Below are positions 1 through 64,000 of a stretch of 64,000 bases of DNA, piece by piece. The stretch covers positions 1 through 64,000 of the forward strand of contig NZ_DASQNA010000045.1 in assembly GCF_035645195.1 (NCBI RefSeq). The letters are read 5' to 3'. The notes under the pieces are model-generated. The model ran no database searches and was not told the DNA's origin. It saw only the letters and a program-made list of their open reading frames with translations. How positions within the stretch are numbered: position 1 is the stretch's first letter; each line of letters opens with the position of its first letter. A program made the translations under genes and the position numbers. Source of the stretch: Paenibacillus sp. (lineage in GTDB: Bacteria > Bacillota > Bacilli > Paenibacillales > YIM-B00363).

Positions 1-102
1 GCTTGAAGACCCCATGTAGACGACATGGTTGATAGGTTCGAGGTGGAAGCGCAGCAATGCGTGGAGCTGACGAATACTAATCGGTCGAGGACTTATCCAA
101 AA
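1..102 (+). rRNA. 23S ribosomal RNA, 3' end (partial)
   Basis: The window opens inside the last domain of 23S rRNA. The text around positions 66-100, with ACGAATACTAATCGGTCGAG followed by GACTTA, is the conserved 3' end of bacterial 23S. The 5' part lies outside the window. The exact 3' end is estimated to within a few bases. A 5S gene and a tRNA array follow, as in a standard Firmicutes rrn operon. Confidence 0.93.
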
Positions 103-156
103 CGATGTTCGTTCGATTCGCATCCAGTTTTCAGGGAGCAATCTCTGAACTACAGG

Positions 157-273
157 TTTGGTGGTAATGGCGGAAGGGAACCACGCGTACCCATCCCGAA
201 CACGAACGTTAAGCCTTCCAGCGCCGATGGTACTTGGACCGCAGGGTCCCGGGAGAGTAGGACGCCGCCAAGC
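157..273 (+). rRNA. rrf: 5S ribosomal RNA
   Basis: It begins TTTGGTGGTAATGGCGG and ends with GACGCCGCCAAGC, the standard ends of Bacillales 5S rRNA; the ends pair with each other. The internal CCGAACACG and GCGCCGATGGTA segments are also conserved. The length of about 117 nt is normal. It lies about 55 bp after the 23S end and 18 bp before the first tRNA. Confidence 0.95.
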
Positions 274-291
274 CTTACACATTTAATCTAA

Positions 292-382
292 AGAGAAGTG
301 TCCGAGCGGTCGAAGGAGCACGATTGGAAATCGTGTAGACGTCTAAAGCGTCTCGAGGGTTCGAATCCCTCTTTCTCTGCCA
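292..382 (+). tRNA. tRNA-Ser (GGA)
   Basis: The acceptor stem AGAGAAG pairs with TTTCTCT (one G-U). The anticodon loop is TTGGAAA, giving GGA. A long variable arm and the GGTTCGAATCC T-arm are present, and CCA is encoded. First of twelve tandem tRNAs after the 5S gene. Confidence 0.95.
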
Positions 383-385
383 TAC

Positions 386-476
386 GGAGAGGTACCCAAG
401 TGGCCCAAGGGGGCTGACTCGAAATCAGCTAGGCGGCGCAAGCCGTGCGTGGGTTCGAATCCCACCTTCTCCGCCA
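386..476 (+). tRNA. tRNA-Ser (CGA)
   Basis: The acceptor GGAGAGG pairs with CCTTCTCC-type 3' sequence. The anticodon loop CTCGAAA gives CGA. The long variable arm is typical of class II tRNA-Ser, and CCA is encoded. It sits three bases after the previous tRNA. Confidence 0.94.
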
Positions 477-486
477 TCTACATATC

Positions 487-561
487 GGCCCGTTGGTCAA
501 GGGGTTAAGACACCTCCCTTTCACGGAGGTAACAGGGGTTCGAATCCCCTACGGGTCACCA
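487..561 (+). tRNA. tRNA-Glu (TTC)
   Basis: The acceptor GGCCCGT pairs with ACGGGTC. The anticodon loop CTTTCAC gives TTC. Discriminator A and encoded CCA are present. Confidence 0.95.
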
Positions 562-567
562 ATACAT

Positions 568-643
568 GGGCGCTTAGCTCAGCTGGGAGAGCATCTGCCT
601 TACAAGCAGAGGGTCGGCGGTTCGATCCCGTCAGCGCCCACCA
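568..643 (+). tRNA. tRNA-Val (TAC)
   Basis: The acceptor GGGCGCT pairs with AGCGCCC. The anticodon loop CTTACAA gives TAC. CCA is encoded. Confidence 0.95.
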
Positions 644-657
644 TGATATCATACCGT

Positions 658-734
<77 letters not shown>

Positions 735-746
735 ACTTTTTAACGC

Positions 747-823
747 GGAGCCGTGGTGTAGAGGCCTAACATGCCTGCCTGTCACGCAGGAGACCGCGGG
801 TTCGAATCCCGTCGGCTCCGCCA
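747..823 (+). tRNA. tRNA-Asp (GTC)
   Basis: The acceptor GGAGCCG pairs with CGGCTCC. The anticodon loop CTGTCAC gives GTC. Discriminator G and CCA are encoded. Confidence 0.95.
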
Positions 824-842
824 TTTATGGCTTTTGTTTCAT

Positions 843-928
843 GGAGGATTAGCGAAGTGGCCAAACGCGGGAGACTGTAAATCTCTTCCCTTACGGGTTC
901 GGTGGTTCGAATCCATCATCCTCCACCA
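843..928 (+). tRNA. tRNA-Tyr (GTA)
   Basis: The acceptor GGAGGAT pairs with ATCCTCC. The anticodon loop CTGTAAA gives GTA. The long variable arm is expected for bacterial tRNA-Tyr. CCA is encoded. The 50-nt spacer that follows (929-978) can fold into a hairpin using AAGAGG/CCTCTT and CGGG/CCCG, perhaps a processing element. Confidence 0.95.
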
Positions 929-978
929 TTTACATACGGGCATAAGAGGTAACCTCCTCTTGTCCCGGTTATAACTAT

Positions 979-1055
979 GGCGGTCGTGGCGAAGTGGCTA
1001 ACGCATCGGATTGTGGCTCCGACATTCGGGGGTTCAATTCCCCTCGATCGCCCCA
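979..1055 (+). tRNA. tRNA-His (GTG)
   Basis: The anticodon loop TTGTGGC gives GTG. The extra 5' G(-1) opposite discriminator C73, diagnostic for tRNA-His, is present. CCA is encoded. Confidence 0.95.
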
Positions 1056-1064
1056 TATACCCTT

Positions 1065-1136
1065 TGGGGATTAGCCAAGCGGTAAGGCAACGGACTTTGA
1101 CTCCGTCATGCCCAGGTTCGAATCCTGGATCCCCAG
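1065..1136 (+). tRNA. tRNA-Gln (TTG), CCA not encoded
   Basis: The acceptor TGGGGAT pairs with ATCCCCA. The anticodon loop CTTTGAC gives TTG. The 3' end runs from discriminator G into CTTTT, so the CCA tail must be added by the nucleotidyltransferase, unlike most of its neighbours. Confidence 0.94.
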
Positions 1137-1147
1137 CTTTTATATTT

Positions 1148-1233
1148 GCGGTCGTGGCGGAATGGCAGACGCGCTAGATTCAGGTTCTAGTGGGGTAACA
1201 CCCGTGGAGGTTCGACTCCTCTCGACCGCACCA
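1148..1233 (+). tRNA. tRNA-Leu (CAG)
   Basis: The acceptor GCGGTCG pairs with CGACCGC. The anticodon loop TTCAGGT gives CAG. The class II variable arm is present and CCA is encoded. Confidence 0.95.
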
Positions 1234-1248
1234 TCATCATATTGTTGC

Positions 1249-1323
1249 GCGGACGTGGCTCAGTGGTAGAGCATCGCCTTGCCAAGGCGAGGGTCGTGGG
1301 TTCGAATCCCATCGTCCGCTCCA
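1249..1323 (+). tRNA. tRNA-Gly (GCC)
   Basis: The acceptor GCGGACG pairs with CGTCCGC. The anticodon loop TTGCCAA gives GCC. Discriminator T and CCA are encoded. Confidence 0.95.
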
Positions 1324-1328
1324 TCTAA

Positions 1329-1402
1329 CGGGACGTAGCTCAGCTTGGTAGAGCACCTGGTTTGGGACCAGGGGGTCGCATGTTCGAATCGTGTCGTCCC
1401 GA
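1329..1402 (+). tRNA. tRNA-Pro (TGG), CCA not encoded
   Basis: The acceptor CGGGACG pairs with CGTCCCG. The anticodon loop TTTGGGA gives TGG. Discriminator A is followed by TTCC, so no CCA is encoded. It is the last tRNA of the array, directly before the terminator. Confidence 0.94.
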
Positions 1403-1410
1403 TTCCTAAG

Positions 1411-1447
1411 AAGACTGTTGAGGATATTTCCTTGACAGTCTTTTTTT
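1411..1447 (+). terminator. Intrinsic terminator of the rRNA/tRNA operon
   Basis: A stem of about 13 bp (AAGACTGT pairing with ACAGTCTT, extended through two G-U pairs) has a six-base loop and is followed by seven T residues. It directly follows tRNA-Pro. Confidence 0.9.
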
Positions 1448-1570
1448 GTTGTTTTGCGGCTGTTCGTGGAGCTTTGTGTCGGCGATATTCCAATTTTTCT
1501 TCCCTGCGAGCGCCGGACATCCTTTATACTAGGGAATACCGATCATTACGAAGCTGGGAGGGGCCTTCGC

Positions 1571-3319
1571 ATGAAGCGATCGTTCTCCGGAACGCGGCTG
1601 TTAACGTATTTGACGCTGCGCCGCCGCATCATTCTCATTTTTCTCATCACGTTCCTGCTGCCGTTCCTCGTCATCACTACGATCTCGTATATGACCATCA
1701 CGTCGATTTTGACTAATAAAATTCAATCCGGCATCCGGGACAACTTGAGCCAAACGCAGTCGTCTCTTGAGAACGCTTTCTCGAACTTGAACCATGTCTC
1801 GCAGCAGCTCGCGTTCCAGGGCAGCGTCGGGATCAAGCTCGATCGGCATTTGAACGAGACCGAGCCGTTCCAGAAAGCCCGATTGATCGATGAGATCGTG
1901 AACGAGCTGCGGACGATTTCGTTCACGAATCCAAACATCGGCTTGCTGTTGTATTATTTTCAGGAAGACGGCTCTTATTTATTCGAAAATTTCGGCGCGA
2001 AGGAGCCGTTCGACCCGACGGCGCTGCCGGTATTGGCGCAGCAGCACCGCATTTCGTACCTTGGGCCGCATGTGAGCCGCAAATATTTCCAAGACCAAAT
2101 CGTCGTATCCGTGCTGCGCAAGGTCGATTTGCCGACGCGGGACGACGTGTACGTCTATATCGAGTCCGGTTATAAGCTGGCAGAGATGATTTTGCATCAA
2201 AATCGCTTCAGCGCGAATTCGCATTACTTGGTGCTGGACAGCGCGGGCCGCGTCGTGTTCAACGAGCTGTCGAGCGTGTTCCCGGTCGGAAAGCCGTTCC
2301 CCGCCGCTCTCGGGGAACAATCCGGCCAGCACAAGGGGTATTACTGGTTTAAAGCCGACAGCCATCAGGGCTGGAGCATCGTCTCCGTCATTCCGACGGC
2401 CGAATACATGAAAGAACGGAACCTGTGGCTGTATCAGATCGCGTTCCTCTGCCTCGTGCTGCTGTCGATCACGCTGCTGCTCGCTTGGCTGCTGTGGAAA
2501 ATGGTATACCGGCCGCTGAACGTGTTCAATCGGGAAATCAAGCGGATGGCGAAAAACGATTTCGAAACGGTCGCGATCGAATCGCGCATTCCGGAGTTCG
2601 ATTACTTGTTGAAGCAAATGCGCGTCATGAAAAGGGAGATCAAACGGCTGTTCCAAGAGGTGGAGCTGAAGGAGAAACGCCGCGCGGACCTCGAGATCGA
2701 AAAACTGCTGTACCAAATCAACCCGCATTTCCTGATGAATACGCTCGATACGGCGCATTGGCTGGCCGTCATGAAAGGGCAGACCGAAATCGACCGCCTG
2801 ATCGTGTCGCTGAACAAATTGCTGTATCACAACCTCGGCAAAACAGGGGAGCAATCGACGGTGCGCGAAGAGCTCGACGCGCTGCGGGAATATGTCACGC
2901 TGCAGCAAATCCGTTACGACTTCGAGTTCAAAGTGGACATTCGCGCCGACGAAAAGGTGCTGGGGACGATTATGCCGCGCTTCGTGCTCCAGCCGTTGGT
3001 GGAGAACGCGCTGTACCACGGGTTGAACGACGAAGGCGTCATTCGCGTGTCGGTCGAGGCGGCGGGGGATCGAATCGAAATTCGCGTCGTCGACAACGGC
3101 GAAGGGATGAGCGAGGAGCAAATTCGCGCCTTGCTGCATAACGAGAACCGGAGAAAGTCGAAGGTCGGCATGGGCATCGGGATGAATTACGTGAAGCGCA
3201 TGTTGGAGTCGTATTATCAAGGGGAAGCGACGATGGAAATCGCGAGCCGCGAAGGGGAAGGGACGACCGTCCTGCTGCGGCTGCCCTTGACGCAACCGCA
3301 GGAAGGAGGGGCTGCTTGA
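1571..3319 (+). CDS. YesM-type two-component sensor histidine kinase
   Basis: Membrane sensor kinase of about 582 residues that probably senses an external sugar signal and phosphorylates the response regulator encoded next. A basic start is followed by TM1 (about residues 18-42), an extracytoplasmic region to about 300, TM2 (LVLLSITLLLAWLLW), a HAMP-like linker, the HisKA_7-type box around INPHFLMNTLD with the phospho-acceptor His, and a HATPase domain with VENALYHGL (N box), DNGEGM and GMGIGMNYV (G boxes). The ATG at 1571 is chosen because GGGAGGGG lies just upstream; an in-frame TTG further upstream lacks a good site. Its stop overlaps the regulator start in an ATGA, indicating translational coupling. 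The exact ligand is unknown. Confidence 0.93.
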   Translation: MKRSFSGTRLLTYLTLRRRIILIFLITFLLPFLVITTISYMTITSILTNKIQSGIRDNLSQTQSSLENAFSNLNHVSQQLAFQGSVGIKLDRHLNETEPFQKARLIDEIVNELRTISFTNPNIGLLLYYFQEDGSYLFENFGAKEPFDPTALPVLAQQHRISYLGPHVSRKYFQDQIVVSVLRKVDLPTRDDVYVYIESGYKLAEMILHQNRFSANSHYLVLDSAGRVVFNELSSVFPVGKPFPAALGEQSGQHKGYYWFKADSHQGWSIVSVIPTAEYMKERNLWLYQIAFLCLVLLSITLLLAWLLWKMVYRPLNVFNREIKRMAKNDFETVAIESRIPEFDYLLKQMRVMKREIKRLFQEVELKEKRRADLEIEKLLYQINPHFLMNTLDTAHWLAVMKGQTEIDRLIVSLNKLLYHNLGKTGEQSTVREELDALREYVTLQQIRYDFEFKVDIRADEKVLGTIMPRFVLQPLVENALYHGLNDEGVIRVSVEAAGDRIEIRVVDNGEGMSEEQIRALLHNENRRKSKVGMGIGMNYVKRMLESYYQGEATMEIASREGEGTTVLLRLPLTQPQEGGAA

Positions 3320-4713
3320 TGAAAGTGCTCATCGTCGACGACGACAAGCTCGTCCGGCAAGGATTGATTTCGGTCATGCCTTGGTCCGAATTCGGGATGG
3401 AGGTCGTCGGGGAAGCGAACAACGGCGAGAAGGCGCTCGAGTTTCTGGAGCGGCACGAAGTCGATCTCATGCTGACCGACCTGGCGATGCCGGTCATGTC
3501 CGGCATCGAGCTGATGCGGATCGCCAAGAAGCGTTACCCCGGGCTCCATACGGTCGTGCTGACGCTGCACCAGGATTTCGAGTACGTGCAGGAAGCGCTG
3601 CGCCTCGGAGCGATCGATTACATCGCCAAGGTGGAGCTGGAAACGGACAGCTTCCGGAATGTGCTCGGGCGCGTGCACGCCAGAATCCAAGAACAAGCCG
3701 GGTGGCACGACGGGAGGGCGGACGGCCGGCTCCTCGGAGACGCGGCCTGCGTGCTCGTCGCCTTCGGGGACGCGGCTGCGGCCGATGCGGCGCTCGCGGA
3801 GCTGCCGGAATCGCTGCAAGAGCCGGACGAGCTGGAGGCGGGGATCTGGCTTTGGACGGACGATGCGGCGGTTTGGTCCGGCGGGAAGCCGGCGCCCGAG
3901 CTCGAGGCGTGGATCACGCGGACGGGCAATCGGGCGCTGCTGCGCGTCGCGGGCACGGCAGGGCGAAGCGTCGCGGAGCTGCGCCGCGCGGTGCGCTTGT
4001 TCAAAGATCAGCGGCTGTTCTACGAGTATCGTCCGGAGCAAGCCGCGATCGAGCTCGATTGGCCGACGCTGTCAACGGCGCCGTCGGCTTCGGCCGCGGA
4101 AGAGGAGGTCGCGGCACTGCACGAGCGCTGGCTGTCGCTCGAGTGGATCCAGGACGAGGCTGCGTTCAAGCGGCTGGCGGACGACACGAAGGCGGCGCGC
4201 CTGCTGAGCCCGAGAATCGTGTCGCTGCTGTATATGATCGAGAGCGAATGGCAGCGCATCTTCGCGCATGTGACGGAGCGACGGCTTCCGGCGCCGACGG
4301 TCGTCGACGTCTGGTATGAAGCGGAGCAGTGGCTGTGCGGCTTGCGGGCGCTCACGGCGGATACGACGCAGAACGGTTCCCTATCGAGCGAGGTGCAAAG
4401 CGCAGTCCTGAAGGCGGTGCATATCGTTCATACCGAGTGGGATCAACCTTTGCATGCCGCCGACGTCGCAAGGCGCGTCAATGTGAGCCGAAGTTATTTC
4501 AGCGAGTGCTTCAAAGCGATGACTGGGAAGTCGTTTAACGAATATTTGCGGTCGGTCCGAATGGAGAAGGCGAAGGAATATTTGCTGCATACGAACAAGC
4601 CGGTGCAATGGGTGGCGGAGAGAAGCGGTTATTTGGACGAAAAGTATTTCAGCCGTCTGTTTCGCGAATACACGGGGCTCTTGCCTAGCGAATTTCGCGC
4701 GCAGCGAGGGTAG
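3319..4713 (+). CDS. YesN-type response regulator with AraC DNA-binding domain
   Basis: Cytoplasmic DNA-binding response regulator of about 464 residues. The receiver domain (about 1-120) shows the acidic pocket DDDK, the phospho-acceptor Asp in MLTDLAMPVMSG and a C-terminal Lys in YIAKVE. A long, weakly conserved alanine-rich middle follows. The last 100 residues form an AraC double helix-turn-helix (HAADVARRVNVSRSYFSECF and AERSGYLDEKYFSRLFREYTG). The start overlaps the kinase stop, with GGAAGGAGG as ribosome site. The binding protein and permeases directly downstream are the likely targets. This is the standard Paenibacillaceae arrangement for regulated CUT1 uptake. Confidence 0.93.
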   Translation: MKVLIVDDDKLVRQGLISVMPWSEFGMEVVGEANNGEKALEFLERHEVDLMLTDLAMPVMSGIELMRIAKKRYPGLHTVVLTLHQDFEYVQEALRLGAIDYIAKVELETDSFRNVLGRVHARIQEQAGWHDGRADGRLLGDAACVLVAFGDAAAADAALAELPESLQEPDELEAGIWLWTDDAAVWSGGKPAPELEAWITRTGNRALLRVAGTAGRSVAELRRAVRLFKDQRLFYEYRPEQAAIELDWPTLSTAPSASAAEEEVAALHERWLSLEWIQDEAAFKRLADDTKAARLLSPRIVSLLYMIESEWQRIFAHVTERRLPAPTVVDVWYEAEQWLCGLRALTADTTQNGSLSSEVQSAVLKAVHIVHTEWDQPLHAADVARRVNVSRSYFSECFKAMTGKSFNEYLRSVRMEKAKEYLLHTNKPVQWVAERSGYLDEKYFSRLFREYTGLLPSEFRAQRG

Positions 4714-4824
4714 ACATTTGTCGCGCGGAGGGTGGACGGCTGTTCGACGGCCGCCGCCCGCTTTCGGTAGATAGGGGGAAAGCCGCGGCATTCGTCCCCC
4801 TAACCTTCCGACGCCTCCCTATCC

Positions 4825-4838
4825 TGCAAGCGCTTACT
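4825..4838 (+). promoter_or_regulatory. Perfect cre-type (CcpA) site upstream of the binding-protein gene
   Basis: TGCAAGCGCTTACT matches the consensus TGNAANCGNWNNCW at every fixed position. It lies 53 bp before the TTG start of the lipoprotein gene, consistent with carbon catabolite control. The other 160 bases of this spacer show no clear terminator. Confidence 0.55.
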
Positions 4839-4890
4839 CGCGTGTTATTCTTCAATTGAGCCAATCTTACGAAGAAAGAAGGGGAGACTT

Positions 4891-6603
4891 TTGAAGAACA
4901 CCAAAACAGCGCTGACCTTGCTGCTATCCCTCAGTTTCGCCGTCGTGACGGCCTGCAACGGCGCGAATGCGCCGGCGGGCGACAGCGGCGGCGCGGACGC
5001 GAAGGGCGGGGAGAACGCGAACGCGCAGCCCGCAGGGCCGGCCGATCCGTTCGGCAAATACGCCGAGCCGGTCACGATCCACGTCGGTCAGCAAATCGAT
5101 CCGACGGACACGAGCTTGCCTCCGGGCGATACTCCGGAGAACAATCAGTATACGCGGCATATCAAGGAGCATCTCAATATCGAAACGAAAATCATTTGGC
5201 AGACGGCTACCGGCAAAGATTACGACCAGAAGGTGAATCTCGCGATCGCGAGCAACGACCTTCCGGATTTGGTCGTCGTCAACGACGCGCAGCTGCGCCA
5301 AATGGTGAAGGCGGGCCAAGTCCAAGACTTGACGCAGGTGTACGAACAGTACGCTTCCCCCGCGATCAAGGGCATTATCGAGAAAACCGAAGGGCGAGCG
5401 CTGAAGTCGGTGACGTTCGACGGGAAAATCATGGCGCTGCCGAACGTGACCGCCCGCGGGGACGCCGTTCATACGATGTGGATCCGGAAAGACTGGCTCG
5501 ACAAGCTGAACCTGGAGGTGCCGCGAACGGTTGACGAGCTTCGGGCCGTGGCGAAAGCGTTCATCGAGCAAGACCCGGACGGCAACGGGCAGAAGGATAC
5601 GATCGGCATTTCCGGGCCGCAGGCGGGCGGCAAGCTGCACGCGAACTTTATCGCCTCCAGCAACAACACGTTCGGCCTCGACCCGATTTTCTCCGCGTTC
5701 CTCGCGTATCCGGGCTTCTGGCTCGAGGGCGAGGACGGGAAGCCGGTCTACGGTTCGATTCAACCGGAAGTGAAGCAGGCGCTCGGCGTGCTTCGCGACA
5801 TGTACGCCGAAGGCTTGATCGATCGCGAGATGAGCATCCGCAAGGACGCGACCGAGCCGATCGTGGCCGGCAAATCGGGCATTTTCTTCGGTCCGTTCTG
5901 GATGGGCTACTGGCCGCTGCCGGACGCGATCAAGAACGACCCGACCGCCAACTGGCAATCGTACGCGCTGCCGCTGGACGTTAACGGCGAATACAGCCCG
6001 CACATGGCGACGCCGTCCACCCAATTTTTGGTCGTGCGCAAAGGCTTCGAGCATCCGGAAGCGGCCGTCAAGCTGATGAACCTGCTCGTGCGCGACGAGG
6101 CGATGTTCGACGTCAGCGTCAGCCTGAACCATTACCCGGTCCGCATCGTGTACGCGCCGGTCGACGAAATCGAATTTACGCTCACAACGCTGCATGAGGT
6201 TCTGGAGGGGAAAAAGAAACCGGAAGAGCTGAACGTGCCGGGCTATAAGCTGCTCGTCGACGACGCGCACAAGGTGACGAAGACGAAGCTGCCGCCGTAC
6301 GACAACAACGATATCCAATATTGGGATACGAGCGATATGGGCGCTTGGAGCCGGCTGTATTCGATCTTCGTCGGCGGCAAGCCGCTGCTCGAGCCGCGCA
6401 ACGAGGTGTACAGCTTGACGTATTCGCAGACGAAGACGATGGAGAGCCGCTGGGCGAATTTGGAGAAGCTCGAAACCGAGACGTTCCTGAAAATCATTAT
6501 GGGAGCGGCGCCGCTCGACTCGTTCGACCAATTCGTTCAAGATTGGAAAAAGCAAGGCGGAGACATCATTACGGAAGAGGTCGCGGAAGCGATTCAGGAA
6601 TAA
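4891..6603 (+). CDS. CUT1 ABC transporter substrate-binding lipoprotein (LipO/YtcQ type)
   Basis: Extracellular sugar-binding lipoprotein of about 570 residues. It has a signal peptide with lipobox VVTAC (Cys22), then a Gly/Ala/Asn linker, then a large type-1 solute-binding fold with DPDGNGQKDTIGISG, a motif common in this family. It starts with TTG, preceded by AAGAAGGGGAGA. Length is normal for the long Paenibacillus class (about 500-600). The two permease genes follow directly and the YesM/YesN pair precedes it. The substrate cannot be read from the sequence; this class usually serves oligosaccharides. Confidence 0.92.
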   Translation: MKNTKTALTLLLSLSFAVVTACNGANAPAGDSGGADAKGGENANAQPAGPADPFGKYAEPVTIHVGQQIDPTDTSLPPGDTPENNQYTRHIKEHLNIETKIIWQTATGKDYDQKVNLAIASNDLPDLVVVNDAQLRQMVKAGQVQDLTQVYEQYASPAIKGIIEKTEGRALKSVTFDGKIMALPNVTARGDAVHTMWIRKDWLDKLNLEVPRTVDELRAVAKAFIEQDPDGNGQKDTIGISGPQAGGKLHANFIASSNNTFGLDPIFSAFLAYPGFWLEGEDGKPVYGSIQPEVKQALGVLRDMYAEGLIDREMSIRKDATEPIVAGKSGIFFGPFWMGYWPLPDAIKNDPTANWQSYALPLDVNGEYSPHMATPSTQFLVVRKGFEHPEAAVKLMNLLVRDEAMFDVSVSLNHYPVRIVYAPVDEIEFTLTTLHEVLEGKKKPEELNVPGYKLLVDDAHKVTKTKLPPYDNNDIQYWDTSDMGAWSRLYSIFVGGKPLLEPRNEVYSLTYSQTKTMESRWANLEKLETETFLKIIMGAAPLDSFDQFVQDWKKQGGDIITEEVAEAIQE

Positions 6604-6679
6604 CGCTTGGCAGCGGGCGTCGGGAGCATCGGCTCCCCGGCGCCCTATGCCGCAAGCGGAACGGGAGGGAGGCAGGGCT

Positions 6680-7570
6680 GTGAAAACCCGAAGCTTCGAA
6701 CTTCATTATTACCTCATGCTGCTGCCGGGCATGGTTTGGCTCGTCATGTTCAGTATCGTGCCGATGTTCGGCATCGCGATGGCGTTCCAGGATTTCAACC
6801 CGGGCAGGGGCGTCTTCGGCTCGGAGTGGATCGGTCTAGAAAACTTCGAGTACATGTTCGTGTTGTCCGACAGCCGGACGGTGCTGTTTAACACGGTATA
6901 CATCGCTGTGCTGAAAATCGTCGGCAATTTGGTCGTACCGCTCATGTTCGCCTTATTATTAAATGAGTTAAGAATTAACATCGTTAAACGTTGGGTGCAG
7001 ACGATCGTCTATTTGCCGCACTTTTTGTCCTGGGTCATTCTTTCCGGCATTTTGCTCGACGTGTTCGCGTTCGGCGGTCCCGTCAACCAGCTGCTGAAGC
7101 TGTTCGGCTTCGAACCGATATTGTTTTTCGCCGAGGCGCGTCTGTTTCCGTATTTGATCGTCGGCAGCGACGTTTGGAAGGAATTCGGGTTCAATACGAT
7201 CATTTATTTGGCGGCGCTGACGGCGATCAATCCGTCGCTGTACGAAGCGGCGGCGATGGACGGGGCGAGCCGCTTGAGACGGCTGTGGCACGTGACGCTG
7301 CCGGGCATTTCCACGACGATCGTGCTGCTTGCGGTGCTCAGCCTCGGGAACGTGCTGAACGCGGGCTTCGACCAAGTGTTCAACCTGTACAACCCGCTCG
7401 TCTATTCGACCGGCGATATCATCGACACGTGGGTGTATCGCGCCGGGCTGGTCAATTTGCAGTTCAGTTTGGCGACGGCGATGGGGCTCTTGAAATCGGT
7501 CGTCAGCTTCGTGCTGATCGTGCTGTCATACTATTTGGCGTCCCGATTCGCCAATTACCGCATTTTCTAA
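6680..7570 (+). CDS. CUT1 ABC transporter permease, LplB type
   Basis: Inner-membrane permease subunit of about 296 residues with six predicted membrane segments. The EAA loop that contacts the ATPase is visible as YEAAAMDGASRLRRLWHVTLP. The GTG at 6680 is chosen because GGGAGGGAGG lies just upstream; the in-frame ATG at 6647 has no ribosome site. It is the first of two adjacent permeases and is preceded by their binding protein. No ATPase gene is nearby. Confidence 0.92.
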   Translation: MKTRSFELHYYLMLLPGMVWLVMFSIVPMFGIAMAFQDFNPGRGVFGSEWIGLENFEYMFVLSDSRTVLFNTVYIAVLKIVGNLVVPLMFALLLNELRINIVKRWVQTIVYLPHFLSWVILSGILLDVFAFGGPVNQLLKLFGFEPILFFAEARLFPYLIVGSDVWKEFGFNTIIYLAALTAINPSLYEAAAMDGASRLRRLWHVTLPGISTTIVLLAVLSLGNVLNAGFDQVFNLYNPLVYSTGDIIDTWVYRAGLVNLQFSLATAMGLLKSVVSFVLIVLSYYLASRFANYRIF

Positions 7571-7591
7571 CGATGGGAGGGGAATTGCCGC

Positions 7592-8476
7592 ATGGTCCGA
7601 GAGACGACATGGGGCGCCAGAGCGTTCGATGCGGTGTTATTGGTTGCGCTCGTCGGCACGGCCGTCGTGTGCGTGCTGCCCATCTGGTATACGCTGGCGC
7701 TATCGCTGAGCGACAAGGCCGCGGCGGCGGCGGGCATCGTCCGGCTGTGGCCGGTCGGCTTCACGTTAACGTCCTACCAAACGATTATGACCGACGCGAA
7801 GTTCATCAATTCGTTCGGTATTTCGCTGCAGCGCGTGCTGCTCGGCGCGTCGATCAACTTGATCGTCACGGTGCTGATGGCGTACCCGCTGTCGAGAACG
7901 ACGAAAGAGTTCCGCATGCGGAACGTCTTTATGTGGCTGCTCGTGTTCTGCATGCTGTTCAATGGCGGCTTGATTCCGTGGTACATGACGGTGAAAGCAT
8001 ACGGCCTGATGAACTCGATTTGGGCGCTCGTCCTGGCCGGCGGCGTCCAAGTGTTCCACGTCATCCTCGTCGTCAACTTTTTCCGCAATTTGCCGAAAGA
8101 GCTCGACGAGGCGGCGCTCGTGGACGGCGCCGGGCCGTGGTACATGCTGTTCCGCATGTACGTGCCTCTGTCCGTTCCCGTGCTCGCGACGATTACGCTG
8201 TTCAGCATCGTGTACCACTGGAACGAGTTTTTCCACGGGCTCGTGCTGATGTCGTCGGCGGAACGGTACCCGCTGCAGACGTACATTCAGCAGCTGGTCG
8301 TCGTCATCGATACGACGTCGATGACCGAGGACGAATACAAGAAGCTGTCCGAGCTGTCGAATCAAACGCTGAACGCGGCCAAAATTTTCATTGCGATGAT
8401 TCCTGTGCTTGTCATTTATCCGTTCCTCCAGCGCTTCTTTATCCACGGCATTACGCTCGGCTCGGTCAAAGAATAA
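7592..8476 (+). CDS. CUT1 ABC transporter permease, LplC/YtcP type
   Basis: Second permease subunit, 294 residues, six membrane segments. The EAA loop reads LDEAALVDGAGPWYMLFRMYVPL. The C-terminus ends VQRFF-like (LQRFFIHGITLGSVKE), the standard ending of LplC proteins. GGGAGGGG lies before the ATG. It follows the first permease by 21 bp and is the last gene before a strong terminator, so the unit is binding protein, permease, permease. Confidence 0.93.
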   Translation: MVRETTWGARAFDAVLLVALVGTAVVCVLPIWYTLALSLSDKAAAAAGIVRLWPVGFTLTSYQTIMTDAKFINSFGISLQRVLLGASINLIVTVLMAYPLSRTTKEFRMRNVFMWLLVFCMLFNGGLIPWYMTVKAYGLMNSIWALVLAGGVQVFHVILVVNFFRNLPKELDEAALVDGAGPWYMLFRMYVPLSVPVLATITLFSIVYHWNEFFHGLVLMSSAERYPLQTYIQQLVVVIDTTSMTEDEYKKLSELSNQTLNAAKIFIAMIPVLVIYPFLQRFFIHGITLGSVKE

Positions 8477-8479
8477 AGC

Positions 8480-8516
8480 GAAGGCCATTCTTCTCGAACG
8501 AAGAATGGCCTTCTTT
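8480..8516. terminator. Bidirectional intrinsic terminator
   Basis: A stem of 13 bp (GAAGGCCATTCTT / AAGAATGGCCTTC) has an eight-base loop and T-rich flanks on the right. It separates the permease operon from the convergent gene ending at 8521. Confidence 0.88.
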
Positions 8517-8520
8517 ATCG

Positions 8521-11140
8521 TTATTGAATGAGTCCGATCCACCGCCAGTACGGCACGCTGGCCGTCACCGCGGCGACGACCGCCGCGGCGTAAAGAAGCG
8601 CCAGCTTCTGTCCTTGCGCATGGGTGAACGCTTTGCCTTCGGTGCTGTAATACGCCGTTAAATACGTCGGCGATTGATACGTAAAGAAGAACGGATCCGT
8701 GCCGAGCAAAATGACGAATACGAGGATCCACGGGTGCACGCCGGCCTCTTGCGCCAAAGGCAGCAGCGCCGTGACGAGCAAAATGACGGCCGGATCGTCG
8801 CGGACGACGATCGTCACCGCGAACGATACGGCGACGACGGCGAGCAAAAACACGTAAGGCGACCCTAAAAACGCGGACAGATGCGCGCCGAGGAACGAGG
8901 ACAGCGCCTCCGTAATGCCGAGCTCGTTCACGCCGCCCGCAAAGCCGAACGCAACACCCAAAAACAGCAGGAACGTCCAATCGATGCCGGTCGATATCGT
9001 CTGACGATCGAGCGCGCCCGTCACGACGAGCACGGCGAAGCCCGCCAGCATGACCCACGCGCTGTCGACGCCGTGCCACGGCTGCAGGATCATCAAGCCG
9101 ACGCAGCCGAGCACGGTCGCCAGCGAGACGGCTTCGTCCTTCGATAACGGGCCGATGAGCCGCAGCTGCTCCGCCAGCACGTCCGCCGAGATCGGTCGGC
9201 CCGCCTGCGTGCCGCCGAACCGGACAAAGAGACTACCGGCCAAGATCAAGCAGAACACCAGGAAGGCGGGCAGCGCGTAGAGCAGCCACTGCAGCCAAGC
9301 GATGTCGCCCGCGGACCCGGAGACGAGGCCGTACGCCATCATGTTCGTGTACGATCCGGTCAAGACGAATGGCGCCGTAAAGCCGTAGAAAATCATGGCA
9401 GTCAGTCCGAGACCGGCGGCGCCGCGGCTTCGCTCCGCGAACCCCATCGATTCCGACAGCGTTCGCGCGATCGGGACGCCGAGCGTCACCTTGGCCGACG
9501 AGGACGGGATGAGCGGGTTCAACAGGATGCCGCCGGCGACGGCGCCCCACAGCTGTCCGCGATAATGCGGCGGAAACCGCTGCAGCGCATGCAGCGCGAA
9601 CCGGTACAGAATGCCCGATTTCACGATCGCCGCGCTGAGCGCCATGATGAAGATCATGTAAAACCATGTCGTCGAGGCGAAGCCCGAGAAGGCGACCTCC
9701 GGCTCGAGCAAGCCGCCGAGCACCCAATACATTAGCATGCCGAGAGCGACGATATAGTCCGGCACGACGTTGACGACCCACAGGATGACCGCCGCGACGC
9801 CGACGCCGGCGAACACCATCGCCTTGGGTGACAGCCCCGCGGCGGGCGGTACGACGTACGATAGGGCGATGACGATGGCCGCCGCGAGCAGCGCGAACCA
9901 TCCGGTCATGCGGTCCTTCTTGAACAACCGGCTCGCGCCTTCGGCCAGCCGCTGGTGCTTTTCTCGATCCAGCTTTTGCCGCGCCCGGTCGTATCCTTCC
10001 TCGGCGGCGCGTCGCCCGCCTTGCTCGGACGACGCGAGCAGCCGTTCCGCGAGCTGCAAATATTCCACCGCGTGACGGTCTTTGCCGGCGCGGTTGCTCA
10101 GCTCCGCTCCCCGTTCGTAGACGGCGATCCGCTGCGAGACCGAATACGCGGCCGCTTGCGTGTCGATCGCGCATTCCACGAGGGCGATTCCGTGTTCCGG
10201 CTCGCTCGCGGCGCAATACTCGAGGTAATCCAGCATAAGCTCATAGTGCGAGGCGAGCAGGGGCAGGGGGCAGTTCTTCAACGAAGCGAACGCCGCGTCC
10301 TTCGCGTTCGCGCCGATGCGCGCCCGCGCGCCGTCCAGCACGCGCAGCGCCGCCGGCCAATCGTCTTGTTCGACGTACAGCGCCCAAGCGGCCAAGTCGT
10401 GACCGGCTTCGAGGTAGAAAGCGATCGCATCAATGGTCCACTGCCGCAGCGCGGGGTAACCGTAGCGGGACGCCGCCTCGTTGCGGAGCAGCGCTCTCGT
10501 TTCTTTATCGAGGGCGTAGCAGCCTTCCAGCCGGCGATCCGGTTGCAGCCACGACCGGACCTGCGCGTAGCGTGTCCGCTGCCGTTCCGCCTCGAAGCCG
10601 AACTTGTGCGCGACGAGAGCGGCGCCGACGACCGGGAACGCGGAGCACCAGAGAAGGAACTCCGCCACGGGCTCCGGCAGCTGGTTCACGTCTTCCATGA
10701 CCCGCTTCGAACGCAGCTCGTTGGCCTTCCTCAGCCGGCCGTTCGTGGCGACCAGCCGCTGCGACAGCAGGCGGATGAAGTAGCCGGACAGCGACGCGTG
10801 ATCCTCGATCAGCCGGTCGAACGTCTCCCGGTCCGATCGCGAATAAGGATACGTCGCTCAAGGCCGCCGCGCTGGCCGATCTCGGCTCCTGCGTGAACAG
10901 CGCCATCTCCCCCAGCGTATCGCCCGCGCCCAACACCGCAAGTACCTGCCGCCCGCCGTCGGGCGATTCGGCGAGCAGCTCGAGCGTACCGCTCTCGACG
11001 ATGTACATGCGGTCGCCGGCGTCCCCTTGGCGGAACAAGAACGCACCGGAGGGCAGCGCCGCTTTCTCTAATTTTACCAGTAATTTCGCGAGCTCCATTT
11101 TGGTTAAATCTTGAAACATCTCGATGCGTTCGATACTCAT
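8521..11140 (-). pseudogene. Cyclic-nucleotide-binding-domain / SLC13 permease fusion, frameshifted
   Basis: One gene read in two frames. From the ATG at 11140 (GGGAGA upstream) the first about 100 residues form a cNMP-binding domain (RQGDAGDRMYIVESGTLEL, LGEMALFTQEPRSASAAA). Near 10830-10840 the frame is lost. In the second frame the domain continues (DRETFDRLIEDHASLSGYF) into a helical middle region of roughly 270 residues and then a DASS/SLC13-type transporter with about 12 membrane segments, ending at 8521. The frame is restored by removing one base or adding two, such as a lost TC at GCGATCGG. If real, the transporter half could still be made from the ATG at 10698 without the sensor domain. 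A sequencing error is equally possible. Family members carry dicarboxylates or sulfate. Confidence 0.75.
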
Positions 11141-11305
11141 GAGTTCTCCCAAATGTTGTCCGATTAATAGTCTAAGAAAAATATAGTATCATATCCCAAG
11201 GCGGCGGAGTGTAAAAAAAATAAATATCGTTAACCATCCGGTAAGTATGGTAAATTTAAACAGGGTTCGTACTACGTACATTAAAGGATAAAGGAGTAAA
11301 TGCAA

Positions 11306-12043
11306 ATGTGGACTCGGAAAGAACTGAAAATGAGAGCGAAGGATGTCCTGCGGACGTCTTACTGGAAGGCATTCCTCGTCAGCCTCGTCATTGCGGTCGT
11401 CAGCGGATTTTCGGGCTGCTCGTTCAATTCGGATTTCGGCGGAGGGGGCGAGGAGGGCCTGTTCGGTGGAATGGAAGACGTTCCGATCGCCGTGATCGTC
11501 GGCATCATCGCCGTTGCGGTCCTTGCCTTTCTGCTCGGTTTGGCGTTCGAAATTTTCCTTCGGCTTCCGCTGGAGGTCGGCGCTCGGCAATATTTCAAGC
11601 AATCGGCGCAAAACGACGTCAATATGAACTACTTAGGCTATTCGTTTAACAAAGGGAAATATCTTTCGATCGTCAAAGGCATGTTTTGGATGAGCTTCCT
11701 CAACTTCCTTTGGTTTTTGCTGCTGATCATCCCCGGCATCGTCAAGGCGTACGCCTACGGCATGGTGCCGTACATTCTTGCCGACAACCCTTGGATCGGA
11801 ACGAGACGCGCCGTGGAGCTCAGCAAGCAGATGACGAAAGGCGAGAAGTGGAAAATGTTCGTACTCGACCTGTCGTTCATCGGCTGGTATTTGCTCGGAA
11901 TGCTCGCTTGTTTCGTCGGCATCCTGTTCGTCCTTCCGTACGTGAACGCCACGAAGGCGGAGCTGTATTTGACCCTTCGCCGCAAGGCGCTCGAACTTGG
12001 GCTCTGCAGCAGGGAAGAGTTGGGCGTTCCCGAGGAAGTTTGA
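11306..12043 (+). CDS. DUF975 family integral membrane protein
   Basis: Membrane protein of about 245 residues. The start MWTRKELKMRAKDVLRTSYWKAFLVSL is typical of DUF975. Four or so hydrophobic segments follow, with a conserved late region around KAYAYGMVPYILADNP and GEKWKMFVLDLSFIGWYLLG. The ATG at 11306 is favoured over the one at 11300 because AAGGAG then sits at normal spacing and homologs begin MWTR. It is divergent from the cNMP-SLC13 gene; the 165-bp spacer between them is AT-rich and should hold both promoters. Function in this family is not established. Confidence 0.88.
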   Translation: MWTRKELKMRAKDVLRTSYWKAFLVSLVIAVVSGFSGCSFNSDFGGGGEEGLFGGMEDVPIAVIVGIIAVAVLAFLLGLAFEIFLRLPLEVGARQYFKQSAQNDVNMNYLGYSFNKGKYLSIVKGMFWMSFLNFLWFLLLIIPGIVKAYAYGMVPYILADNPWIGTRRAVELSKQMTKGEKWKMFVLDLSFIGWYLLGMLACFVGILFVLPYVNATKAELYLTLRRKALELGLCSREELGVPEEV

Positions 12044-12109
12044 GGAGGAACAGGTCTTCCGTTCGGAGGGAACCATGTGCGCGGAGAGGGCGACCAATGG
12101 TCCGAATGA

Positions 12110-12118
12110 TGTTATAAT
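12110..12118 (+). promoter_or_regulatory. Extended -10 promoter element for the GGDEF gene
   Basis: TGTTATAAT fits the extended -10 pattern TGnTATAAT. It is about 64 bp before the chosen start. No good -35 hexamer is seen, which extended -10 promoters tolerate. Confidence 0.5.
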
Positions 12119-12181
12119 GGAGCCACGATAACGACACCAGCGCCGGCGCGAGCCGCCGGCCGGTCATTGGAGCAGATGAAG

Positions 12182-13774
12182 ATGGCTGCAGAATTGGCGA
12201 TTTACGCAATGGCGCTGTCCGCAGGCGGGGTGTTAAGTCTCGCGTTATGCGGCTATGCCGCGTTCCGGTTTCGGCGAGCGCCCGGCGGAGCGTACTACAT
12301 CCTCGGCACCCTCATGGCGGCGCTGTTCAACTTCGCCTATTTGTTGGAGTTGACGAGCGCCACGTTAGATCAGATCAAGTTTTGGCTGCGCGTGGAATAT
12401 GTCCCTCTTTCGTTCCTACCCGTGTTTATGCTGCTGATGTGCTTCGAGTACGTCGGCAAACGTACAAGTCGGTTTACTCGCGCGATCCTCTTTTTCATCC
12501 CGCTCACGATTATTTTCATGCAGGCGACGAACGACGTTCATCATTTGTATTACACCTCCGTCGAGCTTCGCGCCGACGTTCCGTTCCCGATCGTACAACT
12601 GGAATACGGCCCTTATTTTTACGTCCACTCCGCGTCCTTGTACGGCTCCATTTTGGCCTGCGTGCTGCTGCTCGCCTCGCATGCGCGCAAGGTTAGAGGA
12701 CCGATTCGCATGCAGGTGCTCGCGATGGGCGCCGGCTTGATCGTTCCCGTGCTGGCCAGCTTCGTGTACTTGCTCGGCGAAAGCCCGTACGGCGTCGATC
12801 TGGGCCCGGTGTTCATCAGCGTGTCGTACGTGTTCCACTGCATCGCGCTGTTCCGGTACCGCATGTTCAACGTGGCGCCGATCGCGAGAGACTTCGTGTT
12901 CGAGCGCATGGAGGAAGGGGTCGTCGTGCTGGACGCGAACGAGGTCGTCATCGACTTCAACCAAGCCGCTTCGGACATTATTCCGGCTTTGGCGCGAGGG
13001 AATGCCGGCCGGCCGATCTCCAGCGTAATTCTCGAAGGCAGCCGTCTCGCCGACATCGTTCTTCGCAGGGAAGGCGGGGATTACGAACAAAAACGGGGAG
13101 AGACGACGAGCCATTACCGGATCCGTTTCACGACGGTGCAAACCCGAAGGCAGCAGCGGTCCGTCACGATTATCACCTTCGTGAACATCACGGAACGCGT
13201 TCGGATGGAGCGGCGGCTGCAGCAAGTCGCCAGCGAAGACGCATTGACGAAGCTGAGCAACCGCGGGGCCGTGTTGGAACAGTCGAGCGCCGCGGCGAAG
13301 CGGCTGGCGCAAACCGGCGGCAAGCTGTCCGTCATCATGTTCGATATCGATCGGTTCAAGCAAATTAACGATACGTACGGGCACGAAGCGGGGGATACGG
13401 CGCTCAAGCACGTGGCGGACGCGGTCCGGGCGACGATCCGCGCTTCGGATATCGCCGGCCGGTACGGCGGGGACGAATTCGTCGTGTTCCTGCCGGACAC
13501 GGCGGCGGCGGAAGCGCGCGAGCTGGCGGATCGGCTGCGGCGGAACGTGGCGGAGCGGGACGTGACCGCGAACGGAGGGACGTTCCGCATTCGCTCCAGC
13601 TTCGGCATCGCGAGCGCCTCCATCGGGAAGGGCGGCGATTCGCAGGCGCTGCAGACGCTGATGCGGCAGGCGGATCAGGCGCTGTATTCGGCCAAAGCGG
13701 CGGGGAGAAACCAGGTGCAGATGCATGCGGCGGCCGACGCTCAAGGGCATCCGGGCGGATCGTCCGCGGTGTAA
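12182..13774 (+). CDS. Membrane diguanylate cyclase (7TM N-terminus, PAS, GGDEF)
   Basis: Likely makes cyclic di-GMP from GTP in response to a membrane signal. About 530 residues. The first 220 form seven hydrophobic segments like the histidine-kinase 7TM input domain. A PAS-like segment follows (FERMEEGVVVLDANEVVIDFN), then a GGDEF domain with DALTKLSNR, FDIDRFKQINDTYGH and the active-site RYGGDEF. An RxxD inhibitory site may be present but was not assigned with confidence. The ATG at 12182 is chosen for spacing from GGAG; a TTG and another ATG lie just upstream. The gene stands alone between DUF975 and DUF2339 genes. Confidence 0.93.
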   Translation: MAAELAIYAMALSAGGVLSLALCGYAAFRFRRAPGGAYYILGTLMAALFNFAYLLELTSATLDQIKFWLRVEYVPLSFLPVFMLLMCFEYVGKRTSRFTRAILFFIPLTIIFMQATNDVHHLYYTSVELRADVPFPIVQLEYGPYFYVHSASLYGSILACVLLLASHARKVRGPIRMQVLAMGAGLIVPVLASFVYLLGESPYGVDLGPVFISVSYVFHCIALFRYRMFNVAPIARDFVFERMEEGVVVLDANEVVIDFNQAASDIIPALARGNAGRPISSVILEGSRLADIVLRREGGDYEQKRGETTSHYRIRFTTVQTRRQQRSVTIITFVNITERVRMERRLQQVASEDALTKLSNRGAVLEQSSAAAKRLAQTGGKLSVIMFDIDRFKQINDTYGHEAGDTALKHVADAVRATIRASDIAGRYGGDEFVVFLPDTAAAEARELADRLRRNVAERDVTANGGTFRIRSSFGIASASIGKGGDSQALQTLMRQADQALYSAKAAGRNQVQMHAAADAQGHPGGSSAV

Positions 13775-13786
13775 TCGGAATGTTGG

Positions 13787-13810
13787 CGTCCGCCGGAGCT
13801 CCGGCGGACG
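13787..13810. terminator. Perfect 24-bp palindrome after the GGDEF gene
   Basis: A GC-rich perfect inverted repeat (arms CGTCCGCCGGAG / CTCCGGCGGACG) starts 13 bp after the stop. Only a weak T run follows (TTCCT), so it may be a poor terminator or a transcript-end stabiliser. Confidence 0.5.
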
Positions 13811-13873
13811 TTCCTATGTGCCGGGTTGAACGCGAGAAAGCAAGCAAAATCAATGGGAGTCGAGGTGAAGCCG

Positions 13874-15481
13874 ATGGACGACAAACTATCGGAGCTGGAA
13901 CGGCGCATCGAGCGGCTGGAAGCCGAGGTAAGGCGGCTGCAGGCGGAGAAAGCAGGGGCGCCCGTCGGGATGCCGGCCCGGACTCCGGCGGCTGCGCCGC
14001 CGAGGCCCGCGGTCGAGCGGCCCGCGCCGAAGCCGCGGGAGCCCGTCGATTGGGAGCACACGATCGGCCGCGTATGGCTGCCGCGCGTGTTCGTGTTCGT
14101 CCTGCTGTTCGGCGTTATTTGGGGGTTTAAAGCGGCGGTCGATTTCGGGATTGTTACGGAGCCCGTCCGCGTCGGTCTAGGGTATTTGCTCGCCGCCGGC
14201 CTGCTCGGGTTCGGGCACAGGCAGATGAAAGGCAATCGGGCGCTGCTCGGTTCCGTCCTGCTCGGCGGGTCCGTCTGCGCGCTGATGCTGACGACGTTCG
14301 CCGCCCATGCGTTGTACGGCTATTTCGGCGGGTACGCCGCGTTCGCGCTGAACGCGCTGTGGGTCGTCCTCGCCATCGGCCTGTCGCACCGGTACCGCTC
14401 GGAAGGCCTTGCGGTGCTCGCCGCCATCGGGGGCTTGCTCGTGCCGCTGCTCGTCGACATCGAAGGGAATACGAGCATGTTCTACGCAGCCTTCGAGGCG
14501 ATGGTGTACGGCGCCTTCCTGTGGTACAGCTTGCGAATGTCGTTCCGGGTTCTGTACTACGCGGCCGCCGGACTGCTCCACGCGGCGCTGCTCGCGCTCG
14601 TCGCGACCGGGGGCGACGCCGCCGTATTCGCGGCCGTCGCCGTTCTGCAGCACCTGTTCCTGCTCGGCGCCTATGTCCTACGCAGCGCGAGAATCGAAGA
14701 GCAGGCAGGCACGCTGCTCATGAGCTTCGCCTTGACTTTCGGCTGGATGTGGGCGTCTTACGAAGAGGGGACGCTGCATTACGCGCTGCTCTCGCTGGCA
14801 GTGCTGCACAGCGCCTGCGCTTTCGCGTTATGGAGAAGGAGCGGGAAGGAAGCCGTCCCGCCATCCGCCGCCGTCGCGACGTACGCGCTGCTGACGTTCC
14901 TGTTGAGCGCGCTGGACGGGGAGGCGCGGCCGATCTTAGCGACGTGGGAGGGGATCGCCGCGCTGTTCGTCGGCCAAGCGGCCGGCTCCAAGTTCCAACG
15001 GGCGAACGGGTTTCTCGTTTACGGAATCGGCGTCTTGCTGACCGCGTTCGCGCTGCTTGACGGCATGACGGCGATCGTATCGATCCAATCGCTGCTGTGG
15101 CTGTCGCTGCTCGGCAGCTTGTTCGCGATGAAACGGATCGTCCCCGCGATCGGCAAGCAGACGAACGTCGCCGTCGGCGTGGCGCTGCTGCTGCTGATCA
15201 CCGACGTGACCGGCTGCCTGACCGCCGCGCTATCCGACAACGCGCAGCGGCTGTCGCTCTCCTTCGCGTGGGCGCTGTATGCTGCCGCAGGCGTCGCTTA
15301 CGGCGCCTTCAGGAAGTCGAAGCAAGTGCGCGGCATCGGGCTCGCCATGCTGTTCGCGACGCTATTGAAGGTCATTTTCTTCGATCTGCCGAATGTGCCG
15401 ATCGCCGTCAGAGCGATTTTGTTTATCGGGATCGGGCTGATCGGAATGCTGCTGTCTAGGCTGTTGTATCGGAAGGAATAG
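13874..15481 (+). CDS. DUF2339 polytopic membrane protein
   Basis: Membrane protein of about 535 residues. The N-terminus is a coiled coil (MDDKLSELERRIERLEAEVRRLQ), then a Pro/Ala linker, then WEHTIGRVWLPRVFVFVLLFGVIWGFKAA, the family signature around the first membrane helix, then about 14 further hydrophobic segments. The ATG at 13874 is chosen because GAGGTG lies upstream and it begins the coiled coil. DUF2339 proteins have no settled function. The neighbours do not suggest one. Confidence 0.85.
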   Translation: MDDKLSELERRIERLEAEVRRLQAEKAGAPVGMPARTPAAAPPRPAVERPAPKPREPVDWEHTIGRVWLPRVFVFVLLFGVIWGFKAAVDFGIVTEPVRVGLGYLLAAGLLGFGHRQMKGNRALLGSVLLGGSVCALMLTTFAAHALYGYFGGYAAFALNALWVVLAIGLSHRYRSEGLAVLAAIGGLLVPLLVDIEGNTSMFYAAFEAMVYGAFLWYSLRMSFRVLYYAAAGLLHAALLALVATGGDAAVFAAVAVLQHLFLLGAYVLRSARIEEQAGTLLMSFALTFGWMWASYEEGTLHYALLSLAVLHSACAFALWRRSGKEAVPPSAAVATYALLTFLLSALDGEARPILATWEGIAALFVGQAAGSKFQRANGFLVYGIGVLLTAFALLDGMTAIVSIQSLLWLSLLGSLFAMKRIVPAIGKQTNVAVGVALLLLITDVTGCLTAALSDNAQRLSLSFAWALYAAAGVAYGAFRKSKQVRGIGLAMLFATLLKVIFFDLPNVPIAVRAILFIGIGLIGMLLSRLLYRKE

Positions 15482-15510
15482 AACAATAAAATGACTCGTA
15501 CCCCGTCCCA

Positions 15511-15540
15511 GGGCGGCATCTTCGGATGCCGTCCTTTTCT
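15511..15540 (+). terminator. Intrinsic terminator after the DUF2339 gene
   Basis: GGGCGGCATC pairs with GATGCCGTCC around a TTCG tetraloop, followed by TTTTCT. Confidence 0.85.
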
Positions 15541-15661
15541 CTGTACGCGCATCCCAGTAAATGGTCTTAAAGTCCCTGTCAGCACAGGTATTCCAGATTA
15601 TGGTGCGAACGAATCTTTTTCCCTATAGTAAATGTAAACTATTACGTTAGGAAGTGATTCC

Positions 15662-16552
15662 ATGCGCCATGTAGCAGCCCTCGACGACGGGCACGGCATG
15701 TCGACGCCGGGGAAGCGGACGCCGAAGTTTCCGGACGGCACGTTCATGCATGAGAACGATTTCAATCGCGCAGTGGTCGCGAAATGCGCGGCGCATCTGA
15801 TGCGCTGCGGCATCGACGTGCTGCTGACGGCGCCGACGGACGAGGACGTGCCGCTCCGCACGAGGACGGACCTCGCCAACGCGAAGAAGGCTTCGATCTT
15901 CGTCAGCGTCCATGCGAACGCGTTGAAGGACACCTGGGGGAACCCGAAAGGGATCGAGACGCTGTACTTTCCGGGTTCGGCCCAAGGCAAACGGCTGGCC
16001 GAGCTGCTGCTCAAACATTTGCTCAAGGGGACGCCGCTCGTCAACCGAGGCGCGAAGGAGCGGGGAGATCTTCATGTGCTGCGGGAGACGCGCATGCCCG
16101 CGGCGCTCGTCGAATGCGGCTTCATGGACAACCCCGACGAGGCGCGGCTGCTGATGAGCGACGCGTACCGCGAGGAGTGCGCGGAGGAGTTGGCGGAGGG
16201 CATTTGCGAGTTTCTCGGCGTCGCGTATGTGTCTTCGTCGGAGAAGAAGGAGCGGCAGCCGTCCGTCGCCGAATGCGGGGTCGAGGTGAACGGCATCCTG
16301 TTAGAAACTCGGGGGTTTATTCGCGATAACCGGTCTTATGTGCTGTACGAAGCGATTGGAGCCGCGGCCGGCTGCGGCGCAGGCTGGGACGAAAGCTGCG
16401 GGAAGGCGATATTGAACAACCGCGTGCTGGATACGACCGTAATCGTCGGAGATCGCCGCTACGCGCTCGCGACGGAAGTCGCCGCAGCCATCCAATATCG
16501 GGCAGTGTGGGACGAGCTTAAGCGAGCAGTGAAATTTGTGAAACAAACGTAA
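15662..16552 (+). CDS. N-acetylmuramoyl-L-alanine amidase (Amidase_3) with C-terminal stalk-like domain
   Basis: Zinc amidase that cuts the lactyl-amide bond in peptidoglycan. About 296 residues. The four expected active-site residues are visible: His11 (LDDGHG), Glu31 (HENDFNRAV), His84 (SVHANA) and Glu151 (VECGFMDN). Residues about 200-296 resemble a copper-amine-oxidase-N/stalk repeat (VNGILLETRGFIRDNRSYVL). There is no signal peptide, so it may act in the mother cell during sporulation, as CwlC does, or be released by lysis. This is inference. A ribosome site (AGGAAGTG) precedes the ATG. Confidence 0.9.
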   Translation: MRHVAALDDGHGMSTPGKRTPKFPDGTFMHENDFNRAVVAKCAAHLMRCGIDVLLTAPTDEDVPLRTRTDLANAKKASIFVSVHANALKDTWGNPKGIETLYFPGSAQGKRLAELLLKHLLKGTPLVNRGAKERGDLHVLRETRMPAALVECGFMDNPDEARLLMSDAYREECAEELAEGICEFLGVAYVSSSEKKERQPSVAECGVEVNGILLETRGFIRDNRSYVLYEAIGAAAGCGAGWDESCGKAILNNRVLDTTVIVGDRRYALATEVAAAIQYRAVWDELKRAVKFVKQT

Positions 16553-16753
16553 GAGTGGCGAGCTACGAGGCCGCATCGAAACTGGGCGTAGCAACCTGGG
16601 AGGAAGGTCTCAGAGTCTTTAAACAAAATTTACACCTAAAGGTAAAAAATACCTATGTACGAGACAGTTGGCTTGCCTCATGATAGATTACAGTATTTTC
16701 CTTTGGCAGTCCTCCATGGGCTGTCCGATATCTAAATCAATGAATGGGGATGA

Positions 16754-19456
16754 ATGATGATGGCAAATCAGGATCAGGAGCCGATGATCAAGCTGCAGCC
16801 GGGCGGAGTGGCGCCGGTGCTCAGCTACAACGTACCGGAGCCGACGTCCTACAGCGGTCGGAATTTTATCGACTTGCAGCTGCACGACGGGTACTTCCTG
16901 CCGACGAAGCCGTCGGAGTCGAACGCGCGCTCGGCGTCCGACGGAGCGCAGCGGATGCAGGCAGCACCGAAGGAGCCGTCGCCGGCGGAGCTGCTGCTCG
17001 AGAAGCAGCAGTCCGGGGAGCGGATGACGACGCGTTTTCAAAAATTGACCCCCGAAGAGGTGGAGCAAAAAGCTCGCGAAGGCCTCAAGCTGAACATCGT
17101 GAAAACGATGACCGGCGCATTGTCCTACAATTTCGTCGAAGCCGATCCGGTCGTCGAAAAGCCGCTGAGCGCCGGTCCCGCTGTTGCGGACGACTCTATC
17201 CAGATGTCCGCCATGCGCGCGATCCGTCAAGAGGAGGACGGGGGCGTCGTCAGCCACATGCTGCCGAGAGACCGCGATCCCATTCCGTGGGAGCCCGAAC
17301 CGGAGCCCGCACCGCCTGTGCTGTCGGTCAGCATTCATACCCCTGCTTCGAACGCTGTCGTTTCCGGCCCTTACACGGGCGCGACGGTCGAAATTCGCGG
17401 GAACGCGTCGGTGAAATCCGGATACGGCAAAGTCGGTAAAGTGCAGGTGCAAATCGGAACCGGCGGAGCGTACCAAGACGCCGCGCTGTCGGCGGACGGC
17501 AGCTGGTCGTTCCAAACCGTACTGCGAACGCCGGGACCGATTCACATCACCGCCAGAGCGACGCACGCAACGGAGCCGGTCTCCGCATCGGCTCGCATCG
17601 CGGTGACGGTCAGCTTGGCTCCGCAGCCCGACACGACGGTGCCGACCGTCCGCATTACGTCGCCTTCGGCAGGCGCGCTGCTGAACACGAGAGGCGGCCC
17701 GGCCGCTCAGCTGAACGTGGAGGGCACCGCTTCCGACGACCGCGGCGTCGCGAGAGTCGAAGTGATCGTCGACCAGGGCGCCGCCCAGCTCGCCGAAAGC
17801 TTGAACGGCTTCGCGAACTGGAAAAGAACGGTTTCGCTCGGAGCGGGCAGCCATACGATTCTCGTCAAAGCGTACGATGCGGCCAACAACGTCGGCACGG
17901 CCAGCTTGACGGTGTTCGTCGACGCGGCGCCGCCGACGGTCAGCATCACGTCGCCGCTGAACAACGCCGAGGCGGCGGGCACGCATTCCCAGGGCGCTAT
18001 CATCGAGGTGCTCGGCACGGCGTCGGACGCGGGCGGCATCGATTACGTCGAGCTGTCGCTCGACATGAACCCGATCGGCATCCGCGCAGCGGAGAAAGCG
18101 CCGGGGGATTGGTCGCAGTGGAAGGGCGTCCTGACCGTTCACGAAACCGGCAAGCATACGATCACCGCGAGGGCGTACGACCGCTCCAACAACATGACGG
18201 AAACGACGATCGCCGTTAACGTCACCGTGCTGCCGGAAGTGAACTCCCGCTTGAAGCGACTCATTTTAGTAGAATCGTACCGGATGTCCTCTTACCTTGC
18301 GAACTATGGCGCCGGACGGACGATCAAAACGTTCTCGCTGCTGCCCGGCGAAAAGAGCAAAATCAGCATCCGCTCCTACCGGGAGAACGAAACGACGGCG
18401 AAAAGCGCCGCGACGATTCTCGATTCCGTGACGGACGATATCGCCGAAGAGTTCGAGAACTCGATCGCGAAGGAGCAAGCCGATCAGAAGAGCTACAAGG
18501 AAAGCAACGAGTATAAAATCGAAGGCGAAGCCGGCGTCAGCTGGGGCTGGGGCAGCGCGAAAATCAGCGCCGGCGTCAGCGGCGGCACGAACGCGGCGCG
18601 CGAGCAGTTCGCGAAGAACGTCGTCAACAATACGCAAAAGCATGTCGCCAAAGCTTCGGCGCGGCGCGACGTGCAGATCAACACGACGTACGAAGAAAAA
18701 AATACGACGACCGACGAAACGACGATCGTCCGCGAAATCGAAAACATCAACGTCAGCCGGACGCTGAACTTCGTCTTCCGCCAAATGAACCAGGAGTTCA
18801 TTACGCTGCTGCATTTGGTGGACGTCCGCATCGGGTATTTCACGATCGATACGATCAACGGCGAGGAAAAGAAGCAGTACCGCGAGGTGACGCTGCCGCA
18901 GCTCGACGCGCTGCTCGAAGAAGTGATCGTGCCGGAGAAACGGGCGGAAGTGCGCAACGCGATCCTTTACCAGCTGATGAATATTTTCGACTACCAGGAT
19001 CGCCATCATAGCTTCGTGGAAGAGGAGCCTTTCAAAGATCGCGACGGCAACGTGATCCCGCTGTCCCATTATTTGCGCGTGAAGAAGGATTACACGTCGA
19101 CGTACCGGGACGACGCCACGGGCACGACGATCGAAGTGCCGGGCATCATCTTGGCGGCGACCCGGCACATCCTGCGGACGGACGGCATCGTCGTGGAGGC
19201 GCTGCTCGGCCAAGGCGAGGCGCTCGATCACTACTCCCGCAGCTTGCAGCTGCAGGCGATTCGCGAGAAAGATCTGCGCAACGACCTGCTGGAAGCGGAA
19301 GTGCGGATGAAGCGGCTGGCGCTGAAAATTTTAGGCGAGAAAGATGCGGAAGCCGCGCAGCTGTACGCGATGCTCAATCCGCCTCCGGCCGCCGCGAAGG
19401 AAGACTCGGATCACGCCGCGCCGGCTGCGGAACAGACGCTCGCGGAAGTTCGCTAA
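16754..19456 (+). CDS. Large Ig-repeat protein of unknown function
   Basis: Not recognised as a named family. About 900 residues with no signal peptide or membrane helix. Residues 1-185 are proline-rich and contain charged segments. Three immunoglobulin-like beta domains follow (about 190-290, 298-390 and 393-492), with repeated PxVxITSP starts and a shared GTASD motif. The last 400 residues form a different domain: LLPGEKSKISIRSYRE, then a Ser/Gly/Thr-rich stretch with alternating polar and apolar residues (EGEAGVSWGWGSAKISAGVS), then a long helical region. Three ATGs in a row (16754, 16757, 16760) make the start uncertain by two codons. The small helical protein gene begins 31 bp after it, so the two probably act together. 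Confidence 0.7.
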   Translation: MMMANQDQEPMIKLQPGGVAPVLSYNVPEPTSYSGRNFIDLQLHDGYFLPTKPSESNARSASDGAQRMQAAPKEPSPAELLLEKQQSGERMTTRFQKLTPEEVEQKAREGLKLNIVKTMTGALSYNFVEADPVVEKPLSAGPAVADDSIQMSAMRAIRQEEDGGVVSHMLPRDRDPIPWEPEPEPAPPVLSVSIHTPASNAVVSGPYTGATVEIRGNASVKSGYGKVGKVQVQIGTGGAYQDAALSADGSWSFQTVLRTPGPIHITARATHATEPVSASARIAVTVSLAPQPDTTVPTVRITSPSAGALLNTRGGPAAQLNVEGTASDDRGVARVEVIVDQGAAQLAESLNGFANWKRTVSLGAGSHTILVKAYDAANNVGTASLTVFVDAAPPTVSITSPLNNAEAAGTHSQGAIIEVLGTASDAGGIDYVELSLDMNPIGIRAAEKAPGDWSQWKGVLTVHETGKHTITARAYDRSNNMTETTIAVNVTVLPEVNSRLKRLILVESYRMSSYLANYGAGRTIKTFSLLPGEKSKISIRSYRENETTAKSAATILDSVTDDIAEEFENSIAKEQADQKSYKESNEYKIEGEAGVSWGWGSAKISAGVSGGTNAAREQFAKNVVNNTQKHVAKASARRDVQINTTYEEKNTTTDETTIVREIENINVSRTLNFVFRQMNQEFITLLHLVDVRIGYFTIDTINGEEKKQYREVTLPQLDALLEEVIVPEKRAEVRNAILYQLMNIFDYQDRHHSFVEEEPFKDRDGNVIPLSHYLRVKKDYTSTYRDDATGTTIEVPGIILAATRHILRTDGIVVEALLGQGEALDHYSRSLQLQAIREKDLRNDLLEAEVRMKRLALKILGEKDAEAAQLYAMLNPPPAAAKEDSDHAAPAAEQTLAEVR

Positions 19457-19487
19457 TCCGGCGGAAGGATGAAGGGAGGCGGCGAGG

Positions 19488-20210
19488 GTGGACGCCCTGC
19501 GGCTCAAGCGAAACGACGAGAAAATTTTGAACGACAACGCCCTGGCGAAACGAATGAAAGCCGCTTACGACGAGAACAAGCTGAAGTGGGCGTTCCAAGC
19601 GGCGCTGAAGCTGCTCAAAAAAGTGTCGAATACGCCGGGAATGAAATTCTTTTATAAATACCACCAGACGCATTTCGACTATTTGGCCAGCGTGCTCACG
19701 TCGGTGGAAAAGATGGCGCCGATCGATCGGGAGATCGAACTGATGCGCGCCAACATCGATCTGTACGTGAAAAACGCGGGCGATCTGCTCGCCGCGGTCA
19801 GAGAGCTGCCCTCCGATCCGCTCGAGGGGCTGCGCAACCCTATCGCTTTGCTGCAAATCGCGGAGAATCCCCAATCCGCGCTCGCTTACGACGGATTGCT
19901 GAACGCTTACGAGCAGGCAACCGAGATGCTGCTCGAATCCGCTTTGGAATGCGCGACGCAGGGGCGGGCCATGGAGCGGGACTCGAGCGCCCAAGCGAAG
20001 CTGATATTGGATAAACTCAAAGCGATGCCCGTGAAGACGCCGGCGGACCAAGTGCTCATCGGCAGCAACAAAAAGCGGGTCGAATTCATTCAATTCGACC
20101 TCATGACGAAGGTGCAGCAGTCGCGCAGCCAGGCGGAGGACGCGGTCAAACGGCTGGAGGAGCTGCTTGCGGTGGTGCGGCAAATCGATCGGATTCATGA
20201 AGCTCGTTGA
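19488..20210 (+). CDS. Helical cytoplasmic protein of unknown function, partner of the Ig-repeat protein
   Basis: Not recognised. About 240 residues, predicted to be almost all alpha-helix, with no signal peptide and many Lys, Glu and Leu residues. The end (QSRSQAEDAVKRLEELLAVV) looks like a coiled coil. The GTG start at 19488 follows GGGAGGCGGCGAGG, a strong ribosome site. It lies 31 bp after the Ig-repeat gene and before a terminator, so the pair forms a two-gene unit. A chaperone, adaptor or structural role is possible but unsupported. Confidence 0.7.
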   Translation: MDALRLKRNDEKILNDNALAKRMKAAYDENKLKWAFQAALKLLKKVSNTPGMKFFYKYHQTHFDYLASVLTSVEKMAPIDREIELMRANIDLYVKNAGDLLAAVRELPSDPLEGLRNPIALLQIAENPQSALAYDGLLNAYEQATEMLLESALECATQGRAMERDSSAQAKLILDKLKAMPVKTPADQVLIGSNKKRVEFIQFDLMTKVQQSRSQAEDAVKRLEELLAVVRQIDRIHEAR

Positions 20211-20221
20211 ATAGGTATGGG

Positions 20222-20253
20222 AAAAGCGCCGGATGGAGTCCGGCGCTTTCTTT
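20222..20253. terminator. Intrinsic terminator between convergent genes
   Basis: AAAGCGCCGGA pairs with TCCGGCGCTTT around a five-base loop, with T-rich sequence after it. It serves the Ig-repeat unit and, from the other side, the gntR-family gene. Confidence 0.88.
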
Positions 20254-20254
20254 G

Positions 20255-20938
20255 TTATATCAAGTCGATGTTGTACCGCTTCGCCGCATATTCCCCGGTA
20301 ATATGCTCCCTCAGCACCTCTTGAATCTTTTCAATATCCCCTCCTAAAAACAAATCCAGCAGTTGCCGATGTTCGGCGTGCTGAATTTCGGTCAAATAAT
20401 CGTCGTATTTCCCTCGTTCGACAAAGTGCAATCGAATCGGATTCACGATGCCCGCCCAGATCGTATGGATATTGTCGGAATCGCACAGCTTGACCAAATG
20501 GTTATGGAACGCGATATCGTTTTCCAGGATGATTTTCTTCGCCTCTTGTTTTCCGTGCTTCAAAGCATCCTTCATCTTGTCGGTATAGCCGGCAAAAGCG
20601 GCTGCGTCCTGCTCCGTCATATTCGGCAGCCCGTGGCGTACGGCGTACAGCTCGATCGTCAGCCGAACCGGCAAGAGCACCTCCACGATTTCCTTCGCCG
20701 AATATTGCACGACGACGGTGTCTTTATACGGGCGCGTGACGACCAGGCCCTCTTGCTTCAACAAGAGAAGCGCCTCGCGAACCGAGCTTCGGCTGACGCC
20801 CATTTGTTCCGCGATGTCGAGCTCGCGCAATTTATCTCCCGGCTTGATGAGACCAGTCAAAATCGCTTGGCGAATTTCGTCGGAAATTTGTTCGCGCAAG
20901 AGGGAAGCTTTCGGTTTTTTAAAGGGATATGGCGACAT
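20255..20938 (-). CDS. GntR/FadR-family (FCD) transcriptional regulator
   Basis: DNA-binding repressor or activator, 227 residues. The N-terminal winged helix-turn-helix (about 12-75) shows LREQISDEIRQAILTG and ELDIAEQMGVSRSSVREAL. The C-terminal FCD effector domain (about 85-220) has the metal/ligand-binding features AxFHNHLVKLC and HAEHRQLLDLF. FCD proteins bind small organic acids or sugars. It is divergent from the transporter and catabolic genes that start at 21125, and the palindrome in the shared promoter region is its likely operator. A ribosome site (GGAAAGGAGC) precedes the ATG. Confidence 0.92.
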   Translation of the reverse strand: MSPYPFKKPKASLLREQISDEIRQAILTGLIKPGDKLRELDIAEQMGVSRSSVREALLLLKQEGLVVTRPYKDTVVVQYSAKEIVEVLLPVRLTIELYAVRHGLPNMTEQDAAAFAGYTDKMKDALKHGKQEAKKIILENDIAFHNHLVKLCDSDNIHTIWAGIVNPIRLHFVERGKYDDYLTEIQHAEHRQLLDLFLGGDIEKIQEVLREHITGEYAAKRYNIDLI

Positions 20939-21021
20939 GTGGGATGCTCCTTTCCTCCAAAATTTACCTAATACATCATTCTAATGCGCTGCCTGCGGTT
21001 TCAGAACAGAAAACGTAAGAA

Positions 21022-21045
21022 TGTCAGACAATCAAATGTTTGACA
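21022..21045. promoter_or_regulatory. Imperfect palindrome, likely GntR-family operator
   Basis: TGTCAGAC and GTTTGACA form an inverted repeat with an 8-bp spacer, and TCAAATGTTTGA inside it is itself a perfect palindrome. The right arm contains the -35 hexamer TTGACA of the rightward promoter, so binding would block RNA polymerase. Confidence 0.6.
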
Positions 21046-21071
21046 TGTTTTTTCGGGCTCGCGTATATAAT
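21040..21071 (+). promoter_or_regulatory. SigA-type promoter of the 21.1-28.7 kb operon
   Basis: Perfect -35 TTGACA (21040-21045) with TATATAAT (21064-21071) after an 18-bp spacer (measured to TATATA). It lies about 55 bp before the TTG start of the binding-protein gene. A cre-like AAGCGCTT core lies immediately downstream. Confidence 0.65.
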
Positions 21072-21085
21072 CAGTCGTGTGAGCG

Positions 21086-21099
21086 TGAAAGCGCTTAAC
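21086..21099 (+). promoter_or_regulatory. cre-like site, one mismatch
   Basis: TGAAAGCGCTTAAC has the palindromic AAGCGCTT core and matches TGNAANCGNWNNCW except at position 13 (A, not C). It lies just after the -10 box, a usual place for catabolite repression. Confidence 0.4.
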
Positions 21100-21124
21100 T
21101 GAATAAAGATTGGGGAGAGGTACC

Positions 21125-22477
21125 TTGTCCAAGCGATTGACTGTTGCGTTGGTCTTCTTGCTTGCGCTTTTGACGGCTTGCAGCAGCGGAAACAGCGGAG
21201 TCAACAGCCCGAGTCCCGACACAGGTCAACCGTCCGCCACAGATCAACCGGCGAAGCCTGCCGAAGGCGCCGGCAACGAAGTCGTAGAGATAAGAACGGC
21301 ATGGTTCGGCAGCGTCGCCCGTCATGAATTGTTTAATAAACTGCTCGATATGTTCGAAGCGGAGCATCCGAACATCAAGGTGGTCCGCGAATACAGCGAC
21401 TGGAACGGGTATTGGGATAAACTGAACACCCAAGCCGCGGGCGGCAACGCGCCCGACGTCATCCAATTCACGCCGCTGCATATCGCGGAGTATGCGGGAC
21501 GGGATGTGCCGCTGAACCTCGAGGAATACGTGAAATCCGGAAAAATCGATTTATCCGACTGGGATCCGAAGGTGGTGGAAAGCGGGAAGTATCGAGGCAA
21601 TCTGTATATGGTCAGCATCGGGATGTCTTCGCCGGCCATGTTCGCCAACGTCGACCTTCTGAACCGCGCCGGGATCGCCATGCCGGAAACCGACTTGAGT
21701 TACAGCGAGTTTGCGAGCTTCGTGAAAGAAGGGCAGAGCAAGCTGGGGGACGGAGCTTGGATGCTGTTCGATTCAGGCGGAAACTTCGACCACTTTGTGA
21801 TCTATCTGCTGCAAAAAGGGAAGAAAATCACGTCAGATGACGGGACGAAGCTTGGTTTCGACCAAAAGGACGTAGAGGAATGGCTTAGCTGGTGGGACGA
21901 TATGCGCGAGGCCGGAGCGGTTCCGCCGGCCGAAGTCATGGCTGAGCACGGCAGCAAGCCTTGGGAGGATTCGCTGTTGGTGCATCAGAAAGTAGCGATC
22001 CATGCGACGAACGGAAACCAATTGAAAATTTTCCAACGGTACATGGAGGATCGGGTCGACATTTTGAGACTTCCGACGATGCCGGGCGGCGCCAGCAAAT
22101 ACGGGGAAGTGTTTACAGGCGTGTTCCTCGCCATCTCCAAAAATTCCAAGCATCCCGAGGAAGCCGCGAAGCTGATTAACTTCTGGGCGAACCATATCGA
22201 AGCCAACAAGTTGTACAATTTCGAGCACGGCATTATCGGATCGAACAAAGTGAACGACGCGCTCAAGGAGCAGCTGACCGAGGAAGACAAAAAGGTGATC
22301 GCCCACGCGAACGCCGTTCTCGAAACGGCGCCGGCGACGACGGAAAGACCGAAAGGATACTCGGCCATCTCGAGCGCCTTCACGAAAACGAACGAACAGG
22401 TGCAGTTCAAGCAGGGTACCGTCGAGCAAGCGGCGGCTGCGTTCATCGGCGAAGCGCAGAAGCTGTTGACTCGGTAA
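21125..22477 (+). CDS. ABC transporter substrate-binding lipoprotein (UgpB-like)
   Basis: Extracellular binding lipoprotein of about 450 residues. Signal peptide with lipobox LLTACSS, then a Ser/Gly/Pro linker and a family-1 solute-binding fold (GNAPDVIQFTPLHIAEYAG, later FLAISKNSKHPEEAAKLINFW, typical of sugar-binding proteins). The TTG at 21125 follows GGGGAGAGG. It heads the operon, with two permease genes next, then catabolic genes. The substrate is unknown. Confidence 0.92.
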   Translation: MSKRLTVALVFLLALLTACSSGNSGVNSPSPDTGQPSATDQPAKPAEGAGNEVVEIRTAWFGSVARHELFNKLLDMFEAEHPNIKVVREYSDWNGYWDKLNTQAAGGNAPDVIQFTPLHIAEYAGRDVPLNLEEYVKSGKIDLSDWDPKVVESGKYRGNLYMVSIGMSSPAMFANVDLLNRAGIAMPETDLSYSEFASFVKEGQSKLGDGAWMLFDSGGNFDHFVIYLLQKGKKITSDDGTKLGFDQKDVEEWLSWWDDMREAGAVPPAEVMAEHGSKPWEDSLLVHQKVAIHATNGNQLKIFQRYMEDRVDILRLPTMPGGASKYGEVFTGVFLAISKNSKHPEEAAKLINFWANHIEANKLYNFEHGIIGSNKVNDALKEQLTEEDKKVIAHANAVLETAPATTERPKGYSAISSAFTKTNEQVQFKQGTVEQAAAAFIGEAQKLLTR

Positions 22478-22549
22478 CCGGACGTCAATTCGGGGCAGGG
22501 CGACCGGGCTTCGAGCGGCTTCCCTGCCTATTCCAAGAGGTGATTTCGC

Positions 22550-23482
22550 ATGCAGCCGGCTTTGCCTGGTTCCGTTCGGACGTCTATCGGCTCGAGGGTG
22601 AAAGACAGCATCCGAAGAAACCTGCCGGGTTACGTTTTCTTAACGCCTTGGCTCATCGGCATTTTGGCGTTCAGCGCGGTTCCGATGTTCACTTCATTAT
22701 ACCTTTCGTTTACGAACTACGATCTGTTCCGGGCGCCCGAGTGGATCGGATTGCAAAACTACGCTCAAGTGTTTACGGACGACAGCCGGTATCTCAAGTC
22801 GCTGAAGGTTACGTTCCTGTACGTGTTCCTGGGAGTGCCCTTAAAGCTGGTGTTCGCTCTGTTCATTGCGACGCTGCTGAACAAAGGCATCCGGGGATTG
22901 CCGTTCATCCGGGCCGTCTATTATATTCCGTCGCTGCTCGGCGGCAGCGTGGCGATCGCCATCTTGTGGCGCCAGGTGTTCGGCATGGACGGCATTTTGA
23001 ACGCATTCTTGTCGATCTTCGGCATTCAAGGCACGAGCTGGGTCTCTAATCCCAACTATGCCGTGTACACCTTAATCGCGCTGTTGATTTGGCAGTTCGG
23101 TTCGCCGATGATCATCTTTCTCGCGGGGCTCAAGCAAATCCCGAGCGAGCTGTACGAATCCGCGTCCATCGACGGCGCCGGGAAAACGGCGACCTTTTTC
23201 AAAATTACCCTGCCGCTTTTGACTCCTATAATTTTGTTCAATCTGGTCATGCAGATGATCTCGGCCTTCCAAGCGTTCACTCCCGCCTATATCATCGGGG
23301 GGCAGAATGGCGGGGCGTTAGACTCTCTTCTCTTCTACACGCTGTATCTCTACACCAAGGCATTCAGTCACTTCCAAATGGGGTACGCGTCGGCGATGGC
23401 GTGGATTTTACTGGTCGTGATCTCGCTGTTTACCGCCATCGTGTTTCTCTCCTCGAAAAAATGGGTCCATTATTCCGACTGA
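22550..23482 (+). CDS. CUT1 ABC transporter permease (UgpA/MalF-like)
   Basis: Permease subunit of 310 residues with six membrane segments; LPGYVFLTPWLIGILAFSAV is the first. The EAA loop reads LYESASIDGAGKTATFFKITLP. AGAGGTGATTT precedes the ATG. It follows the binding protein by about 72 bp. A cytoplasmic ATPase from elsewhere must energise it. Confidence 0.93.
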   Translation: MQPALPGSVRTSIGSRVKDSIRRNLPGYVFLTPWLIGILAFSAVPMFTSLYLSFTNYDLFRAPEWIGLQNYAQVFTDDSRYLKSLKVTFLYVFLGVPLKLVFALFIATLLNKGIRGLPFIRAVYYIPSLLGGSVAIAILWRQVFGMDGILNAFLSIFGIQGTSWVSNPNYAVYTLIALLIWQFGSPMIIFLAGLKQIPSELYESASIDGAGKTATFFKITLPLLTPIILFNLVMQMISAFQAFTPAYIIGGQNGGALDSLLFYTLYLYTKAFSHFQMGYASAMAWILLVVISLFTAIVFLSSKKWVHYSD

Positions 23483-23498
23483 GGGGAGGCGTGTTGAC

Positions 23499-24344
23499 AT
23501 GCCATTAAATCAGCAAACCGTTTCCCGCTACGTTACGATCCTGTTGATCGCCTTCGTCGGCATTCTGATGATGTATCCATTGCTGTGGATGATCAGCAGT
23601 TCGTTCAAGCCGGAGGAGATTATTTTCAAGGATAAAAGCTTATGGCCGGCCGTCTTCACGCTCGAGAACTATGTGAACGGTTGGAGGGGGTACGGCGGAC
23701 TGTCCTTCAGTACGTTTTATGCAAATTCCTTCCTTGTCGTACTGTTCGTCATCTTGGGCAATTTGATCACCTGTTCCATGGCCGCCTATGCGTTCGCCAG
23801 ATTGAAGTTTGCGCTGCGCAAGCTGTACTTCGCGGTGATGCTCGTCACGATCATGCTGCCGTACCATGTCGTCTTAATTCCTCAATATACGTTGTTCTTC
23901 AAACTGGGCTGGGTGGATACGTTCCTGCCGTTGATCGTCCCTAAGTTTTTGGCGACGGACGCGTTCTTCATCTTTCTCATGGTCCAATTTATCCGCGGCA
24001 TCCCGCACGAGCTGGATCAAGCGGCGACCGTGGACGGTTGCAGCGTATACCAAATCTATTGGCGCATCGTTCTTCCGCTGGCTGTCCCGGCTTTGGTGAC
24101 GACGACCATATTCACGTTTATTTGGACTTGGAACGACTTTCTGAGCCAGTTGATTTACATCAGCAATCCGAAATTGTTTACGATATCGCTCGCCTTGCGC
24201 GGATTCGCCGACGCGACGGCCAACTCTTCTTACGGTCAGCTGTTCGCCATGGCCACGGTGTCGCTGCTGCCTATTTTTCTCGTATTCGTCGCTTCGCAGC
24301 GGCTGTTGGTGGAAGGGATCTCGACTTCGGGTCTGAAAGGCTGA
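23499..24344 (+). CDS. CUT1 ABC transporter permease (UgpE/MalG-like)
   Basis: Second permease, 281 residues, six membrane segments. EAA loop: ELDQAATVDGCSVYQIYWRIVLP, a near-canonical LDEAAxxDGxxxxxxF form. RLLVEGISTSGLKG at the C-terminus is the usual MalG-like ending. It starts 17 bp after the first permease, with GGGGAGGCG upstream. Confidence 0.93.
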   Translation: MPLNQQTVSRYVTILLIAFVGILMMYPLLWMISSSFKPEEIIFKDKSLWPAVFTLENYVNGWRGYGGLSFSTFYANSFLVVLFVILGNLITCSMAAYAFARLKFALRKLYFAVMLVTIMLPYHVVLIPQYTLFFKLGWVDTFLPLIVPKFLATDAFFIFLMVQFIRGIPHELDQAATVDGCSVYQIYWRIVLPLAVPALVTTTIFTFIWTWNDFLSQLIYISNPKLFTISLALRGFADATANSSYGQLFAMATVSLLPIFLVFVASQRLLVEGISTSGLKG

Positions 24345-24400
24345 CGATTGCGGATCCATGTTTCTTCAATATTTAATACCACGAGACGGGAGTGTGTGCT

Positions 24401-25240
24401 ATGGAAAGAATCGGTTTGATCGGTCTAGGCAACATCGGGTCTTATTACACCAAGCAGCTGTTGGGCGCCGGGTATCCGTTAACGGTGTTGGACTTGGATC
24501 AAGAGAAGGTGAGCGCCGCGGTCGCGCAAGGGGCTCAGGCGGCGTCGACCCCGGCGGAATTGACCGATCGCTCGGACGTCATCATTTTGTCGCTGCCCGG
24601 CAGTCCGGCCGTGGAGAAAGTGATGGACGGCGAGGAGGGGATTTTGAGCCGATTGAAAGCCGGCCAAACGATCATCGATACCGGAACGACGAGACCGAGC
24701 ACGGACATCAAGTACGAGAAGCTTTGCGCGGCGAAAGGCGTCGGCTTCCTGGACGCGCCGATTACTTGGCGGAAAGCCGGATTAACGATCATGGTCGGCG
24801 GCGATGCCGAGGTGTACGCACGCTGTAAAGCGGTCATCGATTGCATCAGTTATAAAAACAGGCACGTCGGGGACATCGGGCAAGGCCAAGTGCTGAAGCT
24901 CATTAATCAAGCGATTCTCGCGAACCAGCTTGCGGTTTATGCCGAGGCGGTCGAAATGGCGAAATTGGTGAACGTCGACATCCGCCTGCTTCAGGATTTT
25001 CTGGATTTCCAAGTGCCGGAGGCGCTGTATACGGACGACTACCAGGGAGGCGGGCATCTGGCGCTCCACTATAAGGATTTGCTGTATTTGCTCGAACTCG
25101 CTCACGAGTGCGGCGCGAATATCCCGATCAGCAGTTTGGTGCACGAAGCGTTCAAAGCGACGAAGCCGTACGGCGATCCCAATTGGAAACAGCCCGGGAT
25201 CGCGACCTATTGGAGAAGGCTGAACAACGCCATGAAGTAA
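24401..25240 (+). CDS. NAD(P)-dependent oxidoreductase, 3-hydroxyisobutyrate dehydrogenase family
   Basis: Cytoplasmic dehydrogenase of about 279 residues. The N-terminal Rossmann fold has GLIGLGNIGSYYTKQL (GxGxxG). The catalytic Lys is seen in GQGQVLKLINQA in the C-terminal helical domain. The usual substrate loop DAPVSGG is replaced by DAPITWRKAG, so the substrate may differ from known members. GTG at 24392 is in frame, but the ATG at 24401 fits CGGGAG better. It follows the transporter genes and probably oxidises or reduces an imported hydroxy acid (inference). Confidence 0.9.
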   Translation: MERIGLIGLGNIGSYYTKQLLGAGYPLTVLDLDQEKVSAAVAQGAQAASTPAELTDRSDVIILSLPGSPAVEKVMDGEEGILSRLKAGQTIIDTGTTRPSTDIKYEKLCAAKGVGFLDAPITWRKAGLTIMVGGDAEVYARCKAVIDCISYKNRHVGDIGQGQVLKLINQAILANQLAVYAEAVEMAKLVNVDIRLLQDFLDFQVPEALYTDDYQGGGHLALHYKDLLYLLELAHECGANIPISSLVHEAFKATKPYGDPNWKQPGIATYWRRLNNAMK

Positions 25241-25284
25241 TGCGGCAAATCAAATGTCCAAATTTCGAAAGGGGATAAAGCGCA

Positions 25285-25704
25285 ATGAGCAAACGATTGA
25301 ATTACGTGACGCCCGCCGACGTCGAGACGCAGGTTTTCCCGTGGGGGAAAATTCAATGGTTGTCCGAGCCGAACGTCACCGGTTCCCAGGTGATGACGAC
25401 CGGCGTCGTCGCCTTGGAGACGGGCAAGGGGCACGATCGGCATAACCATCCGGGCTGCGACGAAATTATTTACGTGATGGAAGGGACGGGGGAGCAGTTT
25501 ATCGAGCTGGCCGACGGCACGACCGATCGTAGAGAAGTGAAAGCCGGCGACTTGATCTTCATCCCCGCGGACTTGTTCCACGGCACGTTGAATACCGGGG
25601 CATCCGAGATGCGTCTGCTTGTCGTGTATCAGACGGCCGGCCCGGAAGCGTTCCTCCGAACGCTTCCCGATTGCACCATCATTCCGGCGGCGAACGCGCC
25701 GTAG
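25285..25704 (+). CDS. Cupin-domain protein
   Basis: Small cytoplasmic beta-barrel protein of 139 residues. The first cupin motif is HNHPGCDEIIYVMEGTGEQF, with two His and a Glu as metal ligands. The second motif is GDLIFIPADLFHGTLNTG, giving a fourth His. These features fit a metal-dependent isomerase, epimerase or dioxygenase of a sugar acid, but many cupins have this look. AAAGGGG precedes the ATG. It lies between a dehydrogenase and a TIM-barrel isomerase gene. Confidence 0.88.
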   Translation: MSKRLNYVTPADVETQVFPWGKIQWLSEPNVTGSQVMTTGVVALETGKGHDRHNHPGCDEIIYVMEGTGEQFIELADGTTDRREVKAGDLIFIPADLFHGTLNTGASEMRLLVVYQTAGPEAFLRTLPDCTIIPAANAP

Positions 25705-25725
25705 GGAAGGAGAGGAGAGCTCCCG

Positions 25726-26511
25726 ATGATCGGTCTTGCTTGCTCGACGGTGTCGTGCGACGGATTTATGGATAACCAATTCAAAGCTACGCTGCGCGCC
25801 CTTCCTCGGATCGGCTACAAATATGTGGAGTTCAACTGCTGGCATCCTTCAGACCTAACGCCGTCGAACATAACGAATTTACGCAGACGCTGCCGGGAGG
25901 CCGGCGTTCAGCCGATCGCGCTGTACGGCTCGTCGTTCGGCGCGAGCCATCCCTTCGACATCAGCAAGGATGTCTCCCACAAAATCCGGTTGATCGAAGC
26001 CGCTTTGGAGCTGGGCTGCAATCGTATCGTGGCGACGGGCGGCAGAAGGGGGCAATCCGGCGGCTTGGATACGATCATAACCGTCTTGGAGCAAGTCGCT
26101 CCTTTCGCGGAAACGAACGGGGTATTGATTTGCCTGGAAAACCATGCAAACAACAATTTGGAAAATATCGAGGATTATCGGAAAATCTTCGAGGCGATCG
26201 ATTCCCCGAACGTCGGGTTATGCGTAGACACCGGCCATTTCGATGCGGCGGACGTCGACTTGAACGAAGTGATGGAAGTCTTCCACAACAAAATCAACCA
26301 CATTCATGTGAAAGAAGCTTCCAAGATCGGCGTGGAGAAATTCGTTCGCTTCGGTCAAGGGGTTACGGATAACCGGCACGTGATCGAAACGATGATCGAT
26401 TACGGGTACAGCGGATATATCTCCGTAGAATTGGCCATCGAGGACAAATCGAACCTGATCGAGGATTTGACCGTCCCGTTTCAAATGTTCAACGGGTACG
26501 CCACCGTATAA
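25726..26511 (+). CDS. Sugar phosphate isomerase/epimerase-like TIM-barrel protein
   Basis: Xylose-isomerase-like TIM barrel (AP_endonuc_2 fold) of 261 residues. Expected metal ligands are visible: Glu in ICLENHANN, Asp and His in CVDTGHFDAA, His in INHIHVKE and Glu near the end in GYISVELAIE. These enzymes isomerise, epimerise or dehydrate sugars and sugar acids; which one cannot be told here. GGAAGGAGAGGAG precedes the ATG. It sits 21 bp after the cupin gene, in the same operon. Confidence 0.9.
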   Translation: MIGLACSTVSCDGFMDNQFKATLRALPRIGYKYVEFNCWHPSDLTPSNITNLRRRCREAGVQPIALYGSSFGASHPFDISKDVSHKIRLIEAALELGCNRIVATGGRRGQSGGLDTIITVLEQVAPFAETNGVLICLENHANNNLENIEDYRKIFEAIDSPNVGLCVDTGHFDAADVDLNEVMEVFHNKINHIHVKEASKIGVEKFVRFGQGVTDNRHVIETMIDYGYSGYISVELAIEDKSNLIEDLTVPFQMFNGYATV

Positions 26512-26566
26512 ACCGCGTTCAATCGCGTCACCCGATCGAGAATGATGGAAAGGGGCTTCGCAGCCT

Positions 26567-27808
26567 ATGAGCGAAAATAAAGTCGTCTTATTCATCGGCG
26601 CGTTCGACACCAAAGGCGAAGAATACGCTTACGTTAAAACGTTGGTCGAGCGGCGGGGACACCAGGTGATCACGATCAATATCGGCGTCATCGATCCGCC
26701 GCGGCACATCCAACCGGACTGGGATGCGGATCAGGTCGCCGAAGCGGCGGGCTCGACGATCGACGAGCTTCGCCGGCGCGGCGATCGCGGGCATGCGATG
26801 ACCGTTATGAGCCGCGGTGCGGCGAAGCTGGTGCGCAAGCTGTACGACGAAGGCGCGTTCCACGGCATCCTCGGGATGGGAGGGACCGGCGGAACGTCCG
26901 TGATCAGCGAGGCGATGCGGGGGTTGCCGATCGGGTTCCCGAAGCTGATCGTATCGACGGCGGCGAGCGGGGATACGCGAGCCATCGTCGGGACGAAGGA
27001 TATCGCGTTGATCCCTTCCGTCGTGGACGTGGCGGGGATCAACCGCATCAGCCGGCAAATTTACGCCGAAGCGGCCGGCGCGATTTGCGGCATGGTGGAG
27101 CGGGAAGCGGACAACGGAGCCGAAGACAAACCGATCGTCGCCATCACGATGTTCGGCAACACGACCGAATGCGTCGACCGCTGCCGAGAGCAGCTGACGG
27201 AAGCCGGGTACGAATGCTTGATCTTCCATTGTACGGGCGTGGGCGGGCGAACGATGGAGGATCTCGTGCTCGACGGCAAAATCGCGGCCGTGCTCGACAT
27301 CACGACGACCGAATGGGCCGACGAGCTGTGCGGCGGCGTCTTCAGCGCCGGGCCGAGCCGGCTGGAGGCACCTGGGATTGCGGGCATTCCGCACTTGATC
27401 GTGCCCGGCTGCATCGATATGGCGAACTTCGGAGGCAAGGAAACGGTTCCGGCCCAGTACCAAGACCGAAAGCTTGTCGTATGGAATCCCGCCGTAACGC
27501 TGATGCGCACCAACGTCGAGGAAAATCGGCGGATGGGCGAGATCTTCGCGGAGAAAGCCAACCGCGCCGCCGGTCCGGTCCGCGTCCTCCTTCCGCTGAA
27601 GGGCGTGTCGATTTTGGACAGCGAGGGGAACGATTTCTGGTGGCCCGAAGCGAACCAGGCGATGTTCGAGGCGTTGAAGGCTAATCTTCAAAGCCGGATC
27701 CCGGTCGAAGAAATGGATGTCAACATTAACGACCCGAGCTTCTCATCGCGCGCGGTGCAGCTCATGCTGGACATGATTCAAGAGTGGAAGAGTTCGCAAT
27801 CCGGTTGA
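26567..27808 (+). CDS. UPF0261 / Tm-1-like ATP-binding protein
   Basis: Cytoplasmic protein of about 413 residues in the UPF0261 family, related to the N-terminal part of the tomato resistance protein Tm-1. Visible features are the start VVLFIGAFDTKGEEYAYVKTLV, the glycine-rich GMGGTGGTSVIS (probable nucleotide-binding loop) and SRGAAKLVRKLY. Bacterial members are usually next to a PEP-hydrolase-family gene, as here. Biochemical function is not settled. AAAGGGGC lies before the ATG. Confidence 0.9.
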   Translation: MSENKVVLFIGAFDTKGEEYAYVKTLVERRGHQVITINIGVIDPPRHIQPDWDADQVAEAAGSTIDELRRRGDRGHAMTVMSRGAAKLVRKLYDEGAFHGILGMGGTGGTSVISEAMRGLPIGFPKLIVSTAASGDTRAIVGTKDIALIPSVVDVAGINRISRQIYAEAAGAICGMVEREADNGAEDKPIVAITMFGNTTECVDRCREQLTEAGYECLIFHCTGVGGRTMEDLVLDGKIAAVLDITTTEWADELCGGVFSAGPSRLEAPGIAGIPHLIVPGCIDMANFGGKETVPAQYQDRKLVVWNPAVTLMRTNVEENRRMGEIFAEKANRAAGPVRVLLPLKGVSILDSEGNDFWWPEANQAMFEALKANLQSRIPVEEMDVNINDPSFSSRAVQLMLDMIQEWKSSQSG

Positions 27809-27853
27809 ATATCGGTAGGGTGATATATTCAGTTAATGGAGGTTTAGGGACGA

Positions 27854-28681
27854 ATGACGTTGACCCGAGAGGACATCGTAACGAAGCTGAAAGCGAAGAT
27901 CGCGGCGGGAAAGCCGATCGTCGGCGCAGGGGCGGGAACGGGAATATCCGCGAAATGCGAAGAAGCCGGGGGCGCGGATCTGATCGTCATCTATAACTCG
28001 GGCCGGTTCCGTATGGCGGGCCGCGGCTCCCTGGCGGGGATCATGCCTTATGGAGACGCGAACGCGATCGTGATGGAGATGGCCGGAGAAGTGCTGACGA
28101 TCGTGGACCATACGCCGGTGCTTGCGGGCGTTTGCGGCACGGACCCGTTCCGCAATATGGATTACTTCCTGAAACAAGTGCGGGATATCGGATTCGCCGG
28201 GGTTCAGAACTTCCCGACGGTCGGGCTGTGCGACGGATTGTTTCGGCAAAATTTAGAGGAGACCGGCATGAGTTACAAGCTGGAAGTGGAGATGATCCGG
28301 AAGGCGCACGAGCTGGATCTGCTCACCTCGCCTTACGTGTTCAATCCCGAGGAAGCGGAAATGATGACGAAGGCCGGAGCCGACATCGTCGTGGCGCACA
28401 TGGGCTTGACGACCAAAGGCTCGATCGGCGCCCAAACGGCGATCGCGCTGGAGGATACGCCGGCCAAAGTGCAGGAAATCGCCGACGCAGCTAAGGCCAT
28501 TAATCCTGACGTCATCGTTCTGTGTCACGGCGGAGCGATTTCAGAGCCGGAGGATGTGGAGTTTGTTTTACGCAACACCCGTAACGTAGACGGTTTCTAC
28601 GGAGCTTCCAGTATGGAACGGCTTCCGACCGAAGCGGCGATTACGGAACAAATTCGAAGGTTTACAAGGATCACGCTGTAA
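27854..28681 (+). CDS. Phosphoenolpyruvate hydrolase family TIM-barrel protein
   Basis: About 275 residues, a TIM-barrel of the PEP_hydrolase (PF09370-type) family. It has [21 protein letters not shown] near the start, [10 protein letters not shown] in the middle and [19 protein letters not shown] near the end. Members are mostly found next to UPF0261 genes and are thought to handle enolpyruvate-like or C-C-bond substrates. TGGAGGTTTAGGG precedes the ATG. It is the last gene of the operon, with a terminator immediately after. Confidence 0.9.
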
Positions 28682-28690
28682 TCCTCGATC

Positions 28691-28739
28691 ACGCAACAAC
28701 CTTATTCCGGGATTGGACTGGAATAAGGTTGTTTGCGTT
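28691..28739. terminator. Hairpin terminator between convergent genes
   Basis: A long stem (AACAACCTTATTCC pairing with GGAATAAGGTTGTT, extended by ACGC/GCGT) lies after the PEP-hydrolase gene. It probably also ends the convergent LysM-CAP transcript. Confidence 0.8.
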
Positions 28740-28757
28740 GAGCGTACATTTCGCTCG

Positions 28758-29375
28758 TTATGGTTTTATAAACATCTGGGTCCAGTAGTAGCCGTAGCTG
28801 CCGCCTTTCGCAAGACCGACGCCAATTACGGTTACGTTTTTGTTCAAAATATTTGCGCGGTGGCCCGGGCTGTTCATCCAAGAGCTTACGACGGCTTGCG
28901 CCGTTTGTTGCCCGGCGGCGATATTTTCTGCGGCCGTGCTGTACGAGATGCCGAAATTTTTGATCATCGTGAACGGCGAACCGTACGTCGGGGAGGTGTG
29001 CGAGAAATAACGCTTATCCCGCATATCGTTGGATTTGATTCGAGCCACTCTGGATAATTCCCAATTCGCGCGAAGCGCCGGCAATCCATGCTTGGCCCGT
29101 TCTTGGTTCGTTAATTGAATGACCTCGTGTTCGATGTGCTTCAGGGCATCCAAATTCGGAATCGTCAACTTGTCTCCGGGATAAATCCATCTCGGGTCCT
29201 TAATCTGAGGATTCGCTTCAATAATTTCCGACAAGCCGATTTCGTACCGCACCGCGATTTTCCACATGCTGTCTCCCGGCGCGACGGTGTAAATATCAGG
29301 CTTCGCAAGTGCGGGCTGCGCGAACAGAACGAATGCCGCCAGTATAGAAGCAACGCAAACGAGCTTACGTTTCAC
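28758..29375 (-). CDS. Secreted LysM and CAP/SCP domain protein (YkwD-like)
   Basis: Exported cell-wall-associated protein of about 205 residues. Signal peptide (MKRKLVCVASILAAFVLFA, cleavage after PALA), one LysM repeat (YTVAPGDSMWKIAVRYEIGL, binding peptidoglycan or chitin), then a CAP domain (about 85-205) with HTSPTYGSPFTMI and NIAAGQQTAQAVVSSWMNS. The GTG at 29375 is the start: AAGGGAGT precedes it, and the signal peptide begins there. Such proteins are common spore or vegetative-wall components; the activity is unknown. Confidence 0.92.
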   Translation of the reverse strand: MKRKLVCVASILAAFVLFAQPALAKPDIYTVAPGDSMWKIAVRYEIGLSEIIEANPQIKDPRWIYPGDKLTIPNLDALKHIEHEVIQLTNQERAKHGLPALRANWELSRVARIKSNDMRDKRYFSHTSPTYGSPFTMIKNFGISYSTAAENIAAGQQTAQAVVSSWMNSPGHRANILNKNVTVIGVGLAKGGSYGYYWTQMFIKP

Positions 29376-29496
29376 AGGAACAACTCCCTTTTTTAAGGGT
29401 AGTATGTTCACTATTATGCAAAAGATTACAGCGGCATTTTAGGCGCCGCAGCGGGACATCCTAGGCATGAATTATGCGCTAGGAGGGATTAGGGAA

Positions 29497-30384
29497 ATGA
29501 AGGTTCTTTCCGTGTTGGGGTGGATCTTAGTCCCCTATATCATGCTGCCGCTGAGGTGGAAGCGTCTTAGCCGAGGCCAGAGGGTTGCCGCGATCATCTG
29601 GATTATCATCCTGTTGTTCGGCGGGTGCTTCAACGGAGCCGCGACGACGCAGGAGCCGGGTGCTCAGCCGACGGAGGAACCGGCCGCGGAAGCTCCCGCC
29701 GCCGAATCGGAAGAGCCGGAACGGATTGCCGCTCAAATCGTGTCCGTCGTCGACGGCGACACCATGAAAGTTAAAATCCAAGGGCATCCGGAAGAGGAAA
29801 CGGTGCGCCTGCTTCTCGTAGATACGCCCGAAACGCAGAACGCGAACCAGCCGTTCGGGGCGGAAGCGACAAACTTCGCGAAGGCGGAACTGGAAGGGAA
29901 GGAAGTCCGGCTTGAGAAAGATGTTTCCGACCGCGACCGGTACGGTAGGCTGCTGCGGTACGTGTATGTCGGGGATCGCATGTTTAACGAGCTGCTGCTG
30001 GAGAAAGGTTTAGCGAGAGTGGCCGTGTATCCGCCCGACGTGAAGTACGTCGATGCGTTCAGAGCGATTCAAGACGAAGCCCGCCGCGCGGAATTGGGAA
30101 TATGGAGCATCGAAAATTACGCGACGGAAGAAGGGTTTAACGAGGAAGCCGCAGCCCCGAAACCACCGGCGGAGCCGCAGCCTGAGCCAGCCCCTCGGGA
30201 GCCGGCGACACCGGCACCAGCTCCGGCGCCGGCACCGGCCAAGAAGCCTGCGCCAAGCGAATCCAATGTCTTCTACAAAAACTGCACCGAAGTGAGAAAC
30301 GCGGGGAAGGCTCCGATTCGCAGGGGGGATCCGGGGTACAGCACAAAGCTGGACCGCGACGGCGACGGCATCGCGTGCGAATAA
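29497..30384 (+). CDS. Membrane-anchored or secreted thermonuclease with C-terminal excalibur domain
   Basis: About 295 residues. A hydrophobic N-terminal anchor (AAIIWIIILLFGGCFNG, possibly a lipoprotein Cys), then the staphylococcal-nuclease fold (about 75-210) with the catalytic motifs VVDGDTMKVK, LLLVDTPET, DRYGRLLRYVY and a Gly/Glu stretch, then a Pro/Ala linker, then an excalibur calcium-binding module (FYKNCTEVRNAGKAPIRRGD and LDRDGDGIACE). It degrades extracellular DNA or RNA. The ATG at 29497 is used because AGGAGGG lies upstream; an in-frame ATG at 29467 lacks one. Confidence 0.92.
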   Translation: MKVLSVLGWILVPYIMLPLRWKRLSRGQRVAAIIWIIILLFGGCFNGAATTQEPGAQPTEEPAAEAPAAESEEPERIAAQIVSVVDGDTMKVKIQGHPEEETVRLLLVDTPETQNANQPFGAEATNFAKAELEGKEVRLEKDVSDRDRYGRLLRYVYVGDRMFNELLLEKGLARVAVYPPDVKYVDAFRAIQDEARRAELGIWSIENYATEEGFNEEAAAPKPPAEPQPEPAPREPATPAPAPAPAPAKKPAPSESNVFYKNCTEVRNAGKAPIRRGDPGYSTKLDRDGDGIACE

Positions 30385-30393
30385 TAAAGCAGG

Positions 30394-30427
30394 AAAGACG
30401 GCACACCGAGTGCCGTCTTCCTTTTTT
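30394..30427. terminator. Intrinsic terminator between convergent genes
   Basis: AAGACGGCAC pairs with GTGCCGTCTT around a five-base loop and is followed by CCTTTTTTG. It follows the nuclease gene and faces the convergent small gene. Confidence 0.9.
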
Positions 30428-30430
30428 GCA

Positions 30431-30715
30431 TCAAAAAACCGGAATCATCATCGAAACCGCCACCGCGAGCCCGCCGACTGCCGCCAGCAAGAGGATCGCA
30501 GCCGTAGTACAGCCCTGTCTCTCCCGGAGATCTTCCGCATATTCCTTGGCGCAGTGCCGGCAGAGCGTATATCCTTTCGCCTTGGCTTCTTCTTCTTTGA
30601 TTTTGGTTGCCTGCACTTTCCCCTTTAAAATGCTGGATGTCGTCGGGCAGTCATCATCGAAGTAATGGTAGTACTTGCCCGATCGGGTGATGTACACTTC
30701 ATCTCCGCGATGCAT
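30431..30715 (-). CDS. Small Cys/His-motif membrane protein of unknown function
   Basis: About 94 residues. The first half has YYHYFDDDCPTTSSILKG and GYTLCRHCAKEYAEDLRER, a His/Cys arrangement like the small Ada-type metal-binding module often found attached to or near secreted nucleases. A single C-terminal membrane helix (TTAAILLLAAVGGLAVAVSMM) ends the protein. The gene is convergent with the nuclease gene. A link to nuclease function is inference from context. It could also be a stand-alone zinc-ribbon-like protein. Confidence 0.65.
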   Translation of the reverse strand: MHRGDEVYITRSGKYYHYFDDDCPTTSSILKGKVQATKIKEEEAKAKGYTLCRHCAKEYAEDLRERQGCTTAAILLLAAVGGLAVAVSMMIPVF

Positions 30716-30789
30716 TCGGGATATCCCCCCTCAGTCATACGGTTTCGTTTACTATCCCCCGAAAAGAAAGGTGGTACCCGGTTGTTCCG

Positions 30790-30798
30790 TGGTATAAT
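30790..30798 (+). promoter_or_regulatory. Extended -10 promoter element for the GH28-type gene
   Basis: TGGTATAAT fits TGnTATAAT and lies about 32 bp before the TTG start. Confidence 0.45.
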
Positions 30799-30829
30799 GA
30801 TCTAGTTTAACTGAGAGGAGGATTTTACG

Positions 30830-33484
30830 TTGTTTCAAGTAACCGAGGCTACAGGCTGCCCTTTTAACGAACAATTTCTGCTCAAGGAAGACCGGAAGTA
30901 CGATATTCGAGATTTCGGAGCCGGCCCGGATCAATCTCCGGTACAAAATACGAAGGCCATTAACCGTGCCATCCAGAAAGCGTCCGAAGGCGGCGGCACC
31001 GTTATTATCCCGAAAGGCGATTTCCGGGTGTATACCATCCGCCTCTTGAGCGGCGTGAATTTATATTTGAGCGAAGGCAGCGTTCTTCATGCTGCAAAAA
31101 CGGATATAAAGCACTCCTACGAACTCCAAATCGGGGAAGGCGGCAACTACGAAGAACCCGAAGTAAATCTTTACGTTGGATTGCAAGATCACGGACATAC
31201 ATATTTCTCCAACAGCTTGATTTACGGAGCAGATCTTCGCGATGTGATGATTTACGGACCCGGACTATTGGACGGCAGCTTTTTAAATGATGAGGGCGAA
31301 TTAGAGCATGTTTTAATGGGCGGCGACCCTCTCGAGCCGGTCCGGCGTAACGAACCGGGCCACCGGGGAGAATGGTTCGGGAACAAGGCCATTGCGCTCG
31401 TGCGATGCGAGAATGTAGCGCTTAGCGATTTCTCCATCGTTGCCGGCGGCCATTTTGCGATCATCACGACTTGCGTAACCAATCTGTACGTCAACAATAT
31501 TTTAGTCGATACGAACCGGGACGCCTTCGATATAGACTGCTGTCAGAATGTAACGGTTCGACATTCCACGTTTAACTCATTAACAGATGACGCCATCGTC
31601 ATGAAGGCTTCCTATGGCGGTGGGATGTTCATGCCGTTAAAGAATGTGTTGATCGAAGATTGCATTGTAAGCGGTTATGATATGGGATCCGTCTATTCCG
31701 GAGCTTATACGACGGACAAACTGATCGCCACGGACCGCTGCGGTCCGACCGCGCGCGTCAAGCTCGGCACGGAATCGACTTGCGGCTACGATTGCGTGAC
31801 CGTGCGCCGCGTCACTTTTAAACGTTCCAGAGGCTTCGCTCTTGAGGCTGTGGACGGGTCGGATTTAAGCAACATCATTTTTGAGGACTCGACGTTAGAG
31901 GATATCAGCAGCTCGCCGATTTTTATCAAAGTCGGGGATCGCGGACGTTTCCCGGTTACCGGAAATTCTACATCCGAAGAATTCGTTCCTGCTGAGGGTG
32001 CACCGGCCAATGTGCGCCTTGATAATACGAATTGGGTGCTTCCAGCCAAGGAACCGTACCAGCTTTATCCGGCCAAGCGTTATCTGCCGTCATATAACCG
32101 GACTCGCAAGGTGTCGGTCGACGGGCACTCGAATTTTCACATCGTGGATCCCGAGCAGCCTTGTCGAGTGAATCTTGCTAATGTTCATGAGGGGAACGGA
32201 AAATGTTATGCGATGAAATTCGATTCCTCCTCGATGACCTATGTACCCGATTATGAGCGGGAATTGAGCGAGAACGAACTGGCGCTTTACGCAAACGCAA
32301 ACGGAAGCGATCACATCGCTAAAGTTCATGATATTATCATCAGAAATATTACAGTGACGAATGTAGATCCCCGTTATCCCATTGAAATCATGGGGCTGGT
32401 CGGCAATCGCATTCGGAATGTCCTTATCGAAAATGTGAAAGTCGAATACCGCGGGGGTCTGAGCTTGGAGCACGCGGTGGAACAGCGTCAGCTGAACACG
32501 AACTGGGAGTATTCGCAAAACGGCAAGAAGCAGCGCAGCGTTCAATCGTTACCTTGGTTGGTCAACACGTTCTTCCTGAAAAACGAAGGGTTGTTGCCGC
32601 GCGTAGAATGGGATGCGGAAACCGGTACCTGGAAGGATGCGCCGTTTAACGTGCCTGAGCTCCCGGAAGTGTACCCGGAGCCTAGCAATTGGGGAATTCT
32701 TCCGGCTTATGGCCTGTACGCAAGACATGTTGAAAACCTGTATCTTCGGAATATCGAAATGCATTATATCGTTGAAGACACAAGGTATCCGATTGTTCTG
32801 GACGATGTCGTGCATGGCGAAGTGACCGGTATAGACGTTTCGCGTGCAGAACATGTGGAAGCGGTCGTCTGCGTTACGAATCGTTTCAAACGTCCTGCCG
32901 GGCTGGAATATGTACCGGATTATGAATACCATTCGACCGCTGTTGAAAGCGTTGAAATCGAAGGCGACCTGCCTGTGAAGCATATTGAGATCAACGCGCC
33001 GGCACCGGGAACGCCGAAGGATCGCTTGTATTCGTACGAAACCGCAGCGGTACCCGAAACCGGATACACCTATGCTCGTGCGACGGAGGAGTATCCTTTG
33101 CCGCAGACTGTATACCGGCCCTTCTTCAAACCGGTTCCGACACAGGTGGCCAAAGCCGGCGAAACGCTTACGTTCGATGTCGTGGCCAGACAGCCTGCAT
33201 TCGAAACGTCCACGCGTGAAACGGACGGCAAAATTTACAACGAATCCGTCGCCGTTAGGGATTTTACGGTGCAAGGCGTAGCGAGTCCAATGGCCTTGCA
33301 TGTGAGCGGCCTGCCGCTTGGGGCAAGCTTTGACGGTTCTTCGTTTATTCCTGGACAAGCCTGCACGTTTACTTGGAAGCCTACTGCTGATGAGGTGAGG
33401 GAAGAGCCGTATCGGGTGACCTTTGTCGCGGACGACGGAATCATTCCTGTACAGATGGAAGTAGAAATCAAAGTAGTCGAGTAA
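30830..33484 (+). CDS. GH28-like glycoside hydrolase (right-handed beta-helix, long form)
   Basis: About 884 residues. The N-terminal half is a beta-helix of the polygalacturonase (GH28) type: IRDFGAGPDQSPVQNTKAINRAI matches the conserved start with NTxAI, and TNRDAFDIDCCQNVTVRHS then NSLTDDAIVMKAS give the paired Asp residues of the family's active site. The C-terminal 350 residues add extra domains, ending with a beta-sandwich-like segment. No signal peptide is visible, so it may act on an imported oligosaccharide. It starts with TTG (AGGAGGAT upstream). A terminator follows directly and it has no operon partner. Confidence 0.85.
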   Translation: MFQVTEATGCPFNEQFLLKEDRKYDIRDFGAGPDQSPVQNTKAINRAIQKASEGGGTVIIPKGDFRVYTIRLLSGVNLYLSEGSVLHAAKTDIKHSYELQIGEGGNYEEPEVNLYVGLQDHGHTYFSNSLIYGADLRDVMIYGPGLLDGSFLNDEGELEHVLMGGDPLEPVRRNEPGHRGEWFGNKAIALVRCENVALSDFSIVAGGHFAIITTCVTNLYVNNILVDTNRDAFDIDCCQNVTVRHSTFNSLTDDAIVMKASYGGGMFMPLKNVLIEDCIVSGYDMGSVYSGAYTTDKLIATDRCGPTARVKLGTESTCGYDCVTVRRVTFKRSRGFALEAVDGSDLSNIIFEDSTLEDISSSPIFIKVGDRGRFPVTGNSTSEEFVPAEGAPANVRLDNTNWVLPAKEPYQLYPAKRYLPSYNRTRKVSVDGHSNFHIVDPEQPCRVNLANVHEGNGKCYAMKFDSSSMTYVPDYERELSENELALYANANGSDHIAKVHDIIIRNITVTNVDPRYPIEIMGLVGNRIRNVLIENVKVEYRGGLSLEHAVEQRQLNTNWEYSQNGKKQRSVQSLPWLVNTFFLKNEGLLPRVEWDAETGTWKDAPFNVPELPEVYPEPSNWGILPAYGLYARHVENLYLRNIEMHYIVEDTRYPIVLDDVVHGEVTGIDVSRAEHVEAVVCVTNRFKRPAGLEYVPDYEYHSTAVESVEIEGDLPVKHIEINAPAPGTPKDRLYSYETAAVPETGYTYARATEEYPLPQTVYRPFFKPVPTQVAKAGETLTFDVVARQPAFETSTRETDGKIYNESVAVRDFTVQGVASPMALHVSGLPLGASFDGSSFIPGQACTFTWKPTADEVREEPYRVTFVADDGIIPVQMEVEIKVVE

Positions 33485-33501
33485 TGAAACTCATCAAAAA
33501 T

Positions 33502-33538
33502 GACCCACAGCCATAAGCCGTGGGTCTGTATTTTTTTC
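33502..33538. terminator. Intrinsic terminator after the GH28-type gene
   Basis: GACCCAC pairs with GTGGGTC around an 11-base loop, followed by TGTATTTTTTTC. It also faces the convergent LysE-family gene. Confidence 0.88.
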
Positions 33539-33540
33539 GA

Positions 33541-34143
33541 TTAGAAAAGCTCTAGGATAAGGTAAACGCCCGTTCCCCAAATAAAAAGGGCGGAACATTT
33601 ATTCAATATATTCGTAACCGTTCCGCTATGCTCCAACCTCCTGATCATTGAGCCGGCGATCGCCAGCGCGATGAACCATAACCATGACACGGTGATAGTG
33701 GCCGCGGCGAAATAGATTTGTTGGGTCCCGGTATATTTTAGCGCGCTCGTTCCAATGACTCCGACCGTATCAAGGATCGCATGCGGATTTAGCAAAGAAA
33801 CGGACAATGCGAAAGCGATTTGTTGGCGAGTCGTCATCGCCTTTTTCGTTTCCAGCGCCGTCGGTTCGGCCCTCCAGATGGCGAATCCCATATAGATCAA
33901 AAATAAAATTCCGACAGCCATGACCCCTGTACGCAGCCATTCGATTTGAAACAGGATAGCTGACAGTCCCCAAATCGCGGAAACAATCAATAACGTATCG
34001 CATAAGGACGCAGTCAAAGCGGCAGGAAGCGCCCTGCGAAGTTTCGGCTGCGTAACGCCTTGAGAAAACACGAAAACATTTTGTACGCCTAACGGCAAAA
34101 TGAGTCCGAACGCCAACACGATGCCATGCACGATTGCCCCCAA
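33541..34143 (-). CDS. LysE/ArgO-family amino acid exporter
   Basis: Inner-membrane exporter of about 200 residues with six hydrophobic segments. The start GAIVHGIVLAFGLILPLGVQ and NVFVFSQG match the LysE/ArgO signature. Transport of basic amino acids such as lysine or arginine is likely by family. The exact start is uncertain: TTG at 34143 gives the usual length but its GAGAGG is 12 bp away, and no ATG fits. The gene is convergent with the GH28-type gene; the LarA operon is divergent. Confidence 0.82.
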   Translation of the reverse strand: MGAIVHGIVLAFGLILPLGVQNVFVFSQGVTQPKLRRALPAALTASLCDTLLIVSAIWGLSAILFQIEWLRTGVMAVGILFLIYMGFAIWRAEPTALETKKAMTTRQQIAFALSVSLLNPHAILDTVGVIGTSALKYTGTQQIYFAAATITVSWLWFIALAIAGSMIRRLEHSGTVTNILNKCSALFIWGTGVYLILELF

Positions 34144-34325
34144 TGCACAACCAATCCTCTCAAACTTACATCTGCAGTATCTTTTAGGAAAACATAGGGG
34201 GCTTTCCTTGTCAAGAGGACTTAGAGTAGAATCATCGACGTCGCGGCGAATGAGCTGAGGCGTTCTATTCCTTATCCGCAAAAAGTAATATTACAAAAAG
34301 TTTGTGGCTGCGACTTTTGGTTCTC

Positions 34326-34347
34326 ATGTACTGTTGAAACAATACAT
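34326..34347. promoter_or_regulatory. 22-bp inverted repeat upstream of the LarA operon
   Basis: ATGTACTGTT and AACAATACAT are inverted with a GA spacer; nine of ten positions match. It lies 28 bp before the ATG and is a likely operator. Which regulator uses it is not known. The rest of the spacer (34144-34325) shows no clear motif. Confidence 0.55.
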
Positions 34348-34374
34348 ACTCTTAGCGTCGAAGGAGCGGGTGCA

Positions 34375-35640
34375 ATGGAAACTTCGGTTTTGTATGGAAA
34401 AGGGAGCGTTGCAATCGAAGTGCCGAACGACGCGGTCATCGTGGAGCCCAAGCATCAGCCAAGCGTGCCCGATGAGAAATTCGAGATTTTGAGAGCGCTT
34501 CGAAATCCAGTTGGATCCCCGCCGCTTGGAGAGAGCGTGAAGGCGACCGACCGGGTGGCGATCGTCATTAGCGACATTACGCGGCCGACCCCGAATCATA
34601 AGCTGGTGCCATGGCTGATCGAGGAGTTGCCTCACGTCCCCCGCGAGAACTTCGTCATTATTAACGGAACGGGGACGCATCGCGACCAGACCAGGGAAGA
34701 ATTCGTCACGATGCTAGGGGAGGAGATCGTTGATCGGTATCGCGTGATCAACCACCATTGTCATGAAGAGGCAGAGCTGTCGCATGTGGGAACGAGTCGG
34801 TTCGGCTGCGAAGTGCTGCTGAACAAGGCGTACGTCGAAGCGGATTTTCGCATTGTGACCGGCTTCATCGAGCCGCATTTCTTCGCGGGCTTCTCCGGCG
34901 GGCCGAAGGGCATTATGCCGGGCATCGCGGGGATCGATACGATCATGACGTTCCATAACGCGAGAATGATCGGGGACCCGCTCGCGACCTGGGGGAACAT
35001 GGAAGGTAATCCCGTACAGGAGATGTCCCGAGAGGTCAATCGGATGTGTCCGCCGCATTTCCTGCTGAATGTCGCCTTAAACCGAGACAAGGAGATCACC
35101 CAGGCGTTCGCAGGGCAATGGGAGACCGCGCACAAACAGGGGTGCGAATACGTGAAGACGCATGCGATGATTCAGTGCGACCGGCGGTTTGACGTCGTGG
35201 TGACGTCCAACTCGGGTTATCCGCTGGACCAGAACCTGTACCAAGCGGTGAAGGGGATGAGCGCGGCACAGAAGATCGTGAAAGAAGGCGGCACGATCAT
35301 CTGCGCGGCGGAGTGCTCCGACGGGTTGCCGTCGCACGGGAATTACGCGAAAATATTGGAGATGCGCGCTACGCCGCAAGAAATTCTGGACATGATCAAG
35401 GATCCGTCGTTCCGAATGTTCGATCAATGGCAGGTCCAAAAACAAGCGGTCATTCAGGTGTGGGCGGACGTATTCGTCTATTCTTCTTTGCCCGAGGAGG
35501 ACATCCGCAGGGCGAAATTCTCGGCGACTTCGAATATCAGCGACACGCTGCAGCGGCTTCGTATGAAATACGGCGACGGCATGAGCGTCGCCGTCATGCC
35601 GCAAGGCCCTTTGACGATTCCCTACGTGGAAGAAACATAA
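34375..35640 (+). CDS. LarA-family nickel-pincer racemase/epimerase
   Basis: Racemase or epimerase of alpha-hydroxy acids, cytoplasmic, about 421 residues (DUF2088/LarA family). Residues equivalent to the active site of lactate racemase are all visible with the expected spacing: His102 (GTGTHRDQT), His168 (EPHFF), the pincer-binding Lys178 (SGGPKGIMPG) and His194 (MTFHN). SDITRPTP near 67-74 is another family motif. A ribosome site (GAAGGAGCGGG) precedes the ATG. It heads a unit that continues with amidohydrolases after an intervening hairpin. None of the pincer-cofactor genes larB, larC or larE is in the window. The substrate may not be lactate. Confidence 0.88.
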   Translation: METSVLYGKGSVAIEVPNDAVIVEPKHQPSVPDEKFEILRALRNPVGSPPLGESVKATDRVAIVISDITRPTPNHKLVPWLIEELPHVPRENFVIINGTGTHRDQTREEFVTMLGEEIVDRYRVINHHCHEEAELSHVGTSRFGCEVLLNKAYVEADFRIVTGFIEPHFFAGFSGGPKGIMPGIAGIDTIMTFHNARMIGDPLATWGNMEGNPVQEMSREVNRMCPPHFLLNVALNRDKEITQAFAGQWETAHKQGCEYVKTHAMIQCDRRFDVVVTSNSGYPLDQNLYQAVKGMSAAQKIVKEGGTIICAAECSDGLPSHGNYAKILEMRATPQEILDMIKDPSFRMFDQWQVQKQAVIQVWADVFVYSSLPEEDIRRAKFSATSNISDTLQRLRMKYGDGMSVAVMPQGPLTIPYVEET

Positions 35641-35676
35641 GAGCAAGATGCAGGGTAAGCATAGGATCGCGCAATA

Positions 35677-35736
35677 GAAACGGGGACGCCCCAAAGCCAT
35701 GGACGATAGGCATGGCGGGGGGCGGCCCCGTTTTTC
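35677..35736 (+). terminator. Terminator hairpin after larA
   Basis: A long GC-rich stem (AAACGGGG / CCCCGTTT outside, GCCATG / CATGGC inside) is followed by TTTTTC. It separates larA from the amidohydrolase genes. The following 170 bp to the first amidohydrolase gene show no strong promoter. Confidence 0.75.
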
Positions 35737-35905
35737 ATAACTAAATTGAACCCCGAATCCACCGAAGCGCAGGCATACTCAATCTGTACAATTCGAATCC
35801 AAATACCATCCGTGCATGGAAGCGAATATTGCGGATTGAAGCGGCTCATGCCATCCCTTAGCATGGAGTTCAATCCCATATGTCATTCATCGAGGAGGGA
35901 AGCCG

Positions 35906-36967
35906 ATGCAGACCGCTCGGAAAGAAAAGCAATTTATTATCGATTGCGACGTGCACTGCGCGCCGAAGCATCCGGACGAAATCAGGAAGCATGTCCCCGA
36001 AGCCTGGAAAGATCGGTTCATGATGAGCAATCGGGACTTATACAATCACCCGCTGTACGTCATTCGAACCGACGCCCACCCGCCGGGAGGGGGACCGCCT
36101 GCTTCGGACCCGGATTTCCTGAGGGAACAGCTTGTAGACGAATACGGGATCAATCATGTCATTATCGTCCAGCGTCCCTTCACCAACCCGATCCCGTACC
36201 CAGCCTACGCGACCGTTCTTGGAAACGCATTCAACGATTGGTTGAACGAAACGTGGCTCGGCGAGTACAACCACGACGGGGTGTTTAAAGGGTCGATCTG
36301 CGTCTCCACGCAAGACGTTCCCGGCGCGGTTCGAGAAATCGAGCGCTGGGCGGGACATCCGCATTTCGTTCAGGTCGTGACCGATTCCGGGGCGACGGCG
36401 GCTTATGGCGGGCAGCAGTTCCATCCGATCTTCGAAGCGTGCGAACGGCACGGGCTGCCCTTCGCGATGCACGCGGGAGCGGACGGCATCGGCATCAGCA
36501 GCATTCCTTCCAGCGGCCACCCGACGCATTACATCGAATGGAGCTCAAATCATCCCTTATCGTACCAGTCGCATCTAGTGAGTTTGTTGGTCGAGGGCGT
36601 ATTCGATAAATTTCCGGGCCTGAAGGTCGTGCTGGTCGAGGGCGGCGTGTCCTGGCTGGCTCCGCTGCTGTGGCGGCTCGATTCGCTGTACGAGCGCTTT
36701 CGTTCGGAGGTGCCGTGGCTAAAGCGCAAGCCGAGCGAATATATTCGCGACCACGTACGCGTCTCGTCGCAGCCGATCGAACGTCCCGACAAAGATAAAC
36801 ACCTGCTGCGCATGCTGGAGTTTATGGACGCGGAGCATGTGCTCATGTTTTCGTCCGACTACCCGCATTGGGATTTCGATGATCCCAACTATGCGTTCCC
36901 GAAGCTGCCGGCCCCGTTGCGGCACCGTATCTTCTTCGAGAACGCCAGGGAGCTGTACCGATTATGA
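35906..36967 (+). CDS. Amidohydrolase-2 (ACMSD-type) family protein
   Basis: TIM-barrel metal hydrolase or decarboxylase of about 353 residues. Likely metal ligands: His17 in IIDCDVH, His189 in FAMHAGADG and Asp318 in FSSDYPHWD. Family members include decarboxylases of aromatic acids and lactone hydrolases. The GAGGAGGGAAG ribosome site precedes the ATG. It is translationally close to a second paralog (20 bp gap) and a Rieske protein. The pairing suggests steps on a ring or lactone compound, but this is inference. Confidence 0.88.
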   Translation: MQTARKEKQFIIDCDVHCAPKHPDEIRKHVPEAWKDRFMMSNRDLYNHPLYVIRTDAHPPGGGPPASDPDFLREQLVDEYGINHVIIVQRPFTNPIPYPAYATVLGNAFNDWLNETWLGEYNHDGVFKGSICVSTQDVPGAVREIERWAGHPHFVQVVTDSGATAAYGGQQFHPIFEACERHGLPFAMHAGADGIGISSIPSSGHPTHYIEWSSNHPLSYQSHLVSLLVEGVFDKFPGLKVVLVEGGVSWLAPLLWRLDSLYERFRSEVPWLKRKPSEYIRDHVRVSSQPIERPDKDKHLLRMLEFMDAEHVLMFSSDYPHWDFDDPNYAFPKLPAPLRHRIFFENARELYRL

Positions 36968-36987
36968 CGGTTAGGAGGGAATCGGGG

Positions 36988-38031
36988 ATGATCATCGATT
37001 GCGACGTTCATGTGTATCCGAATGACGGCGAGGCGATCCGGTCGCGCCTGAGCCAGCCTTGGAAGCATCGCTTTTCGCTCCGCGGCTTGCTTTACTATAA
37101 GGTTCCCGCCGAGGCTGCGGCCGCTGCAGCGGCGCAGGCCGAGCTTGGCAGGAGCCCGGAAGCGATGAGAACGGGCCACCTGGAGAAGCACGGCATTACG
37201 AATGCGTTATTAGTTCCGACGCCGCATGCGTCCGCGAACCACGATCCGGATTACGCCGCGGCGGTCGCAAGCGCCTATAACGAATGGTTGGCGGATGAGT
37301 GGCTGTCGAAGGAACGCAATCCGGATGGGGCGTTCAAGGGGACGATCTGCGTATCCCACCAAGATCCGGCCGCGGCGGCGAAGGAGATCGGTCGATGGGC
37401 GGAGCATCCGCATATGGTGCAGGTGTTGATGGAGTCCGGCGCGCGCGCTCCGTTCGGGCAGAGGCACTATTATCCGATCTACGAGGCGTGCTCGGCCGCC
37501 GGCCTGCCGCTCGTCATCCATCCCGCCGGGGAAGCCATGGGCGTCAACAAGCCGGTGTGGATCGGGTATCCGGCTCACTATTTGGAGTACTGCGCGTCCT
37601 TCAGCTTCGCCATGCAATCGCACTTAACCAGCCTGCTGACGGAAGGCGTCTTCGAGCGATTCCCGAATCTTCGCGTCGTGATCGCCGAAGGCGGTATCTT
37701 CTGGTTGGCGCCGATGCTATGGCGGCTCGATCAAAACTGGAAGGCTCTCCGGTCCGAGGTTCCTTGGGTGAAGAAGCTGCCGAGCCATTACGTCATGGAG
37801 CATGTCCGGTTCGCGACGGAGCTCGACAAAGGGCCGAGCGATGCTGCCGCTTGGGAAGTGCTGGACATGGCCGACGCCGGTCGGCTGCTGATGTTCGCCT
37901 CGAACGTTCCGGACGGAGGGCCGCTTGACATGAAAGCCGCGTTATCCCAGATCCCGGAAAGCAGACGAGGCCGCATCTTATACGACAACGCCAAGGAATG
38001 GTACGGAAAGCGGGTGATGGCACTTGGGTAA
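36988..38031 (+). CDS. Second amidohydrolase-2 family protein, atypical active site
   Basis: About 347 residues, clearly a paralog of the gene before it (same IIDCDVH start, PHMVQVLMESGA, EGGIFWLAPMLWRLD). His8 and the His in VIHPAG are kept, but the late Asp of the SDYPHWD motif is replaced by Asn306 (FASNVPDGG), and the His after it is lost. It may be inactive, use another residue or be a regulatory partner. The ATG at 36988 is chosen because AGGAGGG lies at ideal spacing; an ATG at 36964 would overlap the previous stop. The Rieske gene overlaps its end by 8 bp. Confidence 0.85.
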   Translation: MIIDCDVHVYPNDGEAIRSRLSQPWKHRFSLRGLLYYKVPAEAAAAAAAQAELGRSPEAMRTGHLEKHGITNALLVPTPHASANHDPDYAAAVASAYNEWLADEWLSKERNPDGAFKGTICVSHQDPAAAAKEIGRWAEHPHMVQVLMESGARAPFGQRHYYPIYEACSAAGLPLVIHPAGEAMGVNKPVWIGYPAHYLEYCASFSFAMQSHLTSLLTEGVFERFPNLRVVIAEGGIFWLAPMLWRLDQNWKALRSEVPWVKKLPSHYVMEHVRFATELDKGPSDAAAWEVLDMADAGRLLMFASNVPDGGPLDMKAALSQIPESRRGRILYDNAKEWYGKRVMALG

Positions 38032-38431
38032 GCACGTGCTGTTTCCCGCCTCGGAGCTGCCCGTCGGCGATAAGCGAATCGTTACGGTGGAGGGCAAGTC
38101 GATCGGCGTGTTTAACGTCAAGGGCAGCTATTACGCCATAAAGAATGTATGCCCCCATCAACAAGCGAAGCTGTGCGAGGGCGAAGTGATGGGCATCATG
38201 CTACCCTCCGCGCCGCATCAATACGTTTACGGCAAGGACGGCGAAATCATCCGCTGCCCATGGCATGGATGGGAATTCGACATCACGAACGGGAAGTCGG
38301 TTTTTGATCCGCACAAATGTCTTGTAAAGTCTTACGACGTTCAGGTCTTGGAATATTTAAGCGAAGACGTGGCCGTGTTAGAGACGTACCCCGTTGAGGT
38401 CGAAGCGGGCTGGCTCGTCATCGACCTATAA
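38024..38431 (+). CDS. Small Rieske [2Fe-2S] protein
   Basis: Electron-transfer protein of about 135 residues. The cluster ligands are Cys43 and His45 (CPHQQAKLCEG) and Cys78 and His81 (CPWHGWEFD). The insertion between the two boxes is longer than in simple ferredoxins. It could serve as a ferredoxin to an oxygenase, but no Rieske oxygenase large subunit or reductase is in the window. It starts with TTG, overlapping the preceding gene, so it is translationally coupled to it. Confidence 0.9.
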   Translation: MGKHVLFPASELPVGDKRIVTVEGKSIGVFNVKGSYYAIKNVCPHQQAKLCEGEVMGIMLPSAPHQYVYGKDGEIIRCPWHGWEFDITNGKSVFDPHKCLVKSYDVQVLEYLSEDVAVLETYPVEVEAGWLVIDL

Positions 38432-38447
38432 GAAAGGAAGTGAGCGA

Positions 38448-39425
38448 ATGGTCCAACCGTTGCACACGCCGACAGCGCCGATTACGCCGAGAAAGCCGGA
38501 AAAATACTCTCCTTTCAGCAAGCAGACGTTCCTCCGGGAGATGGCGCAGCGTAAATATTTGTACTTGTTTTTGCTGCCGGCCATCGTATGGTACATCATC
38601 TTTTACTACATCCCGATTTACGGTGTCACGATCGCCTTTAAAGATTTCTCCATCATGAAGGGCGTCATGGACAGCCCTTGGGTCGGCTTCGCCCACTTCG
38701 AAACGATGTTCAACTCGCCGGACTTTGCGAGAGTGCTGCGCAACACGCTGCTCATCAGCGGGCTGAAGCTGGTTTTCGTGTACACCTCGGGCATCGTGCT
38801 GGCGCTGCTCCTCAACGAAATCATTCACGAGCGTTTCAAGAAGACGATCCAAAGCATCACGTATTTGCCTCACTTCTTGTCTTGGGTCATTATCGGCAGC
38901 ATCATGGTAGAGCTGTTGTCGCCTTCGACCGGTCTTGTGAACCAGATCATCCTGGCGTTCGGCGGCGAACCGATTTACTTCTTGGCCGAGCGGGATTGGT
39001 TCGTACCGATCCTGATTCTGTCGGACGTCTGGCAAAGCTGCGGCTGGGGCTCGATCATCTATTTGGCGGCCATTGCAGGGATCGATCAACAGCTGTACGA
39101 GGCAGCGACGATGGATGGGGCGGGACGTTTTCAGAAAATGTGGCACATTACCCTGCCGTCGATCGCGAACGTCATTATCATCATGATGATCTTTAACATC
39201 GGGAATATCATGAACGCGGGCTTCGATCAGATTTTCAATCTGTATAACCCAAGGGTGTACGAGGTCAGCGACATCATCGACACCTACGTGTACCGCGTTG
39301 GGTTGGTCCAGATGAATTTCAGCTTCTCGACCGCGGTCGGCTTGTTTAAGAACGTCATCGGTCTCGTGCTGGTGCTGCTCGCGAATAAGTTGGCGAACCG
39401 GTTCGGGCAAACCGGATTCTGGTAA
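38448..39425 (+). CDS. CUT1 ABC transporter permease, LplB type
   Basis: Permease of about 325 residues with six membrane segments. The EAA loop is YEAATMDGAGRFQKMWHITLP. The N-terminal region of about 45 residues is soluble and proline-rich. The ATG at 38448 is chosen for the upstream AAGGAAGTGAGCG; the gene starts 16 bp after the Rieske gene. Its binding protein is about 8 kb downstream rather than adjacent. Confidence 0.92.
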   Translation: MVQPLHTPTAPITPRKPEKYSPFSKQTFLREMAQRKYLYLFLLPAIVWYIIFYYIPIYGVTIAFKDFSIMKGVMDSPWVGFAHFETMFNSPDFARVLRNTLLISGLKLVFVYTSGIVLALLLNEIIHERFKKTIQSITYLPHFLSWVIIGSIMVELLSPSTGLVNQIILAFGGEPIYFLAERDWFVPILILSDVWQSCGWGSIIYLAAIAGIDQQLYEAATMDGAGRFQKMWHITLPSIANVIIIMMIFNIGNIMNAGFDQIFNLYNPRVYEVSDIIDTYVYRVGLVQMNFSFSTAVGLFKNVIGLVLVLLANKLANRFGQTGFW

Positions 39426-39439
39426 GGGGGGCTAAGGAT

Positions 39440-40333
39440 ATGGCGGCAGTAGGACAACAACAGCGTATGAAGCTGTTCGACTATGTGAACTACACGATCT
39501 TGATCGCGTTATCGCTTTCGGTCGTATACCCGATTCTTTATTTATTGTTCCTGTCCCTTAGCTCGCGCGAGGGGCTAGTGACGGGAGGCAACGTCTGGCT
39601 GTGGCCGCAAGGCTTTACTTGGAAGGCCTACACTGGCTTCATCGACCAGACGTACATTTATACGGGATATGCCTACACGATCGGGAGAACCGTCGTCGGC
39701 ACGTTCGTCGGCGTGCTCCTGATGTCGCTGGCGGGCTACTCGCTGTCCAAGAAGATCATGTTTAAGAAATCGATCACGTTCTTCTTTATCTTCACGATGT
39801 TCTTTACCGGCGGCCTCATCCCGACGTATTTGCTCATCAAGTCGCTCGGGCTGATCAATAATCCGCTCGTCTACATTTTGGCGCCGCCGTTCCTGTACAA
39901 CACGTTCTACATGCTGATTCTACGAAACTTCTTCATGACGGTTCCGGACAGTCTGGAGGAGTCGGCGAAGATCGACGGGGCGGGCGATTTGCGCATTTTC
40001 TTCAACATTATGGTGCCGCTCGCCGCACCAGCGATCGCGACGATCTGCCTGTGGGTCGGCGTGAATCACTGGAACTCGTGGTTTGATTCAATCATTTATA
40101 TACAAAATGCCGATTTGCAGGTCATCCAGGTGCATATCCGCAAGCTCGTCATCGAGCAGAGCGCCTTGCTCATGAGCGACGCGATCGACTTTACCGACCA
40201 GAGTGACATTCCGACGCCGGAGAGTATGAAGGCCGCCGCTATACTTATCACGCTGATCCCGATTCTTTGCGTCTATCCGTTCGTGCAGCGGTTTTTCGTC
40301 AAGGGCGTCGTGATGGGCGCTGTGAAAGGGTAA
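39440..40333 (+). CDS. CUT1 ABC transporter permease, LplC type
   Basis: Permease of 297 residues with six membrane segments. The EAA loop reads LEESAKIDGAGDLRIFFNIMVP and the end is VQRFFVKGVVMGAVKG. It follows the first permease by 14 bp with GGGGGGCTAAGG upstream. No binding protein or ATPase lies next to it; a PD40 protein gene follows. Confidence 0.93.
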   Translation: MAAVGQQQRMKLFDYVNYTILIALSLSVVYPILYLLFLSLSSREGLVTGGNVWLWPQGFTWKAYTGFIDQTYIYTGYAYTIGRTVVGTFVGVLLMSLAGYSLSKKIMFKKSITFFFIFTMFFTGGLIPTYLLIKSLGLINNPLVYILAPPFLYNTFYMLILRNFFMTVPDSLEESAKIDGAGDLRIFFNIMVPLAAPAIATICLWVGVNHWNSWFDSIIYIQNADLQVIQVHIRKLVIEQSALLMSDAIDFTDQSDIPTPESMKAAAILITLIPILCVYPFVQRFFVKGVVMGAVKG

Positions 40334-40354
40334 TCCATAGAGGAGAGTGATATC

Positions 40355-41425
40355 ATGACGGGGTACCACACGAAAAATAAGCGGTATGATGGTCCGAACC
40401 CGCTCGACAATCCGCCGCCGTTCCACCAGAAGCTGCTTGATTACGGGGAGCGGCCGTACTGGTCGCCGGACGGCAAGCGAATTGCTTTCATCGAAAGCAA
40501 TTACGGAGACGTCTGCGAGATCGATCTGGAGACGCGCCAGGTACGAAACTTGACGAAGGATCTCGGGGATCACCATTCATTCTTACGCGTGCTCTTCCTG
40601 CCCAACGGCGACTATCTCCTGATCGGGCCGAAGGAATTCAAAGATCGGGATATTAGCCGGCACGTCGAATCCGAGCTCTGGATCATGGATAAAGATGCGA
40701 AGACGCCGCCCAAGCCGCTCGGCCGCCGCATCTACGAGGGCTGCGCAGTGTCGACGACCGCGAATCGGATCGCCTACTCGCTCAGCAGCCGCACGACGCC
40801 GGAGATCGGCGGGACGGACCGGTGGGAGGCCCATGTGACGGAGATCGTGTATGACGAGAACGGTCCGCGGCTCGGGGAGGACCGGGTAATCTACCGGACC
40901 GAAGGAGGTCGTCAGTGCGAGCCGCAGGACTTCCGCCGCGGCGATAAAGAGGTGGTCATGGCGGAATACCTCTATTGGCGCCGAACACATCCCGAGGAGT
41001 GGAAATGCGTCGTCAAGGGCGTCGACCTCGAGACCTTGGAGGTCAAGACGTACATTGACGAGCCGACGACCCACAACGAATGCGAAGGGATTTTCCCGGA
41101 CGGCGACCATATTTGTTTGGAATCGTCCTGCGACTTCGAAAATTTCTTTCCGCCGATCGATCTATGGAAGCTGAAGCTTGACGGCACGGGCCGACGGGTT
41201 CGGATGACGCGGCTGTTCGAGCATCCGCCGTGGCGGGCGAGCAACTCCAACGTAAGCCCGGACGGCAAGTGGCTAGCCTTCATGATTAACGTCTACGATA
41301 GCGAGCCCGGGTACGGCATGGGCATGGGGCTGCTCGACCTGGAGGCTTGGGAGAAGAGCGAATACGCGCTTCAGTGGGAGACGCCGGAAGAGCGGGCCGA
41401 AGCTCGGAGACGCGCGAAGGGATAG
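40355..41425 (+). CDS. PD40 beta-propeller protein, paralog 1
   Basis: About 356 residues, no signal peptide. WSPDGKRIAF (36-45) and SPDGKWLAFM (301-310) are PD40/TolB-type blade repeats. Residues conserved in all three paralogs of this window: His73-His74 (DHHSF), Glu189 (CEPQDF), His240-Asn-Glu (THNECEGIF), Glu256 to Asp260 (ESSCD) and RASNSN. This pattern looks more like an active or metal site than a scaffold, and is reminiscent of oligogalacturonate-lyase (PL22) propellers, although the match is weak. It lies directly after the permease genes. Function is unknown. Confidence 0.85.
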   Translation: MTGYHTKNKRYDGPNPLDNPPPFHQKLLDYGERPYWSPDGKRIAFIESNYGDVCEIDLETRQVRNLTKDLGDHHSFLRVLFLPNGDYLLIGPKEFKDRDISRHVESELWIMDKDAKTPPKPLGRRIYEGCAVSTTANRIAYSLSSRTTPEIGGTDRWEAHVTEIVYDENGPRLGEDRVIYRTEGGRQCEPQDFRRGDKEVVMAEYLYWRRTHPEEWKCVVKGVDLETLEVKTYIDEPTTHNECEGIFPDGDHICLESSCDFENFFPPIDLWKLKLDGTGRRVRMTRLFEHPPWRASNSNVSPDGKWLAFMINVYDSEPGYGMGMGLLDLEAWEKSEYALQWETPEERAEARRRAKG

Positions 41426-41436
41426 AGATACGACAA

Positions 41437-41489
41437 GAGGGCATTCCTCCGTCAGGTCGATTATGACATGACGAAGAATGCCCTTTCGT
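41437..41489. terminator. Bidirectional terminator hairpin
   Basis: AGGGCATTC pairs with GAATGCCCT, with inner CGTCA/TGACG pairs, then TTTCGTT. It lies between the PD40 gene and the convergent AraC-type gene. Confidence 0.75.
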
Positions 41490-43675
41490 TACTTCCGATA
41501 ATCGCCCGGCGTGACGCCGGCCACCTTCTTAAACATGCGGATAAAGGAGAAGGAGTGCAGGTAGCCGACCTTCGCCGCGACGTCCTGCACGGTCTCGTTC
41601 GTCTCCAGCAGCAAGGATTTGGCCCGCTCCATTCGGATCCGGACGAGGTAGTCTACGAACTTCTCCCCGAACTCGTCTTTAAACAATTTACTCAGATAGC
41701 GGGTGCTTAAATTGAATTCGTCGCTAAGATGATACAGAGACAAATCCGGATTGAAGTAATTCTCCTCGATATACTTCTTCATTCGATGAATTAACTCGTT
41801 GTTAATCCGGTTTTCCCTGACCGACAAGATGTCGTCGAAGGTCGCGCGCAGGCTGGTGAATGCCCTCTCCCGAAACTCTTCCAAAATATCGAAGCGCTGC
41901 AAGGCGTCCTGCCAGTCCCTATACGCCGTCGCCTTCCAACGCTCTTGAATCGGCTCGGGCAGCTCATGGATTTCGTAATCAAGCGACGACAGCGCATAAT
42001 GGAGAATTTTCACGACGTCGTCGACGGGCAAGCGTTGCGCCTTCATCTCGGAAAACAGCCGTTCGTACTTCTCCTCCCATCCCGGCTCGCCCAGACGATA
42101 AGAGCGGGCTAACGCATGCACCAATGGCACATGCTCGAACACATCCGATGGGGAACGATTCGGCAGATGCGTCTCATCGATGATCCGGCCGCTTCCAAGG
42201 ATCGCTTTGTATTCCAACGTTTCCTTGGCGTTCTCGTAAAGTGTTGGCAGCTCCTCCGCCCGGCTCGTGACACCGCCGAAGCCGATCGTGAACGAAATCT
42301 TTAGATGCTTCTCCGACCATTGGAGCGTCTTCTCCAGCAAACTTCCAGGCTCCTCGAAGACAATGATGCCAAGGCGCGAGCCTTCCACGTATTCCGCCCA
42401 CACCGATATGCCCTGGTTTGATGCGATCTCGTGAATGACGTTCACGATGACGTAACGCAGCAAATACTGATCCTTCGCGGAATAATTCGCGCAGAAGTCC
42501 GCGTATTTGTCGATTTCGAGCACCGCAACGGACGCACGTTCGAACTCCGTACGGATTCCGAGCCGATGAAGCTCGTTCCTGCATTCCTCTGTTTGCATCG
42601 ATTGGATGCCTTCCAGCAGCTCCCCGAACAGATGTCTTCGCAGAATATGCTGATCCTCTTTATGCATATTTTCGTATCGGTACGCATTCTCCAGGAGCTG
42701 GTCGATGGCGAGCTGAATGTACCGCATCTCATCCTGAGGGGCACCGTGAAACAGCTCGAAGTATTGCTCTTGCACGCCGCCGCGGATGCTGCTGACAATT
42801 GACTCGATAGGTTTGTATCTCTTGCGGGTCACATACACGATCAAGATGCCCCCGAAGAAGATGGAAATGATGCCGACGGAGGCCCATACGTAGGGGAAGG
42901 AAGCGAAGACGAGATTGGCGTACCCGACGTTGATCCCGCTCTCGATGGACCAGCCCGTGTACGACAAGGGGACGGACGAAGTATGGCGGTTCGCATCCGA
43001 GGAATCGCCCGTTTGGTAGATCGTCCCGCCGCTCCCGTCCTTGATGCGGATGGAGTTTACGCCGGCGTTCGTCATGCGGGAGACCATGGCCGAGATCGCG
43101 TCCGCCCGAACGTTGACGACGAACAATCCTTTGCTTTCGCCAGTGACAGGAACCCTGCGCACCAAGGTGACGACGTCCCGCGTCGTGTTTCGCCTCGGGT
43201 TATCAAAGGTTCGCTTACCGGACCAGTACACGATCTTGCCCGCGTCTCTCTGCGCTTTGATGAAAGGTGCGTCGACGAATTCGTCCGCGCTCGACAGTCC
43301 CGTATCCGTCACCACCATCCCATCGGCGTAACGGACGAGATAGATCGATTCGATCTCCGGGAAGCTTGCGATGGTGCGGTTCAACGAACGATTGGAAGCA
43401 TAGACGCCGAACAAGCCGTCTTCCATATGGAAGAAGCGATAATTCGTATCGTCGGACATAATATCCTTGATGACCACTTTGTCGATGGTCAGCAGCATAT
43501 TGTCGACCGACTGCGCCACTTGGACGCCTAAGGCTTCGTTCGCCTTCAGCGCCGTCTTCTTGGTGATTTCGCCTAGAATAGCAAAAAACGTGAGATACAA
43601 GATCAAGGTCGCGACGAAGAAAATGGGAAGATACGCAAACAAGGATCGGTAAAACCAAGTTTTCCTTCGTTTCAA
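41489..43675 (-). CDS. AraC-type regulator with extracytoplasmic sensor domain
   Basis: Membrane-anchored transcription regulator of about 728 residues. A short basic start is followed by TM1 (SLFAYLPIFFVATLILYLTF), an extracytoplasmic dCache-like region to about 270, TM2 (FPYVWASVGIISIFFGGILIV), a long cytoplasmic linker and an AraC double helix-turn-helix at the end (DLSLYHLSDEFNLSTRYLSKLF and VQDVAAKVGYLHSFSFIRMF). It lacks kinase and receiver domains and may link sensing and DNA binding in one chain. It is divergent from the GH42-like gene at 43920 and has a perfect cre-type site in its upstream region. Likely targets are the adjacent transport and PD40 genes. Confidence 0.92.
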   Translation of the reverse strand: MKRRKTWFYRSLFAYLPIFFVATLILYLTFFAILGEITKKTALKANEALGVQVAQSVDNMLLTIDKVVIKDIMSDDTNYRFFHMEDGLFGVYASNRSLNRTIASFPEIESIYLVRYADGMVVTDTGLSSADEFVDAPFIKAQRDAGKIVYWSGKRTFDNPRRNTTRDVVTLVRRVPVTGESKGLFVVNVRADAISAMVSRMTNAGVNSIRIKDGSGGTIYQTGDSSDANRHTSSVPLSYTGWSIESGINVGYANLVFASFPYVWASVGIISIFFGGILIVYVTRKRYKPIESIVSSIRGGVQEQYFELFHGAPQDEMRYIQLAIDQLLENAYRYENMHKEDQHILRRHLFGELLEGIQSMQTEECRNELHRLGIRTEFERASVAVLEIDKYADFCANYSAKDQYLLRYVIVNVIHEIASNQGISVWAEYVEGSRLGIIVFEEPGSLLEKTLQWSEKHLKISFTIGFGGVTSRAEELPTLYENAKETLEYKAILGSGRIIDETHLPNRSPSDVFEHVPLVHALARSYRLGEPGWEEKYERLFSEMKAQRLPVDDVVKILHYALSSLDYEIHELPEPIQERWKATAYRDWQDALQRFDILEEFRERAFTSLRATFDDILSVRENRINNELIHRMKKYIEENYFNPDLSLYHLSDEFNLSTRYLSKLFKDEFGEKFVDYLVRIRMERAKSLLLETNETVQDVAAKVGYLHSFSFIRMFKKVAGVTPGDYRK

Positions 43676-43727
43676 GCTCCGTTCATCCCCTTTGGTTCAA
43701 AACAAAGATTTCAATAGAGCTAACAAA

Positions 43728-43741
43728 TGAAAGCGGTTACT
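43728..43741. promoter_or_regulatory. Perfect cre-type site between divergent genes
   Basis: TGAAAGCGGTTACT matches TGNAANCGNWNNCW at all fixed positions. It lies 52 bp before the AraC-type gene start and about 180 bp before the GH42-like gene. Confidence 0.5.
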
Positions 43742-43854
43742 ATCATCTTATCACGCTTTGGATGTCCTTACGATCATCCCTTTATTTATTTTTCGATTTT
43801 CTACAATGTGTGCATCCGATTGTTACGATCGGAGGATGCGCGGAAAAGTGTTTA

Positions 43855-43883
43855 TTGAACGATTCGGGCCGCTGGCGTACATT
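43855..43883 (+). promoter_or_regulatory. Candidate promoter for the GH42-like gene
   Basis: TTGAAC, 17-bp spacer, TACATT. The spacing and -10 box resemble the candidate promoter at 46117-46146 and the flanking text is similar. Upstream is an imperfect hairpin (GCATCCGAT / ATCGGAGGATGC). Confidence 0.35.
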
Positions 43884-43919
43884 CAGAACCAATTCGAAGC
43901 GATAGGGAGGTACGTTGTC

Positions 43920-46055
43920 ATGCGGCAGAAGGCTGGGGAAGAAAACCCGTGGTATCGGCGCACGCTGCGCTGGGGGCAGACGAATTTGACGGAGATGGAT
44001 CCGCAGTTATGCGATTTTGCTTGGTGGAGGTCTTATTGGAAAGAAACAAAGGTGCAGGGGTTGATCGTCAACGCCGGCGGGATCGTCGCGTATTACCCGA
44101 GCGACTTCGCGCTGCAGTACCGGGCTGAGGGGCTTGGAGAGCGCGATTTATTCGGCGACTTCGTTCGCGTTGCGCGCGAGGAAGGGTTGGTCGTGTTAGC
44201 CCGTATGGACATCAATCGTGCGACGAAAGCGTTCTACGACGCTCAGCCGGATTGGTTTGTTGTCGATGCGGAAGGCGTGCCGCCAACGTCTGACGGTAGG
44301 TATTTTTCGTGCATCAACAGCGATTATTACAAAACGTTCATCCCTGAGGTGTTGAGGGAGATCGTTACCAAGTACGGACCGGAGGGATTCACCGACAACA
44401 GCTGGACCGGCTACACGAAGCAGGTGTGCCATTGTGTAAATTGCAAGAAGAAATTCAAGTTCGAGACGGGCTTCGATCTGCCGGCGGCGAAGGATTGGGG
44501 CGATCCCGCTTATCGGGAATGGGTACGCTGGAGCTACGGCTGCCGGTTGGAAAATTGGGATTTGTTCAACCGCGTCACGATGGAAGCGGGCGGGAAGGAC
44601 TGTCTGTGGCTCGGCATGGTGAACGCGAATCCGATTCACACGCACGGTTTTTTCTACGATTTGAAGGACATCGGCGAGCGGTCCAAGATTATAATGTGCG
44701 ACCACCAATCCCGCGACTCCCTGAACGGCTTCGAACAGAACGGCATGAACGGCCAGCTGCTTCAGAGCGTCTCCGATTGGGACGTCGTCGTGCCCGAGAG
44801 TATGGCTAATTACGTTCGCGGCGTTCGGACGTTCCGACAAGGCAGCAATCCGCCGCTCGAGACGCGGCTGTGGATGCTGGAGGGGATCGCGGGCGGCATC
44901 TCCCCTTGGTATCATCATATCGGCGCGGTGCAGGAGGATCGCCGGCAATACGAGAACGCGGTACCGGTCATGCAGTGGCACGAGGCGAATGAAGCGTATT
45001 TGTACGACCGCGCTCCCGCCGCAACCGTAGGTCTTGTCTGGAGCCAGATGAACACCTCGTTCTTCGGAAGGGACGAGATCGAAGAGCAAGTCGCGCTGCC
45101 ATGGCACGGCTTCGCAAGAGCATTGACGCGCGCGCGGATCCCTTACATCCCCGTGCATGCGGATCAGATCGGCAAGCACGCGGGCGCGCTGAAGACGCTG
45201 ATATTGCCGGATGTGGCGGCGATGACCGATGCGCAGTGCGAAGCGGTCGCCAGCTTCGTCGAAGCCGGCGGGAGCTTGATCGTCACGGGGGCTTCCGGGA
45301 CGTTGGACGGCCTCGGAGAGCCGCGCGATCGCTTCCCGTTGGAGGACTTGCTCGGCATCTCGCATCTCTACGAGATGGAAGGCTCCGTCGGGAAACAATC
45401 CTCCGAATGGTCTTACTACGGGGCTCACAACTACTTTAGATTACCCAAGGACCGGCATCCCGTTCTGGCGGGCTTCGAAAACACGGATATTTTGCCGTTC
45501 GGGGGCAAGGTGCATCGGGTACGGGCCAACGGCTCGACGCTGCAGCCGATCGCGACGTATATTCCGTCCTATCCGATCTATCCGCCGGAGTTCAGCTGGA
45601 TGCGGGTGCCGCAGACGGACGTCCCCGTGCTGTTCGCCGGACGGCACCAGGCGGGCGGACGGCTGTTCTACTTCGCCGGCGACGTCGATCGCTGCTATGG
45701 TCGTACGCACTTGCCGGATCTGGGAGATCTGCTGGCGGCCGCCGTAAGATGGGCCTCGGAAGAGAGTCTGCCGCTTCAAGTAGAGGGGCCCGGGTATTTG
45801 GATTGCAGGCTGTATCGGCAGGAAGGCCGACTGGTGCTGCATATCGTGAACCTCAGCGGAAGCAATCAACATGGGTACGTCGAAGAATATTACCCGGTCG
45901 GTCCGTTGACCGTCTCGGTGAAGGCGGACGGCTTCGAGCCGACGCGCGGGAAGCTGCGGGTGGCCGGAGGAGAGACGATGCTGGAACGCAAAGGCGGTTG
46001 GGTGACGCTGCGCGTAGATGCCGTGCGAGACCATGAATTGATCGTGTTCGAGTAA
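43920..46055 (+). CDS. GH42-like glycoside hydrolase / beta-galactosidase trimerisation-domain protein
   Basis: About 711 residues. The first 360 residues look like a TIM-barrel glycosidase: YRRTLRWGQTNLTEMDPQLC, VNAGGIVAYYPSD, FSCINSDYYKTFIPEVLREI and FTDNSWTGYTKQVCHCVNC. A middle domain (TLILPDVAAMTDAQCEAVASF) resembles the flavodoxin-like trimerisation domain of GH42 enzymes; a beta domain ends it. No signal peptide is seen, so it is probably cytoplasmic. The ATG at 43920 is chosen because GGGAGG lies upstream and family members begin near PWYRRTLRW; earlier starts are possible. Catalytic residues were not assigned. Confidence 0.82.
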   Translation: MRQKAGEENPWYRRTLRWGQTNLTEMDPQLCDFAWWRSYWKETKVQGLIVNAGGIVAYYPSDFALQYRAEGLGERDLFGDFVRVAREEGLVVLARMDINRATKAFYDAQPDWFVVDAEGVPPTSDGRYFSCINSDYYKTFIPEVLREIVTKYGPEGFTDNSWTGYTKQVCHCVNCKKKFKFETGFDLPAAKDWGDPAYREWVRWSYGCRLENWDLFNRVTMEAGGKDCLWLGMVNANPIHTHGFFYDLKDIGERSKIIMCDHQSRDSLNGFEQNGMNGQLLQSVSDWDVVVPESMANYVRGVRTFRQGSNPPLETRLWMLEGIAGGISPWYHHIGAVQEDRRQYENAVPVMQWHEANEAYLYDRAPAATVGLVWSQMNTSFFGRDEIEEQVALPWHGFARALTRARIPYIPVHADQIGKHAGALKTLILPDVAAMTDAQCEAVASFVEAGGSLIVTGASGTLDGLGEPRDRFPLEDLLGISHLYEMEGSVGKQSSEWSYYGAHNYFRLPKDRHPVLAGFENTDILPFGGKVHRVRANGSTLQPIATYIPSYPIYPPEFSWMRVPQTDVPVLFAGRHQAGGRLFYFAGDVDRCYGRTHLPDLGDLLAAAVRWASEESLPLQVEGPGYLDCRLYRQEGRLVLHIVNLSGSNQHGYVEEYYPVGPLTVSVKADGFEPTRGKLRVAGGETMLERKGGWVTLRVDAVRDHELIVFE

Positions 46056-46075
46056 TACACCGTTTGTAACATCCG

Positions 46076-46104
46076 CCTCCGATGTACCGACGGTGCATCG
46101 GAGG
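46076..46104 (+). terminator. Hairpin after the GH42-like gene
   Basis: CCTCCGATG and CATCGGAGG form a perfect 9-bp stem with an 11-base loop. A weak A/T tail (GAAAACTGTT) follows, so termination is probably partial. Confidence 0.45.
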
Positions 46105-46116
46105 GAAAACTGTTCA

Positions 46117-46146
46117 TTGATTTTGCCGGACGCTCTGGTTTACATT
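46117..46146 (+). promoter_or_regulatory. Candidate promoter for PD40 paralog 2 and the binding-protein gene
   Basis: TTGATT, 18-bp spacer, TACATT. It is similar to the element at 43855-43883, with related flanking text (GGACGCTCTGGTTTACATTC against GGGCCGCTGGCGTACATTC). Confidence 0.35.
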
Positions 46147-46321
46147 CAAGTTGCTTCCGGCGGCGTCCCCGCGTCCCCCTCCCTGAATGAGGAAATGGCA
46201 TCGCTTACATGAGCGTGTCGAACGCTCGGTTCTGTGGAGAAGAGTGACGCAACGCAGCCCGAGGGCGAATCAAGTCGATAAGGAACGTCCACCAAAAAAG
46301 AAACCGTTAGGAGGATTCCGC

Positions 46322-47386
46322 ATGTCCGATACGCCGGGAGGCGCAAGTCCGAATCCGTTGCTCGATCCCCCGCCGTTTCACCAGATGCTGCTAGATTACG
46401 GAGAGCGGCCGTATTGGTCGCCGGATGGCAAACGAATTGCTTTCGTGGAGAGCAACTACGGGGACATCTGCGAGATCGATATGGAAACCCGCAAGGTTCG
46501 CAATCTCACGAAACATCTTGGGGACCATCATTCGTTCTTGCGCGTCTTGTTTTTGCCGAACGGGGATTATTTGTTGATCGGTCCCAAGGAGTTTAAAAAC
46601 CGAGACATCAGCAGGCATGTCGAGTCCGAGCTGTGGATTATGGACAAAGACGCGAAGCGCCCGCCCAAGCCGCTCGGTCGGAGGATTTACGAAGGCTGCG
46701 GCGTCTCGACGATCGCGAATCGGATTACGTACGCGTTAAGCTCGCGTACGACCCCGGAGCTCGGCGGGACGGATCGATGGGAAGCGCACGTGACCGAGAT
46801 CGTCTACGATGAGAACGGTCCGAGATTGGGCGAAGATCGAGTAATTTACAGAACCCAAGGGGGTTACCGGTGCGAGCCGCAGGATTTCCGCCATAACGAC
46901 AAGGAGGTCATCATGGCGGAGTATTACAACAGCCATCGAACGCATCCGGACCATTGGCGATGCACCGTGAAGGGGGTCCACCTCGATACACTCGAAGTAC
47001 GGGTGTATATCGACGAGCCGACGACGCATAACGAGTGCGAAGGGATTTTCCCCGATGGCGAGCATATTTGCTTGGAGTCGTCCTGCGATTACGAGAACTT
47101 CTTCCCGCCAATCGACCTGTGGAAGCTGAAGCTGGACGGCACTGGACGACGCGTCCGCATGACGCGGTTGATCGACAGTCCTCCATGGCGAGCCAGCAAC
47201 TCCAATATTTCCCCGGACGGGAAATGGATGGCCTTCATGATCAATCAATACGACAGCGAGCCCGGTTACGGCATGGGCCTCGGACTGTTCGATGTGGAGG
47301 CATGGGAGAAGAGCGCTTACGCGCAGCAATGGGAGACGCCGCAAGAACGGGCAATGGCAAGGAATTCCGCACAACCTAAAACTTAA
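46322..47386 (+). CDS. PD40 beta-propeller protein, paralog 2
   Basis: About 354 residues and very close to the paralog at 40355, with the same DHHSF, CEPQDF, THNECEGIF, ESSCD and RASNSN motifs and the blades WSPDGKRIAF and SPDGKWMAFM. The ATG at 46322 follows TTAGGAGGATTC; an in-frame ATG further upstream would add a basic tail with no matching region in the paralogs. The binding-protein gene begins 15 bp after it, so propeller and binding protein are co-transcribed. No signal peptide, so a cytoplasmic role is likely. Confidence 0.85.
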   Translation: MSDTPGGASPNPLLDPPPFHQMLLDYGERPYWSPDGKRIAFVESNYGDICEIDMETRKVRNLTKHLGDHHSFLRVLFLPNGDYLLIGPKEFKNRDISRHVESELWIMDKDAKRPPKPLGRRIYEGCGVSTIANRITYALSSRTTPELGGTDRWEAHVTEIVYDENGPRLGEDRVIYRTQGGYRCEPQDFRHNDKEVIMAEYYNSHRTHPDHWRCTVKGVHLDTLEVRVYIDEPTTHNECEGIFPDGEHICLESSCDYENFFPPIDLWKLKLDGTGRRVRMTRLIDSPPWRASNSNISPDGKWMAFMINQYDSEPGYGMGLGLFDVEAWEKSAYAQQWETPQERAMARNSAQPKT

Positions 47387-47401
47387 GGGAGGTTGTCATC
47401 A

Positions 47402-49222
47402 ATGAAGAGGAGTTTACAAAGCATGCGAAGCGTATTCGCGCTCATCCTGGCCTTCGCGATGTTCGTGACGTTCGCGGTCGGGTGCTCCAACGATTCCAAG
47501 GGCGATGCGGGAGGCGGCGAATCGGCAACGAAGTCGGAAGGAAAGACGCCGGCGCCCGCGAACGCCGAGAATCTCGATCCGCTCTCGGCAGCGGCGGACA
47601 ACGTCATCATTGAAGCGGAGCTGGCGGCGACCGAGACGCCGGAATACTTCGCCAATACGCCGACGTTCGAATACGTCGTCAACTTCGGGGTTACACCTCT
47701 GAAGGAAGGCTCCTTCGGGCAGCGTTACTTCGAGAAAAAGTTTAACGTGAAGTTGAAGTTCGTCACGTTAGACGGCGCCGATCGGAAGGAACAGCTTAAC
47801 TTAATGTACGCCACAGGAACGGTTCCGGATCTCGTCACGCTTACGCTCGGAGACATTCCCGAATATACGAAGCAGGGTGTCCTGGCCGAGGTGCCGTTGG
47901 ACATGGTGAAAGAGCATATGCCCGTTTATTCGCAGAATATCGAGAAGTTCGACCCGCAGCTGTTCAATATCACGAAGGTCGACGGCAAGAACATGGGCCT
48001 CGCGCGCTTGAAGCCGAACGGCGGGGTGCCTCGCGGAGCGGTCATTCGGGCGGATTGGCTGGAGAAAGTCGGCATTACGAAGGTGCCCGAGACGATCGAG
48101 GAGTTGGAGGCGGCCTTCTTGAAATTCCGCAACGAAGACCCTGATGGGAATGGAAAAAAGGATACGTACGCCCTGTCGAATCCGAGCAACTTCGCAGGTC
48201 ATTATTGGTTCCACTCGATCTTCGGCGCCTTCGGGGCGAATCCGTTCATCTGGGTGGAACGGAACGGGCAGCTGCAATTCGGCTTTACGACGCCGGAAGT
48301 GAAGGAAGCACTGAAGACGCTGAATCGTTGGTACGAAGCCGGAATCATCGATCCGGAATTCATTACGGACAACGGCCGAAGCAGCGACGTGGAGGATATC
48401 GCGACGAAATTCGCAAAGGCGAAGCTCGGGTACGCCGACCAGTTAAGCTTTGACGACCATCAATGGGATAACGACGGCCATATCAGCTTCCGATGGACAG
48501 CGAATTCTCCGGAGTGGCAGGCGTTCTTCGAGGAGCATAAAGACGATCCTGCGAAAGCTTATCAGTATGGCATCTTCACCGACTTCAACGATTCCGTGCC
48601 GCAGCCGATCTACATCAGCATGCCGCCGGTGAAAGGACCGGGGGGCCATCAAGGCTACTATCGCGAGGGCTACCAAGATTCGGTATTCGGCTTCGGCAAG
48701 AACCTTGAGAACGATCCGCAGAAGCTCGAGAAGCTGCTGAAGATCATGGAATACCTCCATGTGGACGAGGACGCGCACATTACGCAAAGCTGGGGTCCGG
48801 AAGGCTTGATGTGGATCTCCGACGAGTCGGGCCAGCGCCAGCTGAATCCGGAATGGGCGAAGCACGAGCTGTTCCACCCGCAATACAAGCATCTGGGCGT
48901 GAACTGGCTGTCGAACCCGATGAACTGGACGAATCCGGATTTCTTGGCGCTCTGGGGACCTCGGGACGTACAGCGTTACGAGCTGACCGCGAACGTTATG
49001 GCAAAATTCCCGTATTACGAAAACATGCTGAAGGTCGGTCTTCCTTCGCAGGCAAAATATTCGGAATTACTCGATACGCGAATCAAGGAATACGTCGTGA
49101 AGGCGATCGCCGGCGACGTCGACGTCGACGGGACGTTCGACGCGACGGTTCAGAAGTGGTATCAGGACGGCGGCGAACAGCTGACCAAAGAAGCGAACGA
49201 GTGGTACGCGAACGTGAAGTAA
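47402..49222 (+). CDS. CUT1 ABC transporter substrate-binding lipoprotein
   Basis: About 606 residues. Signal peptide with lipobox FAVGC (cysteine near residue 27), then a Gly/Glu/Ser linker and a long type-1 binding fold with EDPDGNGKKDTYALS. It is the only binding protein near the permeases at 38448-40333, which lack an adjacent one, so it probably serves them. The ATG at 47402 follows GGGAGG. It lies between two PD40 paralogs. Confidence 0.92.
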   Translation: MKRSLQSMRSVFALILAFAMFVTFAVGCSNDSKGDAGGGESATKSEGKTPAPANAENLDPLSAAADNVIIEAELAATETPEYFANTPTFEYVVNFGVTPLKEGSFGQRYFEKKFNVKLKFVTLDGADRKEQLNLMYATGTVPDLVTLTLGDIPEYTKQGVLAEVPLDMVKEHMPVYSQNIEKFDPQLFNITKVDGKNMGLARLKPNGGVPRGAVIRADWLEKVGITKVPETIEELEAAFLKFRNEDPDGNGKKDTYALSNPSNFAGHYWFHSIFGAFGANPFIWVERNGQLQFGFTTPEVKEALKTLNRWYEAGIIDPEFITDNGRSSDVEDIATKFAKAKLGYADQLSFDDHQWDNDGHISFRWTANSPEWQAFFEEHKDDPAKAYQYGIFTDFNDSVPQPIYISMPPVKGPGGHQGYYREGYQDSVFGFGKNLENDPQKLEKLLKIMEYLHVDEDAHITQSWGPEGLMWISDESGQRQLNPEWAKHELFHPQYKHLGVNWLSNPMNWTNPDFLALWGPRDVQRYELTANVMAKFPYYENMLKVGLPSQAKYSELLDTRIKEYVVKAIAGDVDVDGTFDATVQKWYQDGGEQLTKEANEWYANVK

Positions 49223-49236
49223 TGCCATAAGCAGGC

Positions 49237-49260
49237 AAGCCCGTTCGGCGGAGCGGGCTT
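49237..49260 (+). terminator. Weak terminator/attenuator hairpin
   Basis: AAGCCCG pairs with CGGGCTT around a 10-base loop. The tail CCTAAAT is poor, so it may only reduce expression of the PD40 gene after it. Confidence 0.45.
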
Positions 49261-49292
49261 CCTAAATACCGAACGGAAGCGGGGAATTCGGA

Positions 49293-50390
49293 ATGACTAG
49301 CGGGAAAATTCATCAGGTGACAAACGAGTTGTACGCGGGTGAGCATGTGTTGGATACGCCGATGGCGTTTCATGAGAAGCTGCTCGGTTACGGAGAGCGA
49401 CCCTACTGGTCTCCAGACGGCAAGCGGATTGCGTTCATTGAGAAAAATTACGGAGACGTCTGCGAAATCGACCTGGAGACGCGTCAGGTGAAGCAACTGA
49501 CGAAGGAACTGGGGGACCACCATTCCTTCCTTCGCGTGCTGTTCCTGCCTAGCGGGGATTATATTCTGATCGGTCCGAAGGAATTTAAGGACCGGCGCAC
49601 GAGCCGGGCGATCGAATCCGAGCTCTGGTTCATGGACAAGGACGCGAAGCGTCCGCCGAAGCCGCTCGGGCGGGCGATCTTCGAGGGCTGCGGCGTCTCG
49701 ACGATCGCGAACCGCATCACCTTCTCCGTGAACGGCCTGCATGATCCGAGCGTTGGCGCCGCCGACGACTTCGCCGTCATCGTCGCGGACGTAGACGCGT
49801 CGAATCCCGACGACCCGAAGCTGGCGAACGAGAGGATCGTCTACCGCGCAAGCGGCGGCGTTCGACCGGAACCTCAGGATTTCCGTCACAACGATTCGGA
49901 AATCATCATGGCCGAATACATCAACGACCCCTGGGGCCGACACGGCCCGAAGGACGATTGGAAATGTATCGTCAGCGGCATCAAGCTCGATACGCTGGAG
50001 CGGACCGTTTACATCGACGAGCCGCTCACGCATAACGAATGCGAAGGGATTTTCCCCGACCATGAGTATATTTGCCTCGAATCGTCCTGCGACGAGGTGA
50101 ATTCCTATCCGCCGCTCGATCTTTGGAAGCTAAAGCTCGACGGCTCCGGCAGACGCGTCCGCATGACGAGATTTTTCGAGCGCTACCCATGGCGTGCCAG
50201 CAATTCCAACGTTAGCCCGGATGGCAAACGGATGGCGTTCATGGTCAACATGGTGAACAGCGAAGCGGGCTTTGGTATGGGACTCGGCTTGTTCGACTTG
50301 GAGGGCTGGGAGAAAAGTCCGTACGCCCAGCAATGGGAGACGCCGGCGTCCCGAGCGCAGGACCGCGAGGCGAAGCGATTAGAATCGTAA
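49293..50390 (+). CDS. PD40 beta-propeller protein, paralog 3
   Basis: About 365 residues and more distant from the other two: it has an insertion in the middle (SVGAADDFAVIVADVDASNP) but keeps all the shared residues, namely DHHSF, PEPQDF, THNECEGIF, ESSCD and RASNSN. Blade repeats are WSPDGKRIAF and SPDGKRMAFM. No signal peptide. GCGGGGAATT precedes the ATG. It is the last gene of the cluster before a terminator. Retention of the motifs in three copies argues for a conserved catalytic function. Confidence 0.85.
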   Translation: MTSGKIHQVTNELYAGEHVLDTPMAFHEKLLGYGERPYWSPDGKRIAFIEKNYGDVCEIDLETRQVKQLTKELGDHHSFLRVLFLPSGDYILIGPKEFKDRRTSRAIESELWFMDKDAKRPPKPLGRAIFEGCGVSTIANRITFSVNGLHDPSVGAADDFAVIVADVDASNPDDPKLANERIVYRASGGVRPEPQDFRHNDSEIIMAEYINDPWGRHGPKDDWKCIVSGIKLDTLERTVYIDEPLTHNECEGIFPDHEYICLESSCDEVNSYPPLDLWKLKLDGSGRRVRMTRFFERYPWRASNSNVSPDGKRMAFMVNMVNSEAGFGMGLGLFDLEGWEKSPYAQQWETPASRAQDREAKRLES

Positions 50391-50397
50391 TGATGAT

Positions 50398-50435
50398 GCA
50401 CATCCTTTCCGTTCGCGGGAGGGTGTGCTTCTTTT
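50398..50435 (+). terminator. Intrinsic terminator after the third PD40 gene
   Basis: GCACATCCT pairs with AGGGTGTGC (one G-U) and is followed by TTCTTTT. Confidence 0.82.
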
Positions 50436-50436
50436 A

Positions 50437-50445
50437 TGTTATAAT
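50437..50445 (+). promoter_or_regulatory. Extended -10 promoter element for the flavoprotein pair
   Basis: TGTTATAAT fits TGnTATAAT and lies about 85 bp before the first flavoprotein gene. Confidence 0.45.
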
Positions 50446-50530
50446 GGATCGAATAACGCACATCGGCGCTTTCATGATAAATTTCAACCCCTATATATAA
50501 ATCATTGGACGAAGGGTGCATTGACCAAGC

Positions 50531-51835
50531 ATGAATGAAACTCCCATTCACCACACGCTGATCATTATCGGCGCGGGTGCATCAGGATTGATGGCCGCCG
50601 TTACGGCGCGGGATCTCGGGATCGATACCGCTATTGTGGAGGGCAACGACCGGATCGGAAAGAAAATCGCCATGACGGGCGACGGCCGCTGCAACATTAC
50701 GAACGAATCCACGGCGACGGGGACGGACGAAGCGGAGGCTTTATTGCGGAAGTATCACGGCAGTCAGCCTGATTTTCCGCGAGCTGTGCTGCAGCAATTC
50801 GGCATCCGTCAAACGATAGATTTTTTCCAGGTGCTCGGGCTTCCGCTTACTACGTTAAAAGAGGGTTTCATGTATCCGATGTCGCTGCAGGCTGCATCCG
50901 TAGTGGATATTTTCGAGCTTGCGCTGGAGGATCGGAACGTTCCGGTATACCTGGGCAATAAGGTCGTGGATGTGGCTGTATCGCAGCATCATCCGCGATT
51001 CACGATTACGTGCCGAACCGAGACAGAGGAACGAGTCGTTTACACAAGCGAGTACTTGTTTCTATGCACGGGCGGCCTGACCGGACAGAATGCGGGGACG
51101 GATGGCTCCGGTTATACGCTGGCGAAGCGTATGGGGCACACCTTGGTCGAGCCGGTGCCGGCCATCGTGCAGCTGAAGGTGCAATACCCGCATCTGAAGG
51201 CGCTGTCTGGCATCAAGATTCAAGGGCGAGCCCATATTCTCGTGAAAGGAAAGGTCGTCCGAAGCGAGTCCGGTGAAATTCATTTCGCCGAATACGGTCT
51301 CTCCGGCCCTCCCATCCTCCAGCTCAGTCGGATCGCTTCCGTACACCTCGCGAAAGGGGATGCCGTGACCGTGTCCGTCGACTTAATGCCGGGCCGCACG
51401 GAGGAAGAAGTCGTCGAATTTCTAGAAATGAACTGGGGGACGTTCGCGCACCGGAAGGTTGCGGAGTCCTTCACCGGTTTCATACACAAGAAGCTGATCC
51501 CCGTCTTGCTGAAGGAGGCGGGAATCGATCAAGAACCGGACCTGCTCTGCCAGGATCTCTCGTGGAAAACCAAAGGGATCTTTTATAAAATATTGAAGCA
51601 TTGGGAATTCAAAGTAACAGACACCCATAGCTTCGAGAACGCGCAATCGACAACCGGCGGCATAGCTACGAAGGAACTCGTCGCGGACACGTTGGAATCC
51701 AAGCTTGTGCCTGGGCTGTACTTAGCCGGCGAGGTGATGGACGTCGACGGCGACTTCGGCGGCTACAACCTGCAGTGGGCTTGGAGCTCCGGGTATGTGG
51801 CTGCGATGGCGCTCGGGAAATCTATCGACAGATAA
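50531..51835 (+). CDS. BaiN/HI0933-family FAD-dependent oxidoreductase, paralog 1
   Basis: About 434 residues. The FAD-binding motif IIGAGASGLMAAVTARDLGI is at the start and GDGRCNITN follows, both signatures of the HI0933/YhiN family. The C-terminal GLYLAGEVMDVDGDFGGYNLQWAWSSGYVAA is a second FAD-contact region. Length is typical. The function of this family is not well defined; BaiN itself acts on bile acids. A close paralog starts 27 bp after it, and the pair is bounded by terminators. Confidence 0.9.
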   Translation: MNETPIHHTLIIIGAGASGLMAAVTARDLGIDTAIVEGNDRIGKKIAMTGDGRCNITNESTATGTDEAEALLRKYHGSQPDFPRAVLQQFGIRQTIDFFQVLGLPLTTLKEGFMYPMSLQAASVVDIFELALEDRNVPVYLGNKVVDVAVSQHHPRFTITCRTETEERVVYTSEYLFLCTGGLTGQNAGTDGSGYTLAKRMGHTLVEPVPAIVQLKVQYPHLKALSGIKIQGRAHILVKGKVVRSESGEIHFAEYGLSGPPILQLSRIASVHLAKGDAVTVSVDLMPGRTEEEVVEFLEMNWGTFAHRKVAESFTGFIHKKLIPVLLKEAGIDQEPDLLCQDLSWKTKGIFYKILKHWEFKVTDTHSFENAQSTTGGIATKELVADTLESKLVPGLYLAGEVMDVDGDFGGYNLQWAWSSGYVAAMALGKSIDR

Positions 51836-51862
51836 AACCATTGGAAAAAGGAATTTTCACAT

Positions 51863-53182
51863 ATGAATGAATCACCAGCTTCAAAATACCACGAGCTATT
51901 CATTATCGGCGCAGGCGCTTCCGGTCTCATGGCCGCCGTTACCGCGCGAGACCTAGGGATCGATGTCGGGATTATTGAAAGCAATGACCGGGTCGGAAAG
52001 AAGGTATTGACGACCGGCAACGGGCGCTGCAACATAACGAACCTATCCACGACGAAAGGGTCGGACGAAGCGGTCGCCTTATCGCACAAATATCACAGCA
52101 ATCAACCGGAGTTTCCGCTCCCTGTGCTGAAGCAGTTCGGCGTCCGACAGACGATCGAATTTTTCAACGCGCTAGGCCTTCCCCTGGTCTCCATCGAGAA
52201 CGGCCGGATGTATCCGATGTCGCTGCAGGCGGCGTCGGTCCTGGAAATTTTCCGAATTGCGCTGGAGGACCGGAACGTTCCGATCTATTTTAAGACCAAA
52301 GTGTTAGATGTGAAGGTGTCGAAGGATCATCCGCGATTCACGATGGTGTGCCAGTCGGAAACAGAGGGAGAGGTTGTGTATACAAGCAACTATCTCTTCC
52401 TCTGTACTGGCGGTCTGACCGCTCCGAAAACCGGAACGGACGGCTCCGGTTACACGCTTGCCCAGCGGCTGGGACATAGCTTGATCGATCCGGTGCCGGG
52501 CATCGTGCAATTGAAGCTGGACTATCCGTACTTGAAGGAGCTGTCCGGCATCAAATTCGAGGGACTGGGCCATATCATCGTGAACGGCGAATGCATTCGC
52601 AGCGAATACGGGGAAATTTTGTTTACGGACTACGGCGCCTCCGGCCCTCCGATTCTCCAATTAAGCCGCAAGGCTGCGTACGAGCTGAAAAAAGGGGAAG
52701 AGGTTACCTTATCCCTGGAGATCATGCCGGAGCGTACGGAAGAAGAGGTCGTCGATTTTCTGGAAAACCACTGGGCGATGTTCGGGCATCGGACGGTTGC
52801 GGCTTCCTTCATCGGCATCCTCAATAAGAAGCTGATTCCTGTTCTGCTGAAAGAGGCGGGCATCGATCAAGAGCCGAACCTGCTATGTCAGGATTTGACG
52901 TGGAAAACGAAGAAAATTTTGTTCCGCCTCATGAAGCAGTGGGATTTCACGGTGGTGGACACTAATGGCTTCAACAATGCGCAAACGACCGCCGGCGGCA
53001 TCGATACGACGGAGCTGAAAGCAGGGTCCCTAGAATCCAAGCTCGTCCCGGGACTTTATCTTGCTGGCGAGGTTATGGACGTAGATGGGGACTGCGGCGG
53101 CTACAATCTGCAATGGGCGTGGAGCTCCGGTTACGCAGCCGCGATGGCGCTTGCGGATCAACTTACGGGGGTCGCGGAGTGA
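51863..53182 (+). CDS. BaiN/HI0933-family FAD-dependent oxidoreductase, paralog 2
   Basis: About 439 residues, clearly a paralog of the gene before it by local duplication, with the same IGAGASGLMAAVTARDLGI, GNGRCNITN and GLYLAGEVMDVDGDCGGYNLQWAWSSGYAAA motifs. The two differ throughout the central region. Its ribosome site (GGAAAAAGGAA) lies just before the ATG. A strong terminator follows. Both copies are intact. Confidence 0.9.
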   Translation: MNESPASKYHELFIIGAGASGLMAAVTARDLGIDVGIIESNDRVGKKVLTTGNGRCNITNLSTTKGSDEAVALSHKYHSNQPEFPLPVLKQFGVRQTIEFFNALGLPLVSIENGRMYPMSLQAASVLEIFRIALEDRNVPIYFKTKVLDVKVSKDHPRFTMVCQSETEGEVVYTSNYLFLCTGGLTAPKTGTDGSGYTLAQRLGHSLIDPVPGIVQLKLDYPYLKELSGIKFEGLGHIIVNGECIRSEYGEILFTDYGASGPPILQLSRKAAYELKKGEEVTLSLEIMPERTEEEVVDFLENHWAMFGHRTVAASFIGILNKKLIPVLLKEAGIDQEPNLLCQDLTWKTKKILFRLMKQWDFTVVDTNGFNNAQTTAGGIDTTELKAGSLESKLVPGLYLAGEVMDVDGDCGGYNLQWAWSSGYAAAMALADQLTGVAE

Positions 53183-53215
53183 GAGTGGGTTTCGTCCGAA
53201 TAAAATGTAAAATGG

Positions 53216-53247
53216 ATCGCGCTGTCAACCAACAGCGCGATTTTTTA
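53216..53247 (+). terminator. Intrinsic terminator after the flavoprotein pair
   Basis: ATCGCGCTGT pairs with ACAGCGCGAT around a six-base loop, followed by a T run. Confidence 0.9.
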
Positions 53248-53283
53248 TGGCCGTTAGTTACGTACGAAGCAATTAAGGAAAAC

Positions 53284-53314
53284 TGTCGTACTTTGCGACA
53301 TCACAATGTATAAT
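53284..53314 (+). promoter_or_regulatory. Promoter with inverted repeat before the PrpR-type gene
   Basis: TATAAT at 53309-53314. TGTCG-N7-CGACA (53284-53300) is an inverted repeat located where the -35 box should be, and it may be an operator or autoregulatory site. Confidence 0.45.
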
Positions 53315-53345
53315 TCCTATTAAAGAGATGAACGGCGGTGAAGTG

Positions 53346-55163
53346 ATGGGAATTAAAACATTGGTGATTGCGCCTTATAGAGGGTTGGCGGAACTTGTCG
53401 CGAATATGGCCCCCGAATTGGGAGACTTCGACATCACGATTTTGCAGGGCGATTTGACGGAGGTGCTGCCTTCTTTAAAGCAATACGAAGAAGAAGGATA
53501 CGAGATGATTATTAGCCGAGGGGGGACCGCCCGTCTCGTTCGGGAGCATACGTCGATTCCGCTCACCGAAATCAAAGTATCGGGATTCGATATTATGCGG
53601 CTGCTGACTTTGATCCGAGGCTATCAAGTGAAGATAGAGATGATTGGCTTTCCGAATATTATCGAAAGCGTTGTCGCGGTCGCCAATCTCATGGAGATCG
53701 AGCTTCCGTTCACGACGATCCGTCACGAAAGCGAAGTGCCAGGCGCCTTGGAGGTAGCGAAACAGAAGGGCGCGAAGGTGATTATCGGCGATACGGTCAC
53801 GGTAAGGTACGCCAGCGAGGCAGGGCTTCAGGGCGTGCTGATCACGTCGGGAAGGGAATCGGTGCTAGAAGCGTTCCACGATGCAAGAAATTTGCACCGG
53901 GTCGTACAGAGCCACCAAGCGCGGAGCGAAGCGCTTGCCGACGTGATGGACCGGATGGGGACGGGCATCCTTCTTGCCGATGAACAAGGCGCCGTGGAAT
54001 ACGTGAATGCTGCATTTTACGAACTCATGGGCATCGGTCCCCAAGAGTTGAAGGAACGCAGCTTGTTCGACCGGTTCCCCCATGTGCAGTCGATGCTGCA
54101 GGACCTCCAAAAGGAGTCTCTCAGCGAACTGCCTATGAAGTTATACGATCCAGGTCAACAGCAGATCTCGATCGCGGGGGGCGTGGTTCGTCCGACGACG
54201 GGAAGACCCAAGTATTATTTATTCGTGAAATCGACCGAGGAGAAGGAAGAAGATATTAGCGTATTGTATCCGCAAAAATTCATCGGCTCTTTCCCTCAGT
54301 TGATTTTGTCCGGGGCCGCGTTCCATCAGCCGATGGAAGAGGCGATTCGCCGGCTGGAGAAGGGATACCCCGTCGTCGTTTACGGCGAAAGAGGGACCGG
54401 GAAGCGTCTGTTCGCCGGCGCGCTGTACGACAAGATCGGCAGCAGAGAAGGAAATTTAGTGGAAATTCATGTGAAACGAGGGACGGATGCGGCGTTCGAG
54501 CGGTTAAAGCGGTTCGTGTTCGGCGCGGGGGGCGATACGGTCCTGTATATCCGTGGGATCGAATCGTATCCGGTCCCGCTGCAGCGTCAACTCGTCGAGA
54601 TCGTGAAAGAGTCGAAAGTGCGAATCGTATTCTCTTTCGTGAAGTCCCCGCAGCAGCTTAGGGAAGAAGTTCGGCTTGACAACGGGCTGTACGGGATGTT
54701 GGCAGCCGACGTCATCGAGATGCCGCCGCTTCGCGAACGGATCGGGGAGCTCGAGGAGTACGTTCGCTCGTTCATCGTGAAATATAACGAAAGATACGGC
54801 AAACAGATCGTCGGCGTTCGCCCGGCTGCGATGGAAGCGCTGCGAAGGCACCCCTGGAACGGCAATATTTTGGAGCTCAAGAGTGTGATCAAAGCGTCCG
54901 TAAAGGCCGCCACCGGCGCTTTCATCGAGGAGGAGGCTTTGGATCTGCTTGCGCGGTCCGAGTCCTCCGGAAGCGGGATTGCGCTTGCCGGCGCCTCGGG
55001 ACGGCGGCTCGATTTGGAACGTCCGCTCGAAGAGATCGAGAAGGATATTATTCGGATCGTCATGGAAGAGGAGAATCATAACCAATCGAAAGCGGCTAAG
55101 CGGCTCGGCATTAATCGTTCCACGCTTTGGAGGAAAATTAAAGAAATTGAAGGCGGCGAATAG
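53346..55163 (+). CDS. PrpR-type regulator with degenerate AAA+ domain and Fis-type HTH
   Basis: About 605 residues. The N-terminal PrpR_N sensory domain (IKTLVIAPYRGLAELV start) is followed by PAS (ADEQGAVEYVNAAFYELMGI), an AAA+-like region and a C-terminal Fis-type helix-turn-helix (NQSKAAKRLGINRSTLWRKI). The AAA+ part is unusual: Walker A reads GERGTGKR instead of GxxxxGK[ST], the Walker B DE is replaced in VLYIRGIES, and the GAFTGA loop that contacts sigma-54 is absent. It therefore probably does not work as a normal sigma-54 activator. The ATG at 53346 gives the family-typical start; the ATG at 53328 is also possible. The adjacent sugar-acid operon is its likely target. Confidence 0.85.
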   Translation: MGIKTLVIAPYRGLAELVANMAPELGDFDITILQGDLTEVLPSLKQYEEEGYEMIISRGGTARLVREHTSIPLTEIKVSGFDIMRLLTLIRGYQVKIEMIGFPNIIESVVAVANLMEIELPFTTIRHESEVPGALEVAKQKGAKVIIGDTVTVRYASEAGLQGVLITSGRESVLEAFHDARNLHRVVQSHQARSEALADVMDRMGTGILLADEQGAVEYVNAAFYELMGIGPQELKERSLFDRFPHVQSMLQDLQKESLSELPMKLYDPGQQQISIAGGVVRPTTGRPKYYLFVKSTEEKEEDISVLYPQKFIGSFPQLILSGAAFHQPMEEAIRRLEKGYPVVVYGERGTGKRLFAGALYDKIGSREGNLVEIHVKRGTDAAFERLKRFVFGAGGDTVLYIRGIESYPVPLQRQLVEIVKESKVRIVFSFVKSPQQLREEVRLDNGLYGMLAADVIEMPPLRERIGELEEYVRSFIVKYNERYGKQIVGVRPAAMEALRRHPWNGNILELKSVIKASVKAATGAFIEEEALDLLARSESSGSGIALAGASGRRLDLERPLEEIEKDIIRIVMEEENHNQSKAAKRLGINRSTLWRKIKEIEGGE

Positions 55164-55187
55164 CGCTGCCGTCCAACGAACATTCCC

Positions 55188-55217
55188 GCGTCACCGGTAC
55201 GGTGGCGCTTTGTTGTT
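55188..55217 (+). terminator. Intrinsic terminator after the PrpR-type gene
   Basis: GCGTCACC pairs with GGTGGCGC (one G-U) around a five-base loop, followed by TTTGTTGTTT. Confidence 0.75.
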
Positions 55218-55355
55218 TCATATTTAAACATTTTCTCGAAAACGGGATGTATGACGAAAAAAAACTGTTGCTAAATGAGTGTAGTGTGGAGTAGTTTCTA
55301 AAGGGAAGGCATCCATGATTCAAAATGAACCAAAGCCAAAGGGGATGGGATCCAA

Positions 55356-55538
55356 ATGAACATGGGGCATATCGAAAAGACAGAGAGCGAAAGCGGGTAC
55401 GCTCCCGTCCTGCGCGAGGCGATCGCCGCCTTGCGGAACGCCGATTGGAGCGCGAAGCGGCGGATCGGCGTCGCGCGGCGAAGAGGAGCGGAACCGATCG
55501 CGGAAAACATGCTCGAAGGGAATGATTGGGGTTCCTGA
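55356..55538 (+). CDS. Possible small protein of unknown function
   Basis: A 60-residue reading frame (start MNMGHIEKTESESGYAPVLR). It resembles no family I know. The region 55164-55573 otherwise holds only the terminator at 55188, so this is either a real small leader gene of the sugar-acid operon or non-coding sequence. A weak AAAGGGGA site lies about 12 bp upstream. Codon use is like the neighbours (GC-rich third positions). Confidence 0.3.
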   Translation: MNMGHIEKTESESGYAPVLREAIAALRNADWSAKRRIGVARRRGAEPIAENMLEGNDWGS

Positions 55539-55573
55539 TCGGATCCGTGAAAGGATAGGGAGGAGGAGTCAGT

Positions 55574-56707
55574 ATGAATCCGTACGTATTTCAAACCGCA
55601 CAGCGTATCGTAGCAGGTGCGCATACTTTCGAGCGCATCGTCGATCATCTGCAGCCGTTCGCCGGGCAATCGGCCTTCGTCGTTGCGCAGCCATCGATGC
55701 GAAGGCAAGGATTTTTGAAACGGCTGCAATCGGCGTGCGAAAGCTTGGGCATCTCGTTCCGCGTATCGCTTGAGATCCAGCCGGAGCCGACCGTCGATAA
55801 CATCGAATCCGTCTTTCGCGACATGCTCGAGGGCCCTTGCGATTTCGTCGTCGGTCTTGGCGGAGGGAGCGTGCTCGACGCGGCGAAGCTGCTGTCGGTG
55901 CTGAATACGAATCCGCTGGGAATTCGGGATATGCTCGGCATTAACAAGGTGACGGCGCCGGGGCTGCCGACCGTGCTCATCCCGTCGACATCCGGTACGG
56001 GCTCGGAGGTGACCCCGAATGCGATCGTCACGTTCCCGGAGGAAGAAGTCAAGATCGGTGTCGTAAGCCCCTACTTGCTGCCGAAGCTTGTCGTGCTCGA
56101 TCCGGTGCTCACGTTAGGGCTGCCTCCGGCAATTACCGCAGCGACCGGGATGGATGCGTTCACGCATGCGCTGGAATCATTCATTTCAACGAAGGCGAAT
56201 CCCTTCAGCGACATGCTGGCGCTGGAATCGATCCGCCGGATCTCGGGAAGCATTGAACGCGCCTATCGGAATGGGGACGATCTAGAGGCACGCGAAGCGA
56301 TGCTCCTCGGATCGATGTACGGGGGCATGGCGTTAACGTGTGCGGGAACGGCGGCCGTGCACGCGATGGCGTATCCGATCGGCGGAAAGTTCCACGTCGC
56401 GCACGGCGTGGCGAACTCCATGCTGTTGCCTCACGTGATGGAGTTCAATCTGGACGCAATCGAGGTCAAGCTGTCGCAGGTCGCCGCGGCGATGGGGCTG
56501 GAGCCGACGGCCGAAGCGGCGCTTCGCCAAATTCGGGAGTGGACGCGGGCGCTCGAGATTCCGCAAGACCTATCGACGTACGGCGTTCGGGAGGAGCATC
56601 TTGCCGATTTGGCCGTCGCGGCTTCGCGCGTGACCCGATTGATGGAGAACAATCCGAAGTCGATGACGGTGTCGGATATCGAAAGCATTTATAGAAAGCT
56701 GCTTTAG
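55574..56707 (+). CDS. Iron-containing alcohol dehydrogenase
   Basis: Group III NAD(P)-dependent dehydrogenase of about 377 residues. Signatures: GLGGGSVLDAAKLLSVL (NAD site), STSGTGSEVTPNAIVTFPEE, and the metal ligands in DAFTHALES and HAMAYPIGGKFHVAHGVANSMLLPHVMEFN. Strong ribosome site (GGGAGGAGGAG) before the ATG. It is first in a unit with the four-carbon acid sugar kinase and PdxA2-type genes, so it may act on a four-carbon aldehyde or alcohol; this is inference. Confidence 0.92.
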   Translation: MNPYVFQTAQRIVAGAHTFERIVDHLQPFAGQSAFVVAQPSMRRQGFLKRLQSACESLGISFRVSLEIQPEPTVDNIESVFRDMLEGPCDFVVGLGGGSVLDAAKLLSVLNTNPLGIRDMLGINKVTAPGLPTVLIPSTSGTGSEVTPNAIVTFPEEEVKIGVVSPYLLPKLVVLDPVLTLGLPPAITAATGMDAFTHALESFISTKANPFSDMLALESIRRISGSIERAYRNGDDLEAREAMLLGSMYGGMALTCAGTAAVHAMAYPIGGKFHVAHGVANSMLLPHVMEFNLDAIEVKLSQVAAAMGLEPTAEAALRQIREWTRALEIPQDLSTYGVREEHLADLAVAASRVTRLMENNPKSMTVSDIESIYRKLL

Positions 56708-56849
56708 CACCGTTTGTAAGGCGCATGGTGTAAATAAAATGGAAGAGACAGATCTTTTTTTTGGCCATCTTCGTTGCATATTCAAACACTTATTTAGAGA
56801 ACCAAGAGAATGAGACGAAAGTGCTGCATAATTCAAGGAGGTGGAAGTG

Positions 56850-58166
56850 GTGAAGATCGCCATCATTGCGGACGACTTGACGGGAGCAAACGATACAGGC
56901 GTACATCTCGCGAAGCGGGGGCTGGCCGCTTCCGTGCTTTTGGATTACCGGCTGCCCTCCGCGTCGAAGCGGGATGTCTTCGTCCTGGATACCGACAGTC
57001 GTTCGCTCTCAAGGGAGGAAGCCTACGATCGCGTGAAAGACGCGTGCGAACGGCTTCGTCTTCACGACCGCCCGGAAGCGCTCGTATATAAGAAGATCGA
57101 TTCTACGTTTCGCGGGAACATCGGGGCGGAATTCGACGCGGTGTACGACGTCTTCGCGCCGGATTTCATTGCGATCGCCCCTTCGTTCCCGAAGCTTGGC
57201 AGAGTGGTGAAGAACGGCTCTTTGTTCGTAAACGGAGTGCCGCTTCACCGAACGGACGCGGCTCGCGACCCGAAAAATCCAATTTCGGGCTCTTCGCTCG
57301 GGGAACTGCTCAGCGGGCAGACCGCCAGAGCGGTCGCGACGATTCCGACCGACGCGCTGAACGAAGGGACGAACGCCATAAGGGAACGACTGGAGCGGCT
57401 GAAGCGGGAGGGCGTTCCGTACCTGCTGTTCGATGCGGAAACCGAGACGGATTTGCAACGGGTCGCCGCGGCGTTCGACGGGACTCCATACCGGATCGTC
57501 TGGGCGGGGTCGGCGGGGCTCGCGAATGAGCTGACCCTCCGGCGCTTCGGCGATGGGCCGGTCGTCCGGCAAGCCCCGCCGCCGATTCCCGGTCCGGTGT
57601 TGATCCTCGTCGGGAGCGTCAGCACGGCGTCGCGGAGGCAACTCGATGCGCTGATGCGCCGCCCCGATGTCACGGGGATCGAGATGGAAGCGGTCGCGGC
57701 GCTGAGCCCCGACGGCAGAGCGCAAGCGATCGAAGCCGTTACGGCGCTCGCCGAAGCCGCTTACCGAACGAAGAAGCACGTCGTTCTCTACTCTTCCGGT
57801 TCGCCGGAGGACGTAGCGAAGGCGCAGGACGCCGGCAGGCGTCGGGGCATGGACGACAATCAAGTCAGCGATGCGATTAGCGGGGCGCTCGGAGAGACGG
57901 CTGCGCGGATCGTTCGGTCGTACCGCATCCGGAATCTTGTGCTGACCGGGGGCGATACGGCCAAACAAGCGTGCCTTCGACTCGGGGCGGGCGAAATCGA
58001 GCTGATCGACGAGATCGAACCGGGCGTTCCGCTAGGCCGACTATTCGGTGCGGACGGTATCTATGTCGTCACGAAAGCGGGCGGTTTCGGGGCGGACGAT
58101 GTATTGGTGCGGGCGTTGGAATTATTTCAGGGAGGTGTTGCGGAATGGAACCCGTTATCGGGATAA
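56850..58166 (+). CDS. Four-carbon acid sugar kinase (DUF1537 family)
   Basis: ATP-dependent kinase of about 438 residues in the family that phosphorylates D-threonate, D-erythronate and related acids. The N-terminal domain has IADDLTGANDTGVHLAKRG and YKKIDSTFRGNIGAE; the C-terminal nucleotide domain has LTGGDTAKQACLRLGA and LIDEIEPGVPLGRL. The GTG at 56850 is chosen because AAGGAGGTG lies six bases before it. Its stop is 22 bp inside the next gene. With a PdxA2-type gene next, the standard product would be a 4-phosphate that is oxidised and decarboxylated to dihydroxyacetone phosphate. Confidence 0.92.
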   Translation: MKIAIIADDLTGANDTGVHLAKRGLAASVLLDYRLPSASKRDVFVLDTDSRSLSREEAYDRVKDACERLRLHDRPEALVYKKIDSTFRGNIGAEFDAVYDVFAPDFIAIAPSFPKLGRVVKNGSLFVNGVPLHRTDAARDPKNPISGSSLGELLSGQTARAVATIPTDALNEGTNAIRERLERLKREGVPYLLFDAETETDLQRVAAAFDGTPYRIVWAGSAGLANELTLRRFGDGPVVRQAPPPIPGPVLILVGSVSTASRRQLDALMRRPDVTGIEMEAVAALSPDGRAQAIEAVTALAEAAYRTKKHVVLYSSGSPEDVAKAQDAGRRRGMDDNQVSDAISGALGETAARIVRSYRIRNLVLTGGDTAKQACLRLGAGEIELIDEIEPGVPLGRLFGADGIYVVTKAGGFGADDVLVRALELFQGGVAEWNPLSG

Positions 58167-59167
58167 CGATGGGCGACGCGGCGGGCATCGGCCCCGAGAT
58201 TATCGTTCGGGCGCTGCGTCGCGAGGAGGTGTACGCCGCTTGCCGCCCCGTCGTCATCGGGGATGCCAAGCGGCTGCGGAAGGCGGCGGAGATCGTAGGA
58301 GCTGAGGAATTGCGCGTTCGTTCAATTCAAAACGTTGAAGAAGCGGCGTTTGATTACGGGACGGTGGACTGTCTCGATCTGAATCTGCTGCCGGAGGACC
58401 TGCCGTTCGGACAAATTAGCGCAGTGGCGGGGGACGCGGCCTTTCGTTACGTCGCGAAGGCGGTGGAGCTCGCGTTGGCGGGGGAGATCGACGCCATCTG
58501 CACGGCGCCGCTGAATAAAGAGGCGCTGCACTTAGGCGGTCATTCCTACCCGGGGCATACGGAAATATTGGCGGATTTAACCGGCACCGAAGATTACTCA
58601 ATGATGCTGTCGACGGCACGCCTCAAGGTGATTCATTTGACGACGCACGTCGGCCTCCTTCGGGCGATCGAGATGATTACGCCGGAGCGGACGTACAGGG
58701 TCATCAAGCTGGCCCACGACATGCTGCGCCGCGCCGGGAAGGAGCGGCCGAGCATCGCCGTTTGCGGCATAAACCCGCATGCCGGCGAGAACGGGTTGTT
58801 CGGGAACGGCGAGGAAGAAGAGAAGCTTAAACCCGGGATTGAGAGGGCGAGGGCCGAAGGCATCGACGCAAGCGGTCCGCATCCGGCGGATACGTTGTTT
58901 TTCCGGGCGATGCGGGGCGACTTCGACGTCGTCGTCGCTTGCTATCACGACCAAGGGCATGCGCCGGTCAAGGTGCTCGGCATCGAAGCGGGCGTAAACA
59001 TTACCGTCGGGCTCAAGGGCGGCATCGTGCGAACGTCCGTCGACCACGGCACCGCTTTCGATATTGCGGGCCGCAACCTCGCGGACGAACGCAGTATGCT
59101 CGAGGCGATTCGCGCCGCGATCGAACTGGCGCCGCGGAACCACTTCGCTGCCGATCGTTCTAAATAA
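58145..59167 (+). CDS. PdxA2-type 4-phospho-acid dehydrogenase
   Basis: NAD-dependent dehydrogenase/decarboxylase of about 340 residues, close to PdxA but in a sugar-acid operon. Start MEPVIGITMGDAAGIGPEI and metal-binding His residues in SYPGHTEILADLT, GINPHAGE and CYHDQGHAP are visible. It overlaps the kinase gene by 22 bp and has AGGGAGGTG upstream. The C-terminus ends HFAADRSK, where the sequence runs straight into a broken dapA-type gene; the tail may have been altered by that deletion. Confidence 0.9.
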   Translation: MEPVIGITMGDAAGIGPEIIVRALRREEVYAACRPVVIGDAKRLRKAAEIVGAEELRVRSIQNVEEAAFDYGTVDCLDLNLLPEDLPFGQISAVAGDAAFRYVAKAVELALAGEIDAICTAPLNKEALHLGGHSYPGHTEILADLTGTEDYSMMLSTARLKVIHLTTHVGLLRAIEMITPERTYRVIKLAHDMLRRAGKERPSIAVCGINPHAGENGLFGNGEEEEKLKPGIERARAEGIDASGPHPADTLFFRAMRGDFDVVVACYHDQGHAPVKVLGIEAGVNITVGLKGGIVRTSVDHGTAFDIAGRNLADERSMLEAIRAAIELAPRNHFAADRSK

Positions 59168-59685
59168 TATCCCGGCGCGAACCTCGAACGCGTTGACGCC
59201 GAAGACGGTCGCGGAGCTCGCGGCCTTGCCGAATATCGTCGGCATCAAGGATAGCAGTGGAAGCTTCGACAACATTCAGCAATATTTGGAGGTTGCGGCC
59301 TCCGACTTCGCCTTGCTCGCCGGGACGGGTTCCTTGATTCTGCCAACGCTTATGGCCGGCGGGAAAGGGGCGATCGCCGCAACGGCCAACGTGTTCCCGG
59401 AGGTGCTGGTTTCGATCTACGAGAACTGGCGTAACGGAGATTTCGCCGGCGCCGAGCGGGCGCAACGCCGTCTTCGACCTGCGGAGCGCCTTCTCTCTCG
59501 GTACGCTGCCTTCCGTGTTGAAGCATGTGCTGAACAAAATCGGCATACCGGCAGGCCCGACGCGGGAGTCGGTCGATCCGCTGACGCCGCAGGCGGCTGA
59601 AGCCGTTAAAGAAATGTTAGAGAAGCCCCGCTCGTTTCCTGGGAGTGGGGCTTTCGTTTTTTTCTCCGCTTGTTCTTCGACATGA
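59146..59685 (+). pseudogene. Remnant of a DapA/KDG-aldolase-family gene
   Basis: The C-terminal half of a dihydrodipicolinate-synthase-like TIM barrel survives: LPIVLNNIPARTSNALTPKT then IVGIKDSSGSF (residue after NIP and the Schiff-base Lys region are recognisable). The N-terminal half, about 130 residues, is gone and the coding sequence joins the end of the PdxA2 gene. Near 59455-59470 the frame shifts (GAERAQ is followed in another frame by AVFDLRSAFSLGTLPSVLKH, then PAGPTRESVDPLTPQ). The coding sequence runs through the terminator hairpin to a stop near 59685. Both defects indicate a dead gene. Confidence 0.8.
59624..59662 (+). terminator. Intrinsic terminator of the sugar-acid operon
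   Basis: AGCCCCGCTC pairs with GAGTGGGGCT (one G-U) and is followed by TTCGTTTTTTT. It lies inside the degraded dapA frame. Confidence 0.88.
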
Positions 59686-59736
59686 GTCAACCGCGATTCC
59701 CCCTGTAGCCGCGACTAGAATGGTTTTCCGTTTTCA

Positions 59737-59766
59737 TTGACATCCGCCGCTTTCTTAATAAATAAT
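59737..59766 (+). promoter_or_regulatory. Promoter of the LacI-family gene
   Basis: Perfect TTGACA (59737-59742) followed by an AT-rich -10 region (TAAATAAT, 59759-59766) after about 16 bp. Confidence 0.5.
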
Positions 59767-59778
59767 GTGATTAACGAA

Positions 59779-59790
59779 TAAAAACGTTTA
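59779..59790. promoter_or_regulatory. LacI-type operator in front of the LacI gene
   Basis: AAACGTTT (59782-59789) sits within TAAAAACGTTTA, just after the -10 box and about 23 bp before the start codon. Related sites occur at 61636, 62648 and 62822. Confidence 0.5.
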
Positions 59791-59812
59791 GACAAACCTC
59801 GAGGAGCCGACG

Positions 59813-60853
59813 ATGAAAGCGACGATTAAGGAAGTGGCAAGGGAAGCCGGCGTATCGATCGCGACGGTGTCGCGGGTGCTGAACGGGAAGGACCGGGTGA
59901 AGGCGAGCACGCGCGAGAAAATAGAAGAGGCGATCAAAAAGCTCAACTTCCAGGTGGACCAGAACGCGAGGAGCATGATAAAGAAGGAAACGAGAACGAT
60001 CGGGATGATCGTTCCGGAGCTTTCCAACGAGTATTGGTCGCATCTGTTCGATGCGCTGCAGGATCACTTCTGGGGGAACGGGTATACGATCATCGTCGGG
60101 ACGACGGGGCGGAGCCTGGAGAAGGAAGCCGCCATCTTGAAGTCGTTCCTCGAGCGAAGGGTGGACGGCATCGTGTTCGGGACGGCGCTGCCGAGGCCGG
60201 AGCGGGACGAAACGATGGACTGGCTGTCCGGCTATTCGATCCCTGCCGTGTCGCTCGATCCGAAGGTGAAAGGGATGCACTGCGTCGTCGGCGACCATCT
60301 TCAGGGAGCGACCGACGCGGTCGATCACCTGCTGCGGCTCGGCCGCCGCGACGTAGCGTTCATCGGCGGTCCGACGCTGCCGGACAACCGCGAGCTGGGC
60401 TACCGCAACGCGCATCTCCGGCTTGGATTGCAGGTGAACGAAGCGCTCGTCCGAAGAACTTCCAGCTCCGCAACGTTCCAAGTCGGGTACAAGGAGACGA
60501 AGCGGCTGCTGGAGGAGAAGACGCCTTTCACGGCGGTCTTCGGCTACAACGACGCCGTCGCATTCGGAGCCGTGCGCGCGCTCGAGGAGGCCGGCTTGCG
60601 CGTGCCGCAGGACGTAGCGGTCGTCGGCTACGACGACGTGCAGATGGCGGCCATGTTCAAGCCTCCGCTGACGACGGTGCGCCAGCCGGTCCGCGAAATC
60701 GGCGAAGCGCTGGCGCAGCTGCTGCTGGAGTCGCTCGCGATGGATCCGGAGGCGCGGCGGACCGCTCCGCGCAAGAACGTGTCGTTTAAGACGGAGCTGA
60801 TCGTTCGCGAGAGCTGCGGAGCGGCGCTGATGACGCCCGCGACTTGGCCTTAA
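59813..60853 (+). CDS. LacI-family transcriptional regulator
   Basis: About 346 residues. The N-terminal helix-turn-helix KEVAREAGVSIATVSRVLNG and hinge are followed by a periplasmic-binding-type effector domain (IGMIVPELSNEYWSHLFDAL; VAVVGYDDVQMAAMFKPPLTTVRQP). It likely responds to a sugar or derivative. It has its own promoter with an AAACGTTT site close to the start. Convergent PhyH and AraC-type genes nearby carry similar sites, so it probably controls them and itself. Confidence 0.93.
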   Translation: MKATIKEVAREAGVSIATVSRVLNGKDRVKASTREKIEEAIKKLNFQVDQNARSMIKKETRTIGMIVPELSNEYWSHLFDALQDHFWGNGYTIIVGTTGRSLEKEAAILKSFLERRVDGIVFGTALPRPERDETMDWLSGYSIPAVSLDPKVKGMHCVVGDHLQGATDAVDHLLRLGRRDVAFIGGPTLPDNRELGYRNAHLRLGLQVNEALVRRTSSSATFQVGYKETKRLLEEKTPFTAVFGYNDAVAFGAVRALEEAGLRVPQDVAVVGYDDVQMAAMFKPPLTTVRQPVREIGEALAQLLLESLAMDPEARRTAPRKNVSFKTELIVRESCGAALMTPATWP

Positions 60854-60862
60854 ATTGCGCCT

Positions 60863-61597
60863 TTACGCGTTCTCGCACGGGTTGCCGGCGAGGTTGCGCC
60901 CGCGGGCCAGCCAAAAGCGCCAGCCCGGATTTTTCTCCGGGTTCACCTTCGTATCGGCGGAAATGTACCGCATCGTATAGCCGCAGCGGCGGTGCGGGCT
61001 CGTATTCGCCGCCGCGCCGTGGATGATGCGCGAGTCGTGCAGCGAGCATTCGCCGCGCTCCAGCTCGAAATACACCGCTTTTTCCTCCTCGATGTGCTTC
61101 ACTTTGGCATGGAACGTGTTGAAGGTCTTGTCGACGGCCTCGTACTCCGAGAAGCCGTTGACGTGCGTCCCGGGAATGACGCGCATGCAGCCGTTCTCCT
61201 TCGTGCTGCGGTCGAGCGCGAGCCAAATCGTCACGATGTTGTCGTACCGGTCGAAGCGGCCGTTCCAATACGCGGAGTCCTCATGCCAAGGGGTCATTCG
61301 GCCTTTGAACGGATCTTTGCAAATAAAGTGGCTGGACCATAGAAGGATATCCGGTCCGATTACACCCTCCACCAAATCCAACGCTTCCTCGCTCAGCAAA
61401 AACTCGAGTAGCCGCTCGTCGCGAAAATGCGGCGTATCCAATTCGTCGGACAGCTTCGAGCCCTTCGCTTCCAAATGCTCCTCGAATATGCCGGTCAGCC
61501 GGTTCAACTTATCTTCGGAAAACAGCTGCTTATGGTAGAGAACGTACCCTTGCGTCCTATAATGCTCGATCTCCTGCGGCGTCAGCGTCGCTGCCAT
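60863..61597 (-). CDS. PhyH-family Fe(II)/2-oxoglutarate dioxygenase
   Basis: About 244 residues, phytanoyl-CoA dioxygenase family. The metal triad is seen as His105, Asp107 (WHEDSAYW) and His193 (RIIHGAAANTS). Arginines near 203-210 could bind 2-oxoglutarate. Members hydroxylate small molecules or halogenate; the substrate is unknown. Its stop is 9 bp from the end of the convergent LacI gene. AAGGAGGCTG precedes the ATG, and the site at 61636-61647 in its upstream region is a perfect AAACGTTT-type palindrome. Confidence 0.9.
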   Translation of the reverse strand: MAATLTPQEIEHYRTQGYVLYHKQLFSEDKLNRLTGIFEEHLEAKGSKLSDELDTPHFRDERLLEFLLSEEALDLVEGVIGPDILLWSSHFICKDPFKGRMTPWHEDSAYWNGRFDRYDNIVTIWLALDRSTKENGCMRVIPGTHVNGFSEYEAVDKTFNTFHAKVKHIEEEKAVYFELERGECSLHDSRIIHGAAANTSPHRRCGYTMRYISADTKVNPEKNPGWRFWLARGRNLAGNPCENA

Positions 61598-61635
61598 CGA
61601 AACAGCCTCCTTTACGGATTGCCCTTCTCGTTTTG

Positions 61636-61652
61636 GAAAACGTTTTCGAAAA
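61636..61652. promoter_or_regulatory. LacI-type operator before the dioxygenase gene
   Basis: GAAAACGTTTTC is a perfect 12-bp palindrome, followed by an overlapping TTTTCGAAAA palindrome. It lies about 40 bp upstream of the start at 61597. The other bases of the 127-bp spacer (61598-61724) show nothing notable. Confidence 0.55.
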
Positions 61653-61724
61653 CGATTATACAGCGGACCGGGAGGAGGTTTCTTGCGTCGGAATGACGCA
61701 AACTTGTGCTGTATTGATCCGCGC

Positions 61725-62582
61725 TCATCGCTGAGGGATGAGCGTCGTTTGGTTCCGTTTGCGATACACGCTCGGCGACACGCCGAAAAACCGCTTGAAT
61801 TGGTGGTTGAAATGGCTGACGTTCTCGAACCCGCACTCGAAGCAGACGGAGACGACGGGCTCGTCGGTGTAGGTCAGCAGGTTTCCCGCGTATTGCAGCC
61901 GCGCTTCGGTAATCCACTGGGTCGGGGTGAGGCCCAGATACTTTTTGAAGCTGCGGCTGAGGTGCTCCGGGCTTTTCGGCGAAAGCTCATGCAGGCGCGC
62001 GATGCCGGAGACGAAGCATTCCTTCGTTTTCATCGCTCGAACGAGCTGTTCCAGCCAGACCGGCATCGGTTCGCCGCCCCTATGGGGCTCGGCGGCGAAA
62101 TGCCGCATGAACGCGTCGGCGATCATCGCCCGAGCCTCCGCTTTGATGCGCGCTTTATTCGCGGCAGGGAGCAGCGTCAACGCTTGGAACCGGGCGAGCA
62201 GCCGGTCGCAATCCGGCGGGCTGAGCGTAACGGCAGGGGGGGCGTCCCCTTGCGTAAGCCGATCGAGGTCGAATCCTTCGCCCAAATATTGCCGCACCGC
62301 CTCGACGAGGCGAACCGGAAACGCGAGGTTCCACAACGTTCCGGGCCGCCCGACCGGCGCTTCGTAGCAATGCGCGTCGCTCGGCCGGACGAAGACGAAG
62401 GAGCCTTCGCCCAGCACCGCCCGCTGCCCGTTCGCGATGTGAACGAGCGTGCCATGGGACACGAGGAACAGTTCGTAAAAGTCGTGATCATGCAAGCCGG
62501 TGACGGTGGAAAGCGATTTGTGGCAGGCGTAATGCACCTCGGCTTCGGCATCGAAGATGTCTTTGGCAAGCAGCGTGATCAT
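61725..62582 (-). CDS. AraC-family regulator with N-terminal cupin domain
   Basis: About 285 residues. The N-terminal cupin-like effector domain has GLHDHDFYELFLVSHGT (HxH and E), and the C-terminal AraC double helix-turn-helix shows LHELSPKSPEHLSRSFKKYL and VSVCFECGFENVSHFNHQFKRFFG. It is probably activated by a sugar. The ATG at 62582 is chosen because GGGAGG lies just upstream. It is divergent from the large exported-protein gene at 62907 and shares the 324-bp operator-rich spacer. Confidence 0.9.
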   Translation of the reverse strand: MITLLAKDIFDAEAEVHYACHKSLSTVTGLHDHDFYELFLVSHGTLVHIANGQRAVLGEGSFVFVRPSDAHCYEAPVGRPGTLWNLAFPVRLVEAVRQYLGEGFDLDRLTQGDAPPAVTLSPPDCDRLLARFQALTLLPAANKARIKAEARAMIADAFMRHFAAEPHRGGEPMPVWLEQLVRAMKTKECFVSGIARLHELSPKSPEHLSRSFKKYLGLTPTQWITEARLQYAGNLLTYTDEPVVSVCFECGFENVSHFNHQFKRFFGVSPSVYRKRNQTTLIPQR

Positions 62583-62612
62583 CCAATGATCCTCCCGGCA
62601 AAAAAAAAGTCG

Positions 62613-62640
62613 TTGACAACAGGCTGGGGTCAGGTATATT
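62613..62640 (+). promoter_or_regulatory. SigA-type promoter with overlapping regulation
   Basis: TTGACA (62613-62618), 16-bp spacer, TATATT (62635-62640). It reads towards the gene at 62907 and is followed by an operator at 62648, a position that would block transcription. Confidence 0.6.
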
Positions 62641-62647
62641 TTGGTGG

Positions 62648-62663
62648 TGTAAAAACGTTTACA
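62648..62663. promoter_or_regulatory. LacI-type operator, TGTAAA-N4-TTTACA
   Basis: TGTAAAAACGTTTACA has matching outer arms (TGTAAA / TTTACA) with an AAACGTTT core. It begins 8 bp after the -10 box. Confidence 0.6.
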
Positions 62664-62792
62664 ATCCATCACGTGCTTAATTACCCACAATTCCTCACAT
62701 AATTCCGCATTTTCACCGTTAACAAGCTCCTTTTTTTGAAAATTTGCGAGTTTTGGCGGGGTGCACCCTGAAAACCAGTGCCAACCCGTCTA

Positions 62793-62870
62793 TGTAACCG
62801 CTTTATATTTTATCATATTACTGTAAACGTTTTAATATAATCTCGTTAACCTCTCGTGTAACCGTTTTCT
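62793..62870. promoter_or_regulatory. Cluster of three cre/LacI-type sites and a second -10 box
   Basis: TGTAACCGCTTTAT (62793), TGTAAACGTTTTAA (62822) and TGTAACCGTTTTCT (62857, a perfect match to TGNAANCGNWNNCW) repeat in the same direction 29 and 35 bp apart. TATAAT lies at 62836-62841. The 62822 core is 172 bp from the core of the 62648 operator. Confidence 0.5.
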
Positions 62871-62906
62871 TTTTTTGACTTGAGCCAAAAGGGGAGAGCC
62901 GGAACG

Positions 62907-64000
62907 ATGATGTCAAAGCTGCCGCAGGTTGTCGTCGGGATCGCCGTCGCATCGTCGATCGCGTATGTCGCGGTCGATTGGTACTTGTCGAGGGGATACG
63001 ACCGGAACGCCATGGCCGAAATTCCGGCATACGACGGCGTGGACGAACGTTCCATTTTAGCCGACCAAGACATCAACTCCAAGCTGGAACCCTCGTATTT
63101 GGCGTACGAAAAGGATCGCATCGGGCGGGGCGCCGTCGATGCGGCCGACGTTGAAATCGTCGTGCCGGGAGCGCAGTTTTCCGCGTCGAGCGAATTCGGC
63201 ATCGCCGTGGAGACCGGCGTCGGAGGGCGTCCCGGCGAGGCGCTCGTCATGAGCGAAGAGAACAGCTGGGTGGAATACGAAATCGATGTGCCGCAGGACG
63301 GATTTTACCAGATCGGAATGTCTTATTACGCCCTCCCCGGGAAACGCGCATCGGTACTGCGCAGCCTGCAGATCGACGGCGCCTACCCGTTCTTCCAAGC
63401 TAAGAAGCTCGAGTTCACCAGGATGTGGACGGACGACGGCGACACGTGGTTCGACAATCAGGGCAACGAGTACAACGCAAAGCAGGTCGAAGTGTTCGGC
63501 TGGCAGCACCGCGATTTCCGGGATGCCGAAGCGAAGGTGGTGGAGCCGTTCCGCTTCCATCTGACGCAGGGCAAGCACACGCTTCGCCTCCACGCGATTC
63601 GGGAGCCTGCGGCGATCGGCGAAATCACGGTGCGCGCGCCGGTCGCGCTGCCGACGTACGAGGAAGTGGCCGAGACGTACGGGGCGAACGGCTATAAGCC
63701 GACGCAGGGCCATTTCATCAAAATTCAAGCGGAGCGCCCGGCCGTCAAATCAGACCCGACGCTGCGCCGCATCGAAAACCGGGAGCCGCTGACGGAGCCG
63801 TTCAACAAGAAGGGCGTCGGACTGAACGCATTCGGCGACCTCGCGTGGAAGCGCGGCGGCCAATGGGCGGAGTGGACGTTCGAGGTGCCGGAAAGCGGCT
63901 TGTACGAAATCGGCGCCCGGTTCGGGAGCTGGTGGCTGAACGGCATTCCGGTCGAGCGGATCGTCATGATCGACGGGCGCATCCCGTTCCGCGAAATGAA
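62907..64000 (+). CDS. Large exported protein with galactose-binding-like modules (N-terminal part)
   Basis: The coding sequence is open to the window end. It begins with a signal anchor (VVVGIAVASSIAYVAVDWYL), then two beta-sandwich modules: a first with WVEYEIDVPQDGFYQIGMSYY and a second with WAEWTFEVPESGLYEIGARF, both resembling carbohydrate-binding domains. Related long Paenibacillus proteins often carry a substrate-binding fold after such modules, so it may be a fused ABC binding protein; this cannot be confirmed here. The ATG at 62907 follows AGGGGAG; an adjacent ATG at 62910 is also possible. Its upstream region is packed with operators. Confidence 0.8.
   Translation, partial: MMSKLPQVVVGIAVASSIAYVAVDWYLSRGYDRNAMAEIPAYDGVDERSILADQDINSKLEPSYLAYEKDRIGRGAVDAADVEIVVPGAQFSASSEFGIAVETGVGGRPGEALVMSEENSWVEYEIDVPQDGFYQIGMSYYALPGKRASVLRSLQIDGAYPFFQAKKLEFTRMWTDDGDTWFDNQGNEYNAKQVEVFGWQHRDFRDAEAKVVEPFRFHLTQGKHTLRLHAIREPAAIGEITVRAPVALPTYEEVAETYGANGYKPTQGHFIKIQAERPAVKSDPTLRRIENREPLTEPFNKKGVGLNAFGDLAWKRGGQWAEWTFEVPESGLYEIGARFGSWWLNGIPVERIVMIDGRIPFREM

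Follow-up and report, generated by a model that had tools for sequence, protein, structure and literature searches.

A Regulated Paenibacillus Gene Cluster Predicted to Join a CUT1-type Importer to an Amidohydrolase-related Dinuclear Oxygenase

Gene content and organization of the cluster

Profile searches of the window, i.e. the whole 64-kb stretch of DNA analyzed, recovered all genes named in a first-pass annotation: LarA, two amidohydrolases, a Rieske protein, the parts of a CUT1 transporter, a GH42-like enzyme, an AraC-type regulator, and three PD40 proteins. The core cluster extends from position 35906 to 50390. It is regulated and consists of two tight operons and a divergent regulator gene. 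Gene starts were revised by choosing ribosome-binding sites by eye, which placed the starts of PermA at 38448, of the GHL6 hydrolase at 43920, of PD40b at 46322, of the binding protein at 47402, and possibly that of the amidohydrolase P0003 (ARO_H1) at 36988.

The gene for a LarA-type nickel-pincer 2-hydroxyacid racemase of 421 residues (34375–35640, + strand) is followed by a hairpin with a T tail (35676–35735, + strand, −40.2 kcal/mol, z −6.1), likely an intrinsic terminator, and forms a separate transcription unit. Operon 1 (+ strand) encodes the Amidohydro_2 proteins P0002 (35906–36967) and P0003 (36964–38031), the Rieske [2Fe-2S] ferredoxin P0004 (38024–38431), the CUT1-type permeases PermA (38448–39425; longest open reading frame from 38394) and PermB (39440–40333), and, as its last gene product, the β-propeller protein PD40a (40355–41425), for which no signal peptide was seen by eye. 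The first two junctions are overlaps of 4 and 8 bases, and the next three are gaps of 16, 14, and 21 bases. Hairpins lie at the operon ends; the one between PD40a and the regulator gene (41430–41490; z −4.7 for the fold of 41420–41490) is likely a shared terminator. From the gaps and hairpins we infer that the amidohydrolase genes are co-transcribed with the permease genes and PD40a.

An AraC-family sensor-regulator (41489–43675, − strand), whose membrane part was judged by eye, is encoded divergently from operon 2. The latter (+ strand) encodes the GHL6/GH42-type glycosyl hydrolase P0009 (43920–46055; longest frame from 43758), PD40b (46322–47386; longest frame from 46187), the solute-binding protein of the CUT1 transporter (47402–49222; longest frame from 47393), in which a lipobox was seen by eye, and PD40c (49293–50390). 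It is closed by a terminator-like hairpin of 12 pairs (50398–50428, + strand; z −4.2 for the fold of 50390–50440). An Rfam scan of 33000–51000 gave zero matches. The promoter scan was uninformative (4 found, 9.6 expected); terminator-like elements numbered 23, with 17.2 expected.

The transporter and regulator genes were recognized by profile search as two BPD_transp_1 permeases, an SBP_bac_8 binding protein, and an AraC-type regulator. The binding protein gene does lie far from the permease genes and between PD40 genes, as the first-pass annotation had pointed out, but it starts about 7 kb, not 8 kb, beyond the end of the second permease gene. P0009 exceeded the cut-off of GHL6 (63.7 versus 35 bits), its best Pfam family, which comprises hypothetical hydrolases. 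Its likeness to GH42 is weak: Glyco_hydro_42 stayed below cut-off (19.1 versus 21 bits), and the match to the GH42 trimerization domain was weak. The sequence match to the α-L-fucosidase 6tvk, which we take to belong to GH151, was likewise weak (8.8e-05).

The amidohydrolase pair and its Rieske ferredoxin

Two proteins matched Amidohydro_2 (144 and 108 bits), and one matched the Rieske profile (62 bits). The best solved match of P0002 was 8SM7 (3.1e-99), followed by 8SM9, 8SM6 (SfbO), and 8SM8; the match to AibH2 (6m1w_B; 6.4e-56) spanned 330 aligned residues, of which 38.8% were identical. P0003 matched 8SM7 at 6.3e-76. The 8SM7 protein is an orphan amidohydrolase-related dinuclear oxygenase (ARO) (PMC10811679), and AibH2 is an Mn/Fe C–H hydroxylase (PMC7782822, PMC10401708).

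In the alignment, the six metal ligands of AibH2 (D25, H27, H211, E265, D337, and H340) correspond to D15, H17, H189, E245, D318, and H321 of P0002, and the acidic second-sphere residue D342 corresponds to D323. All seven site residues were identical in 12 of 12 H2-type sequences compared, P0002 being one of them. P0003, the AibH1-like partner, keeps D, H, H, and E, but its fifth ligand is replaced by N and the H340 and D342 positions by D and G, the dinuclear motif having degenerated to NVPDGG. In AibH1H2-type pairs, the second subunit retains D, H, H, E, and D and is devoid of the second-sphere Asp. As the fifth AibH1 metal ligand is lost, the partner may not bind metal. H340 was lost in six and D342 in five of seven H1 candidates from other loci, as first assigned; the one of the seven that retains both (locus L081) is H2-like. 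P0004 is a small Rieske ferredoxin encoded next to the pair. It contains CxH...CxxH (CPH at 43, CPWH at 78) and is the presumed electron donor.

Taken together, sequence similarity and ligand pattern indicate that P0002, P0003, and P0004 very probably constitute an ARO system. The first-pass annotation had been puzzled by a Rieske protein without an oxygenase. This puzzle dissolves because the amidohydrolases are themselves homologous to the AibH1H2 and SfbO dinuclear monooxygenases.

The closest known system is the 2-aminoisobutyrate hydroxylase AibH1H2-AibG-AibF of Rhodococcus wratislaviensis (PMC7782822, PMC10401708). Two amidohydrolase-fold subunits, one of them with a six-ligand dinuclear site, a Rieske ferredoxin, and a transporter encoded alongside are common to both. 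Unlike the Rhodococcus system, the cluster has no AibF-type flavin ferredoxin:NAD reductase among its genes, and a profile search of the genome gave zero matches to FAD_binding_6 (PF00970), a domain that AibF presumably carries. Further differences are the missing fifth ligand of P0003 and the identity of 39% between P0002 and AibH2. Amino-acid genes are replaced by those of a CUT1-type importer, a glycosyl hydrolase, and PD40 propellers. The orphan AROs SfbO (8SM6), 8SM7, 8SM8, and 8SM9 (PMC10811679) are of the same family as P0002 by sequence and likewise have a Rieske neighbor. In contrast, the present cluster encodes two subunits, H1 and H2, alongside the CUT1 importer, the GHL6 hydrolase, and PD40; the comparison with these four AROs covered their sequences.

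Related loci and alternative readings

P. agricola harbors a contiguous block, AraC-H2-H1-Rieske-PermA-PermB-PD40-PD40-SBP (42–84% identity), in which the PD40 genes are immediately followed by the binding protein gene. Clusters of the ARO-Rieske-CUT1 type occur commonly in the order. In a non-random sample of 20 ARO loci, with counts in GC-rich loci resting on tblastn, a Rieske gene was present in 20 of 20, compared with 0 of 20 control stretches; such permeases were also seen in the controls (PermA 9/20, PermB 10/20). Glycosidases were present at a minority of these loci: GHL6 or GH42 occurred at 5 of 20 (0 of 20 controls), or 6 of 20 if 700/880-residue families without a Pfam match are included. 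GHL6 with 66–70% identity adjoins AROs in two loci (L080 and L082). A literature search, beyond whose reach most subscription papers lay, brought up no description of a cluster of this kind. The earlier view of the cluster as undescribed has to be narrowed, since relatives are common and the enzyme class has been published, albeit with no substrate assigned to the orphans (PMC10401708, PMC10811679).

PD40a is 83% identical to PD40b and 65% identical to PD40c, which branches apart from the other two in the PD40 tree. The family is rare, and its occurrences are spread thinly over several phyla; in the order of a Phyllobacterium genome it occurred in 1 of 397 genomes, namely that genome itself, where ARO and PD40 lie on different contigs. 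Glycosidases adjoin 8 of 12 PD40 loci (the own window counted; loci were either scanned with Pfam or shared 50% identity or more with one so scanned), whereas an ARO lay within the fetched stretch at only four. A Lachnospiraceae genome with a PD40 locus (L010) had no ARO at E values up to 1e-30. PD40 and ARO thus need not share a molecule as target. Fold matches (Foldseek) were generic: TolB, DPPIV, oligogalacturonate lyase, and lactonases. The oligogalacturonate lyases 3c5m/3pe7, which we take to be PL22, were within the top 20 for PD40a, with TM-scores of 0.43–0.49 and 12–15% identity. The PL22 site is formed by Mn-binding His/Gln. PF14583, presumably the Pfam profile of PL22, was absent from the PD40 matches up to an E value of 10, although HMMER filters may drop weak hits. 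PD40a and oligogalacturonate lyase have the propeller fold in common, but TM-score and identity were low and no Pfam match was seen; PL22 membership is unsupported.

LarA matched Lar_N (238 bits) and LarA_C (105 bits) and exceeded the NCBIfam NF033504 cut-off (550 versus 460 bits). Its active-site residues H102, H168, K178, and H194 have the family spacing (66/10/16), in agreement with the first-pass annotation. The pincer-cofactor genes, stated to be absent, are indeed missing from the neighborhood but not from the genome: LarB, LarC, and LarE lie together on contig C14, all over NCBIfam cut-offs. It shares all catalytic residues and the specificity residues F,F,W,Q with lactate racemase LarA and LarAH43 (PMC11770544, PMC7583248); F,F,W,Q is described for lactate racemases and Q for the glycerate-active LarAH43 (PMC11770544). 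The window LarA differs from these in its distant cofactor genes and its glycerate-linked orthologues. A glycerate kinase or tartronate-semialdehyde reductase gene was nearby in 10 of 20 orthologue loci (0 of 20 controls), and the link of orthologues in the order to glycerate kinase and GlxR makes glycerate a likely substrate.

Could the amidohydrolases be ordinary PF04909 lactonases or decarboxylases whose substrate is an aldonolactone or an aromatic acid, with the Rieske protein serving an oxygenase encoded elsewhere? PF04909 includes 5-carboxyvanillate and γ-resorcylate decarboxylases, which were matched at 8.8e-17 and weaker (P0002) and 2.9e-13 and weaker (P0003). ARO and AibH1/AibH2 chains, however, ranked first, leading the next family by about 28 and 23 orders of magnitude in E value, respectively, and the intact ARO site of P0002 and the constant Rieske neighbor also speak for an oxygenase. 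A standard lactonase or decarboxylase was ruled out by ligand pattern and E values, and the broader alternative is highly unlikely. It is doubtful, too, that LarA is a functional pathway member that converts L-/D-glycerate (or lactate) from the imported compound into the usable isomer. The F,F,W,Q residues would fit this role, as would three other loci: L010, which holds LarA, 2-hydroxyacid dehydrogenase, and glycerate kinase; L081 (genome G169), where LarA and a GlxR-type reductase lie beside an ARO; and Sphingobium, where distant PD40 genes sit among glycerate/hydroxypyruvate genes. Yet LarA has its own terminator, its 20 fetched orthologue loci contained an ARO once (L135) and PD40 never, the P. 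agricola LarA lies on a different contig from the ARO/PD40 block, and the LarA of L010 is only 35% identical to that of the window. Membership of LarA in the operon was rejected. LarA is probably a glycerate/lactate racemase encoded as a separate unit with loose ties to the cluster. The scattering of families in close relatives, raised earlier as a point against the cluster, applies to LarA and not to ARO, Rieske, permeases, and PD40, contiguous in P. agricola.

The PD40 proteins might instead be a non-enzymatic scaffold, binding protein, or chaperone for the oxygenase or transporter, as three similar copies, a generic fold, and the position of one copy at the end of the permease operon would suggest. 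Against this, transporters vary between PD40 loci (CUT1, Dpp-type, TctA/TctC), an ARO is not nearby in eight of the 12, and charged residues are invariant across wide divergence, including R33, D52, E55, R78, E189, D192, E242, and E256 (12 sequences, 28–83% identity to PD40a). We consider a scaffold rather unlikely; the balance leans toward PD40 being an enzyme of the same pathway.

Proposed function

The core is probably a regulated cluster that imports and oxidizes a sugar conjugate of small size and perhaps acidic nature, and it is quite likely that the ARO system serves the catabolism of a sugar conjugate. Catabolic import of a sugar compound had been proposed before. It is supported by the CUT1 transporter, the glycosyl hydrolase, and the AraC-type regulator, as well as by the glycosidases at PD40 loci. 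In the proposed route, the transporter and its binding protein would import the compound, and GHL6 would then strip glycosidic parts. The Rieske protein would feed electrons to an Mn/Fe or Fe2 site of P0002/P0003, which would hydroxylate a C–H bond in an O2-dependent reaction. Tentatively, this bond may adjoin an ether or glycosidic oxygen; the product would then fall apart or become a PD40 substrate. Another candidate reaction weighed for the ARO was O-demethylation of a methylated sugar. The PD40 proteins would probably act as further enzymes, and LarA, outside the operons, may handle a C3 hydroxy acid. More speculative, and improbable as a whole, is the idea that PD40 represents a new propeller family of carbohydrate-active enzymes which, with an Mn/Fe monooxygenase, would cleave a sugar-acid conjugate by oxidation at the carbon adjoining its ether or glycosidic link, as an oxidative way of breaking glycosides inside the cell, its PD40 part being spread across phyla and including an oxygenase-free variant.

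AROs, recognized as a class only recently, can cleave strong C–H bonds with the help of manganese, and a physiological substrate has been assigned for almost none of them (PMC10401708, PMC10811679). For annotation, "amidohydrolase" genes adjoining a small Rieske gene should be regarded as a candidate oxygenase. The cluster links an ARO to a CUT1 importer of its own and to a regulator, and also to a glycosyl hydrolase and a propeller family that is rare. With these tied together in two tight operons, the question of the ARO substrate becomes directly testable.

Gene content and transcription units

Every open reading frame and gene family named in the first-pass annotation was found in the window. 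Probable unit boundaries were drawn from gene gaps, hairpins, and ribosome-binding sites. The gene for LarA (34375-35640, forward strand) forms a single-gene unit, and the hairpin that ends it is very strong and T-tailed. Operon 1 (35906-41425, forward strand) has the order H2-H1-Rieske-PermA-PermB-PD40a, with PermA and PermB as CUT1-type permeases and PD40a as the first of three beta-propeller proteins. Its genes overlap by 4 and 8 bases or are separated by 16, 14, and 21 bases, the 16-base gap presuming a PermA start at 38448. A gene for an AraC-type regulator (41489-43675, minus strand) is divergently oriented. Operon 2 (forward strand), consisting of the glycosyl hydrolase gene GHL6 (43920-46055), PD40b, the binding protein gene SBP of the CUT1 transporter, and PD40c, is ended by a terminator-like hairpin at 50398-50428; with starts based on ribosome-binding sites, roughly 266, 15, and 70 bases separate its genes, a looser spacing than in operon 1. 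We infer co-transcription within each operon.

By eye, an inverted repeat, CATCCGAT...ATCGGAGGATG, was seen between the AraC and GHL6 genes (43812-43840) and is a possible operator. Right after the cluster terminator lies a tandem pair of HI0933-like flavoproteins (50531-53182). Genes for a PrpR-type sigma-54 regulator, an Fe-alcohol dehydrogenase, a DUF1537-type kinase, and PdxA follow (53328-59167). This looks like a separate set for tetronate catabolism; the kinase scored 320 bits with the D-threonate kinase model, below the cut-off of 450.

The amidohydrolase pair and its probable Rieske partner

Among PDB sequences, the top matches of both amidohydrolases were orphan amidohydrolase-related dinuclear oxygenases (AROs): P0002 (H2, 35906-36967) matched 8SM7, 8SM9, 8SM6, 8SM8, AibH2, and the other AibH1H2 chain, in that order, and P0003 (H1, 36964-38031) matched 8SM7, 8SM6, and the other AibH1H2 chain. 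Decarboxylases ranked far behind for both. P0002 possesses all six metal ligands and the second-sphere Asp. P0003 is similar to AibH1, the partner that lacks a dinuclear site, but its DxxHxD motif, which reads NxxDxG, has degenerated beyond the AibH1 state. Besides P0003, seven sequences of other loci were initially classed as H1. Of these eight, L081 alone has a complete H2 site; H340 is lost in the remaining seven, six of which have also lost D342, and L063 retains the Asp there. The Rieske protein carries the motifs CPH...CPWH. PMC10811679, PMC10401708, and PMC7782822 describe AROs by a PF04909 fold, six ligands, a small Rieske partner, and a Mn/Fe or Fe2 cofactor, and treat the substrates of orphan AROs as unknown; PMC10401708 reports that AibH2-like proteins co-occur with a Rieske gene in 90% and with permeases in 40% of cases. 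The PDB matches, the ligand set of P0002, and the Rieske motifs together mean that what had been described as a Rieske protein without an oxygenase is the three-gene ARO signature, and P0002, P0003, and the Rieske protein very probably constitute an ARO system.

Within the order, 110 of the 392 genomes hold P0002 relatives (E up to 1e-40), frequently in multiple copies; the count includes the genome of P0002 itself. Twenty ARO loci were fetched, with 59-74% identity to P0002, and compared with 20 control stretches. A Rieske gene was present in 20/20 versus 0/20, CUT1-like permeases in 17/20 versus 9 (PermA) or 10 (PermB), SBP in 8 versus 2, MR/MLE enzymes in 7 versus 1 (identity in some of the 7 being just 23-29%), GH42 in 4 versus 0, GHL6 in 2 versus 0, and LarA in 1 versus 0; PD40 was found in none of the 20 loci or the 20 controls. 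These counts are descriptive, because the loci were chosen by similarity, several came from one genome, and two listed ARO places within PD40 clusters were excluded.

LarA

The window LarA scored above the lactate-racemase cut-off. It carries F169, F170, W352, and Q353, each numbered 6 below its counterpart in LarA1; PMC11770544 gives F,F,W,Q for lactate racemases and Q for the glycerate-active LarAH43. LarA matches (E up to 1e-100) were obtained in 32 of 384 genomes, its own included, the others being 62-74% identical. A glycerate kinase and/or GlxR-type reductase, sought with probes derived from the same LarA loci, accompanied 10 of 20 of these (L125-L144) versus 0/20 controls and 2/20 ARO loci. 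The kinase probe exceeded its cut-off (495 bits against 168), and the reductase probe fell below that for tartronate-semialdehyde reductase (276 against 341). On account of the cut-off, the F,F,W,Q residues, and the glycerate-gene neighbors of its orthologues, the window LarA is predicted to be a glycerate/lactate racemase, and its orthologues in the order are candidate glycerate racemases. Some of the 20 loci also carry CdaR and KdgT.

In the window, a GlxR-like match of only 34% identity lies about 10 kb upstream. An ARO occurred in one of the 20 LarA loci (L135) and PD40 in none; outside that sample, genome G169 (L081) has LarA near an ARO. The position of LarA in the window may be due to chance. 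Another contig of the same genome contains larB, larC, and larE together (C14, L030 9590-12318), and a C-terminal part of PF01969 was matched on its opposite strand about 5 kb from this group.

The PD40 family and a possible route

Within the order, four of the 392 genomes contain relatives of the three PD40 proteins (this one, P. agricola, P. cremeus, and G159). Relatives were also detected at eight loci when 84,980 species genomes were searched in a pattern-limited scan, and on 11 plasmids, of which only that of Shinella bears a close relative. Four of 12 PD40 loci had an ARO inside the fetched stretch. P. agricola has one contiguous run, AraC-H2-H1-Rieske-PermA-PermB-PD40-PD40-SBP, in a Bacilli MAG PD40 is accompanied by a single H2 gene plus a Rieske gene, and in P. 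cremeus by a single H2 gene where the fetched stretch ends. GHL6 accompanies PD40 in Pseudonocardia, Shinella, and Sphingobium, and GH42 and MR/MLE do so in G159. In Saccharopolyspora (L011 6751-16469), PD40 lies by TctA/TctC and an aldo-keto reductase, with a classical Rieske oxygenase alpha subunit 3.6 kb away. In one genome of the Lachnospiraceae, an anaerobic family, PD40 neighbors LarA and glycerate kinase along with a GH2-type enzyme and a 2-hydroxyacid dehydrogenase; a search of that whole genome at E up to 1e-30 yielded no ARO.

On a Sphingobium (TomTYG46) plasmid (L026 3288-24083), two genes for distant PD40 proteins and two of GHL6 type are interspersed with genes for hydroxypyruvate isomerase, GlxR, and hydroxypyruvate reductase. 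A family of proteins of about 870-880 amino acids recurs next to PD40 and ARO genes (L009 4326-6977, L012, L014, L028, L073, L080, and L082). Pfam gave no credible match for it, and the L009 member matched BPa0997 weakly in the PDB (E 0.11).

In the PD40 tree, PD40a and PD40b group with one P. agricola copy (support 100/100). PD40c falls in a separate branch with P. cremeus, G159, the MAG, Phyllobacterium, and Shinella (85/88, under the 95 mark), and the Phyllobacterium and Shinella proteins are nested among Bacilli (89/82). This topology suggests that the paralogues are old, that a and b arose by a later duplication, and that the family has moved from one phylum to another. The structural model (pLDDT 88.7) is a propeller near TolB and equally near many enzymes, and so reveals a predicted fold, not a reaction. 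An enzymatic role is favored because charged residues are invariant over 28-83% identity. The importers beside PD40 vary and include a carboxylate type, which suggests that the ligand may be acidic.

In the simplest route that fits the order of the genes, SBP and the CUT1 permeases would import the compound, GHL6 would remove a glycosidic part, the ARO would hydroxylate a C-H bond, and PD40 would convert the product further. A search of this genome for a FAD_binding_6 reductase found none. The oddities that had led 34375..50390 to be annotated as a candidate undescribed catabolic cluster are mostly explained. The cluster belongs to a kind described in recent work, and its partner family, PD40, is unusual.
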